Shown: in pieces, positions 1 through 64,000 of the stretch
Position numbering within the stretch: position 1 is the first letter of the stretch
How the letters are laid out: each line of letters begins with the position of its first letter
NCBI RefSeq assembly: GCF_000312425.1
Contig: NZ_HE997181.1
Span: forward strand, 275,002 to 339,001
Reading direction: 5' to 3'
Origin: Reyranella massiliensis 521
Lineage (GTDB): Bacteria; Pseudomonadota; Alphaproteobacteria; Reyranellales; Reyranellaceae
Length of the DNA: 64,000 bases
The notes under the pieces: model-generated
The model's database searches: none
What the model saw: only the letters and a program-made list of their open reading frames with translations
What the model was told of the DNA's origin: nothing
Translations under genes and position numbers: made by a program

Positions 1-1
1 T

Positions 2-262
2 GTCTTTCGATCCGGCGTTAAGAGACAATTCTGCCTTCTCTCGCTCGTTCAGCAGCAGCACTTAACCACGTGGCGCGCAGGCGGCTCCCGGCAGTTCCAA
101 GTCTCCCACGACACTGCAAATCAGTACTGGTTTGAGGAACTTGAGAACTGGCGATACGTTCGTCGGCATACCTTGCCGATTTACGTTCTGGGCGCACCGC
201 TACCTTGCGAGATCACTGAGCATGGCTGGAAGGAAATGAACGCCAAGAGCAAACAGCGCTGA
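2..262 (+). CDS. C-terminal fragment of an unrecognised protein (cut by window edge)
   Basis: An open frame runs from the window edge to a TGA at 260-262 and gives 86 residues rich in Trp, His and Arg, ending in NAKSKQR. There is no credible internal start, so this is most likely the tail of a gene that begins to the left of the window. I see no recognisable motif and cannot assign a function. Codon use is ordinary. It lies in the accessory region, upstream of the NA37/alarmone-synthetase pair but 650 bases away, so it need not be related to it. Confidence 0.4.
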   Translation, partial: VFRSGVKRQFCLLSLVQQQHLTTWRAGGSRQFQVSHDTANQYWFEELENWRYVRRHTLPIYVLGAPLPCEITEHGWKEMNAKSKQR

Positions 263-910
263 GCTGCGAGGATCTTAAGGAGAATTTGCAGAGCTGATTG
301 ATGGCGAAATCGGCGAGAGACTAACCGTCTATTAGCTTCTCTGCACTTATCTGCACTTAACTCGTGACTTATAGTACAGGGGAGCTATGCAAGACGTCTC
401 CGCTTCGCAAACGCTGCGGGCGGCCAAATCACCTTTCGAAAAATGAAGATAGTGCCAAGAGAGGAAGGCCATCCTTTATAGATGGCGCATGATCGGATCA
501 GGATTGTCGCAGAGCGGATCCACCAAATACTGAGTTCAAATTGTCGATCAACTCAACTGTGGCACATTATCTCATCGTTAAAACTGATATAGGCCATGCG
601 TTATCGCAAGCTATCAATGTCCGGCGCCGGGTGTTTGGCGAGAACGCGGCTCGTTCCTGTGTCTAAAGCGGCGACATATTTGCCTGCGTCGGCTGGCATC
701 TCCGTCAGATTCAAAGATTGTCGTTTGTAGCGTCAGGGTAGCCCTTAAGTATTGAGTGGAGTTGTGCGCAACGCTGGCGTGAGCCGTCCCGGTCCGCCAA
801 GGAGGCGCAGCCCGGCGGCCGAGCTGTCCGAGCAACAACCTTTGCGAGATAACGGTTCCGATCTACACTGCTCGAAAGACACTGGATTAATCCAGTGATG
901 AGGGGGGCGA
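263..910. other. Non-coding stretch with a short tandem repeat
   Basis: No convincing gene was found. The only visible structure is a perfect tandem duplication of the 10-mer TCTGCACTTA at 340-349 and 350-359. The last bases (about 899-908) are a G-rich Shine-Dalgarno run that serves the TTG start at 911, so the promoter of the following operon should lie here. Confidence 0.4.
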
Positions 911-1924
911 TTGGCTATCCAACATGTTCACACGTATCTTGTGCGGCCGAGACAAAAGCGCGAAGGCATTTCTCGTGTAACCGGAACCGACGTCGGGTTG
1001 AGCGGGCTTCTCTTCGATATGCTCGAGGCGGTCTATGGTAAATCCAACGTCGAATGCAAGATCGACATTGCCTTTAATCATGCGCCAGACGGCTCCCAGA
1101 AGAATGATTGCCGCAGTCTCATCGTAGACTATATCAAGGCGCCTAGCGTTGAGGCAGGGAAAGCGCTGGCCACTCGGCTTGAAGGATTTACTACCGGCAG
1201 TGCAGGGCACGGATTGCTCTTTCTGATGTCAGGCAAAGAGGGAAAGGAGACCAAGTTCGTCATTTCCCGATTCCCAGCGGACAATGGGATCCTTGCCGAA
1301 GAGAACCGGTCGACGCTGAGCGTCTCCTTCCTTGAACGCATCTTTATGAAAAGTGCCTACAGTTACAAAGCGGCTCTGTACCAGGATGCATCGTTGACCA
1401 GTGGATTTTGGGATGGTCGCTGCGTAGATAAGCAGAACAATGATCCCATCAAGCGCATCTCCGACTATTGGATAAATGATTTCCTGGCGTCGAGCTTGCG
1501 GGTGACGAGCGCGGCGGGCACATATCGACTAGCAGCAGCCCTGAGAAATGCGACCAGATCTACCAAGCAACTCGCGTTGAAAGAGGAGCTTGTAGCTGCA
1601 GTCACCCTCGCGAAGGGGGTGAAAGGAAGAAATACCAGCGTTGATGACTTTATCCAGCGCTTTGGCCTGTCGAATGCTGCGCGCGATGCCATATTGCGCG
1701 AGCTGCCGTCGCCGGACGTCGCGAGTGAAACGTTCCAGTTCAACTGGACAGAGTTCACAACACAGGTTGCCTATCGCTCGGTCGAACTCGATTCCGGTGC
1801 AATCGTCACTGCAGAGGCCGCGGAGTTCAACGAAGTCGTCAAACGCCAGAAGTTGGACAAAGACAAAGTGCGGTTATCGGTCGAAGGCAAGGTGCTTAAC
1901 GAGAGGCTGAAGAAGGCGTCATGA
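911..1924 (+). CDS. Nucleoid-associated NA37-like protein, partner of a small alarmone synthetase
   Basis: This 337-residue protein starts at TTG directly behind the run GAGGGGGG; no in-frame ATG lies nearby. The segment around residues 115-160 and the C-terminal layout (FNWTEFTTQVAYRSVEL, then a short strand-rich tail ending in NERLKK) recall the NdpA/YejK 37-kDa nucleoid-associated family, which is about 335 residues long. I make that match by eye and hold it loosely. The stop overlaps the start of the RelA/SpoT-like gene (ATGA), so the two are translationally coupled and probably work together. Toxic small alarmone synthetases are usually paired with a neutralising neighbour, so this protein could be an antitoxin, sensor or regulator. 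It may equally be an unrelated fold. Confidence 0.45.
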   Translation: MAIQHVHTYLVRPRQKREGISRVTGTDVGLSGLLFDMLEAVYGKSNVECKIDIAFNHAPDGSQKNDCRSLIVDYIKAPSVEAGKALATRLEGFTTGSAGHGLLFLMSGKEGKETKFVISRFPADNGILAEENRSTLSVSFLERIFMKSAYSYKAALYQDASLTSGFWDGRCVDKQNNDPIKRISDYWINDFLASSLRVTSAAGTYRLAAALRNATRSTKQLALKEELVAAVTLAKGVKGRNTSVDDFIQRFGLSNAARDAILRELPSPDVASETFQFNWTEFTTQVAYRSVELDSGAIVTAEAAEFNEVVKRQKLDKDKVRLSVEGKVLNERLKKAS

Positions 1925-2526
1925 AATCTTTAGAAGCGGAGTATCGTGAGCGCTTTGATGGGGCGTTGACGCCCCTTGCGCAGGCGATAGAGCGTGAACT
2001 TAGAATGTATCTTCGTAACGAAGTGCGCATCGACCGCATTTCAGCAAGGCCGAAATCCGTAGAGCGCTTCCTGAAGAAGAGTAGTGCGACCGATAGTAGT
2101 GGCGTACTCAAGTATGCTGACCCATTGACTGAAATCCAAGACCAGGTCGGCGCTCGCGTTGTAACGTTCTATAAATCGGACGTATTGCGAATTGCTGCCG
2201 TGGTCGAAAGATATTTTAAAGCGATCGAGAAGAAGGACCACGTTCCTGAACGAGACTCTGAATTCAGCTATTTTGGAAAACACTACATCTTCTTCGTTTC
2301 ATCAGATGCTTCGAGTGGCTTGGATCGTGCGCTACTGCCGAAGGTGTTCGAGCTTCAAATCAAGACCTTGTTTCAACATGCTTGGTCGGAAGCTAATCAT
2401 GACCTCGGATACAAGCCAGGCGGCAGAACGCTGACCTCAGACGATAGGCGAAAATTGGCTTTCACGTCTGCGCAAGCATGGGGAGCAGATATGATATTTG
2501 ATGAACTCTTTGCTGGGCTACATTAG
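1921..2526 (+). CDS. Small alarmone synthetase-like RelA/SpoT-domain protein
   Basis: The product has 201 residues and is a single RelA/SpoT nucleotidyltransferase domain with no HD hydrolase, TGS or ACT domain, as in small alarmone synthetases. Visible family motifs are RISARPKSVERFLKK (about residues 40-54, substrate-binding basic loop), EIQDQVGARVV (about 70-80, metal-binding Asp region), FELQIKTLFQHAWSE (about 143-157, catalytic Glu) and the following NHDLGYKP. The catalytic residues therefore appear intact, and (p)ppGpp/(p)ppApp synthesis or tRNA pyrophosphorylation, as known for ToxSAS toxins, is possible. The start overlaps the stop of the upstream gene by ATGA. The stop codon lies inside CATTAGGT, the same octamer that ends the putative recombination sites at 11841 and 15537. 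Confidence 0.75.
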   Translation: MKSLEAEYRERFDGALTPLAQAIERELRMYLRNEVRIDRISARPKSVERFLKKSSATDSSGVLKYADPLTEIQDQVGARVVTFYKSDVLRIAAVVERYFKAIEKKDHVPERDSEFSYFGKHYIFFVSSDASSGLDRALLPKVFELQIKTLFQHAWSEANHDLGYKPGGRTLTSDDRRKLAFTSAQAWGADMIFDELFAGLH

Positions 2527-2600
2527 GTCGGTCTCGACGCCTTGCCTCGTGAACTTTGCATCGACTGGTTCGATGTACAGTGATCTCTGCGCATGTAAGC
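2527..2600. repeat. Remnant of the small-recombinase upstream region
   Basis: The 12-mer TACAGTGATCTC at 2576-2587 is identical to 11793-11804, in the region upstream of the intact small recombinase, and nearly matches 19074-19086. The preceding CGACTGG (about 2562) also recurs at about 11760. I read it as a leftover of an earlier copy of the same mobile unit; the rest of the upstream region and most of the 28-bp site are lost. Confidence 0.5.
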
Positions 2601-2632
2601 TGCTCCATTGCAGCCCACTGTAAAGCCTCCGC

Positions 2633-2890
2633 TCAACTAAACAGTTCTACGGCAGCTCTCTTCATCTCATCGTTCACATCGATATAGGCCTGGGTCATTG
2701 AAATTGATCCATGACCGGCTAGCGATGTTAGCACCCGTGCGCCAATCTCTTTGCTGACTAGTGTTGTGATGAAGGTGCGTGGTCAGAGTCGCTCGTAGCC
2801 CCCTCTATCGCTGCGCGCCTGCAAAGACATTCATCGTCTGACTCAGAGCGTTAGCTGAGAATGCAGCAGCTTTGCGTACTGAACAGGTGG
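2633..2890 (-). pseudogene. Decayed tyrosine recombinase (C-terminal remnant 1)
   Basis: Reading the minus strand gives LFSTRKAAAFSANALSQTMN, then a damaged stretch, then TFITTLVSKEIGARVL and LAGHGSISMTQAYIDVNDEM, ending AAVELFS and stop. This matches residues of about 110 to the end of the intact recombinase at 11135-11704. An in-frame stop and a one-base shift lie in the middle, and the His of the HxxR motif has become Asp, so it cannot be active. The N-terminal half is missing. Confidence 0.8.
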
Positions 2891-2976
2891 CAACTAGCCG
2901 TAGGAGGCAGGCTCGTAGAACTTCTGGCAAACCCCATCGGAATTGCTTGCCTTAACGGCAAGCGTCGGATGCTGTC

Positions 2977-4056
2977 TTACAGAAGTTTTCGGCCAAATCG
3001 TTCGACAACGATACGGGAGAGACTTCGCAGGATAGGCTTCCACACTCGTGGCAGCGATTGCTTTTCAAATAGTGACGGGGCGTGGAGTTCATAGCCATAG
3101 CTGCTTTTCCCATGCACTATAGAATTGCGAAATGCGTATAGGCGTTCTCCGAGAAGATTGGTGCTCGCGCTCTCAATCAGACCAGCACGCACGGCATCTT
3201 CCATTAGGCGATCGTCCGTCGCTTGATTGACGAGCTTCAGTAGAGGTCCCTTTTCATCCCTACTGATCAACTTAAGAATTTCGCCGGGGAAATAGTCGTC
3301 GCTAATAGAAGTATCGTGTCGAGCTTTGGCAAACTCTCTCATCATGGATGAGAAGGCGTAAAATTCGAGCACGCGATAGAAATAGAGGCAGGCGGCGACG
3401 TCGTCTTCCTGACTAAGGCCTTTGTGAAAGAAGCGAATGGGCACCATGTCGCGTATGACTGGTCCATCAACCAGCACCTCCGACACAGCGGGCGATTCCT
3501 CGTCGTCGTCGTACAACGGAACGACATCATCTAGGTTCATCTCCCAAAGTATCGGGAGTCCGTTGTACTTTTTGTTGTACCGAATCGCAGCATTGCTGAA
3601 TGCGAGCTCAACTTCCTCGATGTCATTCGCGCCGATGATACGAGCGGTGCTGATGCTCGCCCATTCTCCATAATGCTTTGATCGATGTATTTCATCGAAC
3701 AAGAATGCCATTAGCGGCGTGGCCTGTCCGAATGTGACCTCGACGCGCCCCATGCGAAAGCCATGATGTGGCAGATTCCGCATGTAAACTAAGAACTCAT
3801 GATATGAACCGATGGAAAAGCCGTTGTCGGTGTGGAACTTCACGAGACCTGAATTAGATTCTTCAACTTTGTCCCTGGATGCACTCCATGAAAAGTCTGG
3901 ATATTCACGAGAATATTTTGAAGGCGGTACACTAAATGTGACGCCGGCAGGAGCCCAGGTAACGAGCTCGTTTTCGCCCTGCTTGACGATTGTCAGGTGA
4001 TGGACATGGTTGTCCGGCGGCGGGTCGAAGTTGAACGGTATTGTCGGTTTGGTCAT
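2977..4056 (-). CDS. HEPN-like protein of unknown function, defence-type cargo
   Basis: The product is a soluble protein of 359 residues with no signal peptide or membrane segment. Near the C-terminus the sequence ERLYAFRNSIVHGKSSYG contains R-x4-H (RNSIVH), the hallmark of HEPN ribonucleases, preceded by helical segments. The N-terminal two thirds is beta-rich and unrecognised. HEPN proteins in accessory islands often act as RNA-cleaving toxins or abortive-infection effectors, so that role is inferred. The gene stands alone between two decayed recombinase copies, as expected for a single-gene cassette. The start ATG at 4054-4056 is preceded by AGAGGGCAGATAATA, a usable ribosome-binding site. 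It could also be a non-enzymatic HEPN-fold protein. Confidence 0.5.
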   Translation of the reverse strand: MTKPTIPFNFDPPPDNHVHHLTIVKQGENELVTWAPAGVTFSVPPSKYSREYPDFSWSASRDKVEESNSGLVKFHTDNGFSIGSYHEFLVYMRNLPHHGFRMGRVEVTFGQATPLMAFLFDEIHRSKHYGEWASISTARIIGANDIEEVELAFSNAAIRYNKKYNGLPILWEMNLDDVVPLYDDDEESPAVSEVLVDGPVIRDMVPIRFFHKGLSQEDDVAACLYFYRVLEFYAFSSMMREFAKARHDTSISDDYFPGEILKLISRDEKGPLLKLVNQATDDRLMEDAVRAGLIESASTNLLGERLYAFRNSIVHGKSSYGYELHAPSLFEKQSLPRVWKPILRSLSRIVVERFGRKLL

Positions 4057-4241
4057 TATTATCTGCCCTCTGAGCGCAAAGCTCGTCGGAAGGTCTTATA
4101 GCCCAATTTGCAAGGAACGGCGGCCTATTGCTGAACGGCTTGGTCGCGCACTTCGTGGCCTTGCCACTTCTCCCTGAAAGCTATTAGCACGGTGGGCGGG
4201 ACAGACACATATAGTTGCAACCTTATGGCAGGCGAGAAGTG

Positions 4242-4499
4242 TCAATTGATGAGTTCAACAGCCGCCCGCTTCATCGCATCATTAACGTCAATGTAAGCTT
4301 GTGTTGTTGCTATCGACCGGTGCCCCGCTAACGAGGCAAGCACTCGGACACCGATCCCTTTGGTAGCTAGTGTGGTGATGAAGCTTCGTCTACCGGAGTG
4401 ACTAATAGCCCCTGAAATTCCAGCCCGTCTGTACATTGCATTCACCGTCTGACAGAGAGTGTTTGCGGAGAATGCCGTGCGCCTCTGTGTCTTGAACAT
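4242..4499 (-). pseudogene. Truncated tyrosine recombinase (C-terminal remnant 2)
   Basis: An open frame of 85 codons reproduces the C-terminal part of the small recombinase at 11135-11704 at high identity, from FKTQRRTAFSANTLCQ to MKRAAVELIN. It keeps the HSGRR (HxxR) box, the GH of the third box and the Tyr of TTQAYID, but lacks the N-terminal half with the first catalytic Arg and the Lys. It is a truncated copy and not an independent small gene; whether it is translated cannot be told. Confidence 0.8.
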
Positions 4500-4584
4500 A
4501 GGCTAGTCGGCGCCTGCTGAAAGCAGCATCAACAATATGGAACGGAGTATGACACGAGGAGGCAACGATTTCCGAGAAGCCAAA

Positions 4585-4649
4585 GGCGCTCGATAGCTGC
4601 GCGCTTTATCGCCCTCATTTACGTCGATAGATGCCTGCATTGTAGCGAT
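4585..4649 (-). pseudogene. Short tyrosine recombinase scrap (remnant 3)
   Basis: The minus strand reads IATMQASIDVNEGDKARSYRA over about 21 codons, which aligns with IATTQAYIDVNDEMKRAAVEL at the C-terminus of the intact recombinase. The catalytic Tyr is now Ser. It is the third decayed copy within 2 kb and shows that this locus has received the same unit repeatedly. Confidence 0.65.
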
Positions 4650-4837
4650 GTATCCGATGTCGCATCGGAAATGCGAGCACCTTTACGTCGAACCAGTTGA
4701 TTACCGGGTGCTTCCGAGAACTAAAGTGAGCTGCACTTCGTCGCTAATCTCGAACTCCTTGCCCAAACCTGTCCTTTTGAAGACGGCACAAGCATGCTTT
4801 TCTTTGATCAAGTCGCCAGTCCAACTTGCAAGAAAAC

Positions 4838-5608
4838 TCAACTACGTGGCTGTGTGCTTTCGATAATCAGAAGCTCGGCGTCAAATGCACTTCGGGCCAA
4901 ACGCGCCATCCCTACCAACGCTCGTTCCTCTTCACTAAGTATCCCTGCGTGATTCGGTGGTTCGGCGTCAATCATGAAGCCGGTCCCCTTTGCCAGCCTC
5001 TGGAGGCTTTTCAGAGAGTTGCCAAGATCTTCCGCGGTCATCGGCGGCTGATCGGCGGCTTTCGTCACCCACTCATCGAAACTCAGGGTGAAAAACTCCA
5101 ATTTCTTTGGTTCGGAGAATAGCCAGAAGTATCCGGCCCGCCGGGTGTGATTATTGTAACTTATGTGGTGACGCCCAGCTGGAATCGGTCCAATGCACGA
5201 AGCTTCTATGAATAATGACGAGTTGAGAATGGTGCGTTGCTCGTAGCAGGAATTTAAGGCGTGCGCAGTGAAGAATGAAGGGCATGCATAGTAAACTCTA
5301 GCACCACGAAAGCGTTTGTTCCTGCGCGTAAGTCGTAGAAGTTGACGATGTTGATGGTTGTTCAAATGCATCCGATAGATATCACCACGCATATTCAGGC
5401 TGCGCTCGCGGGAGCGGTTTCCAATGAGTGTTTCGGGACGCTTAAACTGAATGAAGCCGAAGCTAGCGATCTTTACGTCATAGCCAAGCGCATTTTCCTG
5501 GCGAAGCGTTGGAAAGACTGGCGCTACACGGACAAGGCGATTGTGCAAACGCTCTTCAGTAAATGCGTACCCGTAACCAAACTCCGAAAACTCGCACTGC
5601 TGTGGCAT
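4838..5608 (-). CDS. Hypothetical protein, possible nuclease-like cargo
   Basis: The product is 256 residues, soluble and unrecognised. A possible PD-(D/E)XK-like core is seen around residues 43-57, YDVKIASFGFIQFKRPE, where an Asp is followed by a Q-x-K pattern; this is weak. The middle part has aromatic-rich strands (VYYACPSFF, GYFWLFSEP). It lies between recombinase scraps and the convergent hxs cluster end, facing the same way as hxs but 173 bases beyond hxsC, so it may be a separate cassette. The start at 5608 is simply the first ATG of the frame; the next Met is at residue 73. Function cannot be stated. Confidence 0.55.
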   Translation of the reverse strand: MPQQCEFSEFGYGYAFTEERLHNRLVRVAPVFPTLRQENALGYDVKIASFGFIQFKRPETLIGNRSRERSLNMRGDIYRMHLNNHQHRQLLRLTRRNKRFRGARVYYACPSFFTAHALNSCYEQRTILNSSLFIEASCIGPIPAGRHHISYNNHTRRAGYFWLFSEPKKLEFFTLSFDEWVTKAADQPPMTAEDLGNSLKSLQRLAKGTGFMIDAEPPNHAGILSEEERALVGMARLARSAFDAELLIIESTQPRS

Positions 5609-5781
5609 CGAGCGTCCCCCACCCTCTGATGCTAGCTACTGGACGGTGCATCAATTGCTTGAACAAATAGCGCGGCCGACCGGCCTTACTTCAACGCATC
5701 AGAATTATACATTTAACGCCGAGTTTCAGAATCAGTAAAGAGTGGTTACCCATCCCATGATCTTCTCGCCAGGTATTGCCG

Positions 5782-6924
5782 TCATTGAGCGACGATGTAA
5801 GCACTGTGCCGTGTGCGTCCGGTTGCGAAGAAGCCAGCGCACTGGTCCTGGATTGAGCAGGTCGCGCAAGTAGGTAGATACTCCTGCTTCCAATCGCTGA
5901 TCGATTTGCGCGCCAAATGCCAAACCTCTCGCTCAACGATACATAGCTGATGATTGTAGAGAGAGGTGCGTATACCTGCCGCTTCTGTCGTCCGGGCGGC
6001 CTCGGTGAGAGCGATGCGATAGTCGTGTGGATCTATCCAGATGAGTTCAAGGTTCGCGCGCGCAAAGCCGGTAACCTCAAGGGCCATGAACGTTACATGG
6101 TCGATGAATGTTAGATTCCGAGCAAGGAATTCGGCTAGCTGGACCAAGCGCTCTGAATTTTGCTTCAGAACAACGATACGTACTTCGACCCGAACTCCCT
6201 GTGCCTTGAGATTAAGAATGCCCCGGACTGTTTCATCGAAAGCGCCATCTGACTGGACGATGTAGTCGTGGAGCGCTGCGTAGTCTGCATAGATCGGTAT
6301 CCCGATCATGAAATCGGAATGCGAGATGCCTGCGAGTGCCTTTGCGAATGATGGGTCGACAAATCGTCGTCCATTGGACAGTACGTGAAGGGCCGTCCTG
6401 GGAAGGTAGGTCTTCATAGACCGAACAAGGTTGAGAAAGCGATCACCACCGAGGGTGGGTTCACCTCCGGTAATGCCGATTTCACGAGTGTCGTTGCTGA
6501 TCAGGGGGATCGCTTCGTCGAGCTCAGCGTAGATATAGGAGTCGTCAATGTTCTTTGGCGGCTGCGAGCACATGAGGCAGTAGTGGTTGCAGCGTTCCGT
6601 GACCAGAAGGCTATTGCTCGGAGAGTTGCGCCTATACAGCACGCGTAGGACGCCGCGCGAAGGTTCGAGTGCAACCACATCGCCATCTCCGAGATATTCC
6701 AACTCGGGCGGCAACAGTACGGTCCGAAACGCGCCTGTGTAACTCCTGGGACTGGCCGCGAATGTTGCTATTGTTGGACTTCCGTTGACGTTCTCAGGTT
6801 CCAGCAAACAGTCGGATGAGAGAGGAGGGGCGGTAGAGTCAGCAGATCGCAGGCGAAGAACCACACGCTGTTCATTGGGCGAGAAGCCCCGGCACTCCAC
6901 GCCTCTTGCTGATTGTGCGAGCAT
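5782..6924 (-). CDS. hxsC: His-Xaa-Ser system radical SAM maturase HxsC
   Basis: HxsC is one of two paired radical SAM enzymes of the His-Xaa-Ser peptide-modification system. The 380-residue protein carries the iron-sulphur motif CNHYCLMC (CxxxCxxC, about residue 113) in LLVTERCNHYCLMCSQPPKN, then GITGGEPTL (GGEP, SAM-binding), and a Cys-rich tail CATCSIQDQCAGF for an auxiliary cluster. Its length is usual for the family. The start ATG shares one base with the stop of hxsB (TAATG), so translation is coupled. The gene is last in the hxsA-hxsD-hxsB-hxsC operon. The chemistry installed on the peptide cannot be read from sequence. Confidence 0.88.
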   Translation of the reverse strand: MLAQSARGVECRGFSPNEQRVVLRLRSADSTAPPLSSDCLLEPENVNGSPTIATFAASPRSYTGAFRTVLLPPELEYLGDGDVVALEPSRGVLRVLYRRNSPSNSLLVTERCNHYCLMCSQPPKNIDDSYIYAELDEAIPLISNDTREIGITGGEPTLGGDRFLNLVRSMKTYLPRTALHVLSNGRRFVDPSFAKALAGISHSDFMIGIPIYADYAALHDYIVQSDGAFDETVRGILNLKAQGVRVEVRIVVLKQNSERLVQLAEFLARNLTFIDHVTFMALEVTGFARANLELIWIDPHDYRIALTEAARTTEAAGIRTSLYNHQLCIVEREVWHLARKSISDWKQEYLPTCATCSIQDQCAGFFATGRTRHSAYIVAQ

Positions 6925-8423
6925 TAGCCTTTTGCCGCCCAGCTTCTAAACAGGTGCCGAACTTCGCGATCACCTTCCATTAGCTGAATGAGGTGGCGGA
7001 AAAGCGCCATGTTGCGGTGGCAGAATGTTGACGTTGGCTTGCGGCCCAAGAAGTCGCCCTGAGTAGCATGGTGGAATACCGGCTCTGCACCGCAGTATGG
7101 TTCAAATGCGCAGTCACTGCACATCGGCGCGGACACGGTCATGGACTCTTCAATCGGATCCAGAAGGCTATCTGACAGGATCAACTCGTCGTAGGAATCT
7201 GTGTGAACATTCCCGAGCCGGAAGGTCTCGTCACGCATTTCAGCGAGCATGCGAGCCTCGTCAGACGCGTAGACACCACCGTCGTAGTTGTAAAGCAGGG
7301 CGCCAATCCCAATACCCGCAGGGCTGGCCAGATCCACGTAACCAGAATTGAAGGGCGTAAGCATCTTGGAGAGTATGATCGACGCATAGCTTTCGGCGAT
7401 CCGCACGCCATTGCGATTGAGCTCAAGGATATGATCCAAACCTTCCTTGTAAAAGGCGAGCCAGGCATCTACGTCATACGCCGCATACGACTTAGTCTTC
7501 ACGGCGAAGCCATAAGGCGAAAGAGGCCGAAGAAAGATCGAATCGAAGCCTTGTCTCACGTATTCGTCGACAATATCCCGTGGCCGCGAGAGGCTTTCCT
7601 TAGTGGTGGTCATTAGCGCACTCACTCGATCATGGCCCAATGCAGATCGGACTCGTGCGATGCCATCGACTGCCCGTTCATAGCTGTCACGTCCTGGCCT
7701 TGGACGATTGCGATTGTGAAGGTCTCGCGGACCATCCAGTGAGGTAGAAATGACGACGTCATGTTCCTTGCAGAATGCAAGGATGTCATCTGTGAGGGGC
7801 GCCAGATTTGTCGCAATGACAAACTGCAAGTCGCGCTGGTGTGAAGCCTCATTGATCGCCTTGGCGCGAACGACGATGTGGCGAATCAAAGGAAAGTTTA
7901 GAAGAGGTTCGCCTCCTTGAAACTCAATCTTGAGATGTTGAGCTGGCGAACGAAACACGAGGTCAATTGCTTTGTTTGCCGTGTCCTCCGACATGTCAAA
8001 CGTGAGATCGGTATCGATGTTCTGGCGAGACACCTGGCAGTATGGGCAGGAATGCTCGCACCGCAAAGTGACGACAAACAAGTGGAGACCGGTGAACTCT
8101 GCCAGTCGCTCCGTGCGAGTGCGCATCTTGAGAGCCAGCAAGTCCGCCGCGACATCCGAGTCGGCATCGATCAAGAAGTGCTTAGAGGCGAGATCCTTGT
8201 AGACATCGGTTTGCGGTGTCAGGCGATGGCGAGTGAGGTCCTCGATGACAGAGCGGTAGAGGACGAGGTACTCGCCAACTAAGTTGCTTGCGACATACCT
8301 TTGACTGTCGAGCTTAGAGAAGCGGAAGGGAAGGAGCCGGTACGGACTGGCTGAGCGCCGATCGAATGCGACCTCTGTCGCGAACCTAGCCACCGGACTG
8401 CAGACCAGTCTTAGAGAAAGCAA
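6924..8423 (-). CDS. hxsB: His-Xaa-Ser system radical SAM maturase HxsB
   Basis: HxsB is the larger radical SAM enzyme of the His-Xaa-Ser system, 499 residues. The cluster motif CEHSCPYC (CxxxCxxC) lies at about residue 129 in LFVVTLRCEHSCPYCQVSRQ, followed by EFQGGEPLLN. The C-terminal CSDCAFEPYCGAEP and a later Cys in TFCHRNM form a SPASM-like auxiliary cluster region. The N-terminal segment YRLLPFRFSKL fits the family start. The frame given opens at 8423 and overlaps hxsD by 38 bases; a start a few codons later is possible. HxsB and HxsC together are expected to modify the HxsA repeat region. Confidence 0.88.
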   Translation of the reverse strand: MLSLRLVCSPVARFATEVAFDRRSASPYRLLPFRFSKLDSQRYVASNLVGEYLVLYRSVIEDLTRHRLTPQTDVYKDLASKHFLIDADSDVAADLLALKMRTRTERLAEFTGLHLFVVTLRCEHSCPYCQVSRQNIDTDLTFDMSEDTANKAIDLVFRSPAQHLKIEFQGGEPLLNFPLIRHIVVRAKAINEASHQRDLQFVIATNLAPLTDDILAFCKEHDVVISTSLDGPRDLHNRNRPRPGRDSYERAVDGIARVRSALGHDRVSALMTTTKESLSRPRDIVDEYVRQGFDSIFLRPLSPYGFAVKTKSYAAYDVDAWLAFYKEGLDHILELNRNGVRIAESYASIILSKMLTPFNSGYVDLASPAGIGIGALLYNYDGGVYASDEARMLAEMRDETFRLGNVHTDSYDELILSDSLLDPIEESMTVSAPMCSDCAFEPYCGAEPVFHHATQGDFLGRKPTSTFCHRNMALFRHLIQLMEGDREVRHLFRSWAAKG

Positions 8424-8694
8424 CAGCGAGGATGGCGTTTCTAATGTCGCGAGTTTCGTTGGCGATAGTCTGGCGAAGGTCTTGATCCAGAACTTCTATG
8501 CGAAAGCTTGCTACTGCTTCGTCGACTTCTGCAGACGTGACGTTCTTCAGGAACATCAGTTCGCAGACCCAGTCAGTGCCTACTTTGCGGATATCGACGG
8601 AAGCTTGCGCTGCTATGGTGTAAGCGGCGCGCTTGATTGTCTCGGCCGAGAAGAGGGAGCCGTCCAGGCGAACGGACGCACTCGGATTGCTCAT
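8386..8694 (-). CDS. hxsD: His-Xaa-Ser system protein HxsD
   Basis: This small soluble protein has 102 residues, the usual HxsD length. It lies between the precursor gene and the two radical SAM genes. It has mixed alpha/beta character and no cysteine cluster; family members accompany the maturases and may present the peptide, though their role is not established. Identification rests on position, size and overall similarity (FSAETIKRAAYTIAAQASVDI, LQSGG tail). It starts six bases beyond the hxsA stop and overlaps hxsB, so the whole cluster is one operon. Confidence 0.8.
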   Translation of the reverse strand: MSNPSASVRLDGSLFSAETIKRAAYTIAAQASVDIRKVGTDWVCELMFLKNVTSAEVDEAVASFRIEVLDQDLRQTIANETRDIRNAILAVAFSKTGLQSGG

Positions 8695-8700
8695 GATCGA

Positions 8701-8967
8701 TCAGCGCGACGAATAATGCGACCGATGGCTACTGTGAGACGAATGTGAACGGTGCGAAGAGTGGTAGGCCATCAGCTCGCCCGTCTGCGTCGAACGCGTG
8801 ATGACAAGGAACTCCGGTAGCTCGAACTTTGCCACCGCACTCTTGTCGACCGTGTCATCGATGCGTGGTGTCGCATCCTTGGTTGTGGTGGCATCGGCCT
8901 TCGACACGCTAGCCAGAGCTGCCACCGCAGCGGCTACCGAAGTCAAAAATGACCTAGATTTGGACAT
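8701..8967 (-). CDS. hxsA: His-Xaa-Ser repeat precursor peptide HxsA
   Basis: This is the 88-residue precursor of the system. It begins MSKSRSFLTSVAAAVAALASVSKADA, a signal-like hydrophobic leader, then an acidic linker. It ends with six consecutive His-Xaa-Ser triplets (HSS HRS HSS HSS HRS HYS) followed by Ser-Arg. It is of the short HxsA2 type without a peptidoglycan-binding domain. The start at 8967 is chosen because GGGGGAGACGAGA precedes it at good spacing; an upstream Met five codons earlier has no site. The leader suggests the modified product is exported. It is the first gene of a four-gene operon and is divergent from the SGNH/beta-propeller gene. Confidence 0.88.
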   Translation of the reverse strand: MSKSRSFLTSVAAAVAALASVSKADATTTKDATPRIDDTVDKSAVAKFELPEFLVITRSTQTGELMAYHSSHRSHSSHSSHRSHYSSR

Positions 8968-9031
8968 TCTCGTCTCCCCCAATTGTCACTATAATATCAC
9001 TGGCGGTGAACAAATAAACCCCTGCGTGCTC

Positions 9032-11068
9032 ATGAATCGTAGGTCTGATAGCGGTCCGAACAACCGAAGCGGGTACCTGAAGCGAAGGATATTCGGCGTC
9101 TTGCTTGCTCTGGCATTGGTGCCGGTAGTGTGGGGCATGGACTACGCCTACGGGCAGTTGTCGGGAATCGCTACCATCCGCGAGGATGCTCGGAAGTTCC
9201 GGGCTGAGGCGGCCCCCCTGCGGATGACGACGCGCGCCCTGTTGCCGGGCCTAGACCACACTTATGGGGATCCGTATCGGCCGGAAGGGCATGCTCTGGT
9301 TCCGGCGGGGCAGGCCAGGCGATTCTCCACTGACGCGGTGGGAGCAGTGGCGGTGACGCAGCCGCCCTCGACGGAGCGGATCCTCTTCTTGGGTGGGTCG
9401 ACTACGGAGTGCAACGAAGTTGACGAGCCTTTTCGCTTTCCGGCCATGGTGGGCAGGTTGCTCAGGGAGCAAGGCGTAAAGGTAGAAACCACTAATGCCG
9501 GTGTCAGAGGGCATACTACCCTCGACGCCATCAACACTTTGCTAAACAGGCCAGAGCTGGGGGATGCTCAGACAGTTGTACTGATGGAGAACATCAACGA
9601 CCGCCTGCTCCTTGCTATTCGCAATGGCTATGGAAGTGCACCAGGCCGTGAAGCTCCCACGACCGGTGATGCTATACTGGGAGCCGCTTCAGCAACCATA
9701 ATGGCCGCATGGGAGTACTTGGCATATCGTAGCAATGCTCTGTTCTTCGCGATGAACTCGACATCGTGGCTCGGTAGGGGGGCGACCTCTCAAGGCTACG
9801 TGACAGAGCGGACCCTTGAGGAGCTGCCGCCTCCCACTCAGCCGCAAAAAGCATTGTACGAAGCCAACTTGAAGGTCTTCGTTGCTGCCGTTCGAGCGTT
9901 GGGAAGGCAGCCAGTGCTCATGACGCAGGCATTGGGCACCCGCTCAATTGGGCAGGTAATGTTTAACGAATCAATCCGCAAAATTGCCGGTGAAACCGGA
10001 ACACAGCTGATTGACTTGGATGCAGCGCTTCCAGTGGACCGAGCCTGGGCTTATCTCGGTGATAACATCCATCTCAGCAATCGCGGATCGCGCGAGGTGG
10101 CGCAAATTATCACCGCTGAATTGGCCTCGCGGTTTGGCTTCCGGTACTCGCGCCCGGCGACCGACTCTGGTCTAACCAAACTTTCGGAACTAGCTGATCA
10201 GTGCGCAGCACCAGACCGAGGCGATCCAAGGTCGCCACCAAAGTTGCATCAAATTGTCGGCGGAAGCGGGCGCTATCCCTCCGTATCTCCGGATGGGCGA
10301 TGGCTCGTGTACCAGACGCGCGAGGGAGGTTTAGATCGCCTCCGGGCGCAAAGGCTATCCGACGGAGAGATTCTGAATCTGACCTCTCCTGACACCAAGG
10401 TTCACGAACGGCACCCAGCATTCCTGGACTCATCGGAGGATGGTTTCAGCATTGTCTTTGGTCACGGTACGATTGGTGAGCAGGAAGGCCAGGAAAGACT
10501 GATGGTGCGCGACCATCCATCGGGTCGCACCAGACCACTTATCGATGACGTGACGCTGCTGGGATCGATTCCGACTGTGCAAGGGCAACAGGTTTTGTTT
10601 GCTGGCAGCCGTGACGAGAGTGGGTCACGGATGCCGAACCTGTATCGCTTCGATCCAAGGACGGGCACCGTAGAGCGGTTGACCAAGTCGAATGCAGAGC
10701 AGTGGCGGCCTGTCGGATCCCCGTCGGGCGGAATCTATTTCATTTCCGACGAAGGGGGGCGATTCGCCATCTATCGGCGAGCCATTACAGGCACAATCGA
10801 AAAAGTAGTGGCCTCGTCTGCGGACGAATGGGATCCAGCCGTTTCACCGGATGGGCGATGGCTAGCATTTGCGTCGAAACGTGATGGCAACTGGGATGTA
10901 CTTGTTCAATCTACGTCCGATCCCAGGCGGACACTCAAGCTTACAGATCTGACTGGCGATGAATGGGATCCGGCTTGGCATCCGAACGGCCGGCTTATCC
11001 TCTTCGGATCAGCCCAAGAAGGTGAGCCGCGACTCATGGGGATGTGTGCCAGATTGGTGGCGCGATAG
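9032..11068 (+). CDS. Membrane-anchored SGNH-hydrolase-like protein with TolB-type beta-propeller
   Basis: The product has 678 residues. One N-terminal membrane anchor (IFGVLLALALVPVVWGMDYAYG, about residues 20-42) is followed by an SGNH/GDSL-like domain: ILFLGGSTTEC with the nucleophile Ser near residue 130, a block around LMENINDR, and DNIHLSNRGS supplying the C-terminal Asp-x-x-His. The last 270 residues hold PD40/TolB-like blades with repeated SPDGRWL and DEWDPA motifs. The frame is open further upstream (to 8798) but that part overlaps hxsA on the other strand, so ATG 9032 is preferred; GTG 9026 is an alternative. It shares an intergenic region with hxsA, so it may act on the exported Hxs product or the envelope. 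Confidence 0.7.
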   Translation: MNRRSDSGPNNRSGYLKRRIFGVLLALALVPVVWGMDYAYGQLSGIATIREDARKFRAEAAPLRMTTRALLPGLDHTYGDPYRPEGHALVPAGQARRFSTDAVGAVAVTQPPSTERILFLGGSTTECNEVDEPFRFPAMVGRLLREQGVKVETTNAGVRGHTTLDAINTLLNRPELGDAQTVVLMENINDRLLLAIRNGYGSAPGREAPTTGDAILGAASATIMAAWEYLAYRSNALFFAMNSTSWLGRGATSQGYVTERTLEELPPPTQPQKALYEANLKVFVAAVRALGRQPVLMTQALGTRSIGQVMFNESIRKIAGETGTQLIDLDAALPVDRAWAYLGDNIHLSNRGSREVAQIITAELASRFGFRYSRPATDSGLTKLSELADQCAAPDRGDPRSPPKLHQIVGGSGRYPSVSPDGRWLVYQTREGGLDRLRAQRLSDGEILNLTSPDTKVHERHPAFLDSSEDGFSIVFGHGTIGEQEGQERLMVRDHPSGRTRPLIDDVTLLGSIPTVQGQQVLFAGSRDESGSRMPNLYRFDPRTGTVERLTKSNAEQWRPVGSPSGGIYFISDEGGRFAIYRRAITGTIEKVVASSADEWDPAVSPDGRWLAFASKRDGNWDVLVQSTSDPRRTLKLTDLTGDEWDPAWHPNGRLILFGSAQEGEPRLMGMCARLVAR

Positions 11069-11134
11069 TCCTTTAGAGGGCATTGCAGCCGCTGGCGCGT
11101 TAGTAAACACGAACAAGAAATCTGCTAGCAGGAG

Positions 11135-11704
11135 TTAAGCAATCAACTCCACCGCGGCTCTCTTCATCTCGTCGTTCACGTCGATATATGCCTGTGTGGT
11201 TGCAATCGAGCGATGCCCCGCTAGCGATGCAAGCACTCGAACCCCAATGCCTTTACTGGCCAGGGTAGTAACGAAGCTTCGTCTACCGGAGTGGCTTGTA
11301 GCCCCTTCGATCCCAGCACGCCTGTAGATGCCATTCATCGTCTGGCAGAGTGTGTTGGCCGAGAACGCAGATCGCTTCTGCGTGCGGAAGAGCGGGAGAC
11401 CATCGTTCTTCGCTCCAATCTGTTTCAGGTACGTGCTTATCTCCTTCCGGAGCCTGTCGTTCATGAAAACTACGCGAGCATGTTTGCCTTTGGTCTGTGC
11501 TGCATCCAGCCTGATCTCGTGCTTTACGCTCCCATCGGTGTTTAGAACGTCACCGACTGTTATAGCGGCTACCTCACCAACTCGCATGCCGGCCCAATGG
11601 GTCATTAGCAGCATGAGCCTGTTTCTAGCGGAGTGAGGGTTGCTGGCAATGCTGTCCAGGACCCTACGAAGCTCTTTGGGTGTGAGCGTCTTTGCTTGAG
11701 GCAT
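11135..11704 (-). CDS. Small single-domain tyrosine recombinase (FimB/Xer-like)
   Basis: This 189-residue recombinase lacks the usual N-terminal core-binding domain, as FimB/FimE-type enzymes do. All catalytic positions are visible: Arg in GMRVGE, Lys in AAQTKGKHA, HSGRR (HxxR), the His of LAGHRSI and the Tyr of TTQAYID. Start MPQAKTLTP at 11704 is preceded by GGAG at 8 bases; a start seven codons upstream is less likely. Three decayed copies lie to the left and an upstream-region scar lies at about 18.98-19.13 kb, so this gene is the active member of a unit that has inserted repeatedly. A putative 28-bp recombination site lies 117 bases upstream of its start. Confidence 0.9.
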   Translation of the reverse strand: MPQAKTLTPKELRRVLDSIASNPHSARNRLMLLMTHWAGMRVGEVAAITVGDVLNTDGSVKHEIRLDAAQTKGKHARVVFMNDRLRKEISTYLKQIGAKNDGLPLFRTQKRSAFSANTLCQTMNGIYRRAGIEGATSHSGRRSFVTTLASKGIGVRVLASLAGHRSIATTQAYIDVNDEMKRAAVELIA

Positions 11705-11820
11705 GTGCGCAGCTCCAAACATCATGTTTCAGCGAGCTGCAAAGTAAGTTCTGATGTTTCGACTGGGCGACCGGAAAGACGTGTGCTGAAGATACAGTGA
11801 TCTCAGCGAGTTAGCGCAGA

Positions 11821-11848
11821 ACCTAAGAAAATGCTAATTTCATTAGGT
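11821..11848 (+). repeat. Putative recombination site, copy 1
   Basis: The pattern is ACCTAA, 11 bases, TTTCATTAGGT. The ends form an imperfect inverted repeat (ACCTAA against TTAGGT). It lies upstream of the intact small recombinase, and the stop of the neighbouring DUF2235 gene falls inside it. The same pattern with the same spacing recurs at 15517 and 19103. Confidence 0.55.
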
Positions 11849-13246
11849 ATTGCCAGCCGGGGGGATAGTACGCTCCTTTAGCTTTGGCAATCGCAACTCC
11901 TGTCCCACATAGATGAGATTGGGATCCTCAATCTTGTCCAGGTTTGCTCTGTAGATGTCTGTCCAGGCGTTGGCGTTCTCGTAATGTCTGAACGCTATGC
12001 TGCTGAGTGTCTCTCCTTGCAACACAACGTACAGATCGAAGGGTCCGAGGGCGGCTTCGTCAATTCCCACGCCAAGGTCAGCGGGATTGAGGGCGTCTAG
12101 TGCATTCTCTACCTTCGCCAGAGTCTTGGGCTTGTACGGTACCTTGTCCCGAAGGGAGGCAGCCTTCTCATGCCAGCGTCTACGGGCGCTGAGACTAACT
12201 TCAGCCAGCTTGTCTGGCCCGTCTCTATCGGCCTTTTTCCAGAGCACCGCGAGCAAACCACCAACCGACAGGAGAGACGGCGGCGGCTCATTCGAAAGGT
12301 AGTCGGTCGGATCCGGACGTAACTTGTACAGACGTGAGTGGTGCTCGCCATCCAACTCTAACCCCATCTTTCGGGCTCCGGTAAGGACCCAGTCGAGCGC
12401 TTGATCAGAGAGTCCACGATGCTCTCCACCGCCACCTACTGCCCCGTGTACTCCTGGAAACCATTTCTGCTGATATGGGGCGTCGAGTCGCTGGCTTGTT
12501 GAGCCGCTTCTTACGTTCAAATCGTCGATATTGCTCCAGAGCGTCGGAGTGAAGTCTGCTCTCCTTTCATCTATGGCGACGGCATGACGAGCGCTTCGCA
12601 CGAAGCTCGAAAGATTAGTGTCGTGGAAACGGTGCTTGCGATTGAAGAATTGTAGCCAGCGATAGCGGCTCGGGACGCCCAGGGCGCCCACAGTGTCCCA
12701 GACACCCAGATATGCGATCTGCAGTCGCGGCACGCTCCCGGCTGAGTAACCGGGCAGGTTCGCGCAACGCCATGCGTCCTCATCTTCCGATACACAGACC
12801 TGTGGCGAATGCTCTTTCCGGAACTGTAGAATCCTATCTGCATATTCAGGCGAGTCTGTGCGGGCTTGGTACAGCTTGATCGCTTCAGTAACCTGCGATG
12901 CTTTGCTCCGGAGCAGGATACCGCATGTGCTCAGCAAACTCGCGAAGGAGCGCGCGGTAAATGCGCCACGTGAGAAGCCGAAGATGTAAATCTCGTCTCC
13001 CACCGTGTAGTTAAAAATGAGAAAGCGATAGGCATCGCTCATGTTGTCCACAAGTCCGTGGCCAAACATTCCACCCGTAAGCTTTTCAAAACGTCGAGTC
13101 CCGACGCCTTCATCGTAGAAGATGACTTGAGCAATTGCTCCAGACGCCATCGGCACAACGCCTTCGGCTGTCAGTACTACATTGGTGGATTCCGGGGCAT
13201 CCAATCGATTCCAAGTGCCGTCGAAACAGACTATTAGGCGTTTCAT
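11843..13246 (-). CDS. DUF2235 lipase-like protein with C-terminal LysM
   Basis: The 467-residue product begins MKRLIVCFDGTWN, the start of DUF2235 alpha/beta hydrolases, and has the nucleophile elbow GFSRGAF (GxSxG) near residue 91. Relatives include Tle1-type phospholipase effectors. The last 60 residues contain a LysM motif (VVLQGETLSSIAFRHYENANAW to YVGQELRLP), which binds peptidoglycan or related glycans. There is no signal peptide. It could be a secreted effector, or a cytoplasmic membrane-damaging effector of a defence system; nothing nearby settles this. It follows directly on the recombination site at 11821-11848, in which its stop lies. Confidence 0.75.
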   Translation of the reverse strand: MKRLIVCFDGTWNRLDAPESTNVVLTAEGVVPMASGAIAQVIFYDEGVGTRRFEKLTGGMFGHGLVDNMSDAYRFLIFNYTVGDEIYIFGFSRGAFTARSFASLLSTCGILLRSKASQVTEAIKLYQARTDSPEYADRILQFRKEHSPQVCVSEDEDAWRCANLPGYSAGSVPRLQIAYLGVWDTVGALGVPSRYRWLQFFNRKHRFHDTNLSSFVRSARHAVAIDERRADFTPTLWSNIDDLNVRSGSTSQRLDAPYQQKWFPGVHGAVGGGGEHRGLSDQALDWVLTGARKMGLELDGEHHSRLYKLRPDPTDYLSNEPPPSLLSVGGLLAVLWKKADRDGPDKLAEVSLSARRRWHEKAASLRDKVPYKPKTLAKVENALDALNPADLGVGIDEAALGPFDLYVVLQGETLSSIAFRHYENANAWTDIYRANLDKIEDPNLIYVGQELRLPKLKERTIPPAGNT

Positions 13247-13463
13247 GCATCAGCTCTCAATTCTCTCCTAGAGAGCCTACCACAAGTTGCGCGGTAGTAA
13301 TGCAATAACCTCTGGTAAAGGGCGAGTTTGGCGCCTCGTTTCGCGCGCCATCGCGACGACCAGTCAGGTGCAGCGTTAAGCAGTTAGCCTTTACCGTGAG
13401 TTTGGTCGCTTGCTGTTAGCCACATGTTCTACGGCTTGAGCGACCCTACGCACGTGATGACAG

Positions 13464-14240
13464 TTAAAAGCGGCGTCGCAAATGGTGACGCTGTGATAGA
13501 GAGGGCATGCTCGACCGTGTAGTGTGCGAGTAATGTGCTGCAGCATCAATCACGAATTGCGCGGAGGTCGCTTCTAGAGGTTCGCCGATAAGATGCGCCT
13601 GTAAGAACAGAGTTTTGTTCATCGGGAAAAGGAGTGCTTGGGCACCCAATCGATGAGGATCGAGGCGCCACAATAATGGCTCATCGGACCGAAAGCCATC
13701 TTCTGGCTCGTTGTTCCCGAAGTCGAAGTAGACTGGCGCAACGCCTCCCTCCCAGTCGCGCAGCAGCGCGCTCCTATTTGAAGGCACAGAAATCAGCAGT
13801 GGCTTGGGGTGGATGATCGTGCCTGCGTTAATGGCCGCGAAGAACCGCGCCCGATCGAGTGTTCGTCTCCGGGCGTTAATGACCCAAACTAAATTACTGT
13901 AGAAGGCGTCGCGTGATAGACGCTCTTGCTGCTTCAGGAAGGAATTCTGGAATTCGAGAGCTAAGCCTGCGTCCGTCTTCACATCCGCGATGTGCTTTTC
14001 GCCAGATTGAGACGTATGAACATGCTCCTGCCAGTGCTTGGGGAAGTGGTCTTTCCAAGCGCGATGCCACGGTGTTTCAGGCTCCCACCAGTGATCGCAA
14101 TTCCTAGTTCCACGATGTGCCCAATGCCAGACCCGCTGCGGTCCGCATTTTGCGACCACCGCTTCTCTACAAACTGGGCATGTCGCTGACAGGCCAGGTT
14201 GAGCTTCCTGACGGCAGCCTTCGACAGCAGCAAACTTCAT
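13464..14240 (-). CDS. CoiA-like competence/nuclease protein
   Basis: The product has 258 residues from MKFAAVEG, chosen because AGAGGATCTCC precedes it; the frame is open 14 codons further. An N-terminal zinc-ribbon-like part (CPVCREAVVAKCG, then HWAHRGTRNCDHW) is followed by a PD-(D/E)XK-like core, HIADVKTDAGLALEFQNS, where the Asp and the E-x-Q pair are the expected active-site residues. This arrangement is that of the CoiA-like family. No other competence genes accompany it, so it is likely an accessory nuclease cargo of the cassette between the sites at 11821 and 15517. Confidence 0.7.
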   Translation of the reverse strand: MKFAAVEGCRQEAQPGLSATCPVCREAVVAKCGPQRVWHWAHRGTRNCDHWWEPETPWHRAWKDHFPKHWQEHVHTSQSGEKHIADVKTDAGLALEFQNSFLKQQERLSRDAFYSNLVWVINARRRTLDRARFFAAINAGTIIHPKPLLISVPSNRSALLRDWEGGVAPVYFDFGNNEPEDGFRSDEPLLWRLDPHRLGAQALLFPMNKTLFLQAHLIGEPLEATSAQFVIDAAAHYSHTTRSSMPSLSQRHHLRRRF

Positions 14241-14441
14241 GGAGATCCTCTTGCCGAACGTGGATGTCCCACCACAGCACACGAGTGGCCAAGAAAAATT
14301 CGAGGTGGAAGTGGAAGCTCTCGGCTTTTTGCTGATCTTGCATCTTGTCAGCGCCGGTCGCTGATTCTTCGATCGTGGCTATTGTGCTGCCTAGTGATGA
14401 ATGTAGTTCGTTGCAGCCGCTGCCGTCAACTTGACCGGCCG

Positions 14442-14830
14442 CTAGTACTCGGATGGCAACATGAGGACCCAGTGGCTGCCATCGGAGACGAGCCAGACTA
14501 CAATCTCGCCAAACGGGAAGTCGGTGTAGTCCAATATCTGGGTGACGATTGGCGTAGAGCTATTGCCATCTGTCGTCGCCAACTCACCTTGCCGCGAAGC
14601 GGTGTCGACCTTGAGCTTCCAAACCTGGAACGGCTCTACGAGAACGAGCTCATGAACGAGGTAACTAGCAATGGAATCGGTGAGCCAGTGAGCGCCGGCC
14701 GCGTTCGCCAGGAACACGACGCCTTCAGTTATGAGCACTCGGCGTATGAGCGCGTGTCGTTGGGGGGGATGCTTCCCGTGAACTGAGCGAGATGATTAAG
14801 TAGCTCGGATGCCCAAGTGTGGCCCGTTGT
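14442..14830 (-). pseudogene. DUF6876-like gene with frameshift
   Basis: The downstream frame (14442-14738 and a little beyond) reads RHALIRRVLITEGVVFLANA and ends VWLVSDGSHWVLMLPSEY, like small DUF6876 proteins. The missing N-terminus, LLNHLAQFTGSIPP, continues in another frame directly upstream. The two join if one base is added to the run of seven C (minus strand) at 14762-14768. No clear ATG or ribosome site is seen upstream. I therefore call it a broken gene; a sequencing slip in the homopolymer is the other explanation. DUF6876 has no known function. Confidence 0.6.
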
Positions 14831-14999
14831 TTCTTGCTGTGACGGATAGAGAGGAATCGTTCAATCACGCCGGTACTGCCTAAGCTAAACGACCAGTCGC
14901 CCCGTGGGCATCTTTGAAATAGGCTATGCCGGCATAGCTCCCCCATCCTGGAAGCACTCTGGCTTCCTAGAGAAGGGTGCCGAACCGAAGGGGACATCC

Positions 15000-15287
15000 A
15001 TGATCGATGTTGTTGTGACACAGCGGATCAAGCCCGGCTTCGAAGTGGAGGGAGAGGCACTGTTTCGAGAGGTCGAGTTAGCGACCCTCGCAAACGACAA
15101 AGGCTGCCTGCGCTACGAATGGTATCGCGCCGACGAGCCGGGCACTTACATTCTGGTGGAGCGCTGGTCAGATGGCGATGCCATCCAGGCCCATTTCAAG
15201 TCTGCGCACATGGCGACGCTTATGCCCAAGCTCGCGCCCTATGCCGTCGAGAAGTTTGCGACGCAGCGACTTACCCGCTTGGATTAA
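15000..15287 (+). CDS. ABM-domain monooxygenase-like small protein
   Basis: This 95-residue ferredoxin-fold protein of the antibiotic biosynthesis monooxygenase (ABM/YgiN-like) type starts MIDVVVTQRIKPGFEVEGEA and ends KFATQRLTRLD. The motifs CLRYEWYRADEPGTYILVERW and AHFKSAHM are typical. Such proteins oxidise quinols or detoxify small aromatics, but many are uncharacterised. ATG 15000 with AAGGGGACATCC upstream is preferred over earlier in-frame codons. It stands alone, last in the cassette. Confidence 0.8.
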   Translation: MIDVVVTQRIKPGFEVEGEALFREVELATLANDKGCLRYEWYRADEPGTYILVERWSDGDAIQAHFKSAHMATLMPKLAPYAVEKFATQRLTRLD

Positions 15288-15841
15288 AGAAGCTGCTGCC
15301 TGCCCAGGCGTTTTGGGTTTCGGTGCCGACCGAACGGGCTTCTCGCCCTCTGCCGTGCTGGGGTGTCAGTCCGTGCAGGAAGGCAGCCACTCATCGCGGA
15401 TGCGGGCGTGTGTCTACGATGTCATCGCTTCGATCTGCTTGGCGATCAGTCGGCACCAGCCGTCGCTCCAGCATGTAAGATGATGGTAAGAGTGTGGTTG
15501 CCCTTGTCGCAGGAAAACCAAAGGTTTCTGTAGTTTCATTAGGTTCTGAACGTGCTGGGTCTCAAGAAGCTCAAGACGGTGACAAGTCGATCCCCTTCTT
15601 GTGCTTTTCGCTCTTAGTGTCGCCGCCTTTTGAGGAGAGGCTGGCTATTTGAGACCTGCTAAGTGGCGACGCATGGGTCCGTGAAGGACCATTGCCTTGT
15701 ATGCGGGCTACGTCTTTCCTCTCCGGTAGCTGCGTGGGTCCGCTCCGGGAAGACAGCTGCGTCGAGCAAGCCGCCACCGGACTGGCAACGATTGCAGGGA
15801 AGGTGGGGCAGACTGTGTCAAAGCGTGGCTATATCACAGGA
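15288..15841. other. Spacer with no convincing gene
   Basis: This stretch of about 550 bases carries the putative recombination site at 15517-15544 and the presumed promoter of the nuclease gene set. The open frame of the next gene extends back to 15692, but the extra 50 residues look non-coding. Nothing else was recognised. Confidence 0.4.
15517..15544 (+). repeat. Putative recombination site, copy 2
   Basis: The pattern is ACCAAA, 11 bases, TTTCATTAGGT. The right 11 bases are identical to the copy at 11821 and the spacing is the same. No recombinase gene adjoins it. It separates the DUF2235/CoiA/ABM cassette from the four-gene nuclease cassette. Confidence 0.5.
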
Positions 15842-16525
15842 ATGCATGGAGTGTTCCTGGTCGCGGCTGAGCTTTCGGCTCGCGGCTTCATAGTCTCCAC
15901 TGCGTCCCGAAGCGCGACCGGTGCTGACTTACTTGTGACGGATCAACGGTGTCAGAAGGCATGGTCTGTTCAAGTAAAGACGAACGGCAAGAAAGCGTCG
16001 TTCTGGCTGGTCGGTAGCAATGCACAGCACCTCAAATCGCAAAGCTACGTGTATGCATTTGTAAATATAAGGAAGAATAAACCGCCTCAGTTTCTGATCG
16101 TCCCCAGCGAAAGAGTAGCCGCCGCTACGAAGGTCAGTATCAGCAGCACCGGTTCCGTCTGGTACGAGTTCTGGCATAGCTTCGATCCAAGTGTGCAGGA
16201 AGACTCCGTCGGATGGGATGTTTTCGGGAGTCCGCTTGGAGGCAACTATCCATCTCAGATGATTACCATCGAAGATGATGGCAAGCGTAAACAGGGGCCA
16301 GGTGCGGTCGAGCCGATCCGCAATGGCATAAGAATGCCTCGCAAAGGCGGTAAGTGTCGCGGGGTGTGGGATTGGTGCCAGGCTTTCCGCGACGAGAAAG
16401 GAGCACCACCAAAACATAGTGAGGCACTGACAGAAGCTGAACGCAGTGGTTGGAACCGCCTCAACACGGCTACCGAATATGTACGTTGGCGCCAATACTG
16501 GGGCATCCCCGGGCAAGGTCGCTAG
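15842..16525 (+). CDS. PD-(D/E)XK-like endonuclease
   Basis: The 227-residue product begins MHGVFLVAAELSARGFIVST, the opening helix of many restriction-endonuclease-fold proteins, followed by GADLLVTDQ and SVQVKTNGKKASFWL, where Asp and Q-V-K fit the PD-(D/E)XK active site. The C-terminal part (residues 120-227) is specific and unknown. The frame continues upstream to 15692, but the family start is the preferred choice; AGGA sits close to the ATG, so the start is not certain. It is first of four collinear genes with nuclease-like features and is probably a nucleic-acid-cleaving component. Confidence 0.6.
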   Translation: MHGVFLVAAELSARGFIVSTASRSATGADLLVTDQRCQKAWSVQVKTNGKKASFWLVGSNAQHLKSQSYVYAFVNIRKNKPPQFLIVPSERVAAATKVSISSTGSVWYEFWHSFDPSVQEDSVGWDVFGSPLGGNYPSQMITIEDDGKRKQGPGAVEPIRNGIRMPRKGGKCRGVWDWCQAFRDEKGAPPKHSEALTEAERSGWNRLNTATEYVRWRQYWGIPGQGR

Positions 16526-16572
16526 GTGTACCGATGGCAGCAGTGATGGCCACGAGCAATTAGGGAGCGCAA

Positions 16573-17370
16573 ATGATACCCGATCGGCTCATCCGCATAC
16601 TGCGTTCCAGCGAGGCCGCTGCTGCTCCTCTGTTTCCGCCAACGGAAGTCTTCAACGAAGGTTGGATGCTGCGCCTAGTACTGGATGCCTTGCGCCACTG
16701 TCGGCCATTGTCCTTGCCAATACAGTTTGAGGCTGGAGCAAAATGGTACTCGGAAGCCTTGCTCGCTTCGCCTTTCGCCGCGCAGCAGAAGGCAGACGTC
16801 CTGGCGGAAGGATTTACGAATGCCGACGGTGTGGTCGGTCAGTTTGCATTTCGTCCGATGACGCAGACAGGACTAGAGCTGGCATCCGATGCGACGCAGT
16901 TCATTGTCATTGAAGCCAAAATGTTCAGCAATCTCTCGAGCGGCACCAAGAACGCACCAGGTTATAACCAAGCGGCACGCAATGTGGCTTGCATGGCCCA
17001 AGAAATTGCTCGTGCCGGGCGGACGCCAGAGAGCTTTTCATCGGTGGGCTTTTTCGTCATGGCCCCAATCCCCACAAAGCGGCGCGCGGGCTTTTCCAAT
17101 CTGGAAGCCTTTCTGGATCCAGCCCAAATCCGCGCCGCGATTTCCAAGCGAATCAAGGCCTACGAGGAGGCAAGCCGGGCTGAGGCGGCAAGGCTTCGCG
17201 CATGGGAGGTGCGGTACTTCCTTCCATTAGTGCAGTGTCTGATCGATCGCGAGTCGCTCAAGGTGGTGACCTGGGAGGCTTGCATTGATGCGGTGGCCAG
17301 CGTCGATAGAGATGCCGGCGAAGAACTTAGCCGCTTCTATGAGCGCTGTCTGTCATTCTTAGCCCGGTAG
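16573..17370 (+). CDS. Second restriction-endonuclease-fold candidate
   Basis: The 265-residue product has FNEGWMLRLVLDAL (N-terminal helix with Glu), then ADGVVGQF and FIVIEAKM spaced like the Asp and E-x-K of PD-(D/E)XK enzymes. After these comes a conserved-looking block NAPGYNQAARNVACMAQEI and a charged helical segment at 185-215. ATG 16573 follows AGGGAGCGCAA, a good ribosome site. It lies 47 bases after the first nuclease gene in the same direction. Function is inferred as nuclease; the substrate is unknown. Confidence 0.55.
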   Translation: MIPDRLIRILRSSEAAAAPLFPPTEVFNEGWMLRLVLDALRHCRPLSLPIQFEAGAKWYSEALLASPFAAQQKADVLAEGFTNADGVVGQFAFRPMTQTGLELASDATQFIVIEAKMFSNLSSGTKNAPGYNQAARNVACMAQEIARAGRTPESFSSVGFFVMAPIPTKRRAGFSNLEAFLDPAQIRAAISKRIKAYEEASRAEAARLRAWEVRYFLPLVQCLIDRESLKVVTWEACIDAVASVDRDAGEELSRFYERCLSFLAR

Positions 17371-17437
17371 ATAACAGGCACCTCTAGCTCGGGGCGTCTC
17401 GGAAACTCTACTGGCAGCATATTGCGATGTAGGCGAA

Positions 17438-18136
17438 ATGCGGACTAATGACCTTCAGAGATTCTATGCTGCGCTTTCGGTTTTGAAACGGCGATCGGGA
17501 GGAGCGCGGACATTAGGGCTATGCTCTGGGCAGATGAAATGGCCCAGGCGTGGCGTCTATTTTTTTGGTGAGCTGGGCGAGGAGCGCTCCAATAGTGGCT
17601 GCGGCCTACGTGTAGTTCGCGTCGGCACGCATGCGCTTAAGGAAGGAGGCACGACTACGCTTTGGGATCGGCTCTCGCAACATAGAGGTCACTCAAGTAG
17701 CGGCAGCGGCAATCATCGCGGTTCAATTTTCCGACTGATGGTTGGCCAATCGCTCATTGCGCAGCGTGGATATGAGTATCCGATGTGGGGCAAAGGTAGC
17801 AATGCACCGAAAGAAGTGCGGATAACCGAGGTTCCGTTAGAATGCGAAGTGAGTAAGGTAATAGGTGCAATGCCATTCCTATGGCTGGCGATCGATGACA
17901 AGGCGGGACCAACGAGTTCTCGCGGCTACATTGAAAGGAACTCGATCGCGCTCCTGAGCAATCTGGGAAAGGAGGCGCTTGATGCGCCGTCCCCTGAGTG
18001 GCTTGGATACCGTTGTAATCGTTCGCGGGTTCGTGCCTCGGGGCTCTGGAACTCTAACCACGTCGATGAACCTTACGACCCCGGCTTTCTCGCAACGTTA
18101 GAGCGGCTGGTCGAAGAGACGGAAGGTGAGCCGTGA
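17438..18136 (+). CDS. GIY-YIG-like nuclease-domain protein
   Basis: In this 232-residue protein, RRGVYFFGEL (G-V-Y) and LRVVRVGTHA (in place of Y-I-G) followed by LWDRLSQHRG make the GIY-YIG pattern in residues 38-85, with a downstream Glu in RGYIERNSIALL. The layout suits a GIY-YIG-fold domain, possibly active. The stop overlaps the GTG start of the next gene (GTGA), so the two are coupled. GIY-YIG proteins coupled to DUF6884-like partners are plausible as a functional unit, but this is my inference. Confidence 0.6.
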   Translation: MRTNDLQRFYAALSVLKRRSGGARTLGLCSGQMKWPRRGVYFFGELGEERSNSGCGLRVVRVGTHALKEGGTTTLWDRLSQHRGHSSSGSGNHRGSIFRLMVGQSLIAQRGYEYPMWGKGSNAPKEVRITEVPLECEVSKVIGAMPFLWLAIDDKAGPTSSRGYIERNSIALLSNLGKEALDAPSPEWLGYRCNRSRVRASGLWNSNHVDEPYDPGFLATLERLVEETEGEP

Positions 18137-18786
18137 TTGTCGTAATTCAATGCGCGGCGAGGAAGCGCAAGGACGCAGGTCATCTACAGACGCGCGATGG
18201 CAAGCGCGTTGTGTTTATTTCTGATCCGACTATAGCGCCTACGTCCGATGCCTGCATCTACGCGCGGCCGGATGATCCTTCTGATCACGGAGGGACCTGG
18301 CGAGAGTATCTGTTGCGATACAACGAGACGCCTCAAGACAACCCTCTGGCACTTCTTCCGGCACTTGAACTCTACAAAGAAAGAACTTACCAGTGCCTCG
18401 GGAATCACTTCGGATTTGATAAGACTTTCATTCTCTCAGCGGGCTGGGGGCTGATATCAGCGTCTTTCTTAACGCCCCAGTATGACATTACGTTTTCGGC
18501 AAGGGCAGATGCTTGGAAGCGAAGAAGACAACGCGATATAGGTAGAGACCTGTCGATGCTTCCCACCAATTCTAGCGAACCGATAGTGTTCTTGGGCGGA
18601 AAGGATTATTTGCCCCTCTTTTTGAGGCTGACCACAAGTACTACGTCGCCTCGCACAGTGTTCTACAATTCTGCAGAGATACCGCATGCTCCGGGCTGTC
18701 GCCTTGTTCGTTGTGCGACGAACAGGAAGACGAACTGGCACTATGATTGTGCGAGTGCGCTGCTTCGCGGTCCGATTGACCTGTAA
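18133..18786 (+). CDS. DUF6884-like protein
   Basis: The 217-residue product begins MIVVIQCAARKRKDAGHL and has FILSAGWGLISASFLTPQYDITF, the two signature segments of DUF6884/YaaA-like proteins (an N-terminal V-x-x-Q-C-A-x-x-K and an L-S-A-x-x-G-L followed by Y-D). Related folds occur in nucleotide- and deazapurine-related enzymes, so a nucleic-acid-linked role is possible. GTG start overlaps the upstream stop. It is last in the four-gene set that ends before the recombination scar at about 18.98 kb. Confidence 0.6.
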   Translation: MIVVIQCAARKRKDAGHLQTRDGKRVVFISDPTIAPTSDACIYARPDDPSDHGGTWREYLLRYNETPQDNPLALLPALELYKERTYQCLGNHFGFDKTFILSAGWGLISASFLTPQYDITFSARADAWKRRRQRDIGRDLSMLPTNSSEPIVFLGGKDYLPLFLRLTTSTTSPRTVFYNSAEIPHAPGCRLVRCATNRKTNWHYDCASALLRGPIDL

Positions 18787-19314
18787 AGTTTAAGCTAAGG
18801 GCGGCGTCTTGAGATCACTTCATCTTACTTCGGCTAAGATGAACGGCTCCGAGACAACTAGTGTTTAGATGAGCGGATGCGCGAACACGCGCGCCGGAGG
18901 GAGCGCATCGCCCCACATTATTAGCGCCGCACCACGTCAGCTCAAAGCTGCCAAGATCGGACGCTTACTCATTGTTTTAGGCATGTGCTGCAGTTCCAAA
19001 ATCTCATGATTTCACGCGCAGCAGCGTAAAGTCTGGTGTTCTGAAAAAGCGACCGGAAAGGCACTTGTAGAAGTACGAGTGATCTCAGTGGGTTAGCGTG
19101 AAACCTAATGTTTTGTGCATTTCATGAGGTTTCTACACTCTGGAGTCAGAGCCGAAATTGAAGGCTATCAACAGCCTGTCTCAATAATTTCTCGAAACCG
19201 ACATCTTTCGGCAATCCAACATCGGCGACATGGGGCCGCCTCGTAAGAAGGGCCTCCCAACAAATCTCCGCCCCCTTCATCGATCCTGTGGACACAGCGG
19301 TGAGGTGCTAGCCG
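18787..19314. other. Spacer containing a recombinase-upstream scar
   Basis: No gene was found. Bases 18981-19130 resemble 11700-11848: the first codons of the small recombinase on the minus strand (ATGCC), its GGAA/GGAG ribosome site, GCGACCGGAAAG, AGTGATCTCAG and the 28-bp site are all recognisable. The recombinase body itself is absent. Confidence 0.6.
19103..19130 (+). repeat. Putative recombination site, copy 3
   Basis: The pattern is ACCTAA, 11 bases, TTTCATGAGGT. The outer ends extend to an inverted repeat AAACCTAATG against CATGAGGTTT with one mismatch. It closes the nuclease cassette on the right and lies in a relic of the small recombinase upstream region. Confidence 0.55.
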
Positions 19315-20886
19315 GTGTCAAAGCCAAATCTTCAGCGGCGTGACGATAAGCAGCGTTCTGAGCGAGATGAGCGAGCTGCGCAGTACGTCCGCATGTCGAC
19401 GGAGCATCAGAAGTACTCAACATCGAACCAAGAGGAAGCAATTGCGCGCTATGCAGCTGCGCGAGGATTGACGATCTGTAGGACGTATTCTGATGATGGG
19501 AAGAGTGGTCTGCGTTTGGATGGTCGAGAAGCGCTGCAGCTTCTAATCGAAGACGTTCAATCTGGCCGTGCGGACTACGGAGCGATCCTAGTCTATGATG
19601 TCAGCCGTTGGGGCCGCTTCCAGGATGCCGACGAAAGTGCTCACTACGAATTCCTTTGCAGAAACGCAGGGATCGCAGTGCACTATTGTGCTGAGCAGTT
19701 TGACAACGATGGAAGTATCTCGGCCACACTCTTGAAGAGCGTGAAGCGTGTTATGGCTGGCGAGTACAGCCGAGAGCTTTCCGCGAAAGTTTTCGCCGGT
19801 CAATGCCGCCTGATCAGATTGGGCTTTAGGCAGGGTGGGCCACCTGGATATGGTCTCCGGAGGCAGCTTATCGACGAGCATCGGAACCCCAAGGCTCTTC
19901 TTAGTCGAGGCGAACGCAAAAGCCTTCAGACAGATCGCGTGATTCTCGTGCCGGGGCAACTGCATCAGATCGAAACCGTGCGCCGTATCTATCGATTATT
20001 CGTTTCACAGCAATCCAAGGAAGCACAGATTGCAGAAATTTTGAACAACGAAGGAATAGCAAACGAGCACGGTCTGCCGTGGAGCCGTGCCGGGATTCAC
20101 CAGATTCTGACTAATGAAAAGTACATCGGGAACAACGTTTACAATCGTGTCTCCTTTAAGCTGAGGCAGAAGCGGGTAGTAAACTCGCCGGACATGTGGG
20201 TCCGCATGCCCGGAGCATTTGAAGCGATAGTCGATCAAGTGACGTTTCGGGCAGCGCAGCAGATTATTGAGGAGCGCAGCCGACACCTTACCGATGAAGA
20301 GCTCTTGACTGGCCTAAGGAGCCTATTCAAGGACCGGGGCACACTGTCGGGATTGATCATCGACGAAAAAGAAGAGCTAGCGTCGAGCACCGTGTACCGG
20401 CAGCGCTTTGGTTCACTGCTTCGCGCCTACCGGCTCGTGGGATATACGCCGGCGCACGACTATTCATACATCGAGATCAATAGAGCACTCCGCACGGTAT
20501 ACGCCGATGTGATCACGGAGACGATCAAGAATATCGAGAATGTAGGGGGCGTTATCCAACGCGACGCTGATACAGACCTACTGACCATCAACCGAGAATT
20601 TACGGTTTCGGTTGTTGTCGTGCGAGCCCAGATGACGCCAGGCGGAGCGTTACGGTGGAAAGTACGGTTCGATGCTGGATTGTCTCCGGACATAACGCTA
20701 GCGATCCGGATGAATGCGTCGAACGAGGCGATTCTCGACTACTACCTATTGCCTCGTATCGATTTCCAAGCTGCGATGCTGAGGATCGCCGAGGACAACG
20801 GCGTTTTTCTCGACGGCTACCGCTTCGACACGCTCGACAGTCTCTCTCACCTTTGCAGTCGAACTATATTGCAGGAGGTTGCATGA
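19315..20886 (+). CDS. Large serine recombinase
   Basis: The product has 523 residues. The N-terminal resolvase domain has QYVRMSTEHQKYST with the catalytic Ser near residue 28, and YDVSRWGRFQDADE. A Recombinase domain follows (KEAQIAEILNNEGIANEHGLPWS, LTNEKYIGNNVYNR). The last 170 residues are a lineage-specific extension with no zinc ribbon seen. Start is GTG at 19315. Its stop overlaps the ATG of the ParB-like gene. Serine recombinases grouped with RepB-like proteins recur in alphaproteobacterial islands; the unit probably mediates integration or resolution. Confidence 0.85.
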   Translation: MSKPNLQRRDDKQRSERDERAAQYVRMSTEHQKYSTSNQEEAIARYAAARGLTICRTYSDDGKSGLRLDGREALQLLIEDVQSGRADYGAILVYDVSRWGRFQDADESAHYEFLCRNAGIAVHYCAEQFDNDGSISATLLKSVKRVMAGEYSRELSAKVFAGQCRLIRLGFRQGGPPGYGLRRQLIDEHRNPKALLSRGERKSLQTDRVILVPGQLHQIETVRRIYRLFVSQQSKEAQIAEILNNEGIANEHGLPWSRAGIHQILTNEKYIGNNVYNRVSFKLRQKRVVNSPDMWVRMPGAFEAIVDQVTFRAAQQIIEERSRHLTDEELLTGLRSLFKDRGTLSGLIIDEKEELASSTVYRQRFGSLLRAYRLVGYTPAHDYSYIEINRALRTVYADVITETIKNIENVGGVIQRDADTDLLTINREFTVSVVVVRAQMTPGGALRWKVRFDAGLSPDITLAIRMNASNEAILDYYLLPRIDFQAAMLRIAEDNGVFLDGYRFDTLDSLSHLCSRTILQEVA

Positions 20887-21761
20887 GTGAAACCGCGCGC
20901 GAAATCCGAATGATTGCCGTTTCGTCGATCACCGTTCTCAATCCGAGATCACGCAACAAGAAGATCTTTCAGGAATTGGTAAACAGCATTGCAACGCTCG
21001 GGTTGAAGAAGCCAATCACGGTGAGTCAAGCGGGGGCCGATTCGTACAATCTGGTCTGTGGCCAAGGTCGACTAGAGGCTTTTGTAGCGCTCGGCCAAGA
21101 GCAGATTCCGGCCATTGTAATAGAGGCTTCACGAGACGACTGTTTCGTGATGAGCCTTTCCGAAAACATGGCGCGACGACAGCACACGCCTATCGAATTG
21201 ATGCAGGAAGTCGGAGCACTCAAAAAGAGAGGATACTCAATAGCTCAAATCGCCAAGAAGACTGGATTCGGCCAAGAGTACGCATATGCCATTTGCTACC
21301 TCTTGGATCATGGCGAAGATAGGCTGCTGGCTGGCATAGATCGGGGTGTCTTACCTCCAACAATCGCCATGGAGATATCGAGAGCAAAAGACGGCGAAGT
21401 GCAGGAGGCTCTCGCCGATGCATATGAGCGGGGTACGCTTCCTGGAAATCAAGTCCTGGCAATCCGCAAGATCATCGAACAGCGAAATGTCACGGGAAAG
21501 GGCATCCACAGTAAGACTGTGCCGCAGAAGCAAACAAAAAGAGTGACCGCAGACGCTTTGGTGCGCGCCTATCGGAGAGAAACACAACGCCAAACCTTGC
21601 TAGTCAAGAAGGCCACGCTTGCACAACGACGCTTGCTCTTCATAGCAACCGCGTTGAAGAACCTCTTAGTTGAGAAACAATTTGTGTCGTTGCTCCAGGC
21701 GGAGTCTCTAGACACTTTGCCCAAGCCGCTGTCGCAACGATTTGCCGCAACGGGAGGATAG
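20883..21761 (+). CDS. ParB/RepB-like partitioning protein (first of two)
   Basis: The 292-residue product starts at ATG 20883 behind AGGAGGTTGC, overlapping the recombinase stop (ATGA). The N-terminal ParB domain shows LNPRSRNKKIFQELVNSIATLGLKKPITV, CGQGRLEAF (the CTP/DNA loop, GxxR) and LSENMARR. A helix-turn-helix follows (YSIAQIAKKTGFGQEYAYAI), then a RepB-type C-terminal region. It is probably a DNA-binding partner of the serine recombinase or a segregation factor. No ParA ATPase is present here. Confidence 0.8.
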   Translation: MSETAREIRMIAVSSITVLNPRSRNKKIFQELVNSIATLGLKKPITVSQAGADSYNLVCGQGRLEAFVALGQEQIPAIVIEASRDDCFVMSLSENMARRQHTPIELMQEVGALKKRGYSIAQIAKKTGFGQEYAYAICYLLDHGEDRLLAGIDRGVLPPTIAMEISRAKDGEVQEALADAYERGTLPGNQVLAIRKIIEQRNVTGKGIHSKTVPQKQTKRVTADALVRAYRRETQRQTLLVKKATLAQRRLLFIATALKNLLVEKQFVSLLQAESLDTLPKPLSQRFAATGG

Positions 21762-21763
21762 CC

Positions 21764-22666
21764 ATGCCGGCGGACATCCGTATCGCCTTCGCAAGCAAAG
21801 TCATTCTATTGCCGCTCGCGTCGATTCTGCCACTGAAGCAAGTCCCTGATACAGTAAGAAGATCCGTCAGGTATCGGCGCATTGCTACGTCTATCGCGGA
21901 GGTCGGAGTTATCGAGCCGATAGTCGTGGCTGCGCAGGGCGGTGACAGCAATCAATACCTGCTTCTCGATGGGCATCTGCGCTACTCGGTCCTTCTCGAA
22001 CGAGGGGACTCTGAAACACTTTGTCTCCTCGCGGATGATGATGAGGCATTTACTTACAACAAACGAGTGAATCGATTGTCCACCGTTCAGGAACACTTCA
22101 TGCTGGTGCGAGCACTAGAAAAAGGTGTTTCAGAGGAGAAGCTAGCCCGGGCACTCGACGTGGATGTCAAATTTATCAAGCGGCGACGGACCATGCTTGA
22201 TGGCATACAGCCCGAAGTGGTCGAAATGCTCAAGGATCATCAGGTAAGTGCCGTCACTTTTGAGGCGCTGCGCAAGATGAAAGCGTTACGCCAGATTGAG
22301 GTCGCGGAACTGATGACCTCGACGGGAAATTTCTCGGCCACTTATGCCCAAGCTCTTCTCATAGGAACTCGGCAAGCCGACCTTGCGAAGTCCGATCAAC
22401 CAAAGAGTTTGCGGGGCATGAGCCCGGAGCAGATGGCGCGAATGGAGCGAGAGATGGAATCGCTCCAACTGGAATTCAAGGCAGTTGACACGACCTACGG
22501 CGACGATGTCCTCGCTCTCGTCATCGCTACCGGATATCTATCCAAGCTGGTGGCAAACAAGAAGGTCGAACGCTATCTCGCACAGAACCACAGTGAAATA
22601 CTGGGTCAGTTCAAGGCTATTATTGCAGCTGCATCATTGGATCACGACAGTGCCGCTGCGGCGTAA
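21764..22666 (+). CDS. ParB/RepB-like partitioning protein (second)
   Basis: The product has 300 residues and starts two bases after the previous stop. It keeps the ParB-like core (IAEVGVIEPIVVAA, LLDGHLRYSVL, then NKRVNRLSTVQEHFMLVRAL) and a helix-turn-helix with VDVKFIKRRRTMLDGI, ending in an Ala-rich tail. It is a diverged paralogue of the upstream protein. Three genes, recombinase plus two ParB-like proteins, form one operon, suggesting a complex that acts at a common DNA site. Confidence 0.8.
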   Translation: MPADIRIAFASKVILLPLASILPLKQVPDTVRRSVRYRRIATSIAEVGVIEPIVVAAQGGDSNQYLLLDGHLRYSVLLERGDSETLCLLADDDEAFTYNKRVNRLSTVQEHFMLVRALEKGVSEEKLARALDVDVKFIKRRRTMLDGIQPEVVEMLKDHQVSAVTFEALRKMKALRQIEVAELMTSTGNFSATYAQALLIGTRQADLAKSDQPKSLRGMSPEQMARMEREMESLQLEFKAVDTTYGDDVLALVIATGYLSKLVANKKVERYLAQNHSEILGQFKAIIAAASLDHDSAAAA

Positions 22667-23064
22667 CACTGCCATTTGATTGTGACGTACTTACGCACCC
22701 GAATCGCATTCTCGATTGCGTAGCGCCATGGAGTCTGAGGTCCTCTGCAGGTAGCCGGAGAGACCCATTCAGAAGTACCGATGATCGCTGCTGGTTAATG
22801 AGGACCCTAGGAAGAGTGTACTTTCAGTGGGTTCTTGAACAAGCAACTGGAGTTACAGCAGTGATCTCCGCCGCAAACTCCAACAATCTGCCGCCGTCAG
22901 GTTTTCTTTCGGGACTTCACCCATTCAGTCGTCTTGCCTCAGTAGGCATCGATGCTGGAGCTGACGATCTCTGGCTCGCGAAGGTCCAGGAGGTGTTCCG
23001 CGCGAACGTGCGCCCTCGGTGGATAACACACGAGTCGTGTTCATCGATATTTCAATGAGTTAAC
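22667..23064. other. Spacer without a clear gene
   Basis: An open frame of 86 codons at 22798-23058 has no ribosome site and looks accidental. Nothing else is visible up to the tRNA fragment. Confidence 0.35.
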
Positions 23065-23116
23065 GGCAGACCCGGCAAGAGTCGAACTCACGACCTCTGC
23101 TTTCGGAGGGCAGCGG
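23065..23116 (-). tRNA. 3' fragment of tRNA-Arg(CCG), probable attachment-site scar
   Basis: The minus strand reads CGCTGCC, anticodon loop CTCCGAA, AGCAG, variable loop AGGTC, T arm GTGAG-TTCGACT-CTTGC and acceptor half CGGGTCT, G, CC. The D arm and 5' acceptor half are missing, the anticodon stem has a C-A mismatch, and CCA is CCG. It is a non-functional piece of the kind left when an element integrates into a tRNA gene. Confidence 0.7.
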
Positions 23117-23117
23117 A

Positions 23118-24587
23118 TTAAAGAGCGCGAAGTCCATCCAGCAGCACAATCATCGCCCGGCAGTCGTCTTCGTTGTAGTCTAGAATGCGCTGCAGCAGCG
23201 CTCGATCGCCTGTCTCGACGAAGCGATCATACCACTCGATCGATGCGGCACCTGATGGATTGGTGTCCCGCCATTTGAAGCCCAAGTACTTGGCCAGGGT
23301 TTTGATCGAGTGATCCCAGGTGGGCCATTCCGTCGAGGACTTTACGATTCTGTAGAGATCGATGGTGCGGTCTTCAGCAAACAGCGCCTCAATCTCTTCG
23401 ACCGTAGCGACATCAGGGTAGCGCTGCTGCAGCTTACGATAGGTCGTCCGCTCGTAGTGCGAGTAGACATAGATGGCTGCGTTGGGGGACGCCCTGAAGA
23501 AGGCCATCGCGTCGGAAAATGCCTGCCGTTCTGCATCCGGCGTCGGCTGCTCGGCGACGAAGGAAACGAACCGGCTGTCGGCAACGCCACGATCCCGCAC
23601 GACGAAGCCATGAAGATAGATGTGATCCCGCATGGGATCGGCCTCGATATCGAAATGCAGCTCGCGCTCGGCGATGGGCAATCGAACGGCTTGCGTCAGA
23701 TAGGGGCGTGCATCGGGAGCCTTCAGCAGCTTCGCCCGCTCATGGAACCTACGCAGTGAAGTCGGGCCAATTCCCTTGAACGGCGTCTTGCTGCCTTTGA
23801 TGAAGCCGTCAGGATTGATGCCCGCGAGATCGGCCACCGTGGCAATCTCGTCCTTCATGGCATCGCGCTTGGCCCGTCCCAGCTCGGGGATTTGAGACAG
23901 GTCATCCGTTGCCCGTACCTGTTCGCGGCAATGCGTATACCAATGGCATAGCTTGCATCCTGAGGCGGACGCAGGAAGGGTGCGCTCATGGCCAGCCAGT
24001 ATGGTCCGGGCGCTAGCAATGCAGGCACTATAGAACTGCCATAAGGTCTGGGGATTGCGGACGCCCTGTGGGATGTCGAACTCGTAGTCGACATGATCCC
24101 CGCGAATGTCCCAAACGAAGGCCCGCCGGCCTGCTGAAAAGTTCAGTTTGGCCAGGATGTCGGTATAGAGGGCCAGCTGAACCGCGTATTTCTTCTTGGG
24201 CTTACGGTCGTCCTCGTCGGCTCCTTCCTCGCCAGCCGCCGATTTGATGTCTCCGGCAAGGTATCCGTCACCCTCCTTGAGCAGGAGATCGGGCTGGCCC
24301 AGCAAGTCACCGGCAGCGATTCGGCCGCCATAGATCAGCTGGTCCCCACGCCGCATCGCTGCCAGCGTCTCGCGTTGCCGCTCAGCGGGAGACAGCCCCG
24401 ACAGGTCGGTGAACGGCAGGTCCAGCTTCTGGATCGTTTCCCGCTCGAACTTTGATCCGCGTTCCCAAAGCAGTTCCACAAAGGGACTGACCTCGTCCCG
24501 TTCGGCCGGGTCCTCGGTAGCGTCCAGCCATACCCTGTGCGGGCACTCGACCAAGGCATAGAGCAGGGAGGCAGTGATGGGGGGCAT
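23118..24587 (-). CDS. TM0106-family RecB-like nuclease with RNase H-like domain
   Basis: The 489-residue product has an N-terminal PD-(D/E)XK RecB/Cas4-like domain with GQPDLLLKE and GDIKSA as active-site segments, and Cys residues in CPHRVWL and CKLCHWYTHC that could hold an iron-sulphur cluster. The C-terminal half has an RNase H-like domain: LHFDIEADPMRDHIYLHGF near residue 310 and YNEDDCRAM near the end. Together these define the TM0106-type family, a DNA-processing enzyme of unknown pathway. The stop lies two bases from the tRNA-Arg fragment. It is monocistronic. Confidence 0.85.
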   Translation of the reverse strand: MPPITASLLYALVECPHRVWLDATEDPAERDEVSPFVELLWERGSKFERETIQKLDLPFTDLSGLSPAERQRETLAAMRRGDQLIYGGRIAAGDLLGQPDLLLKEGDGYLAGDIKSAAGEEGADEDDRKPKKKYAVQLALYTDILAKLNFSAGRRAFVWDIRGDHVDYEFDIPQGVRNPQTLWQFYSACIASARTILAGHERTLPASASGCKLCHWYTHCREQVRATDDLSQIPELGRAKRDAMKDEIATVADLAGINPDGFIKGSKTPFKGIGPTSLRRFHERAKLLKAPDARPYLTQAVRLPIAERELHFDIEADPMRDHIYLHGFVVRDRGVADSRFVSFVAEQPTPDAERQAFSDAMAFFRASPNAAIYVYSHYERTTYRKLQQRYPDVATVEEIEALFAEDRTIDLYRIVKSSTEWPTWDHSIKTLAKYLGFKWRDTNPSGAASIEWYDRFVETGDRALLQRILDYNEDDCRAMIVLLDGLRAL

Positions 24588-24721
24588 GGAGGCTACCTGT
24601 GCAGCAAGGCTGACCCATCAGGGGCTGGTTGACCATGAGAATAGTCATGAAACCAGCGCTGCAGGGGGACCCACAGCGCTGGCCCAGGGCGAAGCAGGGC
24701 GCGCGATCAGCGCGGTGGGGA

Positions 24722-25147
24722 CTACTTCGCCTTTCCAGCCTGGACGGCTGCATCCATCGCAGCATCCAGCTCGCCCGCCTTCACAGCAGTGATGACGGTC
24801 GCGATCACTTCGGGAATGGCCGACACCGCCGGGACAGACACGGCCTTACGCCCCTTGCCGAGATCGAGCACGCGTGCCCCATAACGGATGGTGAGGCTCA
24901 CACCCTGACCGTCGGCAAAGTACCAAGGCCTGATCAGCTTGTCGCGAGTGATGCGGGTCTTGTTGCCGGCATCGTCGCGGGTCCAGACGTTCTTGGTGAC
25001 GGAGTACTTCGTGCCCTTGGCCTCATGCTCGGCCAGCTTGGACTGCTCTTCGAGCTTCTGGATCAGGTTGTCACGCCGCTTCTCCAGCGGGCTCTTACTG
25101 GTGGGCCGCTTCAGCTGCGTGAGGTTGAGTTTCGCCATGATGCTCAT
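24722..25147 (-). CDS. DUF6641-family protein
   Basis: The 141-residue protein starts MSIMAKLNLTQLKRP. That ATG follows GAGGAG at 7 bases, so an upstream frame extension to 25192 is rejected. Features are SPLEKRRDNLIQKLEEQ (coiled helix), then RPWYFADGQGVSLTIRYGARVLDLGKG, the recognisable core of DUF6641 proteins found on plasmids and phages of Proteobacteria. Function is unknown. It lies 134 bases upstream of the TM0106 nuclease gene in the same direction and may be cotranscribed. Confidence 0.75.
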   Translation of the reverse strand: MSIMAKLNLTQLKRPTSKSPLEKRRDNLIQKLEEQSKLAEHEAKGTKYSVTKNVWTRDDAGNKTRITRDKLIRPWYFADGQGVSLTIRYGARVLDLGKGRKAVSVPAVSAIPEVIATVITAVKAGELDAAMDAAVQAGKAK

Positions 25148-26252
25148 AGCACGTCTCCTCGTGTGTTTGTGCTGAGCGCAAACTGTGGTCATGCAGGTGC
25201 TATTCCTACCGAAATCAGGCCGGTGATTGACGGGTCCCTGCCAAAAGTTCGGTTGCTCTCGGGCGTATGAGGCATACGCTGCTAGCGCGGCCGGATGGGT
25301 CTTGATCCGACACAGAAGATCGCTCGATCACAGCGCATAGAGTGATCTTGTAACAAGACAGCTGCTAGGTGCTCAAAACGACGTCTACAGCAAAATCCGG
25401 AGTGGGCCGCTACTGCTGCTGCGCGCAGGGCACGGATCAGCGCTGTAGGGGGCTTTATTCGTGCTGCATCCGCCAAAAGCAGCAACTGCGCGCACAAGCA
25501 TGCTGCTATAAGAAGAGGGTCCGCGCACCAAGCTGCACATCCTTGGTGTCGATCGAAATACGTACCCGATCGCCTGCGTTGGGGCACGCACCACTTCAAC
25601 GCAGGGCGGCACTCCCTCTTTCTACGCAGTTGTTGCGTTCTGCAGCCGGTAGCAGGAACAGCGGAAATATCCCCTTGAGATCATTGGCGGATATTTGCCG
25701 TTTCCAGTGGTTCATTCCCCAATTGTCGAAGTGCCTTAATGGCTCCGTACAGTCTCTTGCAGGACGAGTTCGCTTCGGTACCTCAGTGATGAACAGGGGT
25801 AGATCTCTCCTTCTGAGGAATGCCGATTAGAACCTCGTGACGGACTAGTCGAGAAATGCGAGCAAGCGAGCATGAGCGACTATTCCGTCACCGGATGAGC
25901 GCAGCGCAGCCGCTTCATCTAGAAGGGACCTGACGGAACATGTGCCAGTGATCTGCTTCATTCTATCGACATTAGGAGAGATTGGGAGATCGCCGCCATG
26001 CAGCGATCTGTCGTGTCTGTCATCTGCTCTGCGCTAAAGCGCATCGAGATCGACAGCCCGACGTGCTTCTCATCGCGTTGCTACTGGAACCGAATCCAGT
26101 ACACATCAATCAGATGTGCAGAATAATGCATAAGTGCTTTATGCATTAAAACGCACTCTCTCTATGAGACTGTACGGAACGGAAACTCACTCGTCCAAAA
26201 TAATTCATCAGTAGATAGCTCTTCGCTGCGTCAGATCGGCATAAGTAAGCAT
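25148..26252. other. 1.1-kb region without a convincing gene; possible replication/regulatory region
   Basis: Open frames in both strands (for example 25369-25830 plus and 25282-25599 minus) give Cys- and Arg-rich low-quality proteins without ribosome sites. The right end turns AT-rich and contains the palindrome at 26125-26147. The position, directly upstream of a basic DNA-binding-like protein and a P-loop ATPase, would suit an origin or control region, but no iterons were found. Confidence 0.35.
26125..26147. promoter_or_regulatory. Palindrome, likely operator
   Basis: AATGCATAA and TTATGCATT are perfect inverted arms of 9 bases around the spacer GTGCT. The site lies 106 bases upstream of the small basic protein gene in AT-rich sequence and could bind a dimeric regulator, possibly that protein. 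Confidence 0.5.
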
Positions 26253-26456
26253 ATGGAGAGAGCTAACAACCCAATCAGCGAAGCGAGGAAAGAACGCAGG
26301 CGAAGCCAAAATCGCCGGAATGTAGCGCGCTATCGAGAAAGGCTTGGTGATGTGCATAGGGTGAGGTGGGCCGCATACATGCGAGACTACCGCGCCCGCA
26401 AGAAGCTCCTCCGCCAAAACAAGGAGGACAGCAATAATGACAATAGGAATGATTGA
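26253..26456 (+). CDS. Small highly basic protein, possible DNA-binding regulator
   Basis: The 67-residue product is dominated by Arg and Lys: ARKERRRSQNRRNVARYRER, then YMRDYRARKKLLRQNKED, one long basic helix reminiscent of a bZIP basic region. The stop overlaps the next gene by 20 bases, and the next gene has its own AGGAGG site inside this one, so they form an operon. It may bind the palindrome upstream. A similar basic tail, ANAARMRRKRA, ends the next protein. Confidence 0.55.
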   Translation: MERANNPISEARKERRRSQNRRNVARYRERLGDVHRVRWAAYMRDYRARKKLLRQNKEDSNNDNRND

Positions 26457-27876
26457 TGCCGTAGCCGGCAGCGGAAAGACGACGGCAATCGTCCAAACGG
26501 CAATTGAGCGGGCAATACAAGAAAAGCGGCCGGTGAACATTAGCCTGCCGACCAAGGAAGTTATCGAAGAAAAGTATCAGGATGCGCTGAGAATCGCGGA
26601 TGGCCGGATCAACGTGCGCAGGGTCCACGGAGACGTGCCTGGGTGCGAGAATGTAAGCGCCGGCCTCGACACTCTTCTGAAATCAATCGGCACCCATCGG
26701 CCTGCGCTGCTGTTCACGACACATAAGACGTTCAATGACTGCACAAACTGGATTGGCCGCAAAGACTGGACATTCTACGTCGATGAGCTGTTTGACCCGG
26801 TGCAGTGCGTGTCGCTCAAGCTGCCGCGCAACTATGCCGTCATCACCGATATCCTGGAGCTCGTTACTCCCTCCGAGATGTTCAGCGAAGTGCGTGTTGC
26901 CGGAAAGATGAGAAAGGCACTGGAGCAAATGCGCGATGGCCTGGATGACGTAGATCGCGTTGTCGGGGCGGTCACGAGCTGCCTGGCACTACCAGACAGA
27001 TGGAAGGTCTATGTCGAGTGCGAGAACTACAGGACCGTTCTCAGCGGCGTTGGAAGAACGAGCCTGGTCGATGAACGGGAAAAGGCAGCCGAGCTGAGGT
27101 TCTTGCTAGTGCAGCAGCCATGGTTCGAGAGGGAGGGGCTGGATGTCACAATGGCCAGTGCATGCTTCACCGATCGCCTGCTCTATAAACTATGGATCAA
27201 GGACGGCAACGAGTTCGTACTCGATGATGCAGTGATGTCAACTCTCCAAATGCACTCGCACAACGGGACTGGCATCGAGCTCCACTGTATGAACATCAGG
27301 CATTGGAGCACCTGGGTAAAGAATGGCGGACGATCCAGCAACGCATCGGATACGCCACAGCGGGAGCTGGAGAGGCTGATCAGGGCGCAGTTTGGTGATG
27401 ACCACTTCATCTTTTGCGCAAACAGCGGCTGGAAGGGCACACTTGGCCGGCACGCAAAGCAGATCAGCGTCGTCCAGCACGGGAAGAACGAGCACAGCCA
27501 CTACAGCAATGTAGCGTTCATGCCGAGTTTGCTGCCCGTCCCCGCGAAGTGGCGGTTCCTGAACTGGCTAGGCTTCACGGACGACGATATTCGCGGCGAG
27601 TACTATCATAGCAATGTCTATCAATCGATGTTTCGCAGTGCCGCGCGTCAGATAGACCGTCAGGAACGGGTGCGCGCCATATTGCCGGATAGGGCGGCCT
27701 GCGAGTATGTGCAGTCCAAGGCGCCCGGATCCGAAATTATCGAACATGAAGTGCTTGCGCCACGCAGAGGGCGCGGACGACCACGCAAGTTTGCCGATGC
27801 TGCCGAGGTCAAAGCCGCTAACGCCGCGAGAATGAGAAGAAAACGTGCTCAATCCGAGGGCTCAGCAGGTGTTTAA
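26437..27876 (+). CDS. P-loop ATPase / helicase-like protein of a mobile element
   Basis: The 479-residue product has the Walker A AVAGSGKTT near residue 10 and a Walker B-like FYVDEL near residue 118, with a TTHKTF segment between them, as in superfamily 1/2 DEAD-like ATPases. No clear RecA-like second domain motifs were seen in the middle. The C-terminus carries RRGRGRPRKFADAAEV, an AT-hook-like GRP motif, and a basic end. AAGGAGG precedes the ATG. It is probably a replication- or DNA-handling ATPase of the integrated element; the exact family is unknown. Confidence 0.6.
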   Translation: MTIGMIDAVAGSGKTTAIVQTAIERAIQEKRPVNISLPTKEVIEEKYQDALRIADGRINVRRVHGDVPGCENVSAGLDTLLKSIGTHRPALLFTTHKTFNDCTNWIGRKDWTFYVDELFDPVQCVSLKLPRNYAVITDILELVTPSEMFSEVRVAGKMRKALEQMRDGLDDVDRVVGAVTSCLALPDRWKVYVECENYRTVLSGVGRTSLVDEREKAAELRFLLVQQPWFEREGLDVTMASACFTDRLLYKLWIKDGNEFVLDDAVMSTLQMHSHNGTGIELHCMNIRHWSTWVKNGGRSSNASDTPQRELERLIRAQFGDDHFIFCANSGWKGTLGRHAKQISVVQHGKNEHSHYSNVAFMPSLLPVPAKWRFLNWLGFTDDDIRGEYYHSNVYQSMFRSAARQIDRQERVRAILPDRAACEYVQSKAPGSEIIEHEVLAPRRGRGRPRKFADAAEVKAANAARMRRKRAQSEGSAGV

Positions 27877-27973
27877 GCATTCAATCGAGGGCGCCTAGTG
27901 TGGGGTTGGACGAACAACCTCAGTTAAGCAGGGCGCCAAAATTTGGTGCTGTGGAACCGTGGCAAAAAGTGAA

Positions 27974-28049
27974 GGCGGCGTGTGCGAAGGCCTGGTGCTT
28001 CAAAAACTACCCTCTGAAGAGAAGTTCGAAACCCTCCGCACACACCGCC
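27974..28049. repeat. 76-base inverted repeat between convergent genes
   Basis: The arms GGCGGCGTGTGCG (27974-27986) and CGCACACACCGCC (28037-28049) pair over 13 bases with one mismatch around a 50-base loop containing TTCGAAACCCTC. It lies between the 3' ends of the ATPase gene and the 192-residue gene, so it may stop transcription from both sides or be a structured RNA. A tRNA was considered and not supported. Confidence 0.45.
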
Positions 28050-28070
28050 CTCGGCTATGCTGATCTTGAG

Positions 28071-28649
28071 TTACTCAAGATGGGGGCGCCGCATCTTTCC
28101 CCATAGTAAAGCGCCACTCCAGTAGGCGGCAAAAGTATCGTGGACAATCTGAAGATCGGCTAACTCAAGGTGATACAGCTCCTTAAGGTAAACGCCGGCA
28201 TTGTCGTCGTTGGGCTGGGCAACCCAGATGAAGGCTCCCGTATTCAGTTCGTATGTGCTACCGAACTCTGCGCGAAGCAACAAACGCCAGGGATCGCAGT
28301 CGAAGGAGAAACACACCTCGTCTTGATCCATACCACTTTCATGCATGAAAGTGCTCGATAGGCGAATGCCGGCGCCATCGACATAAGCCTTCAAGATACC
28401 CTGCAATGTCACGAGCGTACCGGAGTCGTGACCATAGAGAGACGAATCTGAGCCCAAAGCGTGCAGCACATTCATCATCTTCGAGTACCAATCCACAGAA
28501 CCGCGCGGACCCACTACCTCACGAGCGGCCTCTTCTAGTTCAACCATTAGACCTTTGAAGAGTGGGTGTAGCTTTTCTTCGATGGCAGAAACGATATCTC
28601 TCTTCGTTTCGAGATAAGTGCCGATCCGATTTACCGTAATTGCAGTCAT
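28071..28649 (-). CDS. Hypothetical protein next to the DpdA-like gene
   Basis: The 192-residue product is soluble and unrecognised. An N-terminal helical segment (YLETKRDIVSAIEEKLHPLF) is followed by a beta-rich C-terminus with many aromatic residues (VCFSFDCDPWRLLLRAEF, GAFIWVAQ). ATG 28649 has GGAG 13 bases upstream. It follows the DpdA-like gene by 93 bases in the same direction and may belong to the same operon, but there is no sequence evidence for a related role. Confidence 0.6.
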   Translation of the reverse strand: MTAITVNRIGTYLETKRDIVSAIEEKLHPLFKGLMVELEEAAREVVGPRGSVDWYSKMMNVLHALGSDSSLYGHDSGTLVTLQGILKAYVDGAGIRLSSTFMHESGMDQDEVCFSFDCDPWRLLLRAEFGSTYELNTGAFIWVAQPNDDNAGVYLKELYHLELADLQIVHDTFAAYWSGALLWGKMRRPHLE

Positions 28650-28742
28650 GACAATAACAACTCCAAAAAAAGCATTGAATTACTCAGAATGGTAGATAGG
28701 CCTCCGGCAGGTTGTTACTCGGCCGGAAGCCGTGCGCCGTTG

Positions 28743-30080
28743 TTAGTAGGCAGTCTCAAATGTTCGTTCGTCCTCATCGCCCGCGTCGTTGGCGATGTCG
28801 TAAACAAGCCCGTGCCGGAGGCGACTGAAGGTCGTTTGATGCGCCTGTAGGGTTTGCATGCTGCCCGAACCGATGACCTTCTCGATGGCTTCGACGGCTG
28901 CCCCGACAGAAGTCGCTATCGTGTGTTGGCGCGTGATCGCTTCTGCGTCAAAAACACGGTTCGCCATGGCTACGCCCCAGCATAGTGCCGCCAAATTGTG
29001 ATGAGCTAAGTAGTGGTAACTTTGAACATCCCGGTAACCGCTATGTGTGGGCGGCATGGAGACACAAAAGTCGCCCATCACCATTCTGTCCCCTAATGGA
29101 CTAGGCCACGGCCATCGCACGGGGGAGTTGACATACTGGACACCATTCGGTGCAGCCCGCGATGGCATCGTAATGAGGTTGTTCTTATCGAATCCTGGCA
29201 GAAAGTAGACTTGATTGAATGCCAGAAGTCGGAATGGACTGGACGTATCGAAGCTGATCCGAAGGTTCGGATTGATATGCTTGTTGATTGTCCGTTGGAG
29301 TGCGGTCAGTAGCACTGCAGTATCAAGTTCAGCTGTACCCAGCACGTGGATCCAGCTTTTGGATTGAAGCTGGCCCTCGTCAGCCATCTGCAGGATGCGC
29401 TTGCAGAAATGGTACATGCTATGGCGGAGCTTGCCAGCAAATGCCCAGCCCTCGAACTCATACTGCTTAACGGCATCGTACCACTGGTCGCTTTCAGCTG
29501 GATCATTACCCTGCAAAACATTCAGCAGCTTTACCTTTCCGGGTGATCGGTTGCGCCGAAAGAATGCTAAGTGACCGAGTGTCGTGCTGAGGCAATCTTG
29601 GAACGAGCTGAATGCGTAGTTGGGGTTCGAAAGCGGCCCCGTTGGGACGTCCAGCGTCATTGCATAGTCAGCGTGCCGCTCCATCCAACGCAGGATTGCC
29701 AAACGATCGCCATCGCCACCAATTCGAAGTCGGCCACTAGCGATTTGGTAGCCGCCAGAATCGCAGATAAGGAGTGTGTTCTTTCGATCGCGTGTCGTGA
29801 TGATGCAGGGGGCCTTTTGATTAAGGGCTTGCCCAGCTGAACTCATCACATGGCTGACTCGGAACAGCCTGTTGTTGGGATCGAGAAAGTTCAAATCAGC
29901 GACGTGCAGTCCGGCCGGCAGCTTCCTTGTAAAGTTCGTTTGCGAGTGCACGTCCCGCGAATATCCTGGCGTTACAGACGGAACATAGATTGCTTGATCC
30001 TTGGGCGTTGGATCGATGGCGATGTGGTTGGGGACGATTGGGTAATGCCCGCTGGCGGGGCAGTGCATTAGCGTATCCAT
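28743..30080 (-). CDS. DpdA-like DNA/tRNA-guanine transglycosylase homologue
   Basis: The 445-residue product has the order of motifs of the TGT superfamily: LICDSGGYQIASG near residue 107 (the DSGG[FY]Q catalytic-Asp loop), a segment KLLNVLQGNDPAESDQWYDAV where TGTs have the GxxQGG loop, EFEGWAFAGKLRH (like F-x-G-x-A-I-G-G-L), SWIHVLGTAELDTAVLL, and ISFDTSSPFR near residue 280, at the place of the nucleophile Asp. The four-Cys zinc site of bacterial Tgt is absent, as in DpdA proteins that place 7-deazaguanines in DNA. On this island it most likely modifies element or phage DNA to resist restriction. No preQ0 synthesis genes are nearby, so precursor would come from the host. Confidence 0.7.
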   Translation of the reverse strand: MDTLMHCPASGHYPIVPNHIAIDPTPKDQAIYVPSVTPGYSRDVHSQTNFTRKLPAGLHVADLNFLDPNNRLFRVSHVMSSAGQALNQKAPCIITTRDRKNTLLICDSGGYQIASGRLRIGGDGDRLAILRWMERHADYAMTLDVPTGPLSNPNYAFSSFQDCLSTTLGHLAFFRRNRSPGKVKLLNVLQGNDPAESDQWYDAVKQYEFEGWAFAGKLRHSMYHFCKRILQMADEGQLQSKSWIHVLGTAELDTAVLLTALQRTINKHINPNLRISFDTSSPFRLLAFNQVYFLPGFDKNNLITMPSRAAPNGVQYVNSPVRWPWPSPLGDRMVMGDFCVSMPPTHSGYRDVQSYHYLAHHNLAALCWGVAMANRVFDAEAITRQHTIATSVGAAVEAIEKVIGSGSMQTLQAHQTTFSRLRHGLVYDIANDAGDEDERTFETAY

Positions 30081-30119
30081 GATAGATGTGTCCTCAGAGA
30101 AGAGCGGGAGAAGAAAGAG

Positions 30120-30141
30120 AAGGGGGCACTAAGGCCCCCTT
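30120..30141 (-). terminator. Rho-independent terminator
   Basis: AAGGGGGC and GCCCCCTT pair perfectly over 8 bases around a 6-base loop. On the minus strand the stem is followed by a pyrimidine-rich run, CTCTTTCTTCTCC. It lies 10 bases beyond the stop of the clamp-like gene and would end that transcript before the DpdA-like gene. Confidence 0.75.
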
Positions 30142-30150
30142 CCTTGACGC

Positions 30151-31827
30151 TTAGGCGGCTAGCGGGGCTACGGCAGGAGGCGTCATGGCGACTAGGCGCT
30201 TCGTCTCCAGATCGCCATTACGGTTAACGGTGGGCTGGTAGATCTTGTACGTGCCGAGGTGGTCGGACCATGACACGCGAAGCATTCCCCCGACATCTCC
30301 GGATAATTTGAACGCGGTTGCTTTCTGATCTTTGAGCTTGCGCATAAGTGTGAGAGCGTCGCGAGGTCGGAACTTCAGTGCAACGGGAGATGCGACTGTA
30401 CCTGTTGTCGGAAGAGCGAGATCAGTGTCAGCTTCCATAGAGTATCGGAGCGCATCCTGAGTGAATGTCAGCGTGATCTCCTTTCTCGAATGCCGCTTGG
30501 ATACGCGCGTTGTTTTCGTAGACTTGGGAGCACTCCTCTCCATTTTTTCCCACACCACCAGACGTTCGTTGAGTAGCTTTGCAATGTCCGCGGCCTTGAC
30601 GTCGATCGAGAAGCTGGCGACGAAGCCGTCGGTTGTGAGCGGCTTATGGGTGTGATTGGCTATCGGTTGCCAAGTATAGGTATTGGCGTCACCTACTTCT
30701 GGCGTCGTCGTCCATGTGAGCGAACCGCGCGTTGCATCAACGTTGGCGCTGAGAGTTACTAGCGCACGGGTGCTTCGACCCCGAAGCACTTCCGCGAGCA
30801 CCTTATGATCGTGTCGTTGCATGACCATGCACTGCGTTGGAGCGTCGAGCTTGATCTGAGCAGACGTAGGCTGCGCTTCGAGTACGACGCTGGCGTCAGC
30901 ATGACGAGCCGATGCCCCGAGGATGACGGTGTTGCCCACCGCGGCAAGCGTGAGGACACGCTCTTCCTTGAGCGGCTTTCCAGCGGAAATGCCGTCTTCC
31001 TTGTGTCGAGTAGCCCGTCCTTCGGTGACGAGGTCAGCAAGTTCGAGCACTTGCGCAACAAAGGCCGTAGTTTCCGGCACCTTAGGCCCAAGATCTTCTT
31101 CGAACAGCCATAGCACGTGGTCCGCTCCCTCGGTGGGCAGTGGTACAGTGCTGACAACTTCGACTTTGCCATTATTGCTTCGGCCCAAGGACACGACCAG
31201 TTTGTCGGCTCCGTCAATCGCGGTTGAATAGGTGCTTACGGATGGACTACTCGTCGCAGAGGCCTTGATCTGAGTAAGTACCTTCTTGGCAAGCTCCTGA
31301 TTGTCATTGGCCGCAGGCTTGGGTTGCTTACCGCGCTTCAGGGACAATACTTCCTCAAATCCGCCGGCCGCGTTGATCGCGTCGGTGATCTCGGACACCG
31401 CGTGAATCTGTCGATCCTTGAATTTCCAATCGGCCCATTCGATTACAGTTGAGTATCGCGAAACGAGCGACGCTTGTGATACTTGCTGAAAGTTAAAGAC
31501 GAACTTGATCCACTTCGTGAAGCGAGCAGCGGTTTCCTTCATGTCGACACGGACCAAGCGCTCCTTGCTCTTTGCCTTGCGAAATTCTTCGTTGCGCTGA
31601 TCAATCGCTAGATTCCGCTTGGCAATCTCGGCGTCGGCCCACGCTTTCGCCTTCGGCGTTGCATTCGGGCCCTGCGCGGCGCGCCAGGCCAGCAAGGCAT
31701 GGGCGACGGCCTCGGCGGCTTGGCCCTTTGAAGTGTTGTGGCAGCTGATGGCTGCATCGATGTCACGCTGGATCGCGTCAGCGGTGACAGTCTGAGTAGC
31801 GCGGCTGTTTGAGTTTGGCTTAGTCAT
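30151..31827 (-). CDS. Large hypothetical protein with sliding-clamp-like C-terminus
   Basis: The 558-residue product starts at MTKPNSNSRAT, chosen for GGAG at 9 bases; the frame is open 36 codons further. The N-terminal part is helical and charged. The last 100 residues, KEITLTFTQDALRYSMEADTD to ALKFRPRDALTLMRKLKDQ and LGTYKIYQPTV, follow the layout of the third domain of DnaN (strand, variable acidic loop, fxxxyLxdaLxxL, final Y-x-I-x-P). I infer a phage or plasmid sliding clamp-like protein; two similar repeats may precede it. Confidence in the fold is modest. It has its own terminator and is divergent from the 314-residue gene. Confidence 0.6.
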   Translation of the reverse strand: MTKPNSNSRATQTVTADAIQRDIDAAISCHNTSKGQAAEAVAHALLAWRAAQGPNATPKAKAWADAEIAKRNLAIDQRNEEFRKAKSKERLVRVDMKETAARFTKWIKFVFNFQQVSQASLVSRYSTVIEWADWKFKDRQIHAVSEITDAINAAGGFEEVLSLKRGKQPKPAANDNQELAKKVLTQIKASATSSPSVSTYSTAIDGADKLVVSLGRSNNGKVEVVSTVPLPTEGADHVLWLFEEDLGPKVPETTAFVAQVLELADLVTEGRATRHKEDGISAGKPLKEERVLTLAAVGNTVILGASARHADASVVLEAQPTSAQIKLDAPTQCMVMQRHDHKVLAEVLRGRSTRALVTLSANVDATRGSLTWTTTPEVGDANTYTWQPIANHTHKPLTTDGFVASFSIDVKAADIAKLLNERLVVWEKMERSAPKSTKTTRVSKRHSRKEITLTFTQDALRYSMEADTDLALPTTGTVASPVALKFRPRDALTLMRKLKDQKATAFKLSGDVGGMLRVSWSDHLGTYKIYQPTVNRNGDLETKRLVAMTPPAVAPLAA

Positions 31828-31972
31828 AGTCAACGTCTCCATTGCAAGTGACGGCACGGAATTGTGCCGACGGTGCGGGATTGGCCCGTTCACCCAGTCG
31901 CAAGGATACGGGGTGCTATCTGAATTGATGCCCACTGTGTTTGTAGTGAGGTATTTGGGTTAACATCCGAAC

Positions 31973-32917
31973 ATGACTAAGCTTGGATCCCGAGCGGCGC
32001 TTCTATTGAGTCAGCGTCGGCATGAACGCGCGATTGGCGCTGACTGGCGATATTCTCAGTTCTTCAATTTTCTGCAGGTCAGCCCTAGTTATCGGCTGGC
32101 CCGCCTCCTCAGGATGGGAGTGTTGAAGCGGAAATCTGTCGATCTACCGAGAGATTTCGATCTCGTGGAGCAAACGTACTCGGCGTTTGGAGATGTATCG
32201 CGGACGTACTTTTGGGAGTGGTGGATCGCCACCGCCCAGTTTCAGTTTGGGGTCAACGTGAAGTCCGAACCCAAGGTTCTCTTACGCATGGGGCGTCGAG
32301 ATACGGTGGACGATGATCACTTACAAGCAGTTCAAGCGGCAGCAGCTGACTGGCTTGAAGTAGATCGGCCGGCGCAAGGCAAAGCGGCCTTTGTTATCGC
32401 GGCGTTGCCGATCGTGAATGATAAGGCAACGATGCAAAGGATGGTCCGGATGCTGTTGAAAGCGGCCTCGGAGGCATTTGAACAACCGACTGCCGTTGCG
32501 CCTTTTCGGCTCATTCGCAATAAGCTTCGTAAACAAACAGTCGACAACGCGCGGAAGATTGTGCGGGCCCGCGCCGCTTTACCGAGTGCTCGCCTCTTCG
32601 TTATCGGCAATAGAGCGAAAGTCTCGCGCGCTCATTTGGCGACTGAAGGCGTTCCGCGCTCGGCCGACCGCCACATGCGAAGACTGAATGAAATAATGAC
32701 GAGTCGACAACTCCATCGTGCCTATCTTCTCGCTGAGAATGCGGCGCGAGGGAAGTTTCCATCCCTCGATCCCTTGGCCCCAGACATTCGGCGCCCGAAG
32801 TTCGACTTCAAGGTCTTGAATAGCGAGTACAAGAGCTATCTGAGATGGCTGGAGCAGCAGAAGGCCGAAACGGGCAAATTACTGCAACGTCTTCGTACGT
32901 CTGCGGCCAGGGCCTGA
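31973..32917 (+). CDS. Hypothetical protein, divergent from the clamp-like gene
   Basis: The 314-residue product is basic, helical and soluble, with no motif I recognise. The N-terminus includes FFNFLQVSPSYRLARLLRMG, and there are several Arg/Lys-rich segments (RNKLRKQTVDNARKIVRAR). Distance to the divergent 558-residue gene start is about 145 bases, so a shared control region is likely. It may be an element-specific replication or transcription factor, but this is only suggested by context. Confidence 0.6.
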   Translation: MTKLGSRAALLLSQRRHERAIGADWRYSQFFNFLQVSPSYRLARLLRMGVLKRKSVDLPRDFDLVEQTYSAFGDVSRTYFWEWWIATAQFQFGVNVKSEPKVLLRMGRRDTVDDDHLQAVQAAAADWLEVDRPAQGKAAFVIAALPIVNDKATMQRMVRMLLKAASEAFEQPTAVAPFRLIRNKLRKQTVDNARKIVRARAALPSARLFVIGNRAKVSRAHLATEGVPRSADRHMRRLNEIMTSRQLHRAYLLAENAARGKFPSLDPLAPDIRRPKFDFKVLNSEYKSYLRWLEQQKAETGKLLQRLRTSAARA

Positions 32918-33145
32918 TATTCGTTTCATAGCGGGACACCGAGAATCACGACACCGCGCCTGTCGACGACCGGGTTCGACATTAGAGAAGCTAGCAATTT
33001 CGAAGTCGGACGCGGCCGATTTAGTGGGTGAGCCGTTCATTGGGGCCAGTATTTCGATCATTTGCCGTAGCTGCGGAGATTGACCTTTCTGATTTCGGTA
33101 GGCTTCAGTGCAGATTGTCGATCTGAGCTGAGGTGAAGGGGATAG

Positions 33146-33475
33146 ATGTTGAAGAAGTACAATACTGATTGGACAGGAATCAGGCTTACGGATCCGAAAG
33201 CAACAGTTATCGAGTGGGGGCCAGCTACGCCGGGGGCGCGGTGTATCTACGTTCCGAAAGCGACAATACGGCGGGCAGTTGTCGAGGGAGGGGTGTTCCA
33301 GCTGGACGACATTGAAAATCCAATACGCATACTGCGGGGTAAGCAGCGCGCGGTCGTCCGCTGCCTATGGTATGGGCGAAAGCCATTGGTCACATGGATG
33401 CATCTAACGCTCCTCAGCAAGTACGAAGAGCGGAAAAACTATCGGGGCAAGGTGGTGACCAATATCGCTAGGTGA
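33146..33475 (+). CDS. Small hypothetical protein
   Basis: The 109-residue product is basic and beta-rich (VIEWGPATPGARCIYVPKATIRRAVVEGG). ATG 33146 follows AGGTGAAGGGGATAG, a good ribosome site. It has no membrane segment and no known motif. It is separated by 228 bases from the gene before it and is convergent with the membrane-protein cluster that follows. Confidence 0.55.
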   Translation: MLKKYNTDWTGIRLTDPKATVIEWGPATPGARCIYVPKATIRRAVVEGGVFQLDDIENPIRILRGKQRAVVRCLWYGRKPLVTWMHLTLLSKYEERKNYRGKVVTNIAR

Positions 33476-33538
33476 ACTAGGTGCCAGAGGACGCGGTGAA
33501 AGACTGATTGGGCGCTGAGGGACGCAACGGAGAGACGA

Positions 33539-34006
33539 CTAACGCCTAATGTAGTCGTGACACCGTAAGACGCCGTCCATCACGACGCAGCGTGTCTCGA
33601 CGGTTGGCAGGGAATGACCAGGAGCGGCCGGGGGCGTTGACGTTCCCGGCTCTGTCCGTTGACCCTGAAACAGCCTGACGCAGACGTTTAGATCCTTACA
33701 ACGGTGGTAGTCGTCCCAGTCCTGCTTGGTCATGGTGTCGAAAGCGCCAAGATGTGCTTCCAGCTTGGCTGCTTCCGCCTTGGTGCGTCTGGCCGCGATA
33801 CCCTTGTCGGGCGGCTGATCCAAGGGCCAACTGCCATCGAAGCTGATCAGCTGCAGCCATGCCAGGAAAAACATGTACATACCGAGGCTGAAGAAGGCAT
33901 TGCGCCCCCAGCGCCATGCACCCGGCAGTCCGAGGACCAATCCCGTGCAACCGCCAAGAACGGTAATCCCCCCACCGGCAACCACGAGCTCCGAGACCGT
34001 GTACAT
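33539..34006 (-). CDS. Membrane protein of unknown function
   Basis: The 155-residue product has two N-terminal membrane helices (ELVVAGGGITVLGGCTGLVLGLPGAW and NAFFSLGMYMFFLAWLQLI), then a soluble Cys-containing domain (DDYHRCKDLNVCVRLF, VETRCVVMDGVLRCHDYI) with four cysteines that could pair in disulfides if it is periplasmic. The start lies six bases beyond the stop of the short membrane peptide upstream, so it is the last gene of a minus-strand operon of envelope proteins. Confidence 0.6.
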   Translation of the reverse strand: MYTVSELVVAGGGITVLGGCTGLVLGLPGAWRWGRNAFFSLGMYMFFLAWLQLISFDGSWPLDQPPDKGIAARRTKAEAAKLEAHLGAFDTMTKQDWDDYHRCKDLNVCVRLFQGQRTEPGTSTPPAAPGHSLPTVETRCVVMDGVLRCHDYIRR

Positions 34007-34012
34007 GGTGGT

Positions 34013-34150
34013 CTAGAAGCCCAGACCGAGCAGCTTGAGAATGCCGCTGCCCGCAAACAAGACGGTCCAGAAGAGGAGTGGGTATCGCCAGTCCAACAGC
34101 TCGACGAGCAGGACTGGAATTCCAAGCAGCAGGACCGCGAAGAGCACCAC
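34013..34150 (-). CDS. Very small membrane protein
   Basis: A short frame of about 45 codons from GTG 34150 reads VVLFAVLLLGIPVLLVELLDW, then LLFWTVLFAGSGILKLLGLGF and a stop: two hydrophobic helices joined by DWRYP. It fills the gap between two genes of the same strand, with the next start 6 bases on, which suggests a real translated peptide. No strong ribosome site precedes the GTG, so the start is uncertain. Confidence 0.45.
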   Translation of the reverse strand: MVLFAVLLLGIPVLLVELLDWRYPLLFWTVLFAGSGILKLLGLGF

Positions 34151-34160
34151 CGATCGTGGC

Positions 34161-34511
34161 TTAGCAGGACTTCAGCTGCATGAAATGAGTCACGCCCGTG
34201 CGGTTGTTGGCGGCCGTGCCCTCCAGCGCGCTTCCTTTACGGGTCAGCGTCCAGCTGATGTTGCCGATCCGTGCACGGAAGACACCATCGGCAATGACGC
34301 CTGTGATCGGTTCGTCCAGTTGTGTCGGCAAGCCATTGTAATTGTAGTGGCCTGTGGCTGCCTGCCCGTCGACACGGTGAATGTCGAGCTTGGAAAGGGA
34401 GCCACCCGGCGCAAGGGCGCACCACGAGCCGATGAAGGGGCTTGGTGTTTGAGCAGAGGCTGAAACTATCAGCCACAGCATGATGGTTGATGTAGAAAGA
34501 GCGAGTTTCAT
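34161..34511 (-). CDS. Small secreted protein
   Basis: The 116-residue product has a clear signal peptide, MKLALSTSTIMLWLIVSASAQ, with cleavage expected after ASA. The mature part is beta-rich (FIGSWCALAPGG, GVFRARIGNISWTLTRKGSALEG) with two Cys, and looks like a small lipocalin-like or DUF periplasmic domain; I cannot name it. It lies in the middle of the minus-strand envelope operon, 14 bases after the preceding gene. Confidence 0.65.
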   Translation of the reverse strand: MKLALSTSTIMLWLIVSASAQTPSPFIGSWCALAPGGSLSKLDIHRVDGQAATGHYNYNGLPTQLDEPITGVIADGVFRARIGNISWTLTRKGSALEGTAANNRTGVTHFMQLKSC

Positions 34512-34525
34512 GTCAGCCGCGCGAT

Positions 34526-35074
34526 CTATTGAGCGGCGGCAGTGCTGACTGGATTGGGAACCTCGGCCCCATCTGCGGGGAGCGGAGTGATCAAGACCTT
34601 GAGTAGCTCAACATTCGCCCCACTGAATTGAAGAACAATTGGTCCTGCCGTCAGCTGCACATCAAAGTTGTGGCTAATGCCAGGACAGTCTTGATCCTCT
34701 CGAACTTCTTTGACGGGTTGGCGAACGTTCTCCTGGATGACATCGAATTGGGCATTGGCCGACAGAGCAACCCGATATCTTGCGGTGGGGCCGTACTCGA
34801 TAGCGAGGACAGCTCCCATGCCAGCATCGTGATCGTTGGGGGATTTGTAGGGGTAAACGACGCTCTTTGCCGGCTTTAGCTTGACCGCGAAGGCTCCAAA
34901 GGACGGGAGAACCTGTCCTGTCTCGAAGGTGGGCATCGGGTCGGCAAGCAAGTCGATCTCCGTGCTCAAGGGCGTAACGGCATAACGCTGACAGGATGGT
35001 GCAGTCTGAGCGTTGATGCCTGGTGAAAAGGCCATCACAACAAGCGAAACACCAATGCCGAGTGTTGATTTCAT
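34526..35074 (-). CDS. Secreted protein of unknown function
   Basis: The product has 182 residues from MKSTLGIGVSLVVMAFSPGINAQ, a signal peptide; the frame is open 13 codons upstream, but that extension would spoil the signal. The mature domain is rich in strands, with two cysteines (APSCQRY, DQDCPG). It is the first gene of a minus-strand group of four envelope proteins and divergent from the XRE regulator gene, which could control it. Confidence 0.6.
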   Translation of the reverse strand: MKSTLGIGVSLVVMAFSPGINAQTAPSCQRYAVTPLSTEIDLLADPMPTFETGQVLPSFGAFAVKLKPAKSVVYPYKSPNDHDAGMGAVLAIEYGPTARYRVALSANAQFDVIQENVRQPVKEVREDQDCPGISHNFDVQLTAGPIVLQFSGANVELLKVLITPLPADGAEVPNPVSTAAAQ

Positions 35075-35156
35075 TGGAAGTAGTGCCCCCTCGAGGATAT
35101 TAATAAGAAACATATATATTCTGTAATAAAGGTGAGCAACCTGTTGCCTTCACTGG

Positions 35157-35450
35157 ATGAAGGCGAGGAGGATTGTCGGCTGGAATTTGCGACGCTTGCG
35201 CGTTAGCAAGCTGCTGACGATTGAGGACCTTGCCGACGCAGCCGACAGCCATCCTGTTTACTTGGCACGCCTGGAACGTGGTGAGGTCAATGTGAGTGTT
35301 GACCGACTGGAACGGTTGTCTAAAGCATTGGGGATTCGATTGGCGGATTTAGTCGTAGAGCCAGCTCCAGGGGAGAAGCCACCAAGGCCACTACCGGCCG
35401 GTCGGCGACCCTCCAAAATTCGTTCAAAGAAGAAGCCCGCAGCCCGCTAG
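35157..35450 (+). CDS. XRE-family transcriptional regulator
   Basis: The product has 97 residues. A Cro/C1-type helix-turn-helix occupies residues 7-62 (NLRRLRVSKLLTIEDLADAADSHPVYLARLERGEVNVSVDRL, LSKALGIRLADLVV), followed by a Pro-, Arg- and Lys-rich tail ending KKKPAAR. It is divergent from the secreted-protein operon, with an AT-rich intergenic region of about 80 bases, which fits autoregulation and control of that operon. Confidence 0.8.
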   Translation: MKARRIVGWNLRRLRVSKLLTIEDLADAADSHPVYLARLERGEVNVSVDRLERLSKALGIRLADLVVEPAPGEKPPRPLPAGRRPSKIRSKKKPAAR

Positions 35451-35844
35451 ACAAGCCGGCTGGGACGGCATTGAGTTTAAGAAGGTAATAAGGGCCACGA
35501 GTGGCGCCACGCGCGATGCGCCGCCGGGCGCTCCGATTTGAAGTGATCTCGCTATTGAAGATGGCGGGTTGGTCTGTGATCGCTCTGGCCGTAGTCGGAG
35601 CCGCGATCGTTGCCGGTACTCCGTTATTGGAGTTACTGGCTTTCAACTGATCTGAACAGAGTGCCCTATGCCAGCTTCGTTCGATGCTGGACCGCTCGTC
35701 TTGAAGTGAAGCCTTGTGCGGGACGCCCGCTACGAACTAACGAGATGAAGATGTTGTCGCCGAATGAAGGTTTGATGTTGAGGAACAGGAGGGCGGCCAA
35801 CTAGGTCTGACCGATCGCTCTAGCTGGATCACTCTCATTTGCAT
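35451..35844. other. Spacer without a clear gene
   Basis: Only short, unsupported frames in either strand. Nothing recognised. Confidence 0.35.
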
Positions 35845-36159
35845 CTACTTGATCGCAAAGTGCTCAAGTCTCTTGCCACGTTTGAGCGCTGCAGTGAGCC
35901 ATCTCGGCTTGTGGCCGCGACCAGCCCATGTTTCAGATCGATTTCCAGGATTACGATAGAGTGGCGGAAGCTTGCGCCCTTTGAGAGCGTGCCCGCTCTT
36001 TGAGGCTCGATTGCCGGCCTTTGCTGTTGGCACGGATTTCGCGAGCGCATCGAGAATGAGCTTGCGCTCCACGGCGCTACGCAGCGCGATCTCGGCATTG
36101 ATCGATGCTCCAGTTCGGATCAACTCATCGAGTGTCATATTCTTGATCTTCTTCAACAC
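35845..36159 (-). CDS. H-NS-family DNA-binding protein
   Basis: The product has 104 residues. The N-terminal helical part (MTLDELIRTGASINAEIALR) is an oligomerisation-like coiled segment. The C-terminal YRNPGNRSETWAGRGHKPRWL is the H-NS DNA-binding motif (TWxGRGxxPxWL). Such proteins silence AT-rich foreign DNA, and island-borne copies regulate the island or its host. It lies next to the border integrase, on the same strand. Confidence 0.85.
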   Translation of the reverse strand: MLKKIKNMTLDELIRTGASINAEIALRSAVERKLILDALAKSVPTAKAGNRASKSGHALKGRKLPPLYRNPGNRSETWAGRGHKPRWLTAALKRGKRLEHFAIK

Positions 36160-36254
36160 AGCCTCACTTCAAAAGACAAAGACAATCCACGCACACGCTC
36201 TGTGCTTCGAAACGTCGTGGCAAGAATGTGCAAGCTAATTAGATTGTGATCCTG

Positions 36255-37823
36255 TCAGCTTTGCGCTGACTGTTTAGCCAACTCAATTGGAGGCGCAGCC
36301 GGCTTCGTCTGACGGTCGATGTGATGCTTGTTGGCGCTAAACCAGTCTAGCCAGCCAAATTTCTTGGCAGCACGCTTTACGTCGACAATATCGAGAGAAG
36401 ATGCCAGTTGATCGATAGTAGCCACATCAGCCTTGGTAAAGCGTCGATAGTCTTCATCCAAGTAGTACTCGACCCAGGCTCGCCGTTCATTCGGCTGTGC
36501 AGTGCACTGACGCTGCAACTCTGACCACAGCATGAAGGACGCGACGAACAGCGCCACTTGGGAAATGCTTCTCGGTCCGAGCTTCTTCCGCTTCTTGACG
36601 GGATCTTGAGCTCGCTGGGCATCGCCCACTTCGCCGGCTAGCCTTCGCGCTCTTTCCGGACTGATGCCATGTTTGCCATAGTACTGCTCAATCATCTGAA
36701 CGCTGGTGCCCATGTTCTGTGCCACTGAGTAGATGTCCGCACGCCCGAGCGATCGAACTGCGTAATAGTGACGGAGGCTGTAGAGCGTGTACTTCGCCCC
36801 TTCGTTGGTATGTGTGAGGCCCACGTATTTGAGGAACGTGTTGAACTGGTCGATGAGGGTGATGATCTTGCCGCCGTCCGGCATGACAAACAGCAAATCA
36901 TTCGGCTGAACGTCACCACGTCCGGCGATCATCGACTTTAGTATTGGTCCTAATTCAATATGCGGCTGAACAGTTCGAGTTCCTGTCTTGCCGCGGACGT
37001 ACAGCTGGATTGTTGCTCGGCCATCAATATCAGAGATCGCGTCTACATCTCGAATTCTAAGATTGTTCGCTTCGCCAGTACGAAGCCCGGCCATACCAAG
37101 CGCGTGGACGTAATCATGCAGGAGCTGGCGTGATGCTTTCCGATTCGGGTTATCAGTGGAGTCGACCCATCGGCGCAGTGCTGAGCGAAGTGTGCGGAAC
37201 TCGTTGGCTGTAAAGTGAGGTCGAATACGCTTGGTCTTTGGCGTGAATGTGAATGTAGGAAGTGGCTTGTTTCCTAAGTAGTTCCGGTCCTTCGCGTATT
37301 TGAGGACCATCTTTATGAGCATCAGTTCCCACTGCAGCGTCTTATCCGTGGGATTGAGTTTGGCGTTCGGATGGATGTCTTTTTTCTTGTGGTAGTAGAC
37401 TTTCCGCCACGGGATATAGTCGCGCAGTGCTTTGTCGTCGACCGCCTCAACGGACTTCTTGCCAGCATACTCGTGCCAAAACTTCGATACGCGCTTGATC
37501 TGTCGAACCATGAAATGGCTCGTGTGCTTAATGCTTGAGCCACGTTTCGCGGCTTTGCCAATTTTGTGGTCGTTCTCTCGATAGGTTTCGTATTCTTCGA
37601 GCACACTGCTAAGCGATCTCGATTGAACGGGGAGACCTTCTTCAAGTTTGTGCTCAGTGCGATGGAACAGTTTGGTGGCCGCCCGAGTGGCCTCGGCTTC
37701 GTTGGCTGTCTTCAAGCTTTTCCATAGATATCGTCGATTGCCGATAGCGATGCGCGCTTGCCAGATGCCGTTGCGGCGAAACAGCACCAGCTTTCCGCCT
37801 TCTAGGCGAATCTCATCGTCCAT
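36255..37823 (-). CDS. Island-border tyrosine integrase
   Basis: The 522-residue product has an N-terminal arm-binding-like region, then a core-binding part and a catalytic domain with Arg in GMAGLRTGEANNL, Lys in VRGKTGT, YSLRHYYAV (box II with Tyr in place of His), NMGTSVQMIEQYYGK with the catalytic Tyr, and a 120-residue C-terminal extension. Such Y-S-L-R-H variants are common among integrases. It lies at the island end nearest secA, with arm-type repeats in the 355 bases between, so it is the likely enzyme for the whole island or its right half. Confidence 0.88.
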   Translation of the reverse strand: MDDEIRLEGGKLVLFRRNGIWQARIAIGNRRYLWKSLKTANEAEATRAATKLFHRTEHKLEEGLPVQSRSLSSVLEEYETYRENDHKIGKAAKRGSSIKHTSHFMVRQIKRVSKFWHEYAGKKSVEAVDDKALRDYIPWRKVYYHKKKDIHPNAKLNPTDKTLQWELMLIKMVLKYAKDRNYLGNKPLPTFTFTPKTKRIRPHFTANEFRTLRSALRRWVDSTDNPNRKASRQLLHDYVHALGMAGLRTGEANNLRIRDVDAISDIDGRATIQLYVRGKTGTRTVQPHIELGPILKSMIAGRGDVQPNDLLFVMPDGGKIITLIDQFNTFLKYVGLTHTNEGAKYTLYSLRHYYAVRSLGRADIYSVAQNMGTSVQMIEQYYGKHGISPERARRLAGEVGDAQRAQDPVKKRKKLGPRSISQVALFVASFMLWSELQRQCTAQPNERRAWVEYYLDEDYRRFTKADVATIDQLASSLDIVDVKRAAKKFGWLDWFSANKHHIDRQTKPAAPPIELAKQSAQS

Positions 37824-37894
37824 TTAGAAAGTCCCAGGTGGCAATGGCACGCCCATATCGTGGGTGGGTGTGGGGCGGCCATTGCCTTAGTGAT

Positions 37895-37916
37895 ATCCGG
37901 TGGGGTGCTACCGGAT
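37895..37916. promoter_or_regulatory. Inverted repeat upstream of the integrase
   Basis: ATCCGGT and ACCGGAT are perfect 7-base arms around 8 bases, 72 bases upstream of the integrase start. This could be an operator controlling integrase expression. Confidence 0.4.
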
Positions 37917-38073
37917 TTGCAGCTGTCCTAGGGAACGACAGCGCCATCACCCTATTGGCCAAACAAATTGCACTCCATTCCAAACGTCACCGAAATGGAT
38001 GCAATCTCTGCGCATTGATAGCGCCAGCCCATCAAAAGCCGCGAAGCGAAGTATCGCGACGTTCAAAAGTTTT

Positions 38074-38145
38074 TGCCTAACATTTGCCTAGCAAACAAAC
38101 ACTTATCGCTAGTGCATAACAAGTGCCTAACAAAAATTGTTAGGT
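38074..38145. repeat. Phased direct repeats, candidate integrase arm sites
   Basis: TGCCTAACA (38074), TGCCTAGCA (38085), TGCATAACA (38113) and TGCCTAACA (38124) form two pairs, each spaced exactly 11 bases, 39 bases apart. An inverted TGTTAGG lies at 38139-38145. One helical turn spacing and the position between the integrase and secA suit integrase arm-type binding. Confidence 0.6.
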
Positions 38146-38148
38146 TTT
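38126..38148 (+). terminator. Possible terminator hairpin
   Basis: CCTAACAA and TTGTTAGG pair over 8 bases around AAA and are followed by TTTT on the plus strand. It overlaps the last arm-like repeat, so it may be a recombination feature and not a terminator. Confidence 0.4.
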
Positions 38149-38179
38149 AGATCGTTAAGTTATTGAAAAATAACGATCT
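38149..38179 (-). terminator. Hairpin at the end of secA
   Basis: AGATCGTTA and TAACGATCT are perfect 9-base arms around a 13-base AT-rich loop, touching the secA stop. It is likely the secA terminator, and is also a candidate for the insertion point of the island. Confidence 0.45.
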
Positions 38180-40944
38180 TATACTCGTCCATGACAGTGC
38201 TTGAACTTCTTGCCCGACCCGCAAGGGCAGGCGGCATTGCGCGAGACCTTGCCCCAGGTCGAGGGATCGTTGGGGTCGGCCGGTCCCTTGGCCACCTGGC
38301 GGGGCCGCTGCAACGTCGCCACGCCGCCGCCGTCCGGATCGGCCGGGTCGTAGGCGGGGTCGTCGCTCATCGAGGACGCGAGCGCAGGGTCCTCGTGAAC
38401 CTCGTGCATCTGCGTCGGCATTTCCGGCATCGGCGGCGGTTCCATGCGGATCTGCAGGGTCGCCAGCAGCGTCACCACCTGCTCGCGCAGCCCGGTCAGC
38501 AAATCTTCGAAGAGATTGAAGGCCTCCCGCTTGTACTCGTTCAGCGGATCCTTCTGGCCGTAGGCGCGGAGACCAATGCCTTGGCGCAGATGGTCGAGGT
38601 GCAGCAGGTGCTCCTTCCAGTTCTGGTCGAAGATCTGCATCAGCACGCTCTTCTCGACCTGACGCCAGACATCGGGGCCGTACTGCGCAGCCTTCTGGGC
38701 GAAGACGCGGTCGACCGCCTCGTTGAGGCGCGACTTGATCTCCTCGTCGGCGATGCCTTCTTCCTTGGCCCATTCGTCGACCGGCAGGTCGAGGCCGAAG
38801 ATGCGCTTCACCTCTTCCTTGAGCTCGGGGATCTTCCACTGCTCGGCATAGACGTCTTCGGGGACGGTCCGCTTCACCACCGCGTCGACCACGTCGCGGC
38901 GCATGCCGGCGATGGTTTCCGAGACATCCTCGGTGGCCATCAGCTCGATACGCTCGCGGTAGATCTCCTGGCGCTGGGCGTTCATCACGTCGTCGAAGCG
39001 CAGCAGGTTCTTGCGGATCTCGAAGTTGCGGGCTTCGACCTTGCCCTGCGCCGTCTCGAGCGCCTTGTTGAGCCAGCGATGGGTCAGCGCCTCATCGTCG
39101 GCCATGCCCTTCTTCTGGACCCAGTCGAGCACCTTGTTGTTGCCGAAGATGCGCATCAGGTCGTCTTCCAGGGACAGGAAGAACTTCGAGGCGCCTGGAT
39201 CGCCCTGGCGGCCGGAACGGCCACGGAGCTGGTTGTCGATGCGGCGGCTCTCGTGCCGCTCGGTGCCGACGACGTAGAGACCGCCGGCGGCGCGTACCAA
39301 CTCGCGGTCGCGCTCGACCTGGGCTTTGAGCTCCTGGGTGATGCGTTCGAGTTCGATCTTGCGCTGCGCCTCGTCCGCGATCCTGGTCACGAGTTCGGCT
39401 TCGGCCTGGGCCACCAGCATGTCGAGGTTGCCGCCGAGCTGAATGTCGGTGCCGCGGCCGGCCATGTTGGTCGCGATGGTGACGGAGCCCGGGCGGCCTG
39501 CCTGGGCAACAATCTGGGCTTCCTGATCGTGGAAGCGGGCGTTCAGCACGTTGTGCGCGATGCCCGCCTTCTTGAGGGCGGCGGAGAGTTCCTCGGACTT
39601 CTCGATCGACACCGTGCCCACCAGCATCGGCTGCTGGCGCGCGCGGCACTCCTCGATCAGCTTCACGATGGCGCGCGTCTTGTCACCCAGGGTCCGGTAG
39701 ATCTCGTCGTCGGCATCCTTGCGGGCGACCGGCACGTTGGTCGGGATCTCGACCACTTCGAGCTTGTAGATCTCGGCGAACTCGGAGGCTTCCGTCAGCG
39801 CCGTGCCGGTCATGCCGGCGAGCTTCGGGTACATGCGGAAGAGGTTCTGGAAGGTGATCGAGGCCAGCGTCTGGTTCTCGCGCTGGATCTCGACCTGTTC
39901 CTTGGCTTCGAGCGCCTGGTGCAGGCCCTCGGAGTAGCGGCGGCCGGCCATCATGCGGCCGGTGAACTCGTCGATGATGACGACCTGGCCGTCCTTGACG
40001 ATGTAATCGACGTCCCGCGAGAACAGCTTGTGGGCGCGGAGTGCCTGCGTCACATGATGCAGCACCGAAACCATGTTTGGCGCGTAGAGGCTGATGCCCT
40101 CGGGCAGCAGGCCGTCGCTGCGCAGGATATCTTCGACCGCCTCGACGCCGGCATCGGTCAGCACGACGGTGCGGTTCTTCTCGTCCTTCTCGAAATGCTC
40201 GGCCTTGAGGCGCGGGATCACCGTGTCGGCACGGCGATAGAGCTCCGAGGAATCCTCGGCCGGGCCCGAGATGATCAGGGGCGTGCGCGCCTCGTCGATC
40301 AAGATCGAATCGACTTCGTCGACGATCGCGTAGTTGAAGGGCCGCTGGACCATGGCGTCCTGGCGGTACTTCATGTTGTCGCGCAGATAGTCGAAGCCGA
40401 TCTCGTTGTTCGTGCCGTACGTGACGTCGCAGGCATAGGCGGCCTTGCGTTGCTCGTCGTCCAGTTCGTGCACGATCACGCCGACGGTCAGGCCGAGGAA
40501 ACGGTAGACCCGGCCCATCCACTCGGAGTCGCGGCGGGCGAGGTAGTCGTTCACGGTCACGACATGCACGCCCTTGCCTTCGAGGGCGTTGAGGTAGACC
40601 GGCAGGGTTGCCACCAGCGTCTTACCTTCGCCGGTCTTCATCTCGGCGATCTTGCCGCCGTGCAGGACCATGCCGCCCTTGAGCTGGACGTCGAAGTGGC
40701 GTTGGCCGAGCGTCCGCTTGGCCGCCTCGCGTACGGTGGCGAAGGCTTCGACGAGGATGTCGTCGAGCGTTTCGCCCTTGGCGAGGCGTTCGCGGAACTC
40801 GACGGTCTTGGCGCGCAAGGCGTCGTCGGAAAGCTTGGAGAACTCCGGTTCAAGCGCGTTGATTTTCGCCACAGGCTTGTCGAAGCCTTTGACGATGCGG
40901 TCATTGGCTGTCCCGAAGAGGCTCCGGGCGAGCGCCCCCAGCAT
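38179..40944 (-). CDS. secA: Preprotein translocase ATPase SecA
   Basis: SecA is the ATPase motor of Sec export, binding SecYEG at the inner membrane. The 921-residue protein is of normal length. MKTGEGKT near residue 108 is the Walker [20 protein letters not shown] the DEVD box, [14 protein letters not shown] and [13 protein letters not shown] the second-domain motifs. The C-terminus ends in the zinc-binding [14 protein letters not shown], preceded by an acidic linker. All appear intact. The start ATG 40944 is in a divergent arrangement with the parvulin gene. It marks the edge of the conserved chromosome. Confidence 0.97.
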
Positions 40945-41223
40945 GAAAACCTCGATATTCTAATGACTTAGGCGGGCCTGCGGCCCGCCATCCCAACCAG
41001 AGATAGAGAGCGGCCCGGGGAGTGTCAACGTAAGGTGCCGTGACACCGCTCGCCGTAGCAAGGACTGGACCGCCATCGCCCTGCCGTCGACGCCATGCTC
41101 ACGAAAAAGTGCCGCAATTCACCGCCATCAGCCATGACAACGGGGAGGCGGCGCTTGCTTGGTCCGACAGGGCCTGTGTAAACGGTTTGCGCCTTCCGCC
41201 ACGAGTTGTCTTCGGAGCCTGCC
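40945..41223. other. Divergent promoter region of secA and the parvulin gene
   Basis: These 279 bases between divergent genes must hold both promoters. No strong consensus box or operator is evident by eye, and the open frames crossing it are shadows. Confidence 0.4.
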
Positions 41224-42183
41224 ATGAGCCATCGTTTGCGCCCCCTGCGCCTCTTCCTCCTGAGCGGCGCGGCCGCCGCAATCGCAGGCTCGGCTTTCGC
41301 CCAGCAGCCTGCCAAGCCGCCGGCAAAGGCGCCAGCGCAGGCCCAGCCGCTCAAGGATCCGATCGTCGCCACGGTCAACGGTCAGCCCGTTCGCCTTTCC
41401 GACCTCGAAGTCGCCCAGCAGTCGCTGCCGCAGCAGTATCGCAGCATGCCCCTGCAGGCGGTGTTCCCGGCGCTGCTGGAGCGCATCATCGACAGCAAGC
41501 TGGTCGTCCAGGAAGGCAAGAAGAGCAAGGCCAACGAGGATCCGGCGTTCAAGAAGCGCATGGCCTTCGTCGAGGAGCAGGTGCTGCAGGATTTCTGGAT
41601 CCAGCGCGAGATCGCCAAGATGGTGACGGCCGAGAAGATCCAGCAGCGCTACCAGGAGCGGCTGAAGTCGCTGCCGGCCGAGGAGGAGGTGCACGCGCGC
41701 CACATCCTGGTGTCGACCGAGGACGAGGCAAAGGCGCTGATCGCCGAACTGAAGAAGGGGGCGGCCTTCGACAAACTCGCCAAGGAGAAGTCGACCGACA
41801 AGGCTTCGGGCGCCGAAGGCGGCGATCTCGGCTGGTTCAAGAAGTCGGACATGGTGAAGGAATTCGCCGACGCGGCTTTTGGTCTCAAGAAGGGCGAGCT
41901 CAGCGAAACGCCGATCAAGACGCAGTTCGGCTTCCACATCATCCAGATCGACGATCGCCGTACGGCGCCGCCGCCGGCACTCGAGGAGCTTTCCGACCAG
42001 ATCCGCGAGGAGTTGGCGCGCGAGGCCGTCACGGCCCAGCTCGACAAGCTGCGGGCCGGCGCCAAGATCGAGAAATTCAACATGGACGGCAGCAAGGCCG
42101 AGGCGGCTCCCGCCGCCCCCGCCAAGCCCGCCGCGCCGGCAGCAACCCCTGCCAAGCCGGCGGCTCCGGCGGCCCCCAAGTAA
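41224..42183 (+). CDS. Parvulin-type peptidyl-prolyl isomerase, exported
   Basis: The 319-residue product starts MSHRLRPLRLFLLSGAAAAIAGSAFAQ, a signal peptide; an earlier in-frame start six codons up is less likely. A SurA/PrsA-like N-domain (IVATVNGQPVRLSDLEVAQQ) precedes the rotamase domain, HARHILVSTEDEAKALIAEL to GGDLGWFKKSDMVKEF and FGFHIIQIDDRR. The C-terminus is an Ala/Pro-rich tail. It should help fold exported proteins in the periplasm. Its place beside secA, divergently, fits the role. Confidence 0.9.
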   Translation: MSHRLRPLRLFLLSGAAAAIAGSAFAQQPAKPPAKAPAQAQPLKDPIVATVNGQPVRLSDLEVAQQSLPQQYRSMPLQAVFPALLERIIDSKLVVQEGKKSKANEDPAFKKRMAFVEEQVLQDFWIQREIAKMVTAEKIQQRYQERLKSLPAEEEVHARHILVSTEDEAKALIAELKKGAAFDKLAKEKSTDKASGAEGGDLGWFKKSDMVKEFADAAFGLKKGELSETPIKTQFGFHIIQIDDRRTAPPPALEELSDQIREELAREAVTAQLDKLRAGAKIEKFNMDGSKAEAAPAAPAKPAAPAATPAKPAAPAAPK

Positions 42184-42261
42184 ACCTCACGTTTTCGGGC
42201 GTTTCTGGTGTAGGCTCCGCCGTCCGGCGGCCGCCCCTGCGGCCGTCACAAGGGGAGTTCC

Positions 42262-43500
42262 ATGGCTGCCACGCACGCCCAATCACCGCTTGCGCCGAAG
42301 ACGACGCCAACCTTGCCGCGCATTGCGGGTGTGAAGCTCGGCGCGGCAAGTTCGGGGGTGCGCTACAAGGACCGCGATGACGTCATGCTGGCGGTGGTGC
42401 CGGCGGGCGCCACGATCGCGGGCGTCCTGACCAAATCCAAGACCTGCTCGGCCCCGGTCGACTGGTGCCGCAAGAACCTGGCGCGCGGCAAGGTGCGCGC
42501 CATCGTCGTCAATGCCGGCAATGCCAATGCCTTCACCGGCAAGGCCGGCGACAAGGCCGTCGAAGAGAGCACCCGCGCCATCGCCCAGGCGCTGGGCTGT
42601 CCGCGGAACGAGGTCTTCATGGCCTCGACCGGCGTGATCGGGCAGCCGCTCGACTGGGAAAAGATTGCCGCCGTCGTACCGGCGCTCGTCAAGTCGGGCC
42701 GCGAGGATGGCTGGGCGGCCGCCGCAGCCGCCATCATGACCACCGACACTTTCCCCAAGCTCGCGACGCGCCAGGCCAAGATCGGCGAGCGGACCGTGAC
42801 CATCAACGGCTTCCTGAAGGGCTCGGGCATGATCGCGCCCGACATGGCCACGATGCTTGGTTTCGCCTTTACCGACGCCAAGATTCCCGGCCCCGTGCTG
42901 CAGAAGCTGCTGGCCGATGCGACCGACAAATCCCTGAACTGCGTGACCGTCGATGGCGACACCTCGACCAGCGATACACTCCTGCTGGTGGCAACGGGGG
43001 CGGCCCGCCATGCGCCGATCGAGGAGGCCGACGATCCGGTCCTGGTCGATTTCAAGCGTGCGCTCGACGAGGTGATGATCGAGCTGGCGCAGCTTCTGGC
43101 GCGCGACGGCGAGGGTGCCACAAAGTTCGTGACCATCAATGTCGGCGGTGCCTCCTCGAACGGTGCCGCGCGCAAGATCGGGCTGGCCGTAGCCAACTCG
43201 CCGCTGGTCAAGACCGCGATCGCCGGCGAGGACGCCAACTGGGGCCGCATCGTCATGGCGGTCGGCAAGTCGGGCGAGCGGGCTGATCGCGACAAGCTGC
43301 GGATTTCGATCGGGGGCGTCCGTATCACCGACGGCGGCCAAGTCGTGCCGAACTACGACGAAGAGCCGGTCGTCCGGCATATCAAGGGCCAGGACGTGGT
43401 GATCGACATCGACCTCGGCATCGGTCGCGGCCGGGCCACCGTCTGGACCTGCGATCTGACGCACGGCTACATCGATATCAACGGCAGTTACCGCTCTTGA
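42262..43500 (+). CDS. argJ: Bifunctional ornithine acetyltransferase / N-acetylglutamate synthase
   Basis: ArgJ transfers the acetyl group from N-acetylornithine to glutamate and, in bifunctional forms, also makes N-acetylglutamate from acetyl-CoA (arginine biosynthesis). The product is 412 residues. The autocleavage site is in GMIAPDMATMLGF, where the Thr becomes the nucleophile of the beta chain; AGNANAFTG and DGDTSTSDT are also typical. AAGGGGAGTTCC precedes ATG 42262. The stop overlaps the TTG start of mutT. Confidence 0.95.
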   Translation: MAATHAQSPLAPKTTPTLPRIAGVKLGAASSGVRYKDRDDVMLAVVPAGATIAGVLTKSKTCSAPVDWCRKNLARGKVRAIVVNAGNANAFTGKAGDKAVEESTRAIAQALGCPRNEVFMASTGVIGQPLDWEKIAAVVPALVKSGREDGWAAAAAAIMTTDTFPKLATRQAKIGERTVTINGFLKGSGMIAPDMATMLGFAFTDAKIPGPVLQKLLADATDKSLNCVTVDGDTSTSDTLLLVATGAARHAPIEEADDPVLVDFKRALDEVMIELAQLLARDGEGATKFVTINVGGASSNGAARKIGLAVANSPLVKTAIAGEDANWGRIVMAVGKSGERADRDKLRISIGGVRITDGGQVVPNYDEEPVVRHIKGQDVVIDIDLGIGRGRATVWTCDLTHGYIDINGSYRS

Positions 43501-43949
43501 GCCAGACGTTCGACGAGGACTGCCCCGGCGGTACCCCGCCGCTGGGCGACCGGCCGCTTGTGCTGGTGGCGGCGGTTGCGCTGGTCGACGTCGACAGCCG
43601 GGTGCTGATTGCTCAGCGGCCGCCTGGCAAGTCGATGGCCGGCCTTTGGGAGTTTCCGGGCGGCAAGGTCGATCCGGGCGAGACGCCCGAGCAGGCGCTG
43701 GTGCGGGAACTGCACGAGGAACTCGGCATCGAGACCGCGACAAGCTGCCTCGCACCCATCGCCTTCGCCAGCCATGGCTATGAGAAGTTCCACCTGCTGA
43801 TGCCGGTCTTTGCCTGCCGCAAGTGGAGCGGCACGCCCAGGCCACGCGAGGGCCAGGTTTTGAAGTGGGTGCCGCCGGTCGAACTCGCGCGCTATCCCAT
43901 GCCCCCGGCCGACCTGCCTCTGGTCGGCCTGTTGCGCGACCTTCTCTAG
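43497..43949 (+). CDS. mutT: 8-oxo-dGTP diphosphatase MutT
   Basis: The 150-residue Nudix hydrolase removes oxidised guanine nucleotides. The Nudix box GGKVDPGETPEQALVRELHEELGI (residues about 62-85) is complete. The start is TTG at 43497 overlapping the argJ stop (TTGA), so it is coupled to argJ. The argJ-mutT pair is a common order in alphaproteobacteria. The stop overlaps the convergent membrane-protein stop by four bases. Confidence 0.9.
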   Translation: MSQTFDEDCPGGTPPLGDRPLVLVAAVALVDVDSRVLIAQRPPGKSMAGLWEFPGGKVDPGETPEQALVRELHEELGIETATSCLAPIAFASHGYEKFHLLMPVFACRKWSGTPRPREGQVLKWVPPVELARYPMPPADLPLVGLLRDLL

Positions 43950-44773
43950 CCGCGCTCCGAGACGGTCGACGGCAGGCTCACCCCTTCGCGCCAGCCGGTC
44001 AGGCTGCGGAAGATGATGGCTTGGGCCGTCGCCAGCACGCCGTTGCCGGCATACGAGACCAGAAGCGCAAAGGTCCAGGTCACGACATAGGAGGCGAAGT
44101 CGGCTCCCAGCACGCCGCGCATGAAGCCCAGCAGCAGGAGGACCGAGGCCGCCGTCACCATGGTGCCGGCAAAGGAAATCAAGAACAACGAACCGACGAT
44201 GACCCAGCCATTGCCGCGGCTGAGCGCCCAGGACTGAACGGGCGAACCCTGCTCGTCGACCGAGGTCGCTGCGAGACCGAAGCTGACGCGCAGGGCAATC
44301 AAGGCCGACACGATGAAGGCCGAAGCCAGCGGCGCCAGCAGCGTCTGCTTGGCCGCGGCCTCGGGATCGGGCGGCACACCGGCGGTAAAAGCCGCAGGGT
44401 CGATCTCGCCCATCGTCAGGATGAAGGCGCAGAGCAGCAGGAAGGTGACGCCGGCGATCTTGACCAGGTGAACGAGGAAGGCCGTCTCGCGCGCCGACCA
44501 GCCGAGCCCCGGCAGCCGGTCCAGCCGATGCGGGCCGAGCAGCACTACTCGCTGCCAGGCGACCATGAACATGACCATCGGCACGACGTCGATCAGCTTT
44601 TCGGCCAGCACGGGGATCAGCGATTCGCGCGGCATCTGCGAGCCGATGAGGCGGATCACCAGGGACAGAATCCAGGGAATCGTCACGATATGAAAGAAGA
44701 GGCGGATGTTGCCGAAGAAGAAACCGAAGCTCTCGGTGAGCACTTCGCTGAACCGCAATTTCACAGATGGCAC
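43946..44773 (-). CDS. Multi-pass membrane protein of unknown function
   Basis: The 275-residue product has about six hydrophobic helices (FGFFFGNIRLFFHIVTIPWIL, AGVTFLLLCAFILTM, FIVSALIALRVSFGLAA, GWVIVGSLFLISFAG, and two more). No catalytic motif. The conserved loop VDEQGSPVQSWALSRGNGWVI resembles the pattern seen in small integral membrane proteins next to NDUFAF5-like methyltransferases. It follows that gene by three bases and is probably cotranscribed. Confidence 0.8.
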   Translation of the reverse strand: MPSVKLRFSEVLTESFGFFFGNIRLFFHIVTIPWILSLVIRLIGSQMPRESLIPVLAEKLIDVVPMVMFMVAWQRVVLLGPHRLDRLPGLGWSARETAFLVHLVKIAGVTFLLLCAFILTMGEIDPAAFTAGVPPDPEAAAKQTLLAPLASAFIVSALIALRVSFGLAATSVDEQGSPVQSWALSRGNGWVIVGSLFLISFAGTMVTAASVLLLLGFMRGVLGADFASYVVTWTFALLVSYAGNGVLATAQAIIFRSLTGWREGVSLPSTVSERG

Positions 44774-44776
44774 GAT

Positions 44777-45691
44777 CTAGCTCCGCTCCACTTTCTCGCC
44801 GGCGCTTTGTTCGGGGGCGCCCAGGGCGTCGGCCAGGCGCTGCGCGGCGCTTCCCGGCTTGAGCGGCTTGGGCTGGGAGGCATGCGGCGCCCAGCCATGC
44901 AGGAAGAGCACCTCGAAGCTTGCCGTGACCCGGCCCGACGGGCGGGCGAAGCGCTCGCCGTAGAGTTCGGCTGCCCGCAGAAGCGTGGCGCGCCGCGTGA
45001 TCTGACGACGGCGCTCGACCACGAGGTTGCTCTCGCCCATGGAACTGAGGTCGCGCATCAGTGCCAGCGCATTCTCGTAGTCGACATCGATCGTCTCGCT
45101 GTCGGCGACCGGCAGGGCGAAGCCCGCACGCTGCAGGAGGCCCGCTGCGTCGCGCAGATCGGCGAAGGGGGAGATGCGTGGGCTGAGCCCGCCGTCGATT
45201 TCGCTCTCTGCCGCGGCAAAGGCCTGGCGCAACTGCCAGAGCGTTCCTCCCCCGAGCAGGGCGCCAAGGAAGAGCCCGTCGGGTTTCAGGATGCGGCCGA
45301 TCTGGATCAGCGTGCCGGGCAGGTCGTTCACCCAATGCAGGCTCATCGCACTCAAGACGAGATCGAATTTGGCGGCGGCAAAGGGAAGATGTTCCTCGTC
45401 CGCGACGACGGCCGATCCGCCCGCGCAACGAGCAAAGCGCTCGGCAAGATCGCTGCGGATCAAATCGCCGACGCTGCGCCGGTCGCGGAGCGCGATTGCG
45501 ATCTCGTCGCCGTGGCTGCCGAGGTCGAGCGCGAGCGCGAAGTGGCGGCGGACATCGTCCAGCCGCTCGACCAGCCGTCCGGCAATCTCGCGTTTGAGGA
45601 AGGCGTGACTCTCCCAGTCCCGCGCAGCGCGCTCGCGCCGACGGCGCAGGGTCGCGCGGTCGAAAACCAGCAGGGGATCAGGGCTCGTCAC
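44777..45691 (-). CDS. NDUFAF5/BioC-like SAM-dependent methyltransferase-fold protein
   Basis: The 304-residue product from GTG 45691 begins VTSPDPLLVFDRATLRRRRERAA, the family start; the longer frame to 45763 overlaps comF. ALDLGSHGDEIA is the glycine-rich SAM loop, and LVLSAMSLHWVNDLPG is the post-motif. Alphaproteobacterial members are related to mitochondrial NDUFAF5, which hydroxylates complex I arginine, and to BioC. Divergent from comF. Confidence 0.8.
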   Translation of the reverse strand: MTSPDPLLVFDRATLRRRRERAARDWESHAFLKREIAGRLVERLDDVRRHFALALDLGSHGDEIAIALRDRRSVGDLIRSDLAERFARCAGGSAVVADEEHLPFAAAKFDLVLSAMSLHWVNDLPGTLIQIGRILKPDGLFLGALLGGGTLWQLRQAFAAAESEIDGGLSPRISPFADLRDAAGLLQRAGFALPVADSETIDVDYENALALMRDLSSMGESNLVVERRRQITRRATLLRAAELYGERFARPSGRVTASFEVLFLHGWAPHASQPKPLKPGSAAQRLADALGAPEQSAGEKVERS

Positions 45692-45771
45692 AGGGGGTAT
45701 GTAAGGCGAAAGAGCGACGGCGGGTAGGGGACGCCATCCTGTCGGCGTATTTGCACGGCCCAATCGGTTCG

Positions 45772-46548
45772 ATGTTTACACGCCTGCCTCTTGGGCTCGG
45801 CCAAGCCTGCACGCGGGCGGGGCGGACGGCATTGGACGCCGTCCTGCCGCCGCTTTGCCTCGGATGCAACGAGATCGTCGGCGAGCCTGGAGGGCTGTGT
45901 GCCGCGTGTTGGCAGGATTTCAGCTTCGTGTCGGCGCCGCATTGCGCCTGTTGCGGCACACCGTTCGAGGAGGACCTGGGAGCGGAAGCTCTCTGCGCCG
46001 GCTGCATGGCTCGACGGCCGCACTACAATCGTGCGCGCGCCGCACTGATCTACGACGATCAGAGTCGACGCCTGATCCTGCCCTTCAAGCACGGTGACCG
46101 CACCGATATCGCGCGGGCCTGCGGCGGCTGGATGGCGCGAGCAGGCGCCGAACTTCTGGCGTCGGCTGATCTCGTCGCGCCGGTGCCGCTTCATTGGCGG
46201 CGTCTCTTCATGCGTCGCTACAACCAGGCAGCCTTGCTGGCGCGCGTTCTCGTGCGGCAGCTCGTTCCTCCCCACAAGGTGCGCTTGGCGCCGGATCTGC
46301 TTCGTCGTCATCGCTGGACAGGTTCGCAGACCGGCCTGCGCGCCCGGGAGCGTCGGCGCAATGTTCGCGAGGCGTTCGATGTCCATCCGCATTGGCGATC
46401 TGAAGTGACCGGCAAGCGCATTCTGCTGGTCGACGATGTGCTCACCACCGGGGCGACGGTCGAAGCTTGCAGCCGCGTATTGGAACGCGCCGGGGCGGAT
46501 TGCGTCGATGTCCTGACGCTGGCGCGGGTCATCCGGCCGGCTGTATAG
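45772..46548 (+). CDS. ComF-family phosphoribosyltransferase-like protein
   Basis: The 258-residue product has the N-terminal zinc finger CLGCNEIVGEPGGLCAACW and CACCG...CAGC, and a PRTase domain with the PRPP motif ILLVDDVLTTGATV near residue 220. ComF proteins take part in DNA uptake in competent species, but are widespread without competence. The start ATG 45772 is chosen; a TTG seven codons earlier is possible. The glutaredoxin gene follows 23 bases on, as in many alphaproteobacteria. Confidence 0.9.
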   Translation: MFTRLPLGLGQACTRAGRTALDAVLPPLCLGCNEIVGEPGGLCAACWQDFSFVSAPHCACCGTPFEEDLGAEALCAGCMARRPHYNRARAALIYDDQSRRLILPFKHGDRTDIARACGGWMARAGAELLASADLVAPVPLHWRRLFMRRYNQAALLARVLVRQLVPPHKVRLAPDLLRRHRWTGSQTGLRARERRRNVREAFDVHPHWRSEVTGKRILLVDDVLTTGATVEACSRVLERAGADCVDVLTLARVIRPAV

Positions 46549-46571
46549 TTTCGGAAAGAGGTTCACCCACC

Positions 46572-46832
46572 ATGGCCAAGATCGAAATCTACACCACGCC
46601 GTTCTGCGGTTACTGCGCTCGGGCAAAAGGTCTGCTCGACAGGAAGGGCGCTGCCTATGAGGAAATGGACGTGATGATGGACGACAAGAAGCGCAGCGAG
46701 ATGCGTGAACGGTCCCGGCGCACGACGGTGCCGCAGATCTTCATCAACGGCGAGCATGTCGGCGGTTCCGACGAACTTGCTGCTCTCGAAAGCGCGGGCA
46801 AGCTCGACGCGCTGCTCGCCCAGCCGGGCTGA
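46572..46832 (+). CDS. grxC: Glutaredoxin 3 (GrxC)
   Basis: The 86-residue dithiol glutaredoxin has active site PFCGYCARAK (CxYC) at residues about 10-14 and TVPQIFINGEHVGGSDEL as the glutathione-binding loop. AAAGAGG lies upstream. It sits in a comF-grxC-amidase operon. Confidence 0.95.
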   Translation: MAKIEIYTTPFCGYCARAKGLLDRKGAAYEEMDVMMDDKKRSEMRERSRRTTVPQIFINGEHVGGSDELAALESAGKLDALLAQPG

Positions 46833-46841
46833 GCCGCGGCG

Positions 46842-47708
46842 ATGTCGTCCTTCAAGGCCGGTCTCGTCCAGACCAACGTCAGTAACGAAGTGTTGGAGAA
46901 CGTGGCGTTCGTGCGCGAGCAGGCAAAGCTCGCCCGCGATGCCGGCGCCGACTTCATCATGACGCCCGAGAACACCGGCTTGATCGGGGCGAATCGCACC
47001 GAGACCCTGGCCAAGGCGCAGACCGAAGAAGAGCACGCGATGCTCGCGGCCTGCCGGGCCAGCGCCCGCGACATCGGCGCGTGGTTCCTGCTGGGATCCA
47101 TCCATGTACGTGTTCCGGGCGAAGAGCAGATCCGCAATCGCTCCTACCTGATCGACCCGACAGGCGGCATCATCGCGAGCTACGACAAGATCCACATGTT
47201 CGACGTCCAGCTCGCGGGCGGCGAGAGCTATCGCGAGTCCTCGACGTTCAGGCCGGGCGAGAGGGCGGTGCTGGCCGAGACGCCGTGGGGCGTGCTGGGC
47301 ATGACCATCTGCTACGATCTGCGCTTCCCCTACCTCTATCGCGATCTCGCCCATGCCGGGGCGACGATGCTGTCGATTCCGTCTTCGTTCACCGTGCCGA
47401 CCGGACAGGCGCACTGGCATACGCTGATGCGGGCGCGGGCTATCGAGACCGGGTGCTTCGTCTTCGCGCCGGCGCAGGTCGGCACGCACAAGGGCTCGAA
47501 CCGCAAGACCTACGGCCACTCGATCGTCGTGGCGCCGTGGGGCGAGGTGCTGGCCGATGCCGGTGGCGAGAAGGCCGGCTTCGTCGTGGCCGACATCGAT
47601 GCGGCCAAGATCGGCGAGGCCCGCAAGATGGTGCCGTCGCTGACGCACGACCGGGAATATACGGCACCGGCCCTGCACAAGGCGGCAGCGGCGAAGGCGG
47701 CGGAATAG
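46842..47708 (+). CDS. Nitrilase-superfamily carbon-nitrogen hydrolase
   Basis: The 288-residue product has the catalytic Glu-Lys-Cys triad visible: MTPENTGL, YDKIHMFD and MTICYDLRFPYLYRDLA. The length and motifs fit the Nit1/omega-amidase type, which removes deaminated glutathione or alpha-ketoglutaramate. Its position after a glutaredoxin is typical in this group. ATG 46842 lies 9 bases after the grxC stop. Confidence 0.9.
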   Translation: MSSFKAGLVQTNVSNEVLENVAFVREQAKLARDAGADFIMTPENTGLIGANRTETLAKAQTEEEHAMLAACRASARDIGAWFLLGSIHVRVPGEEQIRNRSYLIDPTGGIIASYDKIHMFDVQLAGGESYRESSTFRPGERAVLAETPWGVLGMTICYDLRFPYLYRDLAHAGATMLSIPSSFTVPTGQAHWHTLMRARAIETGCFVFAPAQVGTHKGSNRKTYGHSIVVAPWGEVLADAGGEKAGFVVADIDAAKIGEARKMVPSLTHDREYTAPALHKAAAAKAAE

Positions 47709-47731
47709 GCGGCGGGACGGGACTGTCGGCC

Positions 47732-48232
47732 CTAAGATGTCTTTCGGGCCGCGATTCGCTGCACCATCGCCATCCTGGGTTCGCTGATCATCCGCGCTTC
47801 GTAGGCGGTTACCGAGAAACGACCGCGCACCAGGTCGAGCAGTTCGCCATCCTTCAGCAGGAATTCGGGCCGGCTCGGTTTGCCGAAGCGCTCGTTGCCG
47901 ACCATGAAAGTCTCGTAGAGCAGGATGCCGCCCGGCTGTAGCGCCTCGAAAAGGACGGGAAACAAGGGCCGGTGCAAGTAGTTGGTCACGACGACGGCGC
48001 CGAAACGGCGGTCGCTGAGCGGCCAGGGCGAACCGTCTTCGAGATCGGCGGCGATGACTTCGATGCCGTCGGCGGCGGCAAGTTCGCTCACGTCGCGGTC
48101 GATCGCCGTCACGCGATGGCCGCGGGCGGCGAAGTATCGACTATGCCGGCCCTTGCCGGCCGCGATGTCGAGGACGGTGGCGTCCGCCGGCAGCAGGCCG
48201 GCCCAGGTGACGATCCAGGGAGAGGCGGTCAT
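47732..48232 (-). CDS. Class I SAM-dependent methyltransferase
   Basis: The 166-residue product from MTASPWIVTW has the motif I sequence VLDIAAGKGRHSRYFA and motif II-like IEVIAADLE. The frame is open to 48301, and a start there would add 23 residues. Substrate unknown. It is divergent from the DUF1178 gene and convergent with the amidase gene. Confidence 0.75.
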   Translation of the reverse strand: MTASPWIVTWAGLLPADATVLDIAAGKGRHSRYFAARGHRVTAIDRDVSELAAADGIEVIAADLEDGSPWPLSDRRFGAVVVTNYLHRPLFPVLFEALQPGGILLYETFMVGNERFGKPSRPEFLLKDGELLDLVRGRFSVTAYEARMISEPRMAMVQRIAARKTS

Positions 48233-48322
48233 TCCGTATGTGTCTTGGTGCGAAAGGGGCGAATGGGGCGCGACAATCGGGCCTTGCGTCTGGCGCGACA
48301 AGCCACCATTTTCGACGGCGTT

Positions 48323-48808
48323 ATGATTCTATATCGCCTGCGTTGCGCCAAGGGCCACGAATTCGACAGCTGGTTCAAGGACAGCAAGACTTACGAGCGC
48401 CAGGAAAAGAAGTCGCTGATCGGCTGCGCCGTCTGCGGTTCGTCCAAGGTGGAGCGCGCCATCATGGCGCCCCGCATCGGCAAGAAGGGCAGCGACGAGG
48501 CGCCGATCGAGGTTGCCGAGGCTCCCGTGGCGGCGCCCGCAGCCCCGTCGGCAGAGCAGCAGCAGATGGCGGCCCTTGCCAGGCACATGCCGAAGGAGCT
48601 GCGCGAGGCGCTGCTCAAGGTCCGCGCCGAAGTCGAGAAGAACTGCGAGCATGTCGGCGACAAGTTTGCCGAGGAGGCACGCAAGATCCATTACGGCGAG
48701 AGCGACAGGCGCGGCATCTACGGCGAGACGAGCGACGAGGAAGCCGAGGCGCTTGCCGAAGAGGGTATCGAGTTCGGTCGCCTGCCCTGGATCCCGCGCG
48801 GCAACTGA
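48323..48808 (+). CDS. DUF1178 family protein
   Basis: The 161-residue product starts MILYRLRCAKGHEFDSWF, a zinc-ribbon-like beginning (C and H, then CAVCGSSKV), and ends in the acidic conserved RGIYGETSDEEAEALAEEGIEF. Typical of alphaproteobacteria, function unknown. The frame is open far upstream, but this start is the family one. Confidence 0.88.
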   Translation: MILYRLRCAKGHEFDSWFKDSKTYERQEKKSLIGCAVCGSSKVERAIMAPRIGKKGSDEAPIEVAEAPVAAPAAPSAEQQQMAALARHMPKELREALLKVRAEVEKNCEHVGDKFAEEARKIHYGESDRRGIYGETSDEEAEALAEEGIEFGRLPWIPRGN

Positions 48809-48841
48809 CGCAATCGGTATCCGCCGTGTCGGCGCCGGCCG

Positions 48842-49606
48842 TTAGGCCGCGCGCCTGATTCCGTAGAGCATGTAGTTCACATCCAGGTCGTTCTTGTTCA
48901 GCGACCAGAGGCGGCTGAGCGGACTGTAGACGACCCCAACGATTTCCTGCGCGTCGATGCCGCCGTCTCGCAGACCGTGCACGGCTTCCGAAGGTTTCAG
49001 AAACTTCTTCCAGTCGTGGGTGCCGCGCGGCAGCCAGCCCAGCACGTATTCGGCGCCGGCGATGGCCATCGCCCAGGCCTTGGCCGTGCGATTGAGCGTC
49101 GAGAGGAACAGCAGGCCTCCCGGCTTCACCATGTTCCCGCAGGAACGCAGGAAAAGATCGACATCCGAGACATGCTCGACGATCTCGAGCGCCATCACGA
49201 TGTCGAACTGCGCACCGCTGCCGGCCAGTGCTTCGGCGGTACCCTGGCGGTAGTCGATCGAAAGACCCTGGCGTTCGGCATGGAGGGCGGCGACTGTAAT
49301 GTTGCGTGCGGAGGCATCGACGCCGGTCACCCTTGCGCCCAGCCGGGTCATCGGTTCGCTCAGCAAGCCACCGCCGCAGCCGATATCGAGCAGCGACAGA
49401 CCGTCGAGCGGTCGGCCCGACAGGGCATCGCGCTGCCAGTGGGCGGCAGCGCGGTCGCGGATATAGCCGATCCGCACCGGATTGAGCCGGTGGAGCGGGG
49501 CAAACTTGCCCCTGGGATCCCACCACTCGTCGGCAATACGCGAAAAGCGTTCGACCTCGGCAGGATCGACCGTTCCGGCAGCGGGGATATGCGCGCTTTC
49601 GACCAT
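48842..49606 (-). CDS. ubiG: Ubiquinone biosynthesis O-methyltransferase UbiG
   Basis: The 254-residue product makes both O-methylations in ubiquinone synthesis. Seen are FSRIADEWWDPRGKFAPLHRLNPVRIGYIRD (family start), LLDIGCGGGLLSEP (SAM loop), ALEIVEHVSDVDLFL and FLSTLNRTAKAWAMAI. Divergent from lysC with a 78-base spacer. Confidence 0.95.
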   Translation of the reverse strand: MVESAHIPAAGTVDPAEVERFSRIADEWWDPRGKFAPLHRLNPVRIGYIRDRAAAHWQRDALSGRPLDGLSLLDIGCGGGLLSEPMTRLGARVTGVDASARNITVAALHAERQGLSIDYRQGTAEALAGSGAQFDIVMALEIVEHVSDVDLFLRSCGNMVKPGGLLFLSTLNRTAKAWAMAIAGAEYVLGWLPRGTHDWKKFLKPSEAVHGLRDGGIDAQEIVGVVYSPLSRLWSLNKNDLDVNYMLYGIRRAA

Positions 49607-49684
49607 GGCTACCCTTGACCCATATGGCGCCGGCGGTGTCTATAGCCCGCTTTCCAGGCGGGGGCTTCCCCTTCGAGTAGGGCT

Positions 49685-50932
49685 ATGGCGCGCATTGTTC
49701 TAAAATTCGGCGGTACTTCGGTCGGCGACACGGATCGTATCAAGAATGTTGCGCGTAAAGTAAAAGCCGAAGTCGCGCGGGGCAACGAGGTCGCGGTGGT
49801 GGTTTCGGCCATGTCGGGTGCCACGAACCAATTGATCAAGTGGGTCAACGAGATCACGCCTTTGCATGATCCGCGCGAGTATGACGTTGTCGTCGCGACG
49901 GGCGAGCAGGTGACGATCGGCCTCCTGGCGATGGCGCTCCAGCAGGAAGGCGTGAATTCGCGCTCCTGGGTTTCCTGGCAGCTTCCGATCAAGACCGATT
50001 CTGCCCATTCCAAGGCCCGGGTGATCGAGATCGATACGACCGAGATGGACAAGACCATGTCGGCGGGCGAGGTCCCGATCGTGCCGGGCTTTCAGGGCGT
50101 GTCGCCCGAGGGCCGCATCACGACCCTGGGCCGCGGCGGCTCGGATACGTCGGCGGTGGCGCTGGCGGCGGCCCTGAAGGCCGATCGTTGCGACATCTAT
50201 ACCGACGTCGATGGCGTCTACACGACCGATCCCCGGATTGTGGAAAAGGCCCAGAAGATCGACCGGGTGACCTACGAAGAGATGCTGGAAATGGCGTCGC
50301 TGGGCTCGAAGGTGCTGCAGACGCGCTCCGTCGAGCTAGCGATGAATCATCATGTGCGGGTGCAGGTGCTGTCGTCGTTCGACGAGGCGCTCGGCAGCGA
50401 CCTCCCCGGAACGCTGGTTGTGGACGAGGAAGAAATCATGGCCCAGGGGCTCGAGAAGTCTGTCGTGAGCGGCATCGCCTTCGCCAGGGATGAAGCCAAG
50501 ATCACGGTGACCCAAGTGTCGGACCGGCCAGGCGTGGCGGCGGCGATCTTCGGCCCTCTGGCCGAGGCAAACATCAACGTCGATATGATCGTGCAGAACG
50601 TTTCGCTCGACGGCAGCTCGACCGACATCACCTTCACGGTGCCCAAGGCCGATCTTGCTCGCGCGGTGCAGCGACTTGAGCAGGCCAAGGCCGAACTCCA
50701 CTTTTCCGAGATCAAGTCGGACATCAACGTGTCCAAGGTGTCGGTGATCGGCGTCGGCATGCGCAGCCATGCCGGTGTCGCGCTCAAGATGTTCGAAACC
50801 CTTGCGGCCAAGGGGATTAACATCCAGGTGATCTCCACCTCGGAGATCAAGATCAGCGTTCTCGTGGCCGCCGAGTATACGGAGCTTGCCGTCCGCGCCC
50901 TTCACACGGCCTATGAGCTGGACGCGGCCTGA
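49685..50932 (+). CDS. lysC: Aspartate kinase
   Basis: The 415-residue product phosphorylates aspartate, the first step for Lys, Thr and Met. KFGGTSVGD is the N-terminal kinase motif and FQGVSPEGRITTLGRGGSDTSA a substrate-binding stretch. Two C-terminal ACT domains (EAKITVTQVSDRPGVAAAIF, VSVIGVGMRSHAGVALKMF) allow feedback inhibition. ATG 49685 follows a divergent intergenic region with ubiG. Confidence 0.96.
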   Translation: MARIVLKFGGTSVGDTDRIKNVARKVKAEVARGNEVAVVVSAMSGATNQLIKWVNEITPLHDPREYDVVVATGEQVTIGLLAMALQQEGVNSRSWVSWQLPIKTDSAHSKARVIEIDTTEMDKTMSAGEVPIVPGFQGVSPEGRITTLGRGGSDTSAVALAAALKADRCDIYTDVDGVYTTDPRIVEKAQKIDRVTYEEMLEMASLGSKVLQTRSVELAMNHHVRVQVLSSFDEALGSDLPGTLVVDEEEIMAQGLEKSVVSGIAFARDEAKITVTQVSDRPGVAAAIFGPLAEANINVDMIVQNVSLDGSSTDITFTVPKADLARAVQRLEQAKAELHFSEIKSDINVSKVSVIGVGMRSHAGVALKMFETLAAKGINIQVISTSEIKISVLVAAEYTELAVRALHTAYELDAA

Positions 50933-51149
50933 TCGCAAATCCCACGTTCTCTATGCGAATTAGCCGGTAGGCAGTTCGGCGCGGGTCTTGCTATAAGCGG
51001 GCTATGCGCGCCGAGCTCCCTATGGCTTGCCAAGACCTCTGTCCGACCATTCCGGCGGCCGAGGAGTGGCGAGCTTATGGGCGAGTTCGTGCCGGCATCG
51101 TCAACCGCAGCTTTGTCGTAATCCGACTCAAGCATCCTGCGGTCTGACC

Positions 51150-53414
51150 ATGGAGCGATCCACTCCTCCGGCCGGACCGCGAATGCTCCTCAAGCGGCTC
51201 CGGGACACGATGGCGCGTGCCGACGCGGTCGAGGTCACGCTCGGGGAGGTTGCGCGCCTGGTTGCCAACGAGATGGTGGCCGAGGTCTGCTCCATCTACC
51301 TGCTGCGCGCAGGCGAGGTGCTGGAGCTGTTCGCCACCCAGGGTCTCAATCCGTCGGCCGTGCACCGCACGCGCCTCAGGGTGGGCGAAGGTCTGGTCGG
51401 TGACATTGCCGCCCATGGTCGGCCGCTGGCCCTCGCCGACGCGCAGGCCCACCCCCAATTCGCCTACCGGCCGGAAACCGGCGAAGAGATCTATCACTCG
51501 CTTGCCGGCGTCCCGATCCTGCGCGCCGGTCGCGTGCTGGGCGTGCTGGTGGTGCAGAACCGCACGCGTCGCCAGTACGACGAGGAAGAGATCGAGACGC
51601 TGCAGACCATCGCCATGGTGCTGGCGGAACTGGTCTCGGCCGGCCACATCGTCAGCCCCAACGAGGTGCAGCAGGTCGACGGGATCGGTCTGCTGCCCTT
51701 GCGTGTCGACGGCGTCCAGCTCACCCCGGGCGTCACGATCGGGCGAGCCGTGCTGCACGAGCCGCGCATCGTCATTCAGCGCATCGTTGCGGAGGATGCG
51801 GCGCAGGAGCAGCAGCGCTTCCAGGAGGCTCTGCACGGCGTGCGCGAGGATGTCGATCGCATGCTCGAAGCGCACGACATGCAGTCGGGCGAGCAGCGTG
51901 AGATCCTGGAAACGTTCCGCATGTTTGTCGACGATCGCGGCTGGATCGAGCGCGTGCGCGAGGCCATCGACTCGGGCCTCACGGCCGAAGCAGGCGTGCA
52001 GCGCGCCTTCGACGATGTGCGCGCCCGGCTTGGACAGTCCACAGATCCCTATATCCGCGAGCGGCTGAGCGACCTGCAGGATCTCAGCAACCGCCTGCTG
52101 CTGCGCCTTACCGGCCGCGCTGCCGTCGATCCAAGCACGCTGCCCGATGACATGATCGTCATCGCGCGCGACATGGGCCCCGCCGAACTTCTCGACTATG
52201 ACCGCACGCGGCTGCGCGGCGTGGTGCTCGAAGAGGGGTCGGCACTCAGCCATGTCGCCATTGTCGCACGCGCCCTCGACATTCCCGTCGTCGGCCGGGC
52301 GCCCGATGTGCTGTCCCGCGTGGAGGCCGGCGATCCGATCGTCGTCGATGGCGACAATGCCCAGGTCCTCGTTCGGCCGGCCGAGGACATCCTTCAGGGC
52401 GTCTATGCGGCGATCGATGCACGCGCCGAACGTCGTCGCAAGTACGCGGCGCTGCGCGACCTGCCCTCGGTGACACGCAACCAGGCGCCGATCTCGCTGC
52501 ACATGAATGCCGGCCTGCTGATCGACATGCAGCATCTCGACGACACGGGAGCCGACGGCGTCGGTCTGTACCGGACCGAGATTCCGTTCATGGTGCGTTC
52601 GGAGTTTCCCGATGTCGATGCACAGGCTTGGCTCTATGGCCGCGTGCTCGACCTCGCCGATGGACGCCCTGTAACGTTCCGCACCCTCGATGTTGGGGGC
52701 GACAAGGTGTTGCCGTACGTCGGTGCGTTCGGCGACGAAAACCCCGCCATGGGGTGGCGTGCGATCCGCATCGGCCTCGACCGCCCGGCGATGCTGCGCG
52801 GTCAGCTCCGCGCATTGGTTCAGGCCGCCAACGGACGGCCGTTGTCGGTGATGTTCCCCATGATCGCCGATGTCGCAGAACTTCTGAGCGCGCGTAAGTT
52901 GCTCGACCTCGAGCTCGAGCGCGCTAGGCGGCGAGGTATGGTCGAACCCGAGCGTCTGCGTGTTGGCGTTATGTTCGAGGTTCCCGCCCTGGCATGGCAG
53001 CTCGACAGCCTGCTGCCCCATGTCGATTTTATTTCCGTGGGAACGAACGATCTTATGCAGTTTCTCTTCGCTGCTGATCGCGGCAACAGCCGGCTTGCGG
53101 GTCGCTACGACAGTTTGTCCCCAGCTCTGCTTCGGTTGCTACATTTTGTGGTGGAAAAGGCGCGGCCTGCCGGTGTCGATCTTGCCGTCTGCGGCGAGAT
53201 GGCAGGTCGCCCTGTCGAAGCTCTCGCGTTGCTCGCCGTTGGCGTGCGTACGCTTTCGATGTCGCCAGGTGCGATTGGTCCCGTCAAAGCAATGATTCGT
53301 TCGCTCGATCTCGACGACGCGGTTGGTTTCATGACCGCTGCGCTTTCACAACCGGATCGACCGTTGCGTGAGACACTGCGCCTCTTCGCCGCCGATCACG
53401 CGATCGAAATTTAA
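51150..53414 (+). CDS. ptsP: Phosphoenolpyruvate-protein phosphotransferase PtsP (EI-Ntr)
   Basis: EI-Ntr takes phosphate from PEP to the nitrogen-type PTS that senses nitrogen status. The 754-residue product from ATG 51150 has an N-terminal GAF domain (about 1-165), the phospho-His loop EGSALSHVAIVARALDIPVVG, and PEP-utilising C-terminal motifs GVMFEVPALAWQ and FISVGTNDLMQFLFAADR. The frame is open 41 codons upstream, but MERSTPPAGP is the family start. Downstream spacing to the RodZ-like gene is 80 bases. Confidence 0.95.
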   Translation: MERSTPPAGPRMLLKRLRDTMARADAVEVTLGEVARLVANEMVAEVCSIYLLRAGEVLELFATQGLNPSAVHRTRLRVGEGLVGDIAAHGRPLALADAQAHPQFAYRPETGEEIYHSLAGVPILRAGRVLGVLVVQNRTRRQYDEEEIETLQTIAMVLAELVSAGHIVSPNEVQQVDGIGLLPLRVDGVQLTPGVTIGRAVLHEPRIVIQRIVAEDAAQEQQRFQEALHGVREDVDRMLEAHDMQSGEQREILETFRMFVDDRGWIERVREAIDSGLTAEAGVQRAFDDVRARLGQSTDPYIRERLSDLQDLSNRLLLRLTGRAAVDPSTLPDDMIVIARDMGPAELLDYDRTRLRGVVLEEGSALSHVAIVARALDIPVVGRAPDVLSRVEAGDPIVVDGDNAQVLVRPAEDILQGVYAAIDARAERRRKYAALRDLPSVTRNQAPISLHMNAGLLIDMQHLDDTGADGVGLYRTEIPFMVRSEFPDVDAQAWLYGRVLDLADGRPVTFRTLDVGGDKVLPYVGAFGDENPAMGWRAIRIGLDRPAMLRGQLRALVQAANGRPLSVMFPMIADVAELLSARKLLDLELERARRRGMVEPERLRVGVMFEVPALAWQLDSLLPHVDFISVGTNDLMQFLFAADRGNSRLAGRYDSLSPALLRLLHFVVEKARPAGVDLAVCGEMAGRPVEALALLAVGVRTLSMSPGAIGPVKAMIRSLDLDDAVGFMTAALSQPDRPLRETLRLFAADHAIEI

Positions 53415-53494
53415 CGACGACATCTCGAATCGCTTTTGCCCTGTCATCGGGCCTCTGCTAAAAGTCGCGACGAGGGGACAAGCAGGGATATTCG

Positions 53495-54556
53495 ATGCCG
53501 GATCAGGTTGACTGGCGGGCGATTGAACGTGAGGCCGCACCGGGCCGAGCGGTCGGTCGACTCCTTCGCGACCAGCGTGAAGCGCGTGGATTGAGTCTGC
53601 CTGAAGTCGAAAAGAGTCTGCGCATTCGTCGCAATCACATCGAAGCCATCGAAGAGGGTCGCTTCGACAAGTTGCCTGGCGCGGCTTACATCCCGGCATT
53701 CCTGCGCGCCTATGCAGCGCATGTCGACCTGGATCCCGAGAAGGTCATGACGGCCTATCATCTGTCGGGCCCCGTTCCCATCAAGCGCCCCGTGGCGCTG
53801 CCTGCTGATTTCCCGATCGTCGAGAAGCGTGCTCCGATCGGTCTCGCCGTGTTGACGGTCCTGCTCGTTGTCGGCGCCGGCTACGGCGTGTGGCACTACA
53901 TGCCGCGTGAACAGGCTGTCGTTGCCGAGAAGGTTCCGCCGGTGCCGGATCGTTTGCTGGCGGCACGGCCGTCGGAAAAGGAAACGACTGCACCCGCGCA
54001 AGCAGAGGCGACGCCGCCTGCGCCGGCTCGCCAGACCCGGAGTGCGTCGGGCAATCTGCCGGCCGAGATATGGCCGGCTCACCGCCCGGAGCCTGCACCG
54101 TCGCTAGCCCCCGCTGCGCCGATGACGGCGGTAGCGCCGGCCGCTCCCGCGCCGGCCGTCATGCCCGCATTGCCGCCGCCCGTCGTCGTTGCCGTTCCCG
54201 CACCGCCGCCGCAGGTAGTGATGTCGATCCCCGCGATCGGTCAGGCTCAGGCTGCGCAGCCGCCGGCCCCGATCGAGCTGCCGCGCCTCAACCTCGCCGG
54301 ACAGCCCGTGCAGGGGCAGCCGACGCAGGGACAGCCTCCGGTCGAAGAGGCCAACGCACGTCAGCCGGCAGCAGATGTTGCCGCCGTGCCGCCGCCGCTG
54401 CCTGTGAGGGTCAACACCCCGATCAGCGTCCGGCGCAACAGCTGGGTCGAGCTGCGGGCACCGAATGGCGACGTGCTGACGCAGACCTATGTGCGTGCTG
54501 GCGAGAGCTACACCGTCCCGGCCGGGATCGCCTACCGCATTACCGAAGCCCGGTAG
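53495..54556 (+). CDS. RodZ-like helix-turn-helix membrane protein
   Basis: The 353-residue product has a cytoplasmic Cro-type HTH (residues 17-60, LLRDQREARGLSLPEVEKSL), a membrane helix (PIGLAVLTVLLVVGAGYGVWHYM), a long Pro/Ala-rich periplasmic linker and a short DUF4115-like end (ISVRRNSWVELRAPNGDVLTQTYVRAGESYTVP). It ends soon after, where the family usually has more. RodZ proteins link MreB to the envelope in shape control. The C-terminal shortening is noted as odd. Confidence 0.85.
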   Translation: MPDQVDWRAIEREAAPGRAVGRLLRDQREARGLSLPEVEKSLRIRRNHIEAIEEGRFDKLPGAAYIPAFLRAYAAHVDLDPEKVMTAYHLSGPVPIKRPVALPADFPIVEKRAPIGLAVLTVLLVVGAGYGVWHYMPREQAVVAEKVPPVPDRLLAARPSEKETTAPAQAEATPPAPARQTRSASGNLPAEIWPAHRPEPAPSLAPAAPMTAVAPAAPAPAVMPALPPPVVVAVPAPPPQVVMSIPAIGQAQAAQPPAPIELPRLNLAGQPVQGQPTQGQPPVEEANARQPAADVAAVPPPLPVRVNTPISVRRNSWVELRAPNGDVLTQTYVRAGESYTVPAGIAYRITEAR

Positions 54557-54568
54557 CGTAGAAGGTCG

Positions 54569-54602
54569 CGGCAGTCCGCCGGCTGGATAAGCCGGCCTGC
54601 CG
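54569..54602 (+). promoter_or_regulatory. Strong hairpin just upstream of ispG
   Basis: CGGCAG, a three-base bulge, GCCGGCT, loop GGATA, AGCCGGC and CTGCCG form a 13-bp stem. It ends 17 bases before the ispG ATG with no T run and no clear ribosome site after it. It may be a terminator of the RodZ-like gene or a control element for ispG. Confidence 0.45.
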
Positions 54603-54619
54603 CCGCTACATTGCCAAGC

Positions 54620-55756
54620 ATGAGCATCAGACCGTACCGCGACATCGCGCGCCGCAAGTCGCGGCGGGTGATGGTTGGATCCGTGGCTGTGGGGGGTGAC
54701 GCTCCGATCACGGTCCAGACCATGACCAACACGCTGACGGCGGACGCCGAGGCGACGATCGCGCAGATCCGCCGCTGCGAAGAGGCCGGGGTCGACATCA
54801 TTCGCGTGTCCTGCCCCGACGAAGACTCGACGGCGGCGATGTCGCGGATCGTGCGGGCCGCCAAGGTCCCGATCGTGGCGGATATCCATTTCCACTATAA
54901 GCGGGCCATCGAAGCTGCCGAGGCCGGTGCGGCCTGCCTGCGCATCAATCCCGGCAATATCGGTTCAGCCGAACGCGTCCGCGAGGTCGTGAAGGCGGCT
55001 AAGGACCATGGCTGCTCCATGCGGATCGGCGTCAATGCCGGGTCGCTGGAGAAGGATCTGCTGGATAAGTACGGCGAGCCTTGTCCTGAGGCGATGGTCG
55101 AGAGCGCTCTCGATCACGCGCGCATCCTGCAAGATCACGACTTCCACGAATTCAAGATCAGCGTGAAGGCATCCGACGTCTTCCTCGCCGTCGCGGCCTA
55201 TCAACAGCTCGCCGACGCCTGTGACTATCCTCTGCATATCGGCGTTACCGAGGCCGGCGGTCTGCGCACCGGCACGGTGAAGTCATCGATCGGGCTTGGC
55301 GCGCTTCTGTGGGCCGGCATCGGCGATACCATCCGCGTCTCGCTCTCGGCCGAGCCGGAAGAAGAGGTGCGGGTCGGTTTCGAGATGTTGAAGGCGCTGA
55401 ACCTGCGTCATCGCGGCGTCAACATCATCTCTTGCCCGTCCTGCGCCCGTCAGCAGTACGATGTCATTCGCACCGTCGAGGCCCTGGAAAAGCGTGTGGC
55501 CCACATCACCACACCGATGACGGTGTCGGTCATCGGCTGCGTGGTGAACGGTCCCGGCGAAGCGCGCGAGACCGATATCGGCTTCACTGGCGGCGGCAAC
55601 GGCACGCACCAGGTCTACATCGCGGGTGTTCCGCACCATCGCATGAAGGACACCGACATCGTCGAGCATCTGGCGGGCCTGATCGAGAAGAAGGCGGCCG
55701 AGATCGAGGCTGCCAAGGCCGCCGAGGCGGATCGACATCGAGCCGCCGCAGAGTAG
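54620..55756 (+). CDS. ispG: 4-hydroxy-3-methylbut-2-enyl-diphosphate synthase
   Basis: IspG makes HMBPP in the MEP isoprenoid pathway using a [4Fe-4S] cluster. The 378-residue product starts at MSIRPYRD. Cluster Cys are in ISCPSCARQ and [38 protein letters not shown] is conserved. Its place before hisS is a widespread order. Confidence 0.96.
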
Positions 55757-55802
55757 CGGTCACAGGCTTCCTTCCTTCGACGAATTTTCAAGGCGACTTC
55801 CC

Positions 55803-57043
55803 GTGAGCAAAATGCAGCCCGTGCGCGGCACGCACGATCTTCTCCCCGACGAATACCGGCGCTTCGCCCATGTCGTCGACACGGCGCGCGACGTGGCGCG
55901 ACTCTACGGTTACCGGGAGATGGCGACGCCCATCTTCGAGTTCACCGAGCTGTTTGCCCGCGGCATCGGCGAGACGACCGACGTCGTTTCCAAGGAGATG
56001 TACACCTTCAACGATCGCGGCAACGAATCGCTCACCTTGCGGCCGGAATATACGGCCGGTATCTGCCGGGCCTTCGTCTCCAACGGCGAACTCGTCCAGC
56101 AGCTTCCGCTGAAGGTCTTCGCGGCGGGTCCGATGTTCCGCTACGAGCGGCCCCAGAAGGGGCGCCAGCGCCAGTTCCATCAGATCGACCTCGAGGTGCT
56201 GGGGGCGCCCGAGGCGGGAGCCGATATCGAAGTGATCTCGGTCGCTGCCGATATCCTCGACCGGCTGACGATCCTCGACCGCTGCGTCCTCAAGATCAAC
56301 TCGCTGGGAGACCCCGAGAGCCGGACCGGCTATCGCAAGGTGCTGGTCGACTACTATTCGGGCCATGTCGACAAGCTGTCGGAGGATTCCAGGGGCCGCC
56401 TGCAGCGCAACCCGCTGCGCATCCTCGACAGCAAGGACGAAGGCGACAAGGAGATCAACGCCAACGCACCGTCCTTCGCCGACCACCTGAACCAGGCGAG
56501 CCGGGATTTCTTCAAGACGGTGCAGGATGGCCTGGCTGCCGCCGGCATCGCCTTCGAGGTCGATCCGGGCCTGGTCCGTGGCCTCGACTACTACACCCAC
56601 ACGGCCTTCGAGTTCGTGACCACCCACATCGGCGCCCAGGGCACGGTGCTGGGCGGCGGTCGCTACGACGGGCTGATCGCCGAACTGGGGGGCCGCCGAC
56701 CGCGGGCATCGGCTGGGCGGGAGGCATCGAGCGTCTGATGATGCTGTGCAACGAGCCAGCGCCGCCGCCGCGGCCTGTCGTGATCGCACCGCTTGGGGCC
56801 GCTGCCGAAAGCAAGGCCCTGGGCATTGCCCGCGTCCTGCGCCGGGACGGCATCGCCGTCGAGCAGGACTATCGCGGCAACATGAAGCGGCGTATGCAGC
56901 GGGCCAACAAGGTCAACGCCCGCGCGGTGATCATCCTGGGCGACGACGAACTGACCAAGGGCGTCGCCCAGCTCAAGGATCTCGACAGTGGCACTCAACG
57001 CGAGGTGCCGCTCGACGGCCTCGCTGCAGCTTTGAAGGTCTGA
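55803..57043 (+). CDS. hisS: Histidyl-tRNA synthetase, split by a -1 frameshift
   Basis: HisRS charges tRNA-His. The frame from GTG 55803 (or ATG 55812, [12 protein letters not shown]) runs with motifs [34 protein letters not shown] and [15 protein letters not shown] to [12 protein letters not shown], then shifts in the six-G run at 56686-56691 and ends at 56738. The remainder, [18 protein letters not shown] (motif 3) to the anticodon-binding domain ending AALKV, reads in the next frame to 57043. Adding one base gives 413 residues, a normal length. With prfA starting one base after the stop, the gene is clearly a single unit. A sequencing slip is the likeliest cause because hisS is essential. 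Confidence 0.9.
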
Positions 57044-57044
57044 A

Positions 57045-58109
57045 GTGTCGCTTCTTCTGAAACTCGAACAGATCGTCGCGCGCTACGCCGAACTGCAAGC
57101 CCAGCTTTCGGCCGGCAATCTTGATTCACAGAAATTCGTGGCGGCTTCCAAGGAATATGCCGATCTCGGCCCATTGGTCGAATCCGTGAATGCCTGGCGC
57201 AAGGCCGAGCAGGAACTGAAGGATGCGGAGGCGATGGCCTCCGATCCCGACATGAAGGCGATTGCCGAGGAAGAGGCGGCCGAGATCAAGAAGCAGCTTC
57301 CTGACCTCGAACGCAACGTGAAGCGCATGCTGCTGCCCAAGGATGCGGCCGACGAGAAGAATGCCATCCTCGAAATCCGGGCGGGAACCGGCGGCGACGA
57401 GGCAGCCCTGTTCGCTGCCGACCTGTTCCGCATGTACCAGCGCTATGCCGCCGAGCATGGCTGGAAGTTCGAGGTCATGGAGCTCTCCGACACGGGCATC
57501 GGCGGCTACAAGGAGGCAATCGCCACCGTGACCGGCCGCAACGTCTTCGCTCACCTCAAGTTCGAGTCGGGCGTGCATCGCGTGCAGCGCGTGCCGGCGA
57601 CCGAGGCGTCGGGCCGCATCCACACGTCGGCCGCGACGGTGGCGGTGCTGCCGGAGGCCGAGGATGTCGACATCAAGATCGACGAGAAGGACCTTCGCAT
57701 CGATGTGTTCCGCGCCTCCGGCCCGGGCGGTCAGTCAGTGAACACGACCGACTCGGCGGTCCGTATCACCCATATCCCGACGGGCGTCGTCGTCAGCCAG
57801 CAGGACGAGAAGAGCCAGCACAAGAACCGCGCCAAGGCGATGAAGATCCTGCGCGCGCGCCTTTACGATGCCGAACGTCAGCGGCTCGATGCCCAGCGTG
57901 CCGCCAACCGCAAGGGCCAGGTCGGCAGCGGCGACCGCAGCGAGCGGATTCGGACCTACAATTTTCCGCAGAGCCGCGTCACCGACCATCGCATCAACCT
58001 TACGCTCTACAAGCTCGACGAGGTGATGGAAGGGCGGGCGCTGGACGAGATCATCGACGCGCTGATCGCCGACGACGAGGCCGGCCGTCTGGCGGAGCTC
58101 GCGGCCTAG
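57045..58109 (+). CDS. prfA: Peptide chain release factor 1
   Basis: RF1 ends translation at UAA and UAG. The 354-residue product has the RF1-specific PAT motif in [14 protein letters not shown] and the GGQ in [13 protein letters not shown], the peptidyl-tRNA hydrolysis loop. GTG start is one base after the hisS stop. prmC follows, as is usual. Confidence 0.97.
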
Positions 58110-58112
58110 CCG

Positions 58113-58982
58113 GTGGTTGCAGGCCCGACCTACGACGCGCTGCTCCGCGATACCGCCGTCGCCCTTACGGCAGCCGGCATCGATAATGTCCGCTTCGAAG
58201 CGCGCCTGTTGCTGGGCCGTGCCGCCGGCCTCAGCGTCGAGCAGCTCGTCGCGCATGGCGGCGACCCGGCGCCGGCCGGCGTCGTGGCGACGATGCGCGA
58301 ACTCACGGGCCGGCGGGTGCGGCGCGAACCGATGGCCTACATCCTGGGAGAGCGGGAATTCTGGGGGCTGCCGTTCAAGGTGTCGCCGGCCGTGCTCGTA
58401 CCGCGTCCCGACAGCGAGACATTGATCGAGACGGTGCTGGATCTGTTGCCGGAGCGCGAGCGTCCATTGCGCATCCTCGACCTGGGCGTCGGTTCAGGCT
58501 GTCTGCTGCTCACCCTGCTCAGAGAGTATCCCAATGCGACCGGAACTGGCGTGGATGCCTCCCCCGAGGCGGTCGTCATCGCCGGAGAGAATGCTGGAAC
58601 GCTGGGCGTTGCGCCGCGTCTGCGGCTGGTGGTCGATGACTGGCGTCGGGCGGGCTGGGCGGGCCGGTTGGACGGGCCCTTCGACCTGCTTGTCTCCAAT
58701 CCGCCCTACATCGAAACGTCCACAATCATGACCCTGATGCCGGAAGTGGCCAACCACGAGCCCCGGCTCGCTTTGGACGGCGGCCCGGACGGGCTCGAGG
58801 CCTATCGCATCATTGCCGCAGCCGCTCCGGGGCTGATTGTGCCGGGGGGCTGGGCATTGGTCGAAGGTGGAGAGGGTCAAGCTATTGATATATCTCGCAT
58901 TTTTTCGGCAGCAGGGATGTCCCCTCGCCCTCCTCGGAAAGATCTCGGGGGTGTGGAACGAGTTGTAGCTTTTCAGCATTAA
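58113..58982 (+). CDS. prmC: Release factor glutamine methyltransferase
   Basis: PrmC methylates the Gln of the GGQ motif in release factors. The 289-residue product has a helical N-domain, ILDLGVGSGCLLLTLL (SAM loop) and SNPPYIE, the NPPY active site. GTG 58113 lies three bases after the prfA stop, so it is translated with its substrate. Confidence 0.95.
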   Translation: MVAGPTYDALLRDTAVALTAAGIDNVRFEARLLLGRAAGLSVEQLVAHGGDPAPAGVVATMRELTGRRVRREPMAYILGEREFWGLPFKVSPAVLVPRPDSETLIETVLDLLPERERPLRILDLGVGSGCLLLTLLREYPNATGTGVDASPEAVVIAGENAGTLGVAPRLRLVVDDWRRAGWAGRLDGPFDLLVSNPPYIETSTIMTLMPEVANHEPRLALDGGPDGLEAYRIIAAAAPGLIVPGGWALVEGGEGQAIDISRIFSAAGMSPRPPRKDLGGVERVVAFQH

Positions 58983-59020
58983 GGGTTGGCAACCTCATGG
59001 AATCGGACTAGCTTTCGTTT

Positions 59021-59039
59021 GCCCCTTGGAGGGGGCTTT
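59021..59039 (+). terminator. Possible terminator of the hisS-prfA-prmC group
   Basis: GCCCC and GGGGC pair around TTGGAG with a short T run (TTTG) behind. It lies 39 bases beyond the prmC stop. It is short and could be weak. Confidence 0.4.
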
Positions 59040-59161
59040 GGTCCGACCGGTTTGTGGCGGCGGACACCAACCCTCTAAAATCAGCCGGGACGGCGCCCAG
59101 GGAAGGGCAAAGGGGCCCGAACAACAACCATCCGTCCGGCGTGTAACTGGCCTTAGGTTTA

Positions 59162-59749
59162 ATGAGACCAAACAATCGTCAGCGGTCGCGCGGCGGTCGC
59201 AGTGGTGGCGGCGGCGGTGGCGGCGGTCATCATCACAAGCAGCATCACAATCCCAACCGCCCGCCCAATCGAAACCAGATATTCGACAGCAGCGGCCCCG
59301 ATGTGAGGGTCCGCGGCAACGCGCACCAGGTCTTCGACAAGTACCAGGCACTGGCACGCGAGGCGGCAGCCTCGGGTGACCGCATCCTGGCCGAGGCCTA
59401 TTGGCAGTATGCCGACCACTATTTCCGAATGATCCAGTCCATGGGCGGCTTCGTCCAGCGCAACAACCAGGGTTGGGGCGAGGGTAGCGAGGAAGGTCAG
59501 GCGGGCCAGCAGCAGCCGCAAGGCCAGCCGGGTGGCAGTCAACCGCAGGCCAATGGCAATGGCCACGGTCAAGCTTCCGGCGAGCGTCAGGGCGGCCGCG
59601 GCGAGGACCGCGACGACAGCGAGCCCGGCTTGGGCAGCGTCGCCTTTCTCCAGAACGGGCGCAATGCACCGGCCGGGGAAGACCCTGCCGCCGAAGAGCA
59701 GCCCGACGTGCCGGCATTCACGCCGGCGACGGGCCGCCGCGGCGGCTGA
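59162..59749 (+). CDS. DUF4167 protein
   Basis: The 195-residue product has a basic, Gly- and His-rich N-terminus (MRPNNRQRSRGGRSG, then GGGGGGGGHHHKQHH), a conserved core VRGNAHQVFDKYQALAREAAASGDRILAEAYWQYADHYFRM (the DUF4167 domain) and a disordered Gln/Gly-rich tail. It is an alphaproteobacterial family of unknown function, thought to bind RNA because of the basic low-complexity part. It conventionally follows prmC. Confidence 0.9.
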   Translation: MRPNNRQRSRGGRSGGGGGGGGHHHKQHHNPNRPPNRNQIFDSSGPDVRVRGNAHQVFDKYQALAREAAASGDRILAEAYWQYADHYFRMIQSMGGFVQRNNQGWGEGSEEGQAGQQQPQGQPGGSQPQANGNGHGQASGERQGGRGEDRDDSEPGLGSVAFLQNGRNAPAGEDPAAEEQPDVPAFTPATGRRGG

Positions 59750-59773
59750 GTCCTCAGATCTTCCGATATCTTT

Positions 59774-59810
59774 GGAAAACGCCCGGAGGCAGTAGCCTCC
59801 GGGCGTTTCC
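59774..59810. terminator. Bidirectional rho-independent terminator
   Basis: CGCCCGGAGGC and GCCTCCGGGCG pair perfectly around AGTA, flanked by GGAAAA and TTTCC so that both strands end in U-rich tracts. It serves the convergent DUF4167 and DUF4337 genes. Confidence 0.9.
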
Positions 59811-60370
59811 TATAGGTGGATAAGTGTCGGTGCCAGGAAGGCGAGGCCGGTGAAGGCCACGCCTACCGCGCCGAGGCCGAGGGACAGGAAGGTCAGCCAG
59901 ATCACACTCGTCAGGGCGGCCGCACCTGCCAGCACGATCGCGAGCTGAAAGGCCGCCGATGCATATTCGAACATGTGATAGGCAGCCAACGACGTGTTCC
60001 GTTGCTGTTCCTTCGCCTTGGCCCGCGCCATCAGCTCCCGCCGCCCTTCGTTGGTCTCGGGCTCGGTTTCGTAGCGCTGGGCCGTCTGCTTCCAGCGGTC
60101 GATCTGCACTTTCAGTGCCGGCGGCAGGTCCTGCGGACCGTCCTTGAACGTCGCTTCCGCCTCCTCGGCGGCAGTTCTCATGATGGTCTGACGGATCGTC
60201 TTGGCCTGGAAGAATGTCCAGGTGTTCGAGGCATCGATGTGGCTCGAGAGAGCGTTGGTCTGGGAGCTCTTGCCGCCCATCTCCGAGATGGCCAGCAATG
60301 CGGCCAGAACGGCCACCAGCAGGGCGATTTTCTTGTTCGAACTATCGACGTGACCGTGTCCGCCGGACAT
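59810..60370 (-). CDS. DUF4337 membrane protein
   Basis: The 186-residue product from MSGGHGHVDSSNKK has GGAG before the start; the frame is open 27 codons upstream without support. One N-terminal helix (IALLVAVLAALLAISEM), a long soluble helical middle (FFQAKTIRQTIMRTAAEEAEATF, with DRWKQTAQRYETEP), and two C-terminal helices (FQLAIVLAGAAALTSVIWLTF, LGLGAVGVAFTGLAFLAP) define DUF4337. Function unknown. Confidence 0.85.
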   Translation of the reverse strand: MSGGHGHVDSSNKKIALLVAVLAALLAISEMGGKSSQTNALSSHIDASNTWTFFQAKTIRQTIMRTAAEEAEATFKDGPQDLPPALKVQIDRWKQTAQRYETEPETNEGRRELMARAKAKEQQRNTSLAAYHMFEYASAAFQLAIVLAGAAALTSVIWLTFLSLGLGAVGVAFTGLAFLAPTLIHL

Positions 60371-60461
60371 GCCTTGCTCTCCGTTATTGTCTTCCGCCCC
60401 GCGAGGGCGGGCGTTCTTAGCGCAGCTCGAAGACGGCGCAAAGCCGCACATGCCCTACGGT

Positions 60462-60489
60462 CTTGCACGCCGTAGAACTCTCCCCATAT
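60462..60489 (+). promoter_or_regulatory. RpoH (sigma-32) heat-shock promoter of clpB
   Basis: CTTGCA at 60462-60467, a 14-base spacer and CCCCATAT at 60482-60489 match the sigma-32 consensus CTTGAA and CCCCATnT at the right spacing. The start codon of clpB is 75 bases downstream. Confidence 0.85.
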
Positions 60490-60564
60490 CGCCTGCAGGA
60501 TGCCTCTCCGAGGGTCCGCTCTTCCGCCCGCCACTCGACGGGGGCGTAAAAGAAAGGGTTAGGA

Positions 60565-63171
<2,607 letters not shown>

Positions 63172-63219
63172 AAACCGGCACTTGTGCGTCCGGCTCGATG
63201 CAGCCGGACGCAGGTCGCG

Positions 63220-64000
63220 TTAGTTGATTCTGGCCATTTGCGACGACGCAGATTCCTTCGGAGTCTGCGTCGTTTTCTTTTCTGCAGCCTTCTTGGCGAG
63301 ATCAGAGGCAGCCGGCGCGTTCTTCATCTGGCTGAGATACTGGCGCGCCAGCGCGCGGAAGCGCGCGGCGTCCTTGCCGCCGACAGTGCCGCGCATCGCG
63401 AACTTCTGGCTGAGCGGATTGACCTGCTTTCCACCGCGGTGGAACTCGTAGTGCAGGTGCGGGCCGGTCGACATTCCGGTCGACCCGACGAAACCGATCA
63501 CCTGACCCTGACGCACCGAGACACCGGGTTTGATGCCCGGGCCGATGCGCGACATGTGGGCGTAGGCTGTCGCAACGTCCCTCGTGTGCTGCAACTTCAC
63601 GTAGAGTCCGTAGCCACCGTTCGGTCCGGCGGCGACGACCTTTCCTGTACCGGCGGCGAGGATCGGCGTGCCGGAAGGCGCTGCAAAGTCCACACCGGCA
63701 TGCAGCGCACTGAAGCCTAGAATCGGGTGTTCGCGCATGCCGAAGCGCGATGTGATTCGCGAGGCATCCATGGGTGTGCGCAGAAACGACCGTATGACGC
63801 TCTCGCCTTGCGGGTTGTAGAAGCCATCGGCGCCGCCTTGCGGGCGGAAGCGGATTACCGTCGCGGTGCGCTTCAAGAGGCGTAGTTCGCCGGCGAGGAG
63901 GCGCCCCGGGTGCGTAACCAGGCCGTCGCTGGTTACGAGCTGCTCGAGCAGCACGGTGAACTTCTGACCTTCCTTCAGTTCGCGCTGAAAATCGACGTCG
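63220..64000 (-). CDS. M23 peptidoglycan endopeptidase, 5' end outside the window
   Basis: The frame runs from the stop at 63220 through the window edge, with DVDFQRELKEGQKFTVLLEQL upstream of the first start-like codon, so the real start lies beyond 64000. The LytM/M23 zinc site is seen in SALHAGVDFAAPSGTPIL and GPHLHYEFHRGGK (H-x-H). It is a periplasmic cell-wall hydrolase of the DUF5930/M23 type. The C-terminal tail is basic and disordered. It is convergent with clpB. Confidence 0.9.
   Translation of the reverse strand, partial: DVDFQRELKEGQKFTVLLEQLVTSDGLVTHPGRLLAGELRLLKRTATVIRFRPQGGADGFYNPQGESVIRSFLRTPMDASRITSRFGMREHPILGFSALHAGVDFAAPSGTPILAAGTGKVVAAGPNGGYGLYVKLQHTRDVATAYAHMSRIGPGIKPGVSVRQGQVIGFVGSTGMSTGPHLHYEFHRGGKQVNPLSQKFAMRGTVGGKDAARFRALARQYLSQMKNAPAASDLAKKAAEKKTTQTPKESASSQMARIN
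63243..63281 (+). terminator. Terminator of clpB within the M23 gene
   Basis: ACGACGCAGA and TCTGCGTCGT pair around a 10-base loop with inner pairing (TCC with GGA), followed by TTTTCTTTT on the plus strand. It falls inside the last codons of the convergent M23 gene, so it must also be tolerated as coding sequence. A second perfect stem without a T run, GCGTCCGGCT and AGCCGGACGC, lies at 63187-63212. Confidence 0.8.

Follow-up and report, generated by a model that had tools for sequence, protein, structure and literature searches.

A catalytic-domain-only tyrosine recombinase with a predicted core site upstream of its gene, and a possible role in separating multimers of integrative elements

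The window (the whole 64,000-nucleotide stretch of Reyranella massiliensis 521 DNA analysed here) contains a small tyrosine recombinase gene with a 28-bp imperfect inverted repeat upstream, and the same gene and upstream site are found in dozens of other bacteria, in apparent mobile islands. We read the 28-bp repeats as predicted core sites and the module of site, promoter region and recombinase gene (about 720 bp) as one that would separate multimers of the element carrying it, within an undescribed family of integrative elements. From the sequence evidence set out below, we put the chances of this reading at about even.

Results

The recombinase gene and its remnants

11135..11704, minus strand: intact tyrosine recombinase, 189 aa, catalytic domain only, with a PF00589 match
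4242..4499, minus strand: C-terminal recombinase remnant, an 85-aa open frame matching residues 104-188
2633..2890, minus strand: C-terminal recombinase remnant, broken frame, best piece 2636-2779
18960..19130, minus strand: scar with core site, promoter region, start codon and a few codons, the rest of the recombinase missing

The initial annotation described one intact 189-residue recombinase, which is borne out by the match to PF00589 (E = 3.3e-28, 99.1 bits against a cut-off of 27.1, profile positions 2-171 of 172). The match spans residues 13-186 of 196; an in-frame ATG upstream lengthens the gene to 11725. No other Pfam domain is found in the protein at E 0.001, and the profile match assigns it to the Phage integrase superfamily (PF00589). 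R41, H138, R141, H164 and Y173, which we take to be the catalytic residues, are invariant among 23 aligned recombinases. The recombinase profile aligns to the C-terminal catalytic part only of all five matched PDB sequences (5/5), and no N-terminal core-binding domain was found in these alignments for the 189-aa model.

Two of the three C-terminal copies first proposed are recovered by the search (2636-2779 and about 4248-4502), while the 65-bp piece at 4585-4649 receives no independent confirmation as a remnant. The scar at 19103 is likewise recovered, with upstream region, start codon and a few codons; its alignment to the upstream region of the intact gene has 120 of 185 columns identical (nhmmer E = 3.9e-17). 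Upstream pieces all lie on one side of the intact gene and C-terminal pieces all on the other. The proposal that the recombinase is itself copied along does not sit well with the remnant at 4242, which is ~85% identical to the intact recombinase over 85 aa, whereas the best relatives elsewhere are 89-94% identical to it over the same stretch. Because the intact copy is nearer to these outside relatives than to the remnant, it was apparently not copied locally.

Core sites in the window

11821..11848, minus strand: predicted core site of the intact recombinase, ACCTAATGAAA-TTAGCA-TTTTCTTAGGT
15517..15544, minus strand: predicted orphan core site, spacer CTACAG (nhmmer E = 7.6e-4, model positions 14-63)
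19103..19130, minus strand: predicted core site of the lost recombinase, spacer TGCACA
11719..11729, minus strand: inner arm of a promoter-proximal inverted pair (predicted accessory or operator arm)
11747..11757, minus strand: outer arm of the same pair

The three 28-bp sites are present at the positions first given, 11821, 15517 and 19103, on the minus strand and at spacings of ~3.7 and 3.6 kb. They had been described as ACCWAA, 11 variable bases and TTTCATKAGGT. The motif is real, but a better description, on the recombinase's strand, is an imperfect inverted repeat with two 11-bp arms around a 6-bp spacer (11-6-11), a predicted layout that agrees with the recombination-core geometry already suspected. 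With up to two mismatches the window holds four matches (the 11821 site is counted on both strands) against 0.02 expected, and 0 of 100 shuffled windows reach four, in a post-hoc test whose pattern derives from the same three sites. Across the whole 5.79-Mb genome, perfect matches to a slightly looser pattern are these three sites only.

Two of the three are upstream regions of recombinase genes, one intact and one lost; beside the 15517 site no recombinase upstream region was found by nhmmer or sequence comparison. All three spacers are unlike one another. The stop codon of the adjoining Tle1/LysM gene falls inside the 11821..11848 site, and nearer the promoter the arms ACATCAGAACT and AAACATGATGT form an inverted pair with a gap of 17 bp. 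A fourth site, overlapping the stop of the alarmone-synthetase gene at 2524, was rejected: CATTAGGT at 2521, downstream of a recombinase remnant, is a half-site only, and the 28-mer that would end at this point lacks a left arm.

Pairing of site and gene in other genomes

The link between motif and recombinase holds elsewhere, where the 28-mer is again found upstream of the gene, at a fixed distance from it. Between 115 and 190 bp upstream, the best 11-6-11 28-mer scores at least 16 in 53 of 75 loci, as against 1/75 shuffled regions and 5/74 regions 1 kb further up, and in the 62 loci kept its median offset from the start codon is -144. The consensus used for picking sites scored arm and edge columns and left out the inner four spacer bases. 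The 62 loci have 49 distinct spacers. When the recombinases of two loci share 50-70% identity, the inner four bases of their spacers agree at a fraction of 0.23-0.24 and their arms at 0.51-0.61; at 90% recombinase identity or more, the fractions are 0.87 for the arms, 0.61 for the six-base spacer and 0.45 for its inner four bases. At the sequence level, then, identity of the inner four bases between distant loci is that of chance and the arms are conserved. This freedom of the spacer is compatible with a site whose only partner is another copy identical to it.

The initial annotation had taken the window for an accumulating cassette array, in which incoming circles bearing a site would recombine at a resident site so that units of site, recombinase and cargo accumulate. 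The three sites at 3.6-3.7 kb around unrelated cargo would suit this, as would the distribution of upstream and C-terminal pieces on opposite sides of the intact copy. Among 36 pairs of the kept loci with at least 76% identity, six (L029 and L032, for example) lose similarity within 8 bp of the outer edge of the site, a pattern also expected from exchange of cargo there. However, similarity continues past the site and ends further out in 27 of these pairs, and further in in three. Strand exchange by tyrosine recombinases normally needs matching spacers, though exceptions exist; the window's three spacers differ, and distant loci share theirs at chance level. Whole-genome scans with the spacer left free and up to three mismatches place the locus's site in one place in 5/5 other genomes, and a sixth genome scanned with fixed spacer also has it in one place. 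Since the site is single in all five free-spacer genomes, an array is unsupported, and we regard cassette capture as unlikely; the counterpoint to the single-site rule is the window's own genome, with its three sites. Of the cassette interpretation, the link between motif and recombinase, the core geometry and the mobile-looking cargo stand, and accumulation at the sites does not. Nor does the supposed integron-like system (IntI, attI, attC) hold: a tyrosine recombinase near sites bordering cargo is common to the window and to integrons, but the five other genomes have no site array, the protein is the catalytic domain only, and it reaches 49.6 bits against a cut-off of 265 for the integron integrase TIGR02249.

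The arms are echoed near the promoter, where each locus's own pairing scores 856 against a mispaired mean of 806.6 (sd 9.0) and 0/2000 permutations reach it, relatedness between loci being left in. The promoter-proximal inverted pair has a gap of 15-18 bp in 33 of 63 loci, compared with 22-25 loci under mispairing and 6-11 if the arms are shuffled; in the other 30/63 it comes out at other distances. Repeats of 'GCTTGTAGG' lie to the left of the site in some loci, with a maximum of three copies per locus (L069); most loci that have 'GCTTGTAGG' hold a single copy near the recombinase.

This second arm pair, which roughly half of the loci have close to their promoter, would also be expected of a regulatory switch, with the protein a FimB-like invertase or a mere transcription regulator and the repeat an operator or one half of an invertible promoter. 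FimB and FimE, at about 190-200 aa and with the catalytic domain only, are alike in size and domain content to the small recombinase, which also matches the NCBIfam model 'tyrosine-type DNA invertase' (E = 8.4e-8, 32.1 bits against a cut-off of 221). Second matches around the recombinases of 79 loci are nevertheless few and weak (27 with up to six mismatches, against 12 in shuffled sequence), and no inverted site pair around an invertible segment was found in the 79 loci or the five free-spacer genome scans. A pure regulator would not need the active-site residues that are invariant in the 23 sequences, and an operator would not require an 11-6-11 layout with a free centre. A switch thus seems improbable to us.

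The island and its insertion at secA

24725..25246, minus strand: DUF6641-like backbone gene (cluster C1), best relative 53%, below the Pfam cut-off
28743..30080, minus strand: C8-type cargo gene, best relative 34%
31973..32917, plus strand: backbone gene for the 'YWWW' protein (cluster C4), best relative 41%
36255..37823, minus strand: full-length tyrosine integrase-like gene (cluster C2), best relative 52%, adjoining secA
38074..38090, plus strand: right copy of the 17-bp direct repeat TGCCTAACATTTGCCTA, proposed element border
38179..40944, minus strand: secA, its 3' end being the insertion point

The module occurs in apparently chromosomal integrative elements, where its recurrent company consists of a second, full-length integrase, DUF6641, the YWWW protein and an AAA ATPase, and the appearance of this neighbourhood agrees with the earlier view of the surrounding genes as mobile cargo. 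Where 9 kb is available on both sides, one or more of five backbone clusters are present in 30 of 31 loci, and two or more in 22, counts made without a background control; a separate integrase gene at a distance from the small recombinase is found in about half of the loci. In the window, the integrase-like gene at 36255..37823 has no Pfam match at E 0.01. The C8-type gene has no Pfam match either, and looks to us like a transglycosylase of the DpdA kind. A promoter type common to the DUF6641 gene and the recombinase was considered and dropped, the strict pattern occurring in 4/48 DUF6641-cluster genes against 46/91 recombinase-cluster genes. We also rejected the idea that several whole elements have accreted in the window, since clusters C1, C2 and C4 are single and the recombinase alone is multicopy; we therefore speak of recombinase turnover.

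The left copy of TGCCTAACATTTGCCTA precedes the window start by 821 bases and is close to a stretch resembling the secA tail. A complete genome of the same genus has the secA place empty; in another genome of the genus this place holds a different element with the recombinase, a site at -145, C4 and C2. The window contains no tRNA genes and no Rfam matches at the gathering threshold. The second, full-length integrase gene offers the better explanation for the block's integration at secA. It is highly doubtful that the small recombinase integrates or excises the element at its own site while the larger integrase does something else: its core-type site does adjoin the recombinase gene, as attP adjoins int, but integration would leave the element with two sites of identical spacer where 5/5 genomes have one place, and the window's block terminates at secA, next to the larger integrase gene and with the 17-bp direct repeat.

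Distribution of the recombinase

Of 6287 candidates in a protein search, 6007 were relatives at E ≤ 0.001, with the best 120 listed. The recombinase occurs in 1 of 72,556 plasmid records (E 1e-30) and in 0 of 50,697 phage records (E 1e-25); IMG/VR viral contigs yielded 28 relatives, of which three reach 51-55% identity. An HUH-like gene is present in 14 loci (the one checked matches Pfam REP_ORF2-G2P at E 0.0039, below the cut-off) and a clamp-loader-like ATPase in 22. As the recombinase is nearly absent from plasmid and phage records, we infer an autonomous replicating phase of the element only weakly, from the HUH-like gene and the clamp-loader-like ATPase.

Discussion

In the resolution of multimers that we propose, the second, full-length integrase would insert the element. 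Dimers arising once the element is excised, through whatever replication or homologous exchange follows, would be resolved by the small recombinase acting on two identical core sites, and its binding near the promoter would provide autoregulation and directionality. Turnover of recombinases inside the island would account for the window's orphan site, its scar and its C-terminal fragments, as remains of earlier lineages rather than active cassette borders.

The closest parallels are self-contained pairs of recombinase and site. According to PMC7157771, the TnpI site irs of Tn4430 and Tn5401 is directly upstream of its gene and has a core of two inverted repeats with further subsites; in Tn5401, promoters lie inside the site and regulation is through TnpI binding. 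Both systems thus have a core inverted-repeat site upstream of, and adjoining, the recombinase gene. The extra arms here are an inverted pair, mostly 16-17 bp apart, whereas irs has the direct repeats DR1 and DR2; the protein here is the catalytic domain only and stands beside integrase-bearing island genes, with recurrent neighbours from other families, whereas TnpI/irs is part of Tn3-family transposons with TnpA and 38-40 bp ends.

The 11-6-11 core is shared with Xer systems (XerS/difSL, XerH/difH, XerCD/dif), dif being built of 11 bp, 6 bp and 11 bp, with the XerS gene immediately beside difSL (PMC5357621). Unlike these, which are the host's own and employ a two-domain recombinase, the gene described here belongs to an accessory element and encodes the catalytic domain only, and arms and spacer vary between loci. 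GInts are genomic islands with tyrosine recombinases and variable cargo, in which ginABCD comprises three putative integrases and a small protein (PMC5385486). Here, by contrast, a small recombinase gene is accompanied in about half of the loci by a separate, distant integrase gene, and no run of three integrase-cluster genes was seen in the locus gene maps, read by eye.

No paper describing the module was found among the titles and abstract openings of the open-licence PMC articles listed, a part of all hits, which is weak evidence of absence, and none on DUF6641 in the open-licence PMC literature; as far as these searches went, the island family bearing the module is so far unnamed. The wider proposition, which we hold to be somewhat less likely than not, is that these are undescribed and widespread integrative elements with catalytic-domain-only, Cre/lox-like recombinases, among the smallest such systems in nature, which would recognise their own 28-bp sites with no core-binding domain, and in which the arms co-diversify with the enzyme and the spacers drift freely.

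If this is true, a common island family would gain an easily searched defining module within about 720 bp, and the 62 loci together with thousands of metagenome relatives would be natural enzyme-site pairs of unlike specificities. A domain-minimal recombinase with its proposed site would open specificity without a core-binding domain to study, and with many such pairs, changing arms and free spacers, the question of specificity would be directly testable.

Recombination sites and recombinase copies in the window

The initial annotation described an integron-like, cassette-accumulating array built by a small tyrosine recombinase, and the observations behind this description proved to be real: the 28-bp sites, the intact recombinase, decayed copies and a scar are all present.

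11821, 15517 and 19103: 28-bp sites, exact matches to the pattern (11-bp arm, 6-bp spacer, 11-bp arm)
11135-11704, minus strand: intact recombinase, single PF00589 domain
about 2636-2779 and 4248-4502: recombinase remnants
18960-19130: scar with the upstream region of the recombinase, its start codon plus a few codons more

Allowing up to two mismatches, the pattern, which was derived from these sites, matches the window four times (0.02 expected; 0 of 100 shuffles reach four), and the three window sites are the only perfect matches in the whole 5.79-Mb genome. The site at 15517 is isolated. A further site proposed at 2521, CATTAGGT, was rejected; it is a half-site only.

Over the 85 C-terminal residues the remnant at 4242 shares about 85% identity with the intact copy (192/258 bases) and 84-88% with relatives elsewhere. 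The intact copy is closer to its best outside relatives (89-94% over the same residues, among 120 relatives listed) than to the remnant, so the two look like different lineages in sequence rather than a recent local duplication. Backbone genes other than the recombinase occur once each in the window. Upstream pieces are all found to one side of the intact copy, C-terminal pieces all to the other, an arrangement that may reflect nesting or chance. In three genomes of the genus, C-terminal fragments (L132 1519-1773, L133 1504-1698 and window 4248-4502) match from residue 104, one of them after transposase-like sequence; this common starting point could be an artefact of alignment, because the linker before residue 104 is poorly conserved.

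A site upstream of most recombinase genes

In other genomes the imperfect 11-6-11 inverted repeat tends to precede the recombinase start codon (median -144, range -176 to -129, 62 kept loci). A site score of at least 16 is reached at 53 of 75 loci; among the controls, 1 of 75 shuffled regions and 5 of 74 regions lying 1 kb further upstream reach it. The score counts the arm-edge columns, which therefore look conserved partly by construction, and leaves the inner four spacer bases unscored. By its recurrent upstream place, the 28-bp site belongs to the recombinase gene.

Genomes were scanned with all six spacer bases open and up to three mismatches across the 22 arm bases. In 5 of 5 genomes the site of the locus itself lies at one place: Polynucleobacter sp. 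MWH-HuK1 (one 2.15-Mb contig), Roseomonas ponticola, Burkholderia guangdongensis, Polynucleobacter sp. CS-Odin-A6 and Polynucleobacter parvulilacunae. A cassette array is not supported outside the window. Polynucleobacter sinensis also has one place in a fixed-spacer scan, which a second site with another spacer would escape. R. ponticola carries a second recombinase (locus L022) with its own, different site, unmatched by the pattern of the first (L020). When second sites were sought around the recombinase at 79 loci, 27 weak matches turned up; shuffled sequence gave 12.

Arms are conserved and spacers drift

Among 62 loci there are 49 distinct spacers. For loci with recombinases at 50-70% identity, identity is 0.23-0.24 in the inner four spacer bases, a chance level, and 0.51-0.61 in the arms. 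At recombinase identities of at least 90% it is 0.87 in the arms, 0.61 over all six spacer bases and 0.45 over the inner four; spacers therefore drift with descent. Spacer mismatch is tolerated by some tyrosine recombinases. A spacer that had to match an outside partner (attB, attC or another cassette border) would hardly be this free to drift; one paired solely with an identical copy of its own site can. Mainly because of this free drift, we infer that the site pairs with an identical copy of itself.

The core arms are echoed near the start codon, in a further inverted pair by the promoter. Own pairing scores 856 against a mispaired mean of 806.6 (sd 9.0), and 0 of 2000 permutations reach the own-pairing value in a test that ignores kinship among loci. 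At 33 of 63 loci the arms of the best inverted pair are separated by 15-18 bp (22-25 loci when mispaired, 6-11 with shuffled arms), and at the remaining 30 by another distance. Clear single cases of the echo are L041, L059, L075, L087 and L020, where the arms are unlike and each has its own echo. At 35 of 79 loci a motif resembling TAAGTYNTTGA stands between the core site and the gene; some elements also have it close to their integrase end, among them the window's (38130-38180) and that of the same-genus genome G030.

The TnpI/irs site, too, lies upstream of its resolvase gene; it has an IR1-IR2 core plus additional subsites, and it contains promoters (PMC7157771). Among Xer systems, dif has the 11-6-11 layout and XerS is encoded next to its own site (PMC5357621).

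Recombinase family

The protein search returned 6007 relatives at E 0.001 or better, and a one-genome-per-species scan gave 435 confirmed places. The best 80, which were kept, are by title mostly alpha- and betaproteobacterial (Polynucleobacter, Limnohabitans, Roseomonas, Paraburkholderia and others). Names from outside these groups occur in a few titles, some of them perhaps an effect of binning metagenome contigs. A profile of 23 sequences matched five PDB sequences, including XerA, XerD and XerH, in the C-terminal catalytic part only, and the AlphaFold model has a mean pLDDT of 72 and is weak over residues 137-153 and 159-176. From sequence, the recombinase is predicted to be a catalytic-domain-only enzyme.

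Neighbouring genes

Single-linkage clustering of the ORFs around the recombinase gave the following recurrent groups.

Gene clusters beside the recombinase
C1: 46 loci, DUF6641 by Pfam (L080 member)
C2: 41 loci, full-length tyrosine integrase, a broad family
C3: 37 loci
C4: 31 loci, 'YWWW'
C5: 22 loci, AAA ATPase, best PHROG clamp loader
HUH-like protein: 14 loci, weak

Like genes in the window
24725-25246: C1-like
31973-32917: C4-like
36255-37823: C2-like

As raw counts, uncorrected for background, 30 of the 31 loci flanked by 9 kb or more on each side have one or more of C1-C5 and 22 have at least two; for all 78 loci the counts are 66 and 49. The orientation of the C4-C3-C5 block relative to the recombinase varies (L066, L087, L093 and L096 against L057, L080, L084 and others). 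By eye, several loci show TATTTAGC ahead of the DUF6641 gene and GCTAAATA to the left of the core site, both pointing the same way along the element; they could be cargo borders or an origin.

Further genes in the window
2977-4056: weak DzbB match (E 2.5e-8), adjoining a RelA/SpoT-domain gene at 1921-2526
5782-8982: cargo of His-Xaa-Ser peptide-modification genes (HxsB, TIGR03978, 625 bits against a cut-off of 370), with a second radical-SAM gene, a small gene and a Ser-His-rich peptide
17438-18786: two genes that match the candidate defence system PDC-M57 (M57B E 4.9e-83, M57A E 4.3e-6)
19315-22666: large serine recombinase, then two RepB/ParB-like genes, possibly a separate mobility module inside the island

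Insertion at secA

38179-40944: secA
-821 (before the window start) and 38074: 17-bp repeat

Beside the left repeat copy is a 35-bp secA-tail-like stretch (89%, E 6.4e-5), where several same-genus secA tails also align; unrelated places reach the same level, so a left border at -821 remains a proposal. A long match to the secA 3' end is present in 28 of the genus's 31 genomes, counting the window's own. Five of the 24 same-genus loci read (L145, L146, L150, L153 and L158, compared within the available flank) show sequence that in the window's genome lies left of -6.3 kb; in one of them, the complete genome G018, the neighbour gene from there adjoins secA. In G030 the same place is taken by another element, which has a recombinase (48% to the window's), C4 and C2, a core site at -145 and no second site across the 18 kb read. 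At E 1e-20 the recombinase query finds matches in 6 of the 31 genus genomes, again counting the window's own; three of the six have partial matches only, distant ones aside.

A proposed self-resolution module

A TnpI/irs-like module acting on its own site fits best, and on sequence grounds we consider it about as probable as all rivals together. It builds on the gene, the site, the second arm pair seen at roughly half the loci, the gene neighbourhood, the single site copy in the other genomes scanned and the free spacer. Several observations count against resolution: the window's genome, with three sites, is an exception to one site per genome; in six of 36 close locus pairs similarity ends no more than 8 bp from the site (in 27 it ends further out and in 3 further in); and the recombinase is nearly absent from plasmid (1/72,556) and phage records (0/50,697), though relatives occur on 28 IMG/VR contigs.

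In such a module C2 would integrate the element at a gene end, and the small recombinase would bind the arms on each core site and resolve direct copies in dimers or multimers of the element. The promoter-proximal pair would give autoregulation or topological selectivity. The integrative elements hosting this module apparently form an undescribed family.
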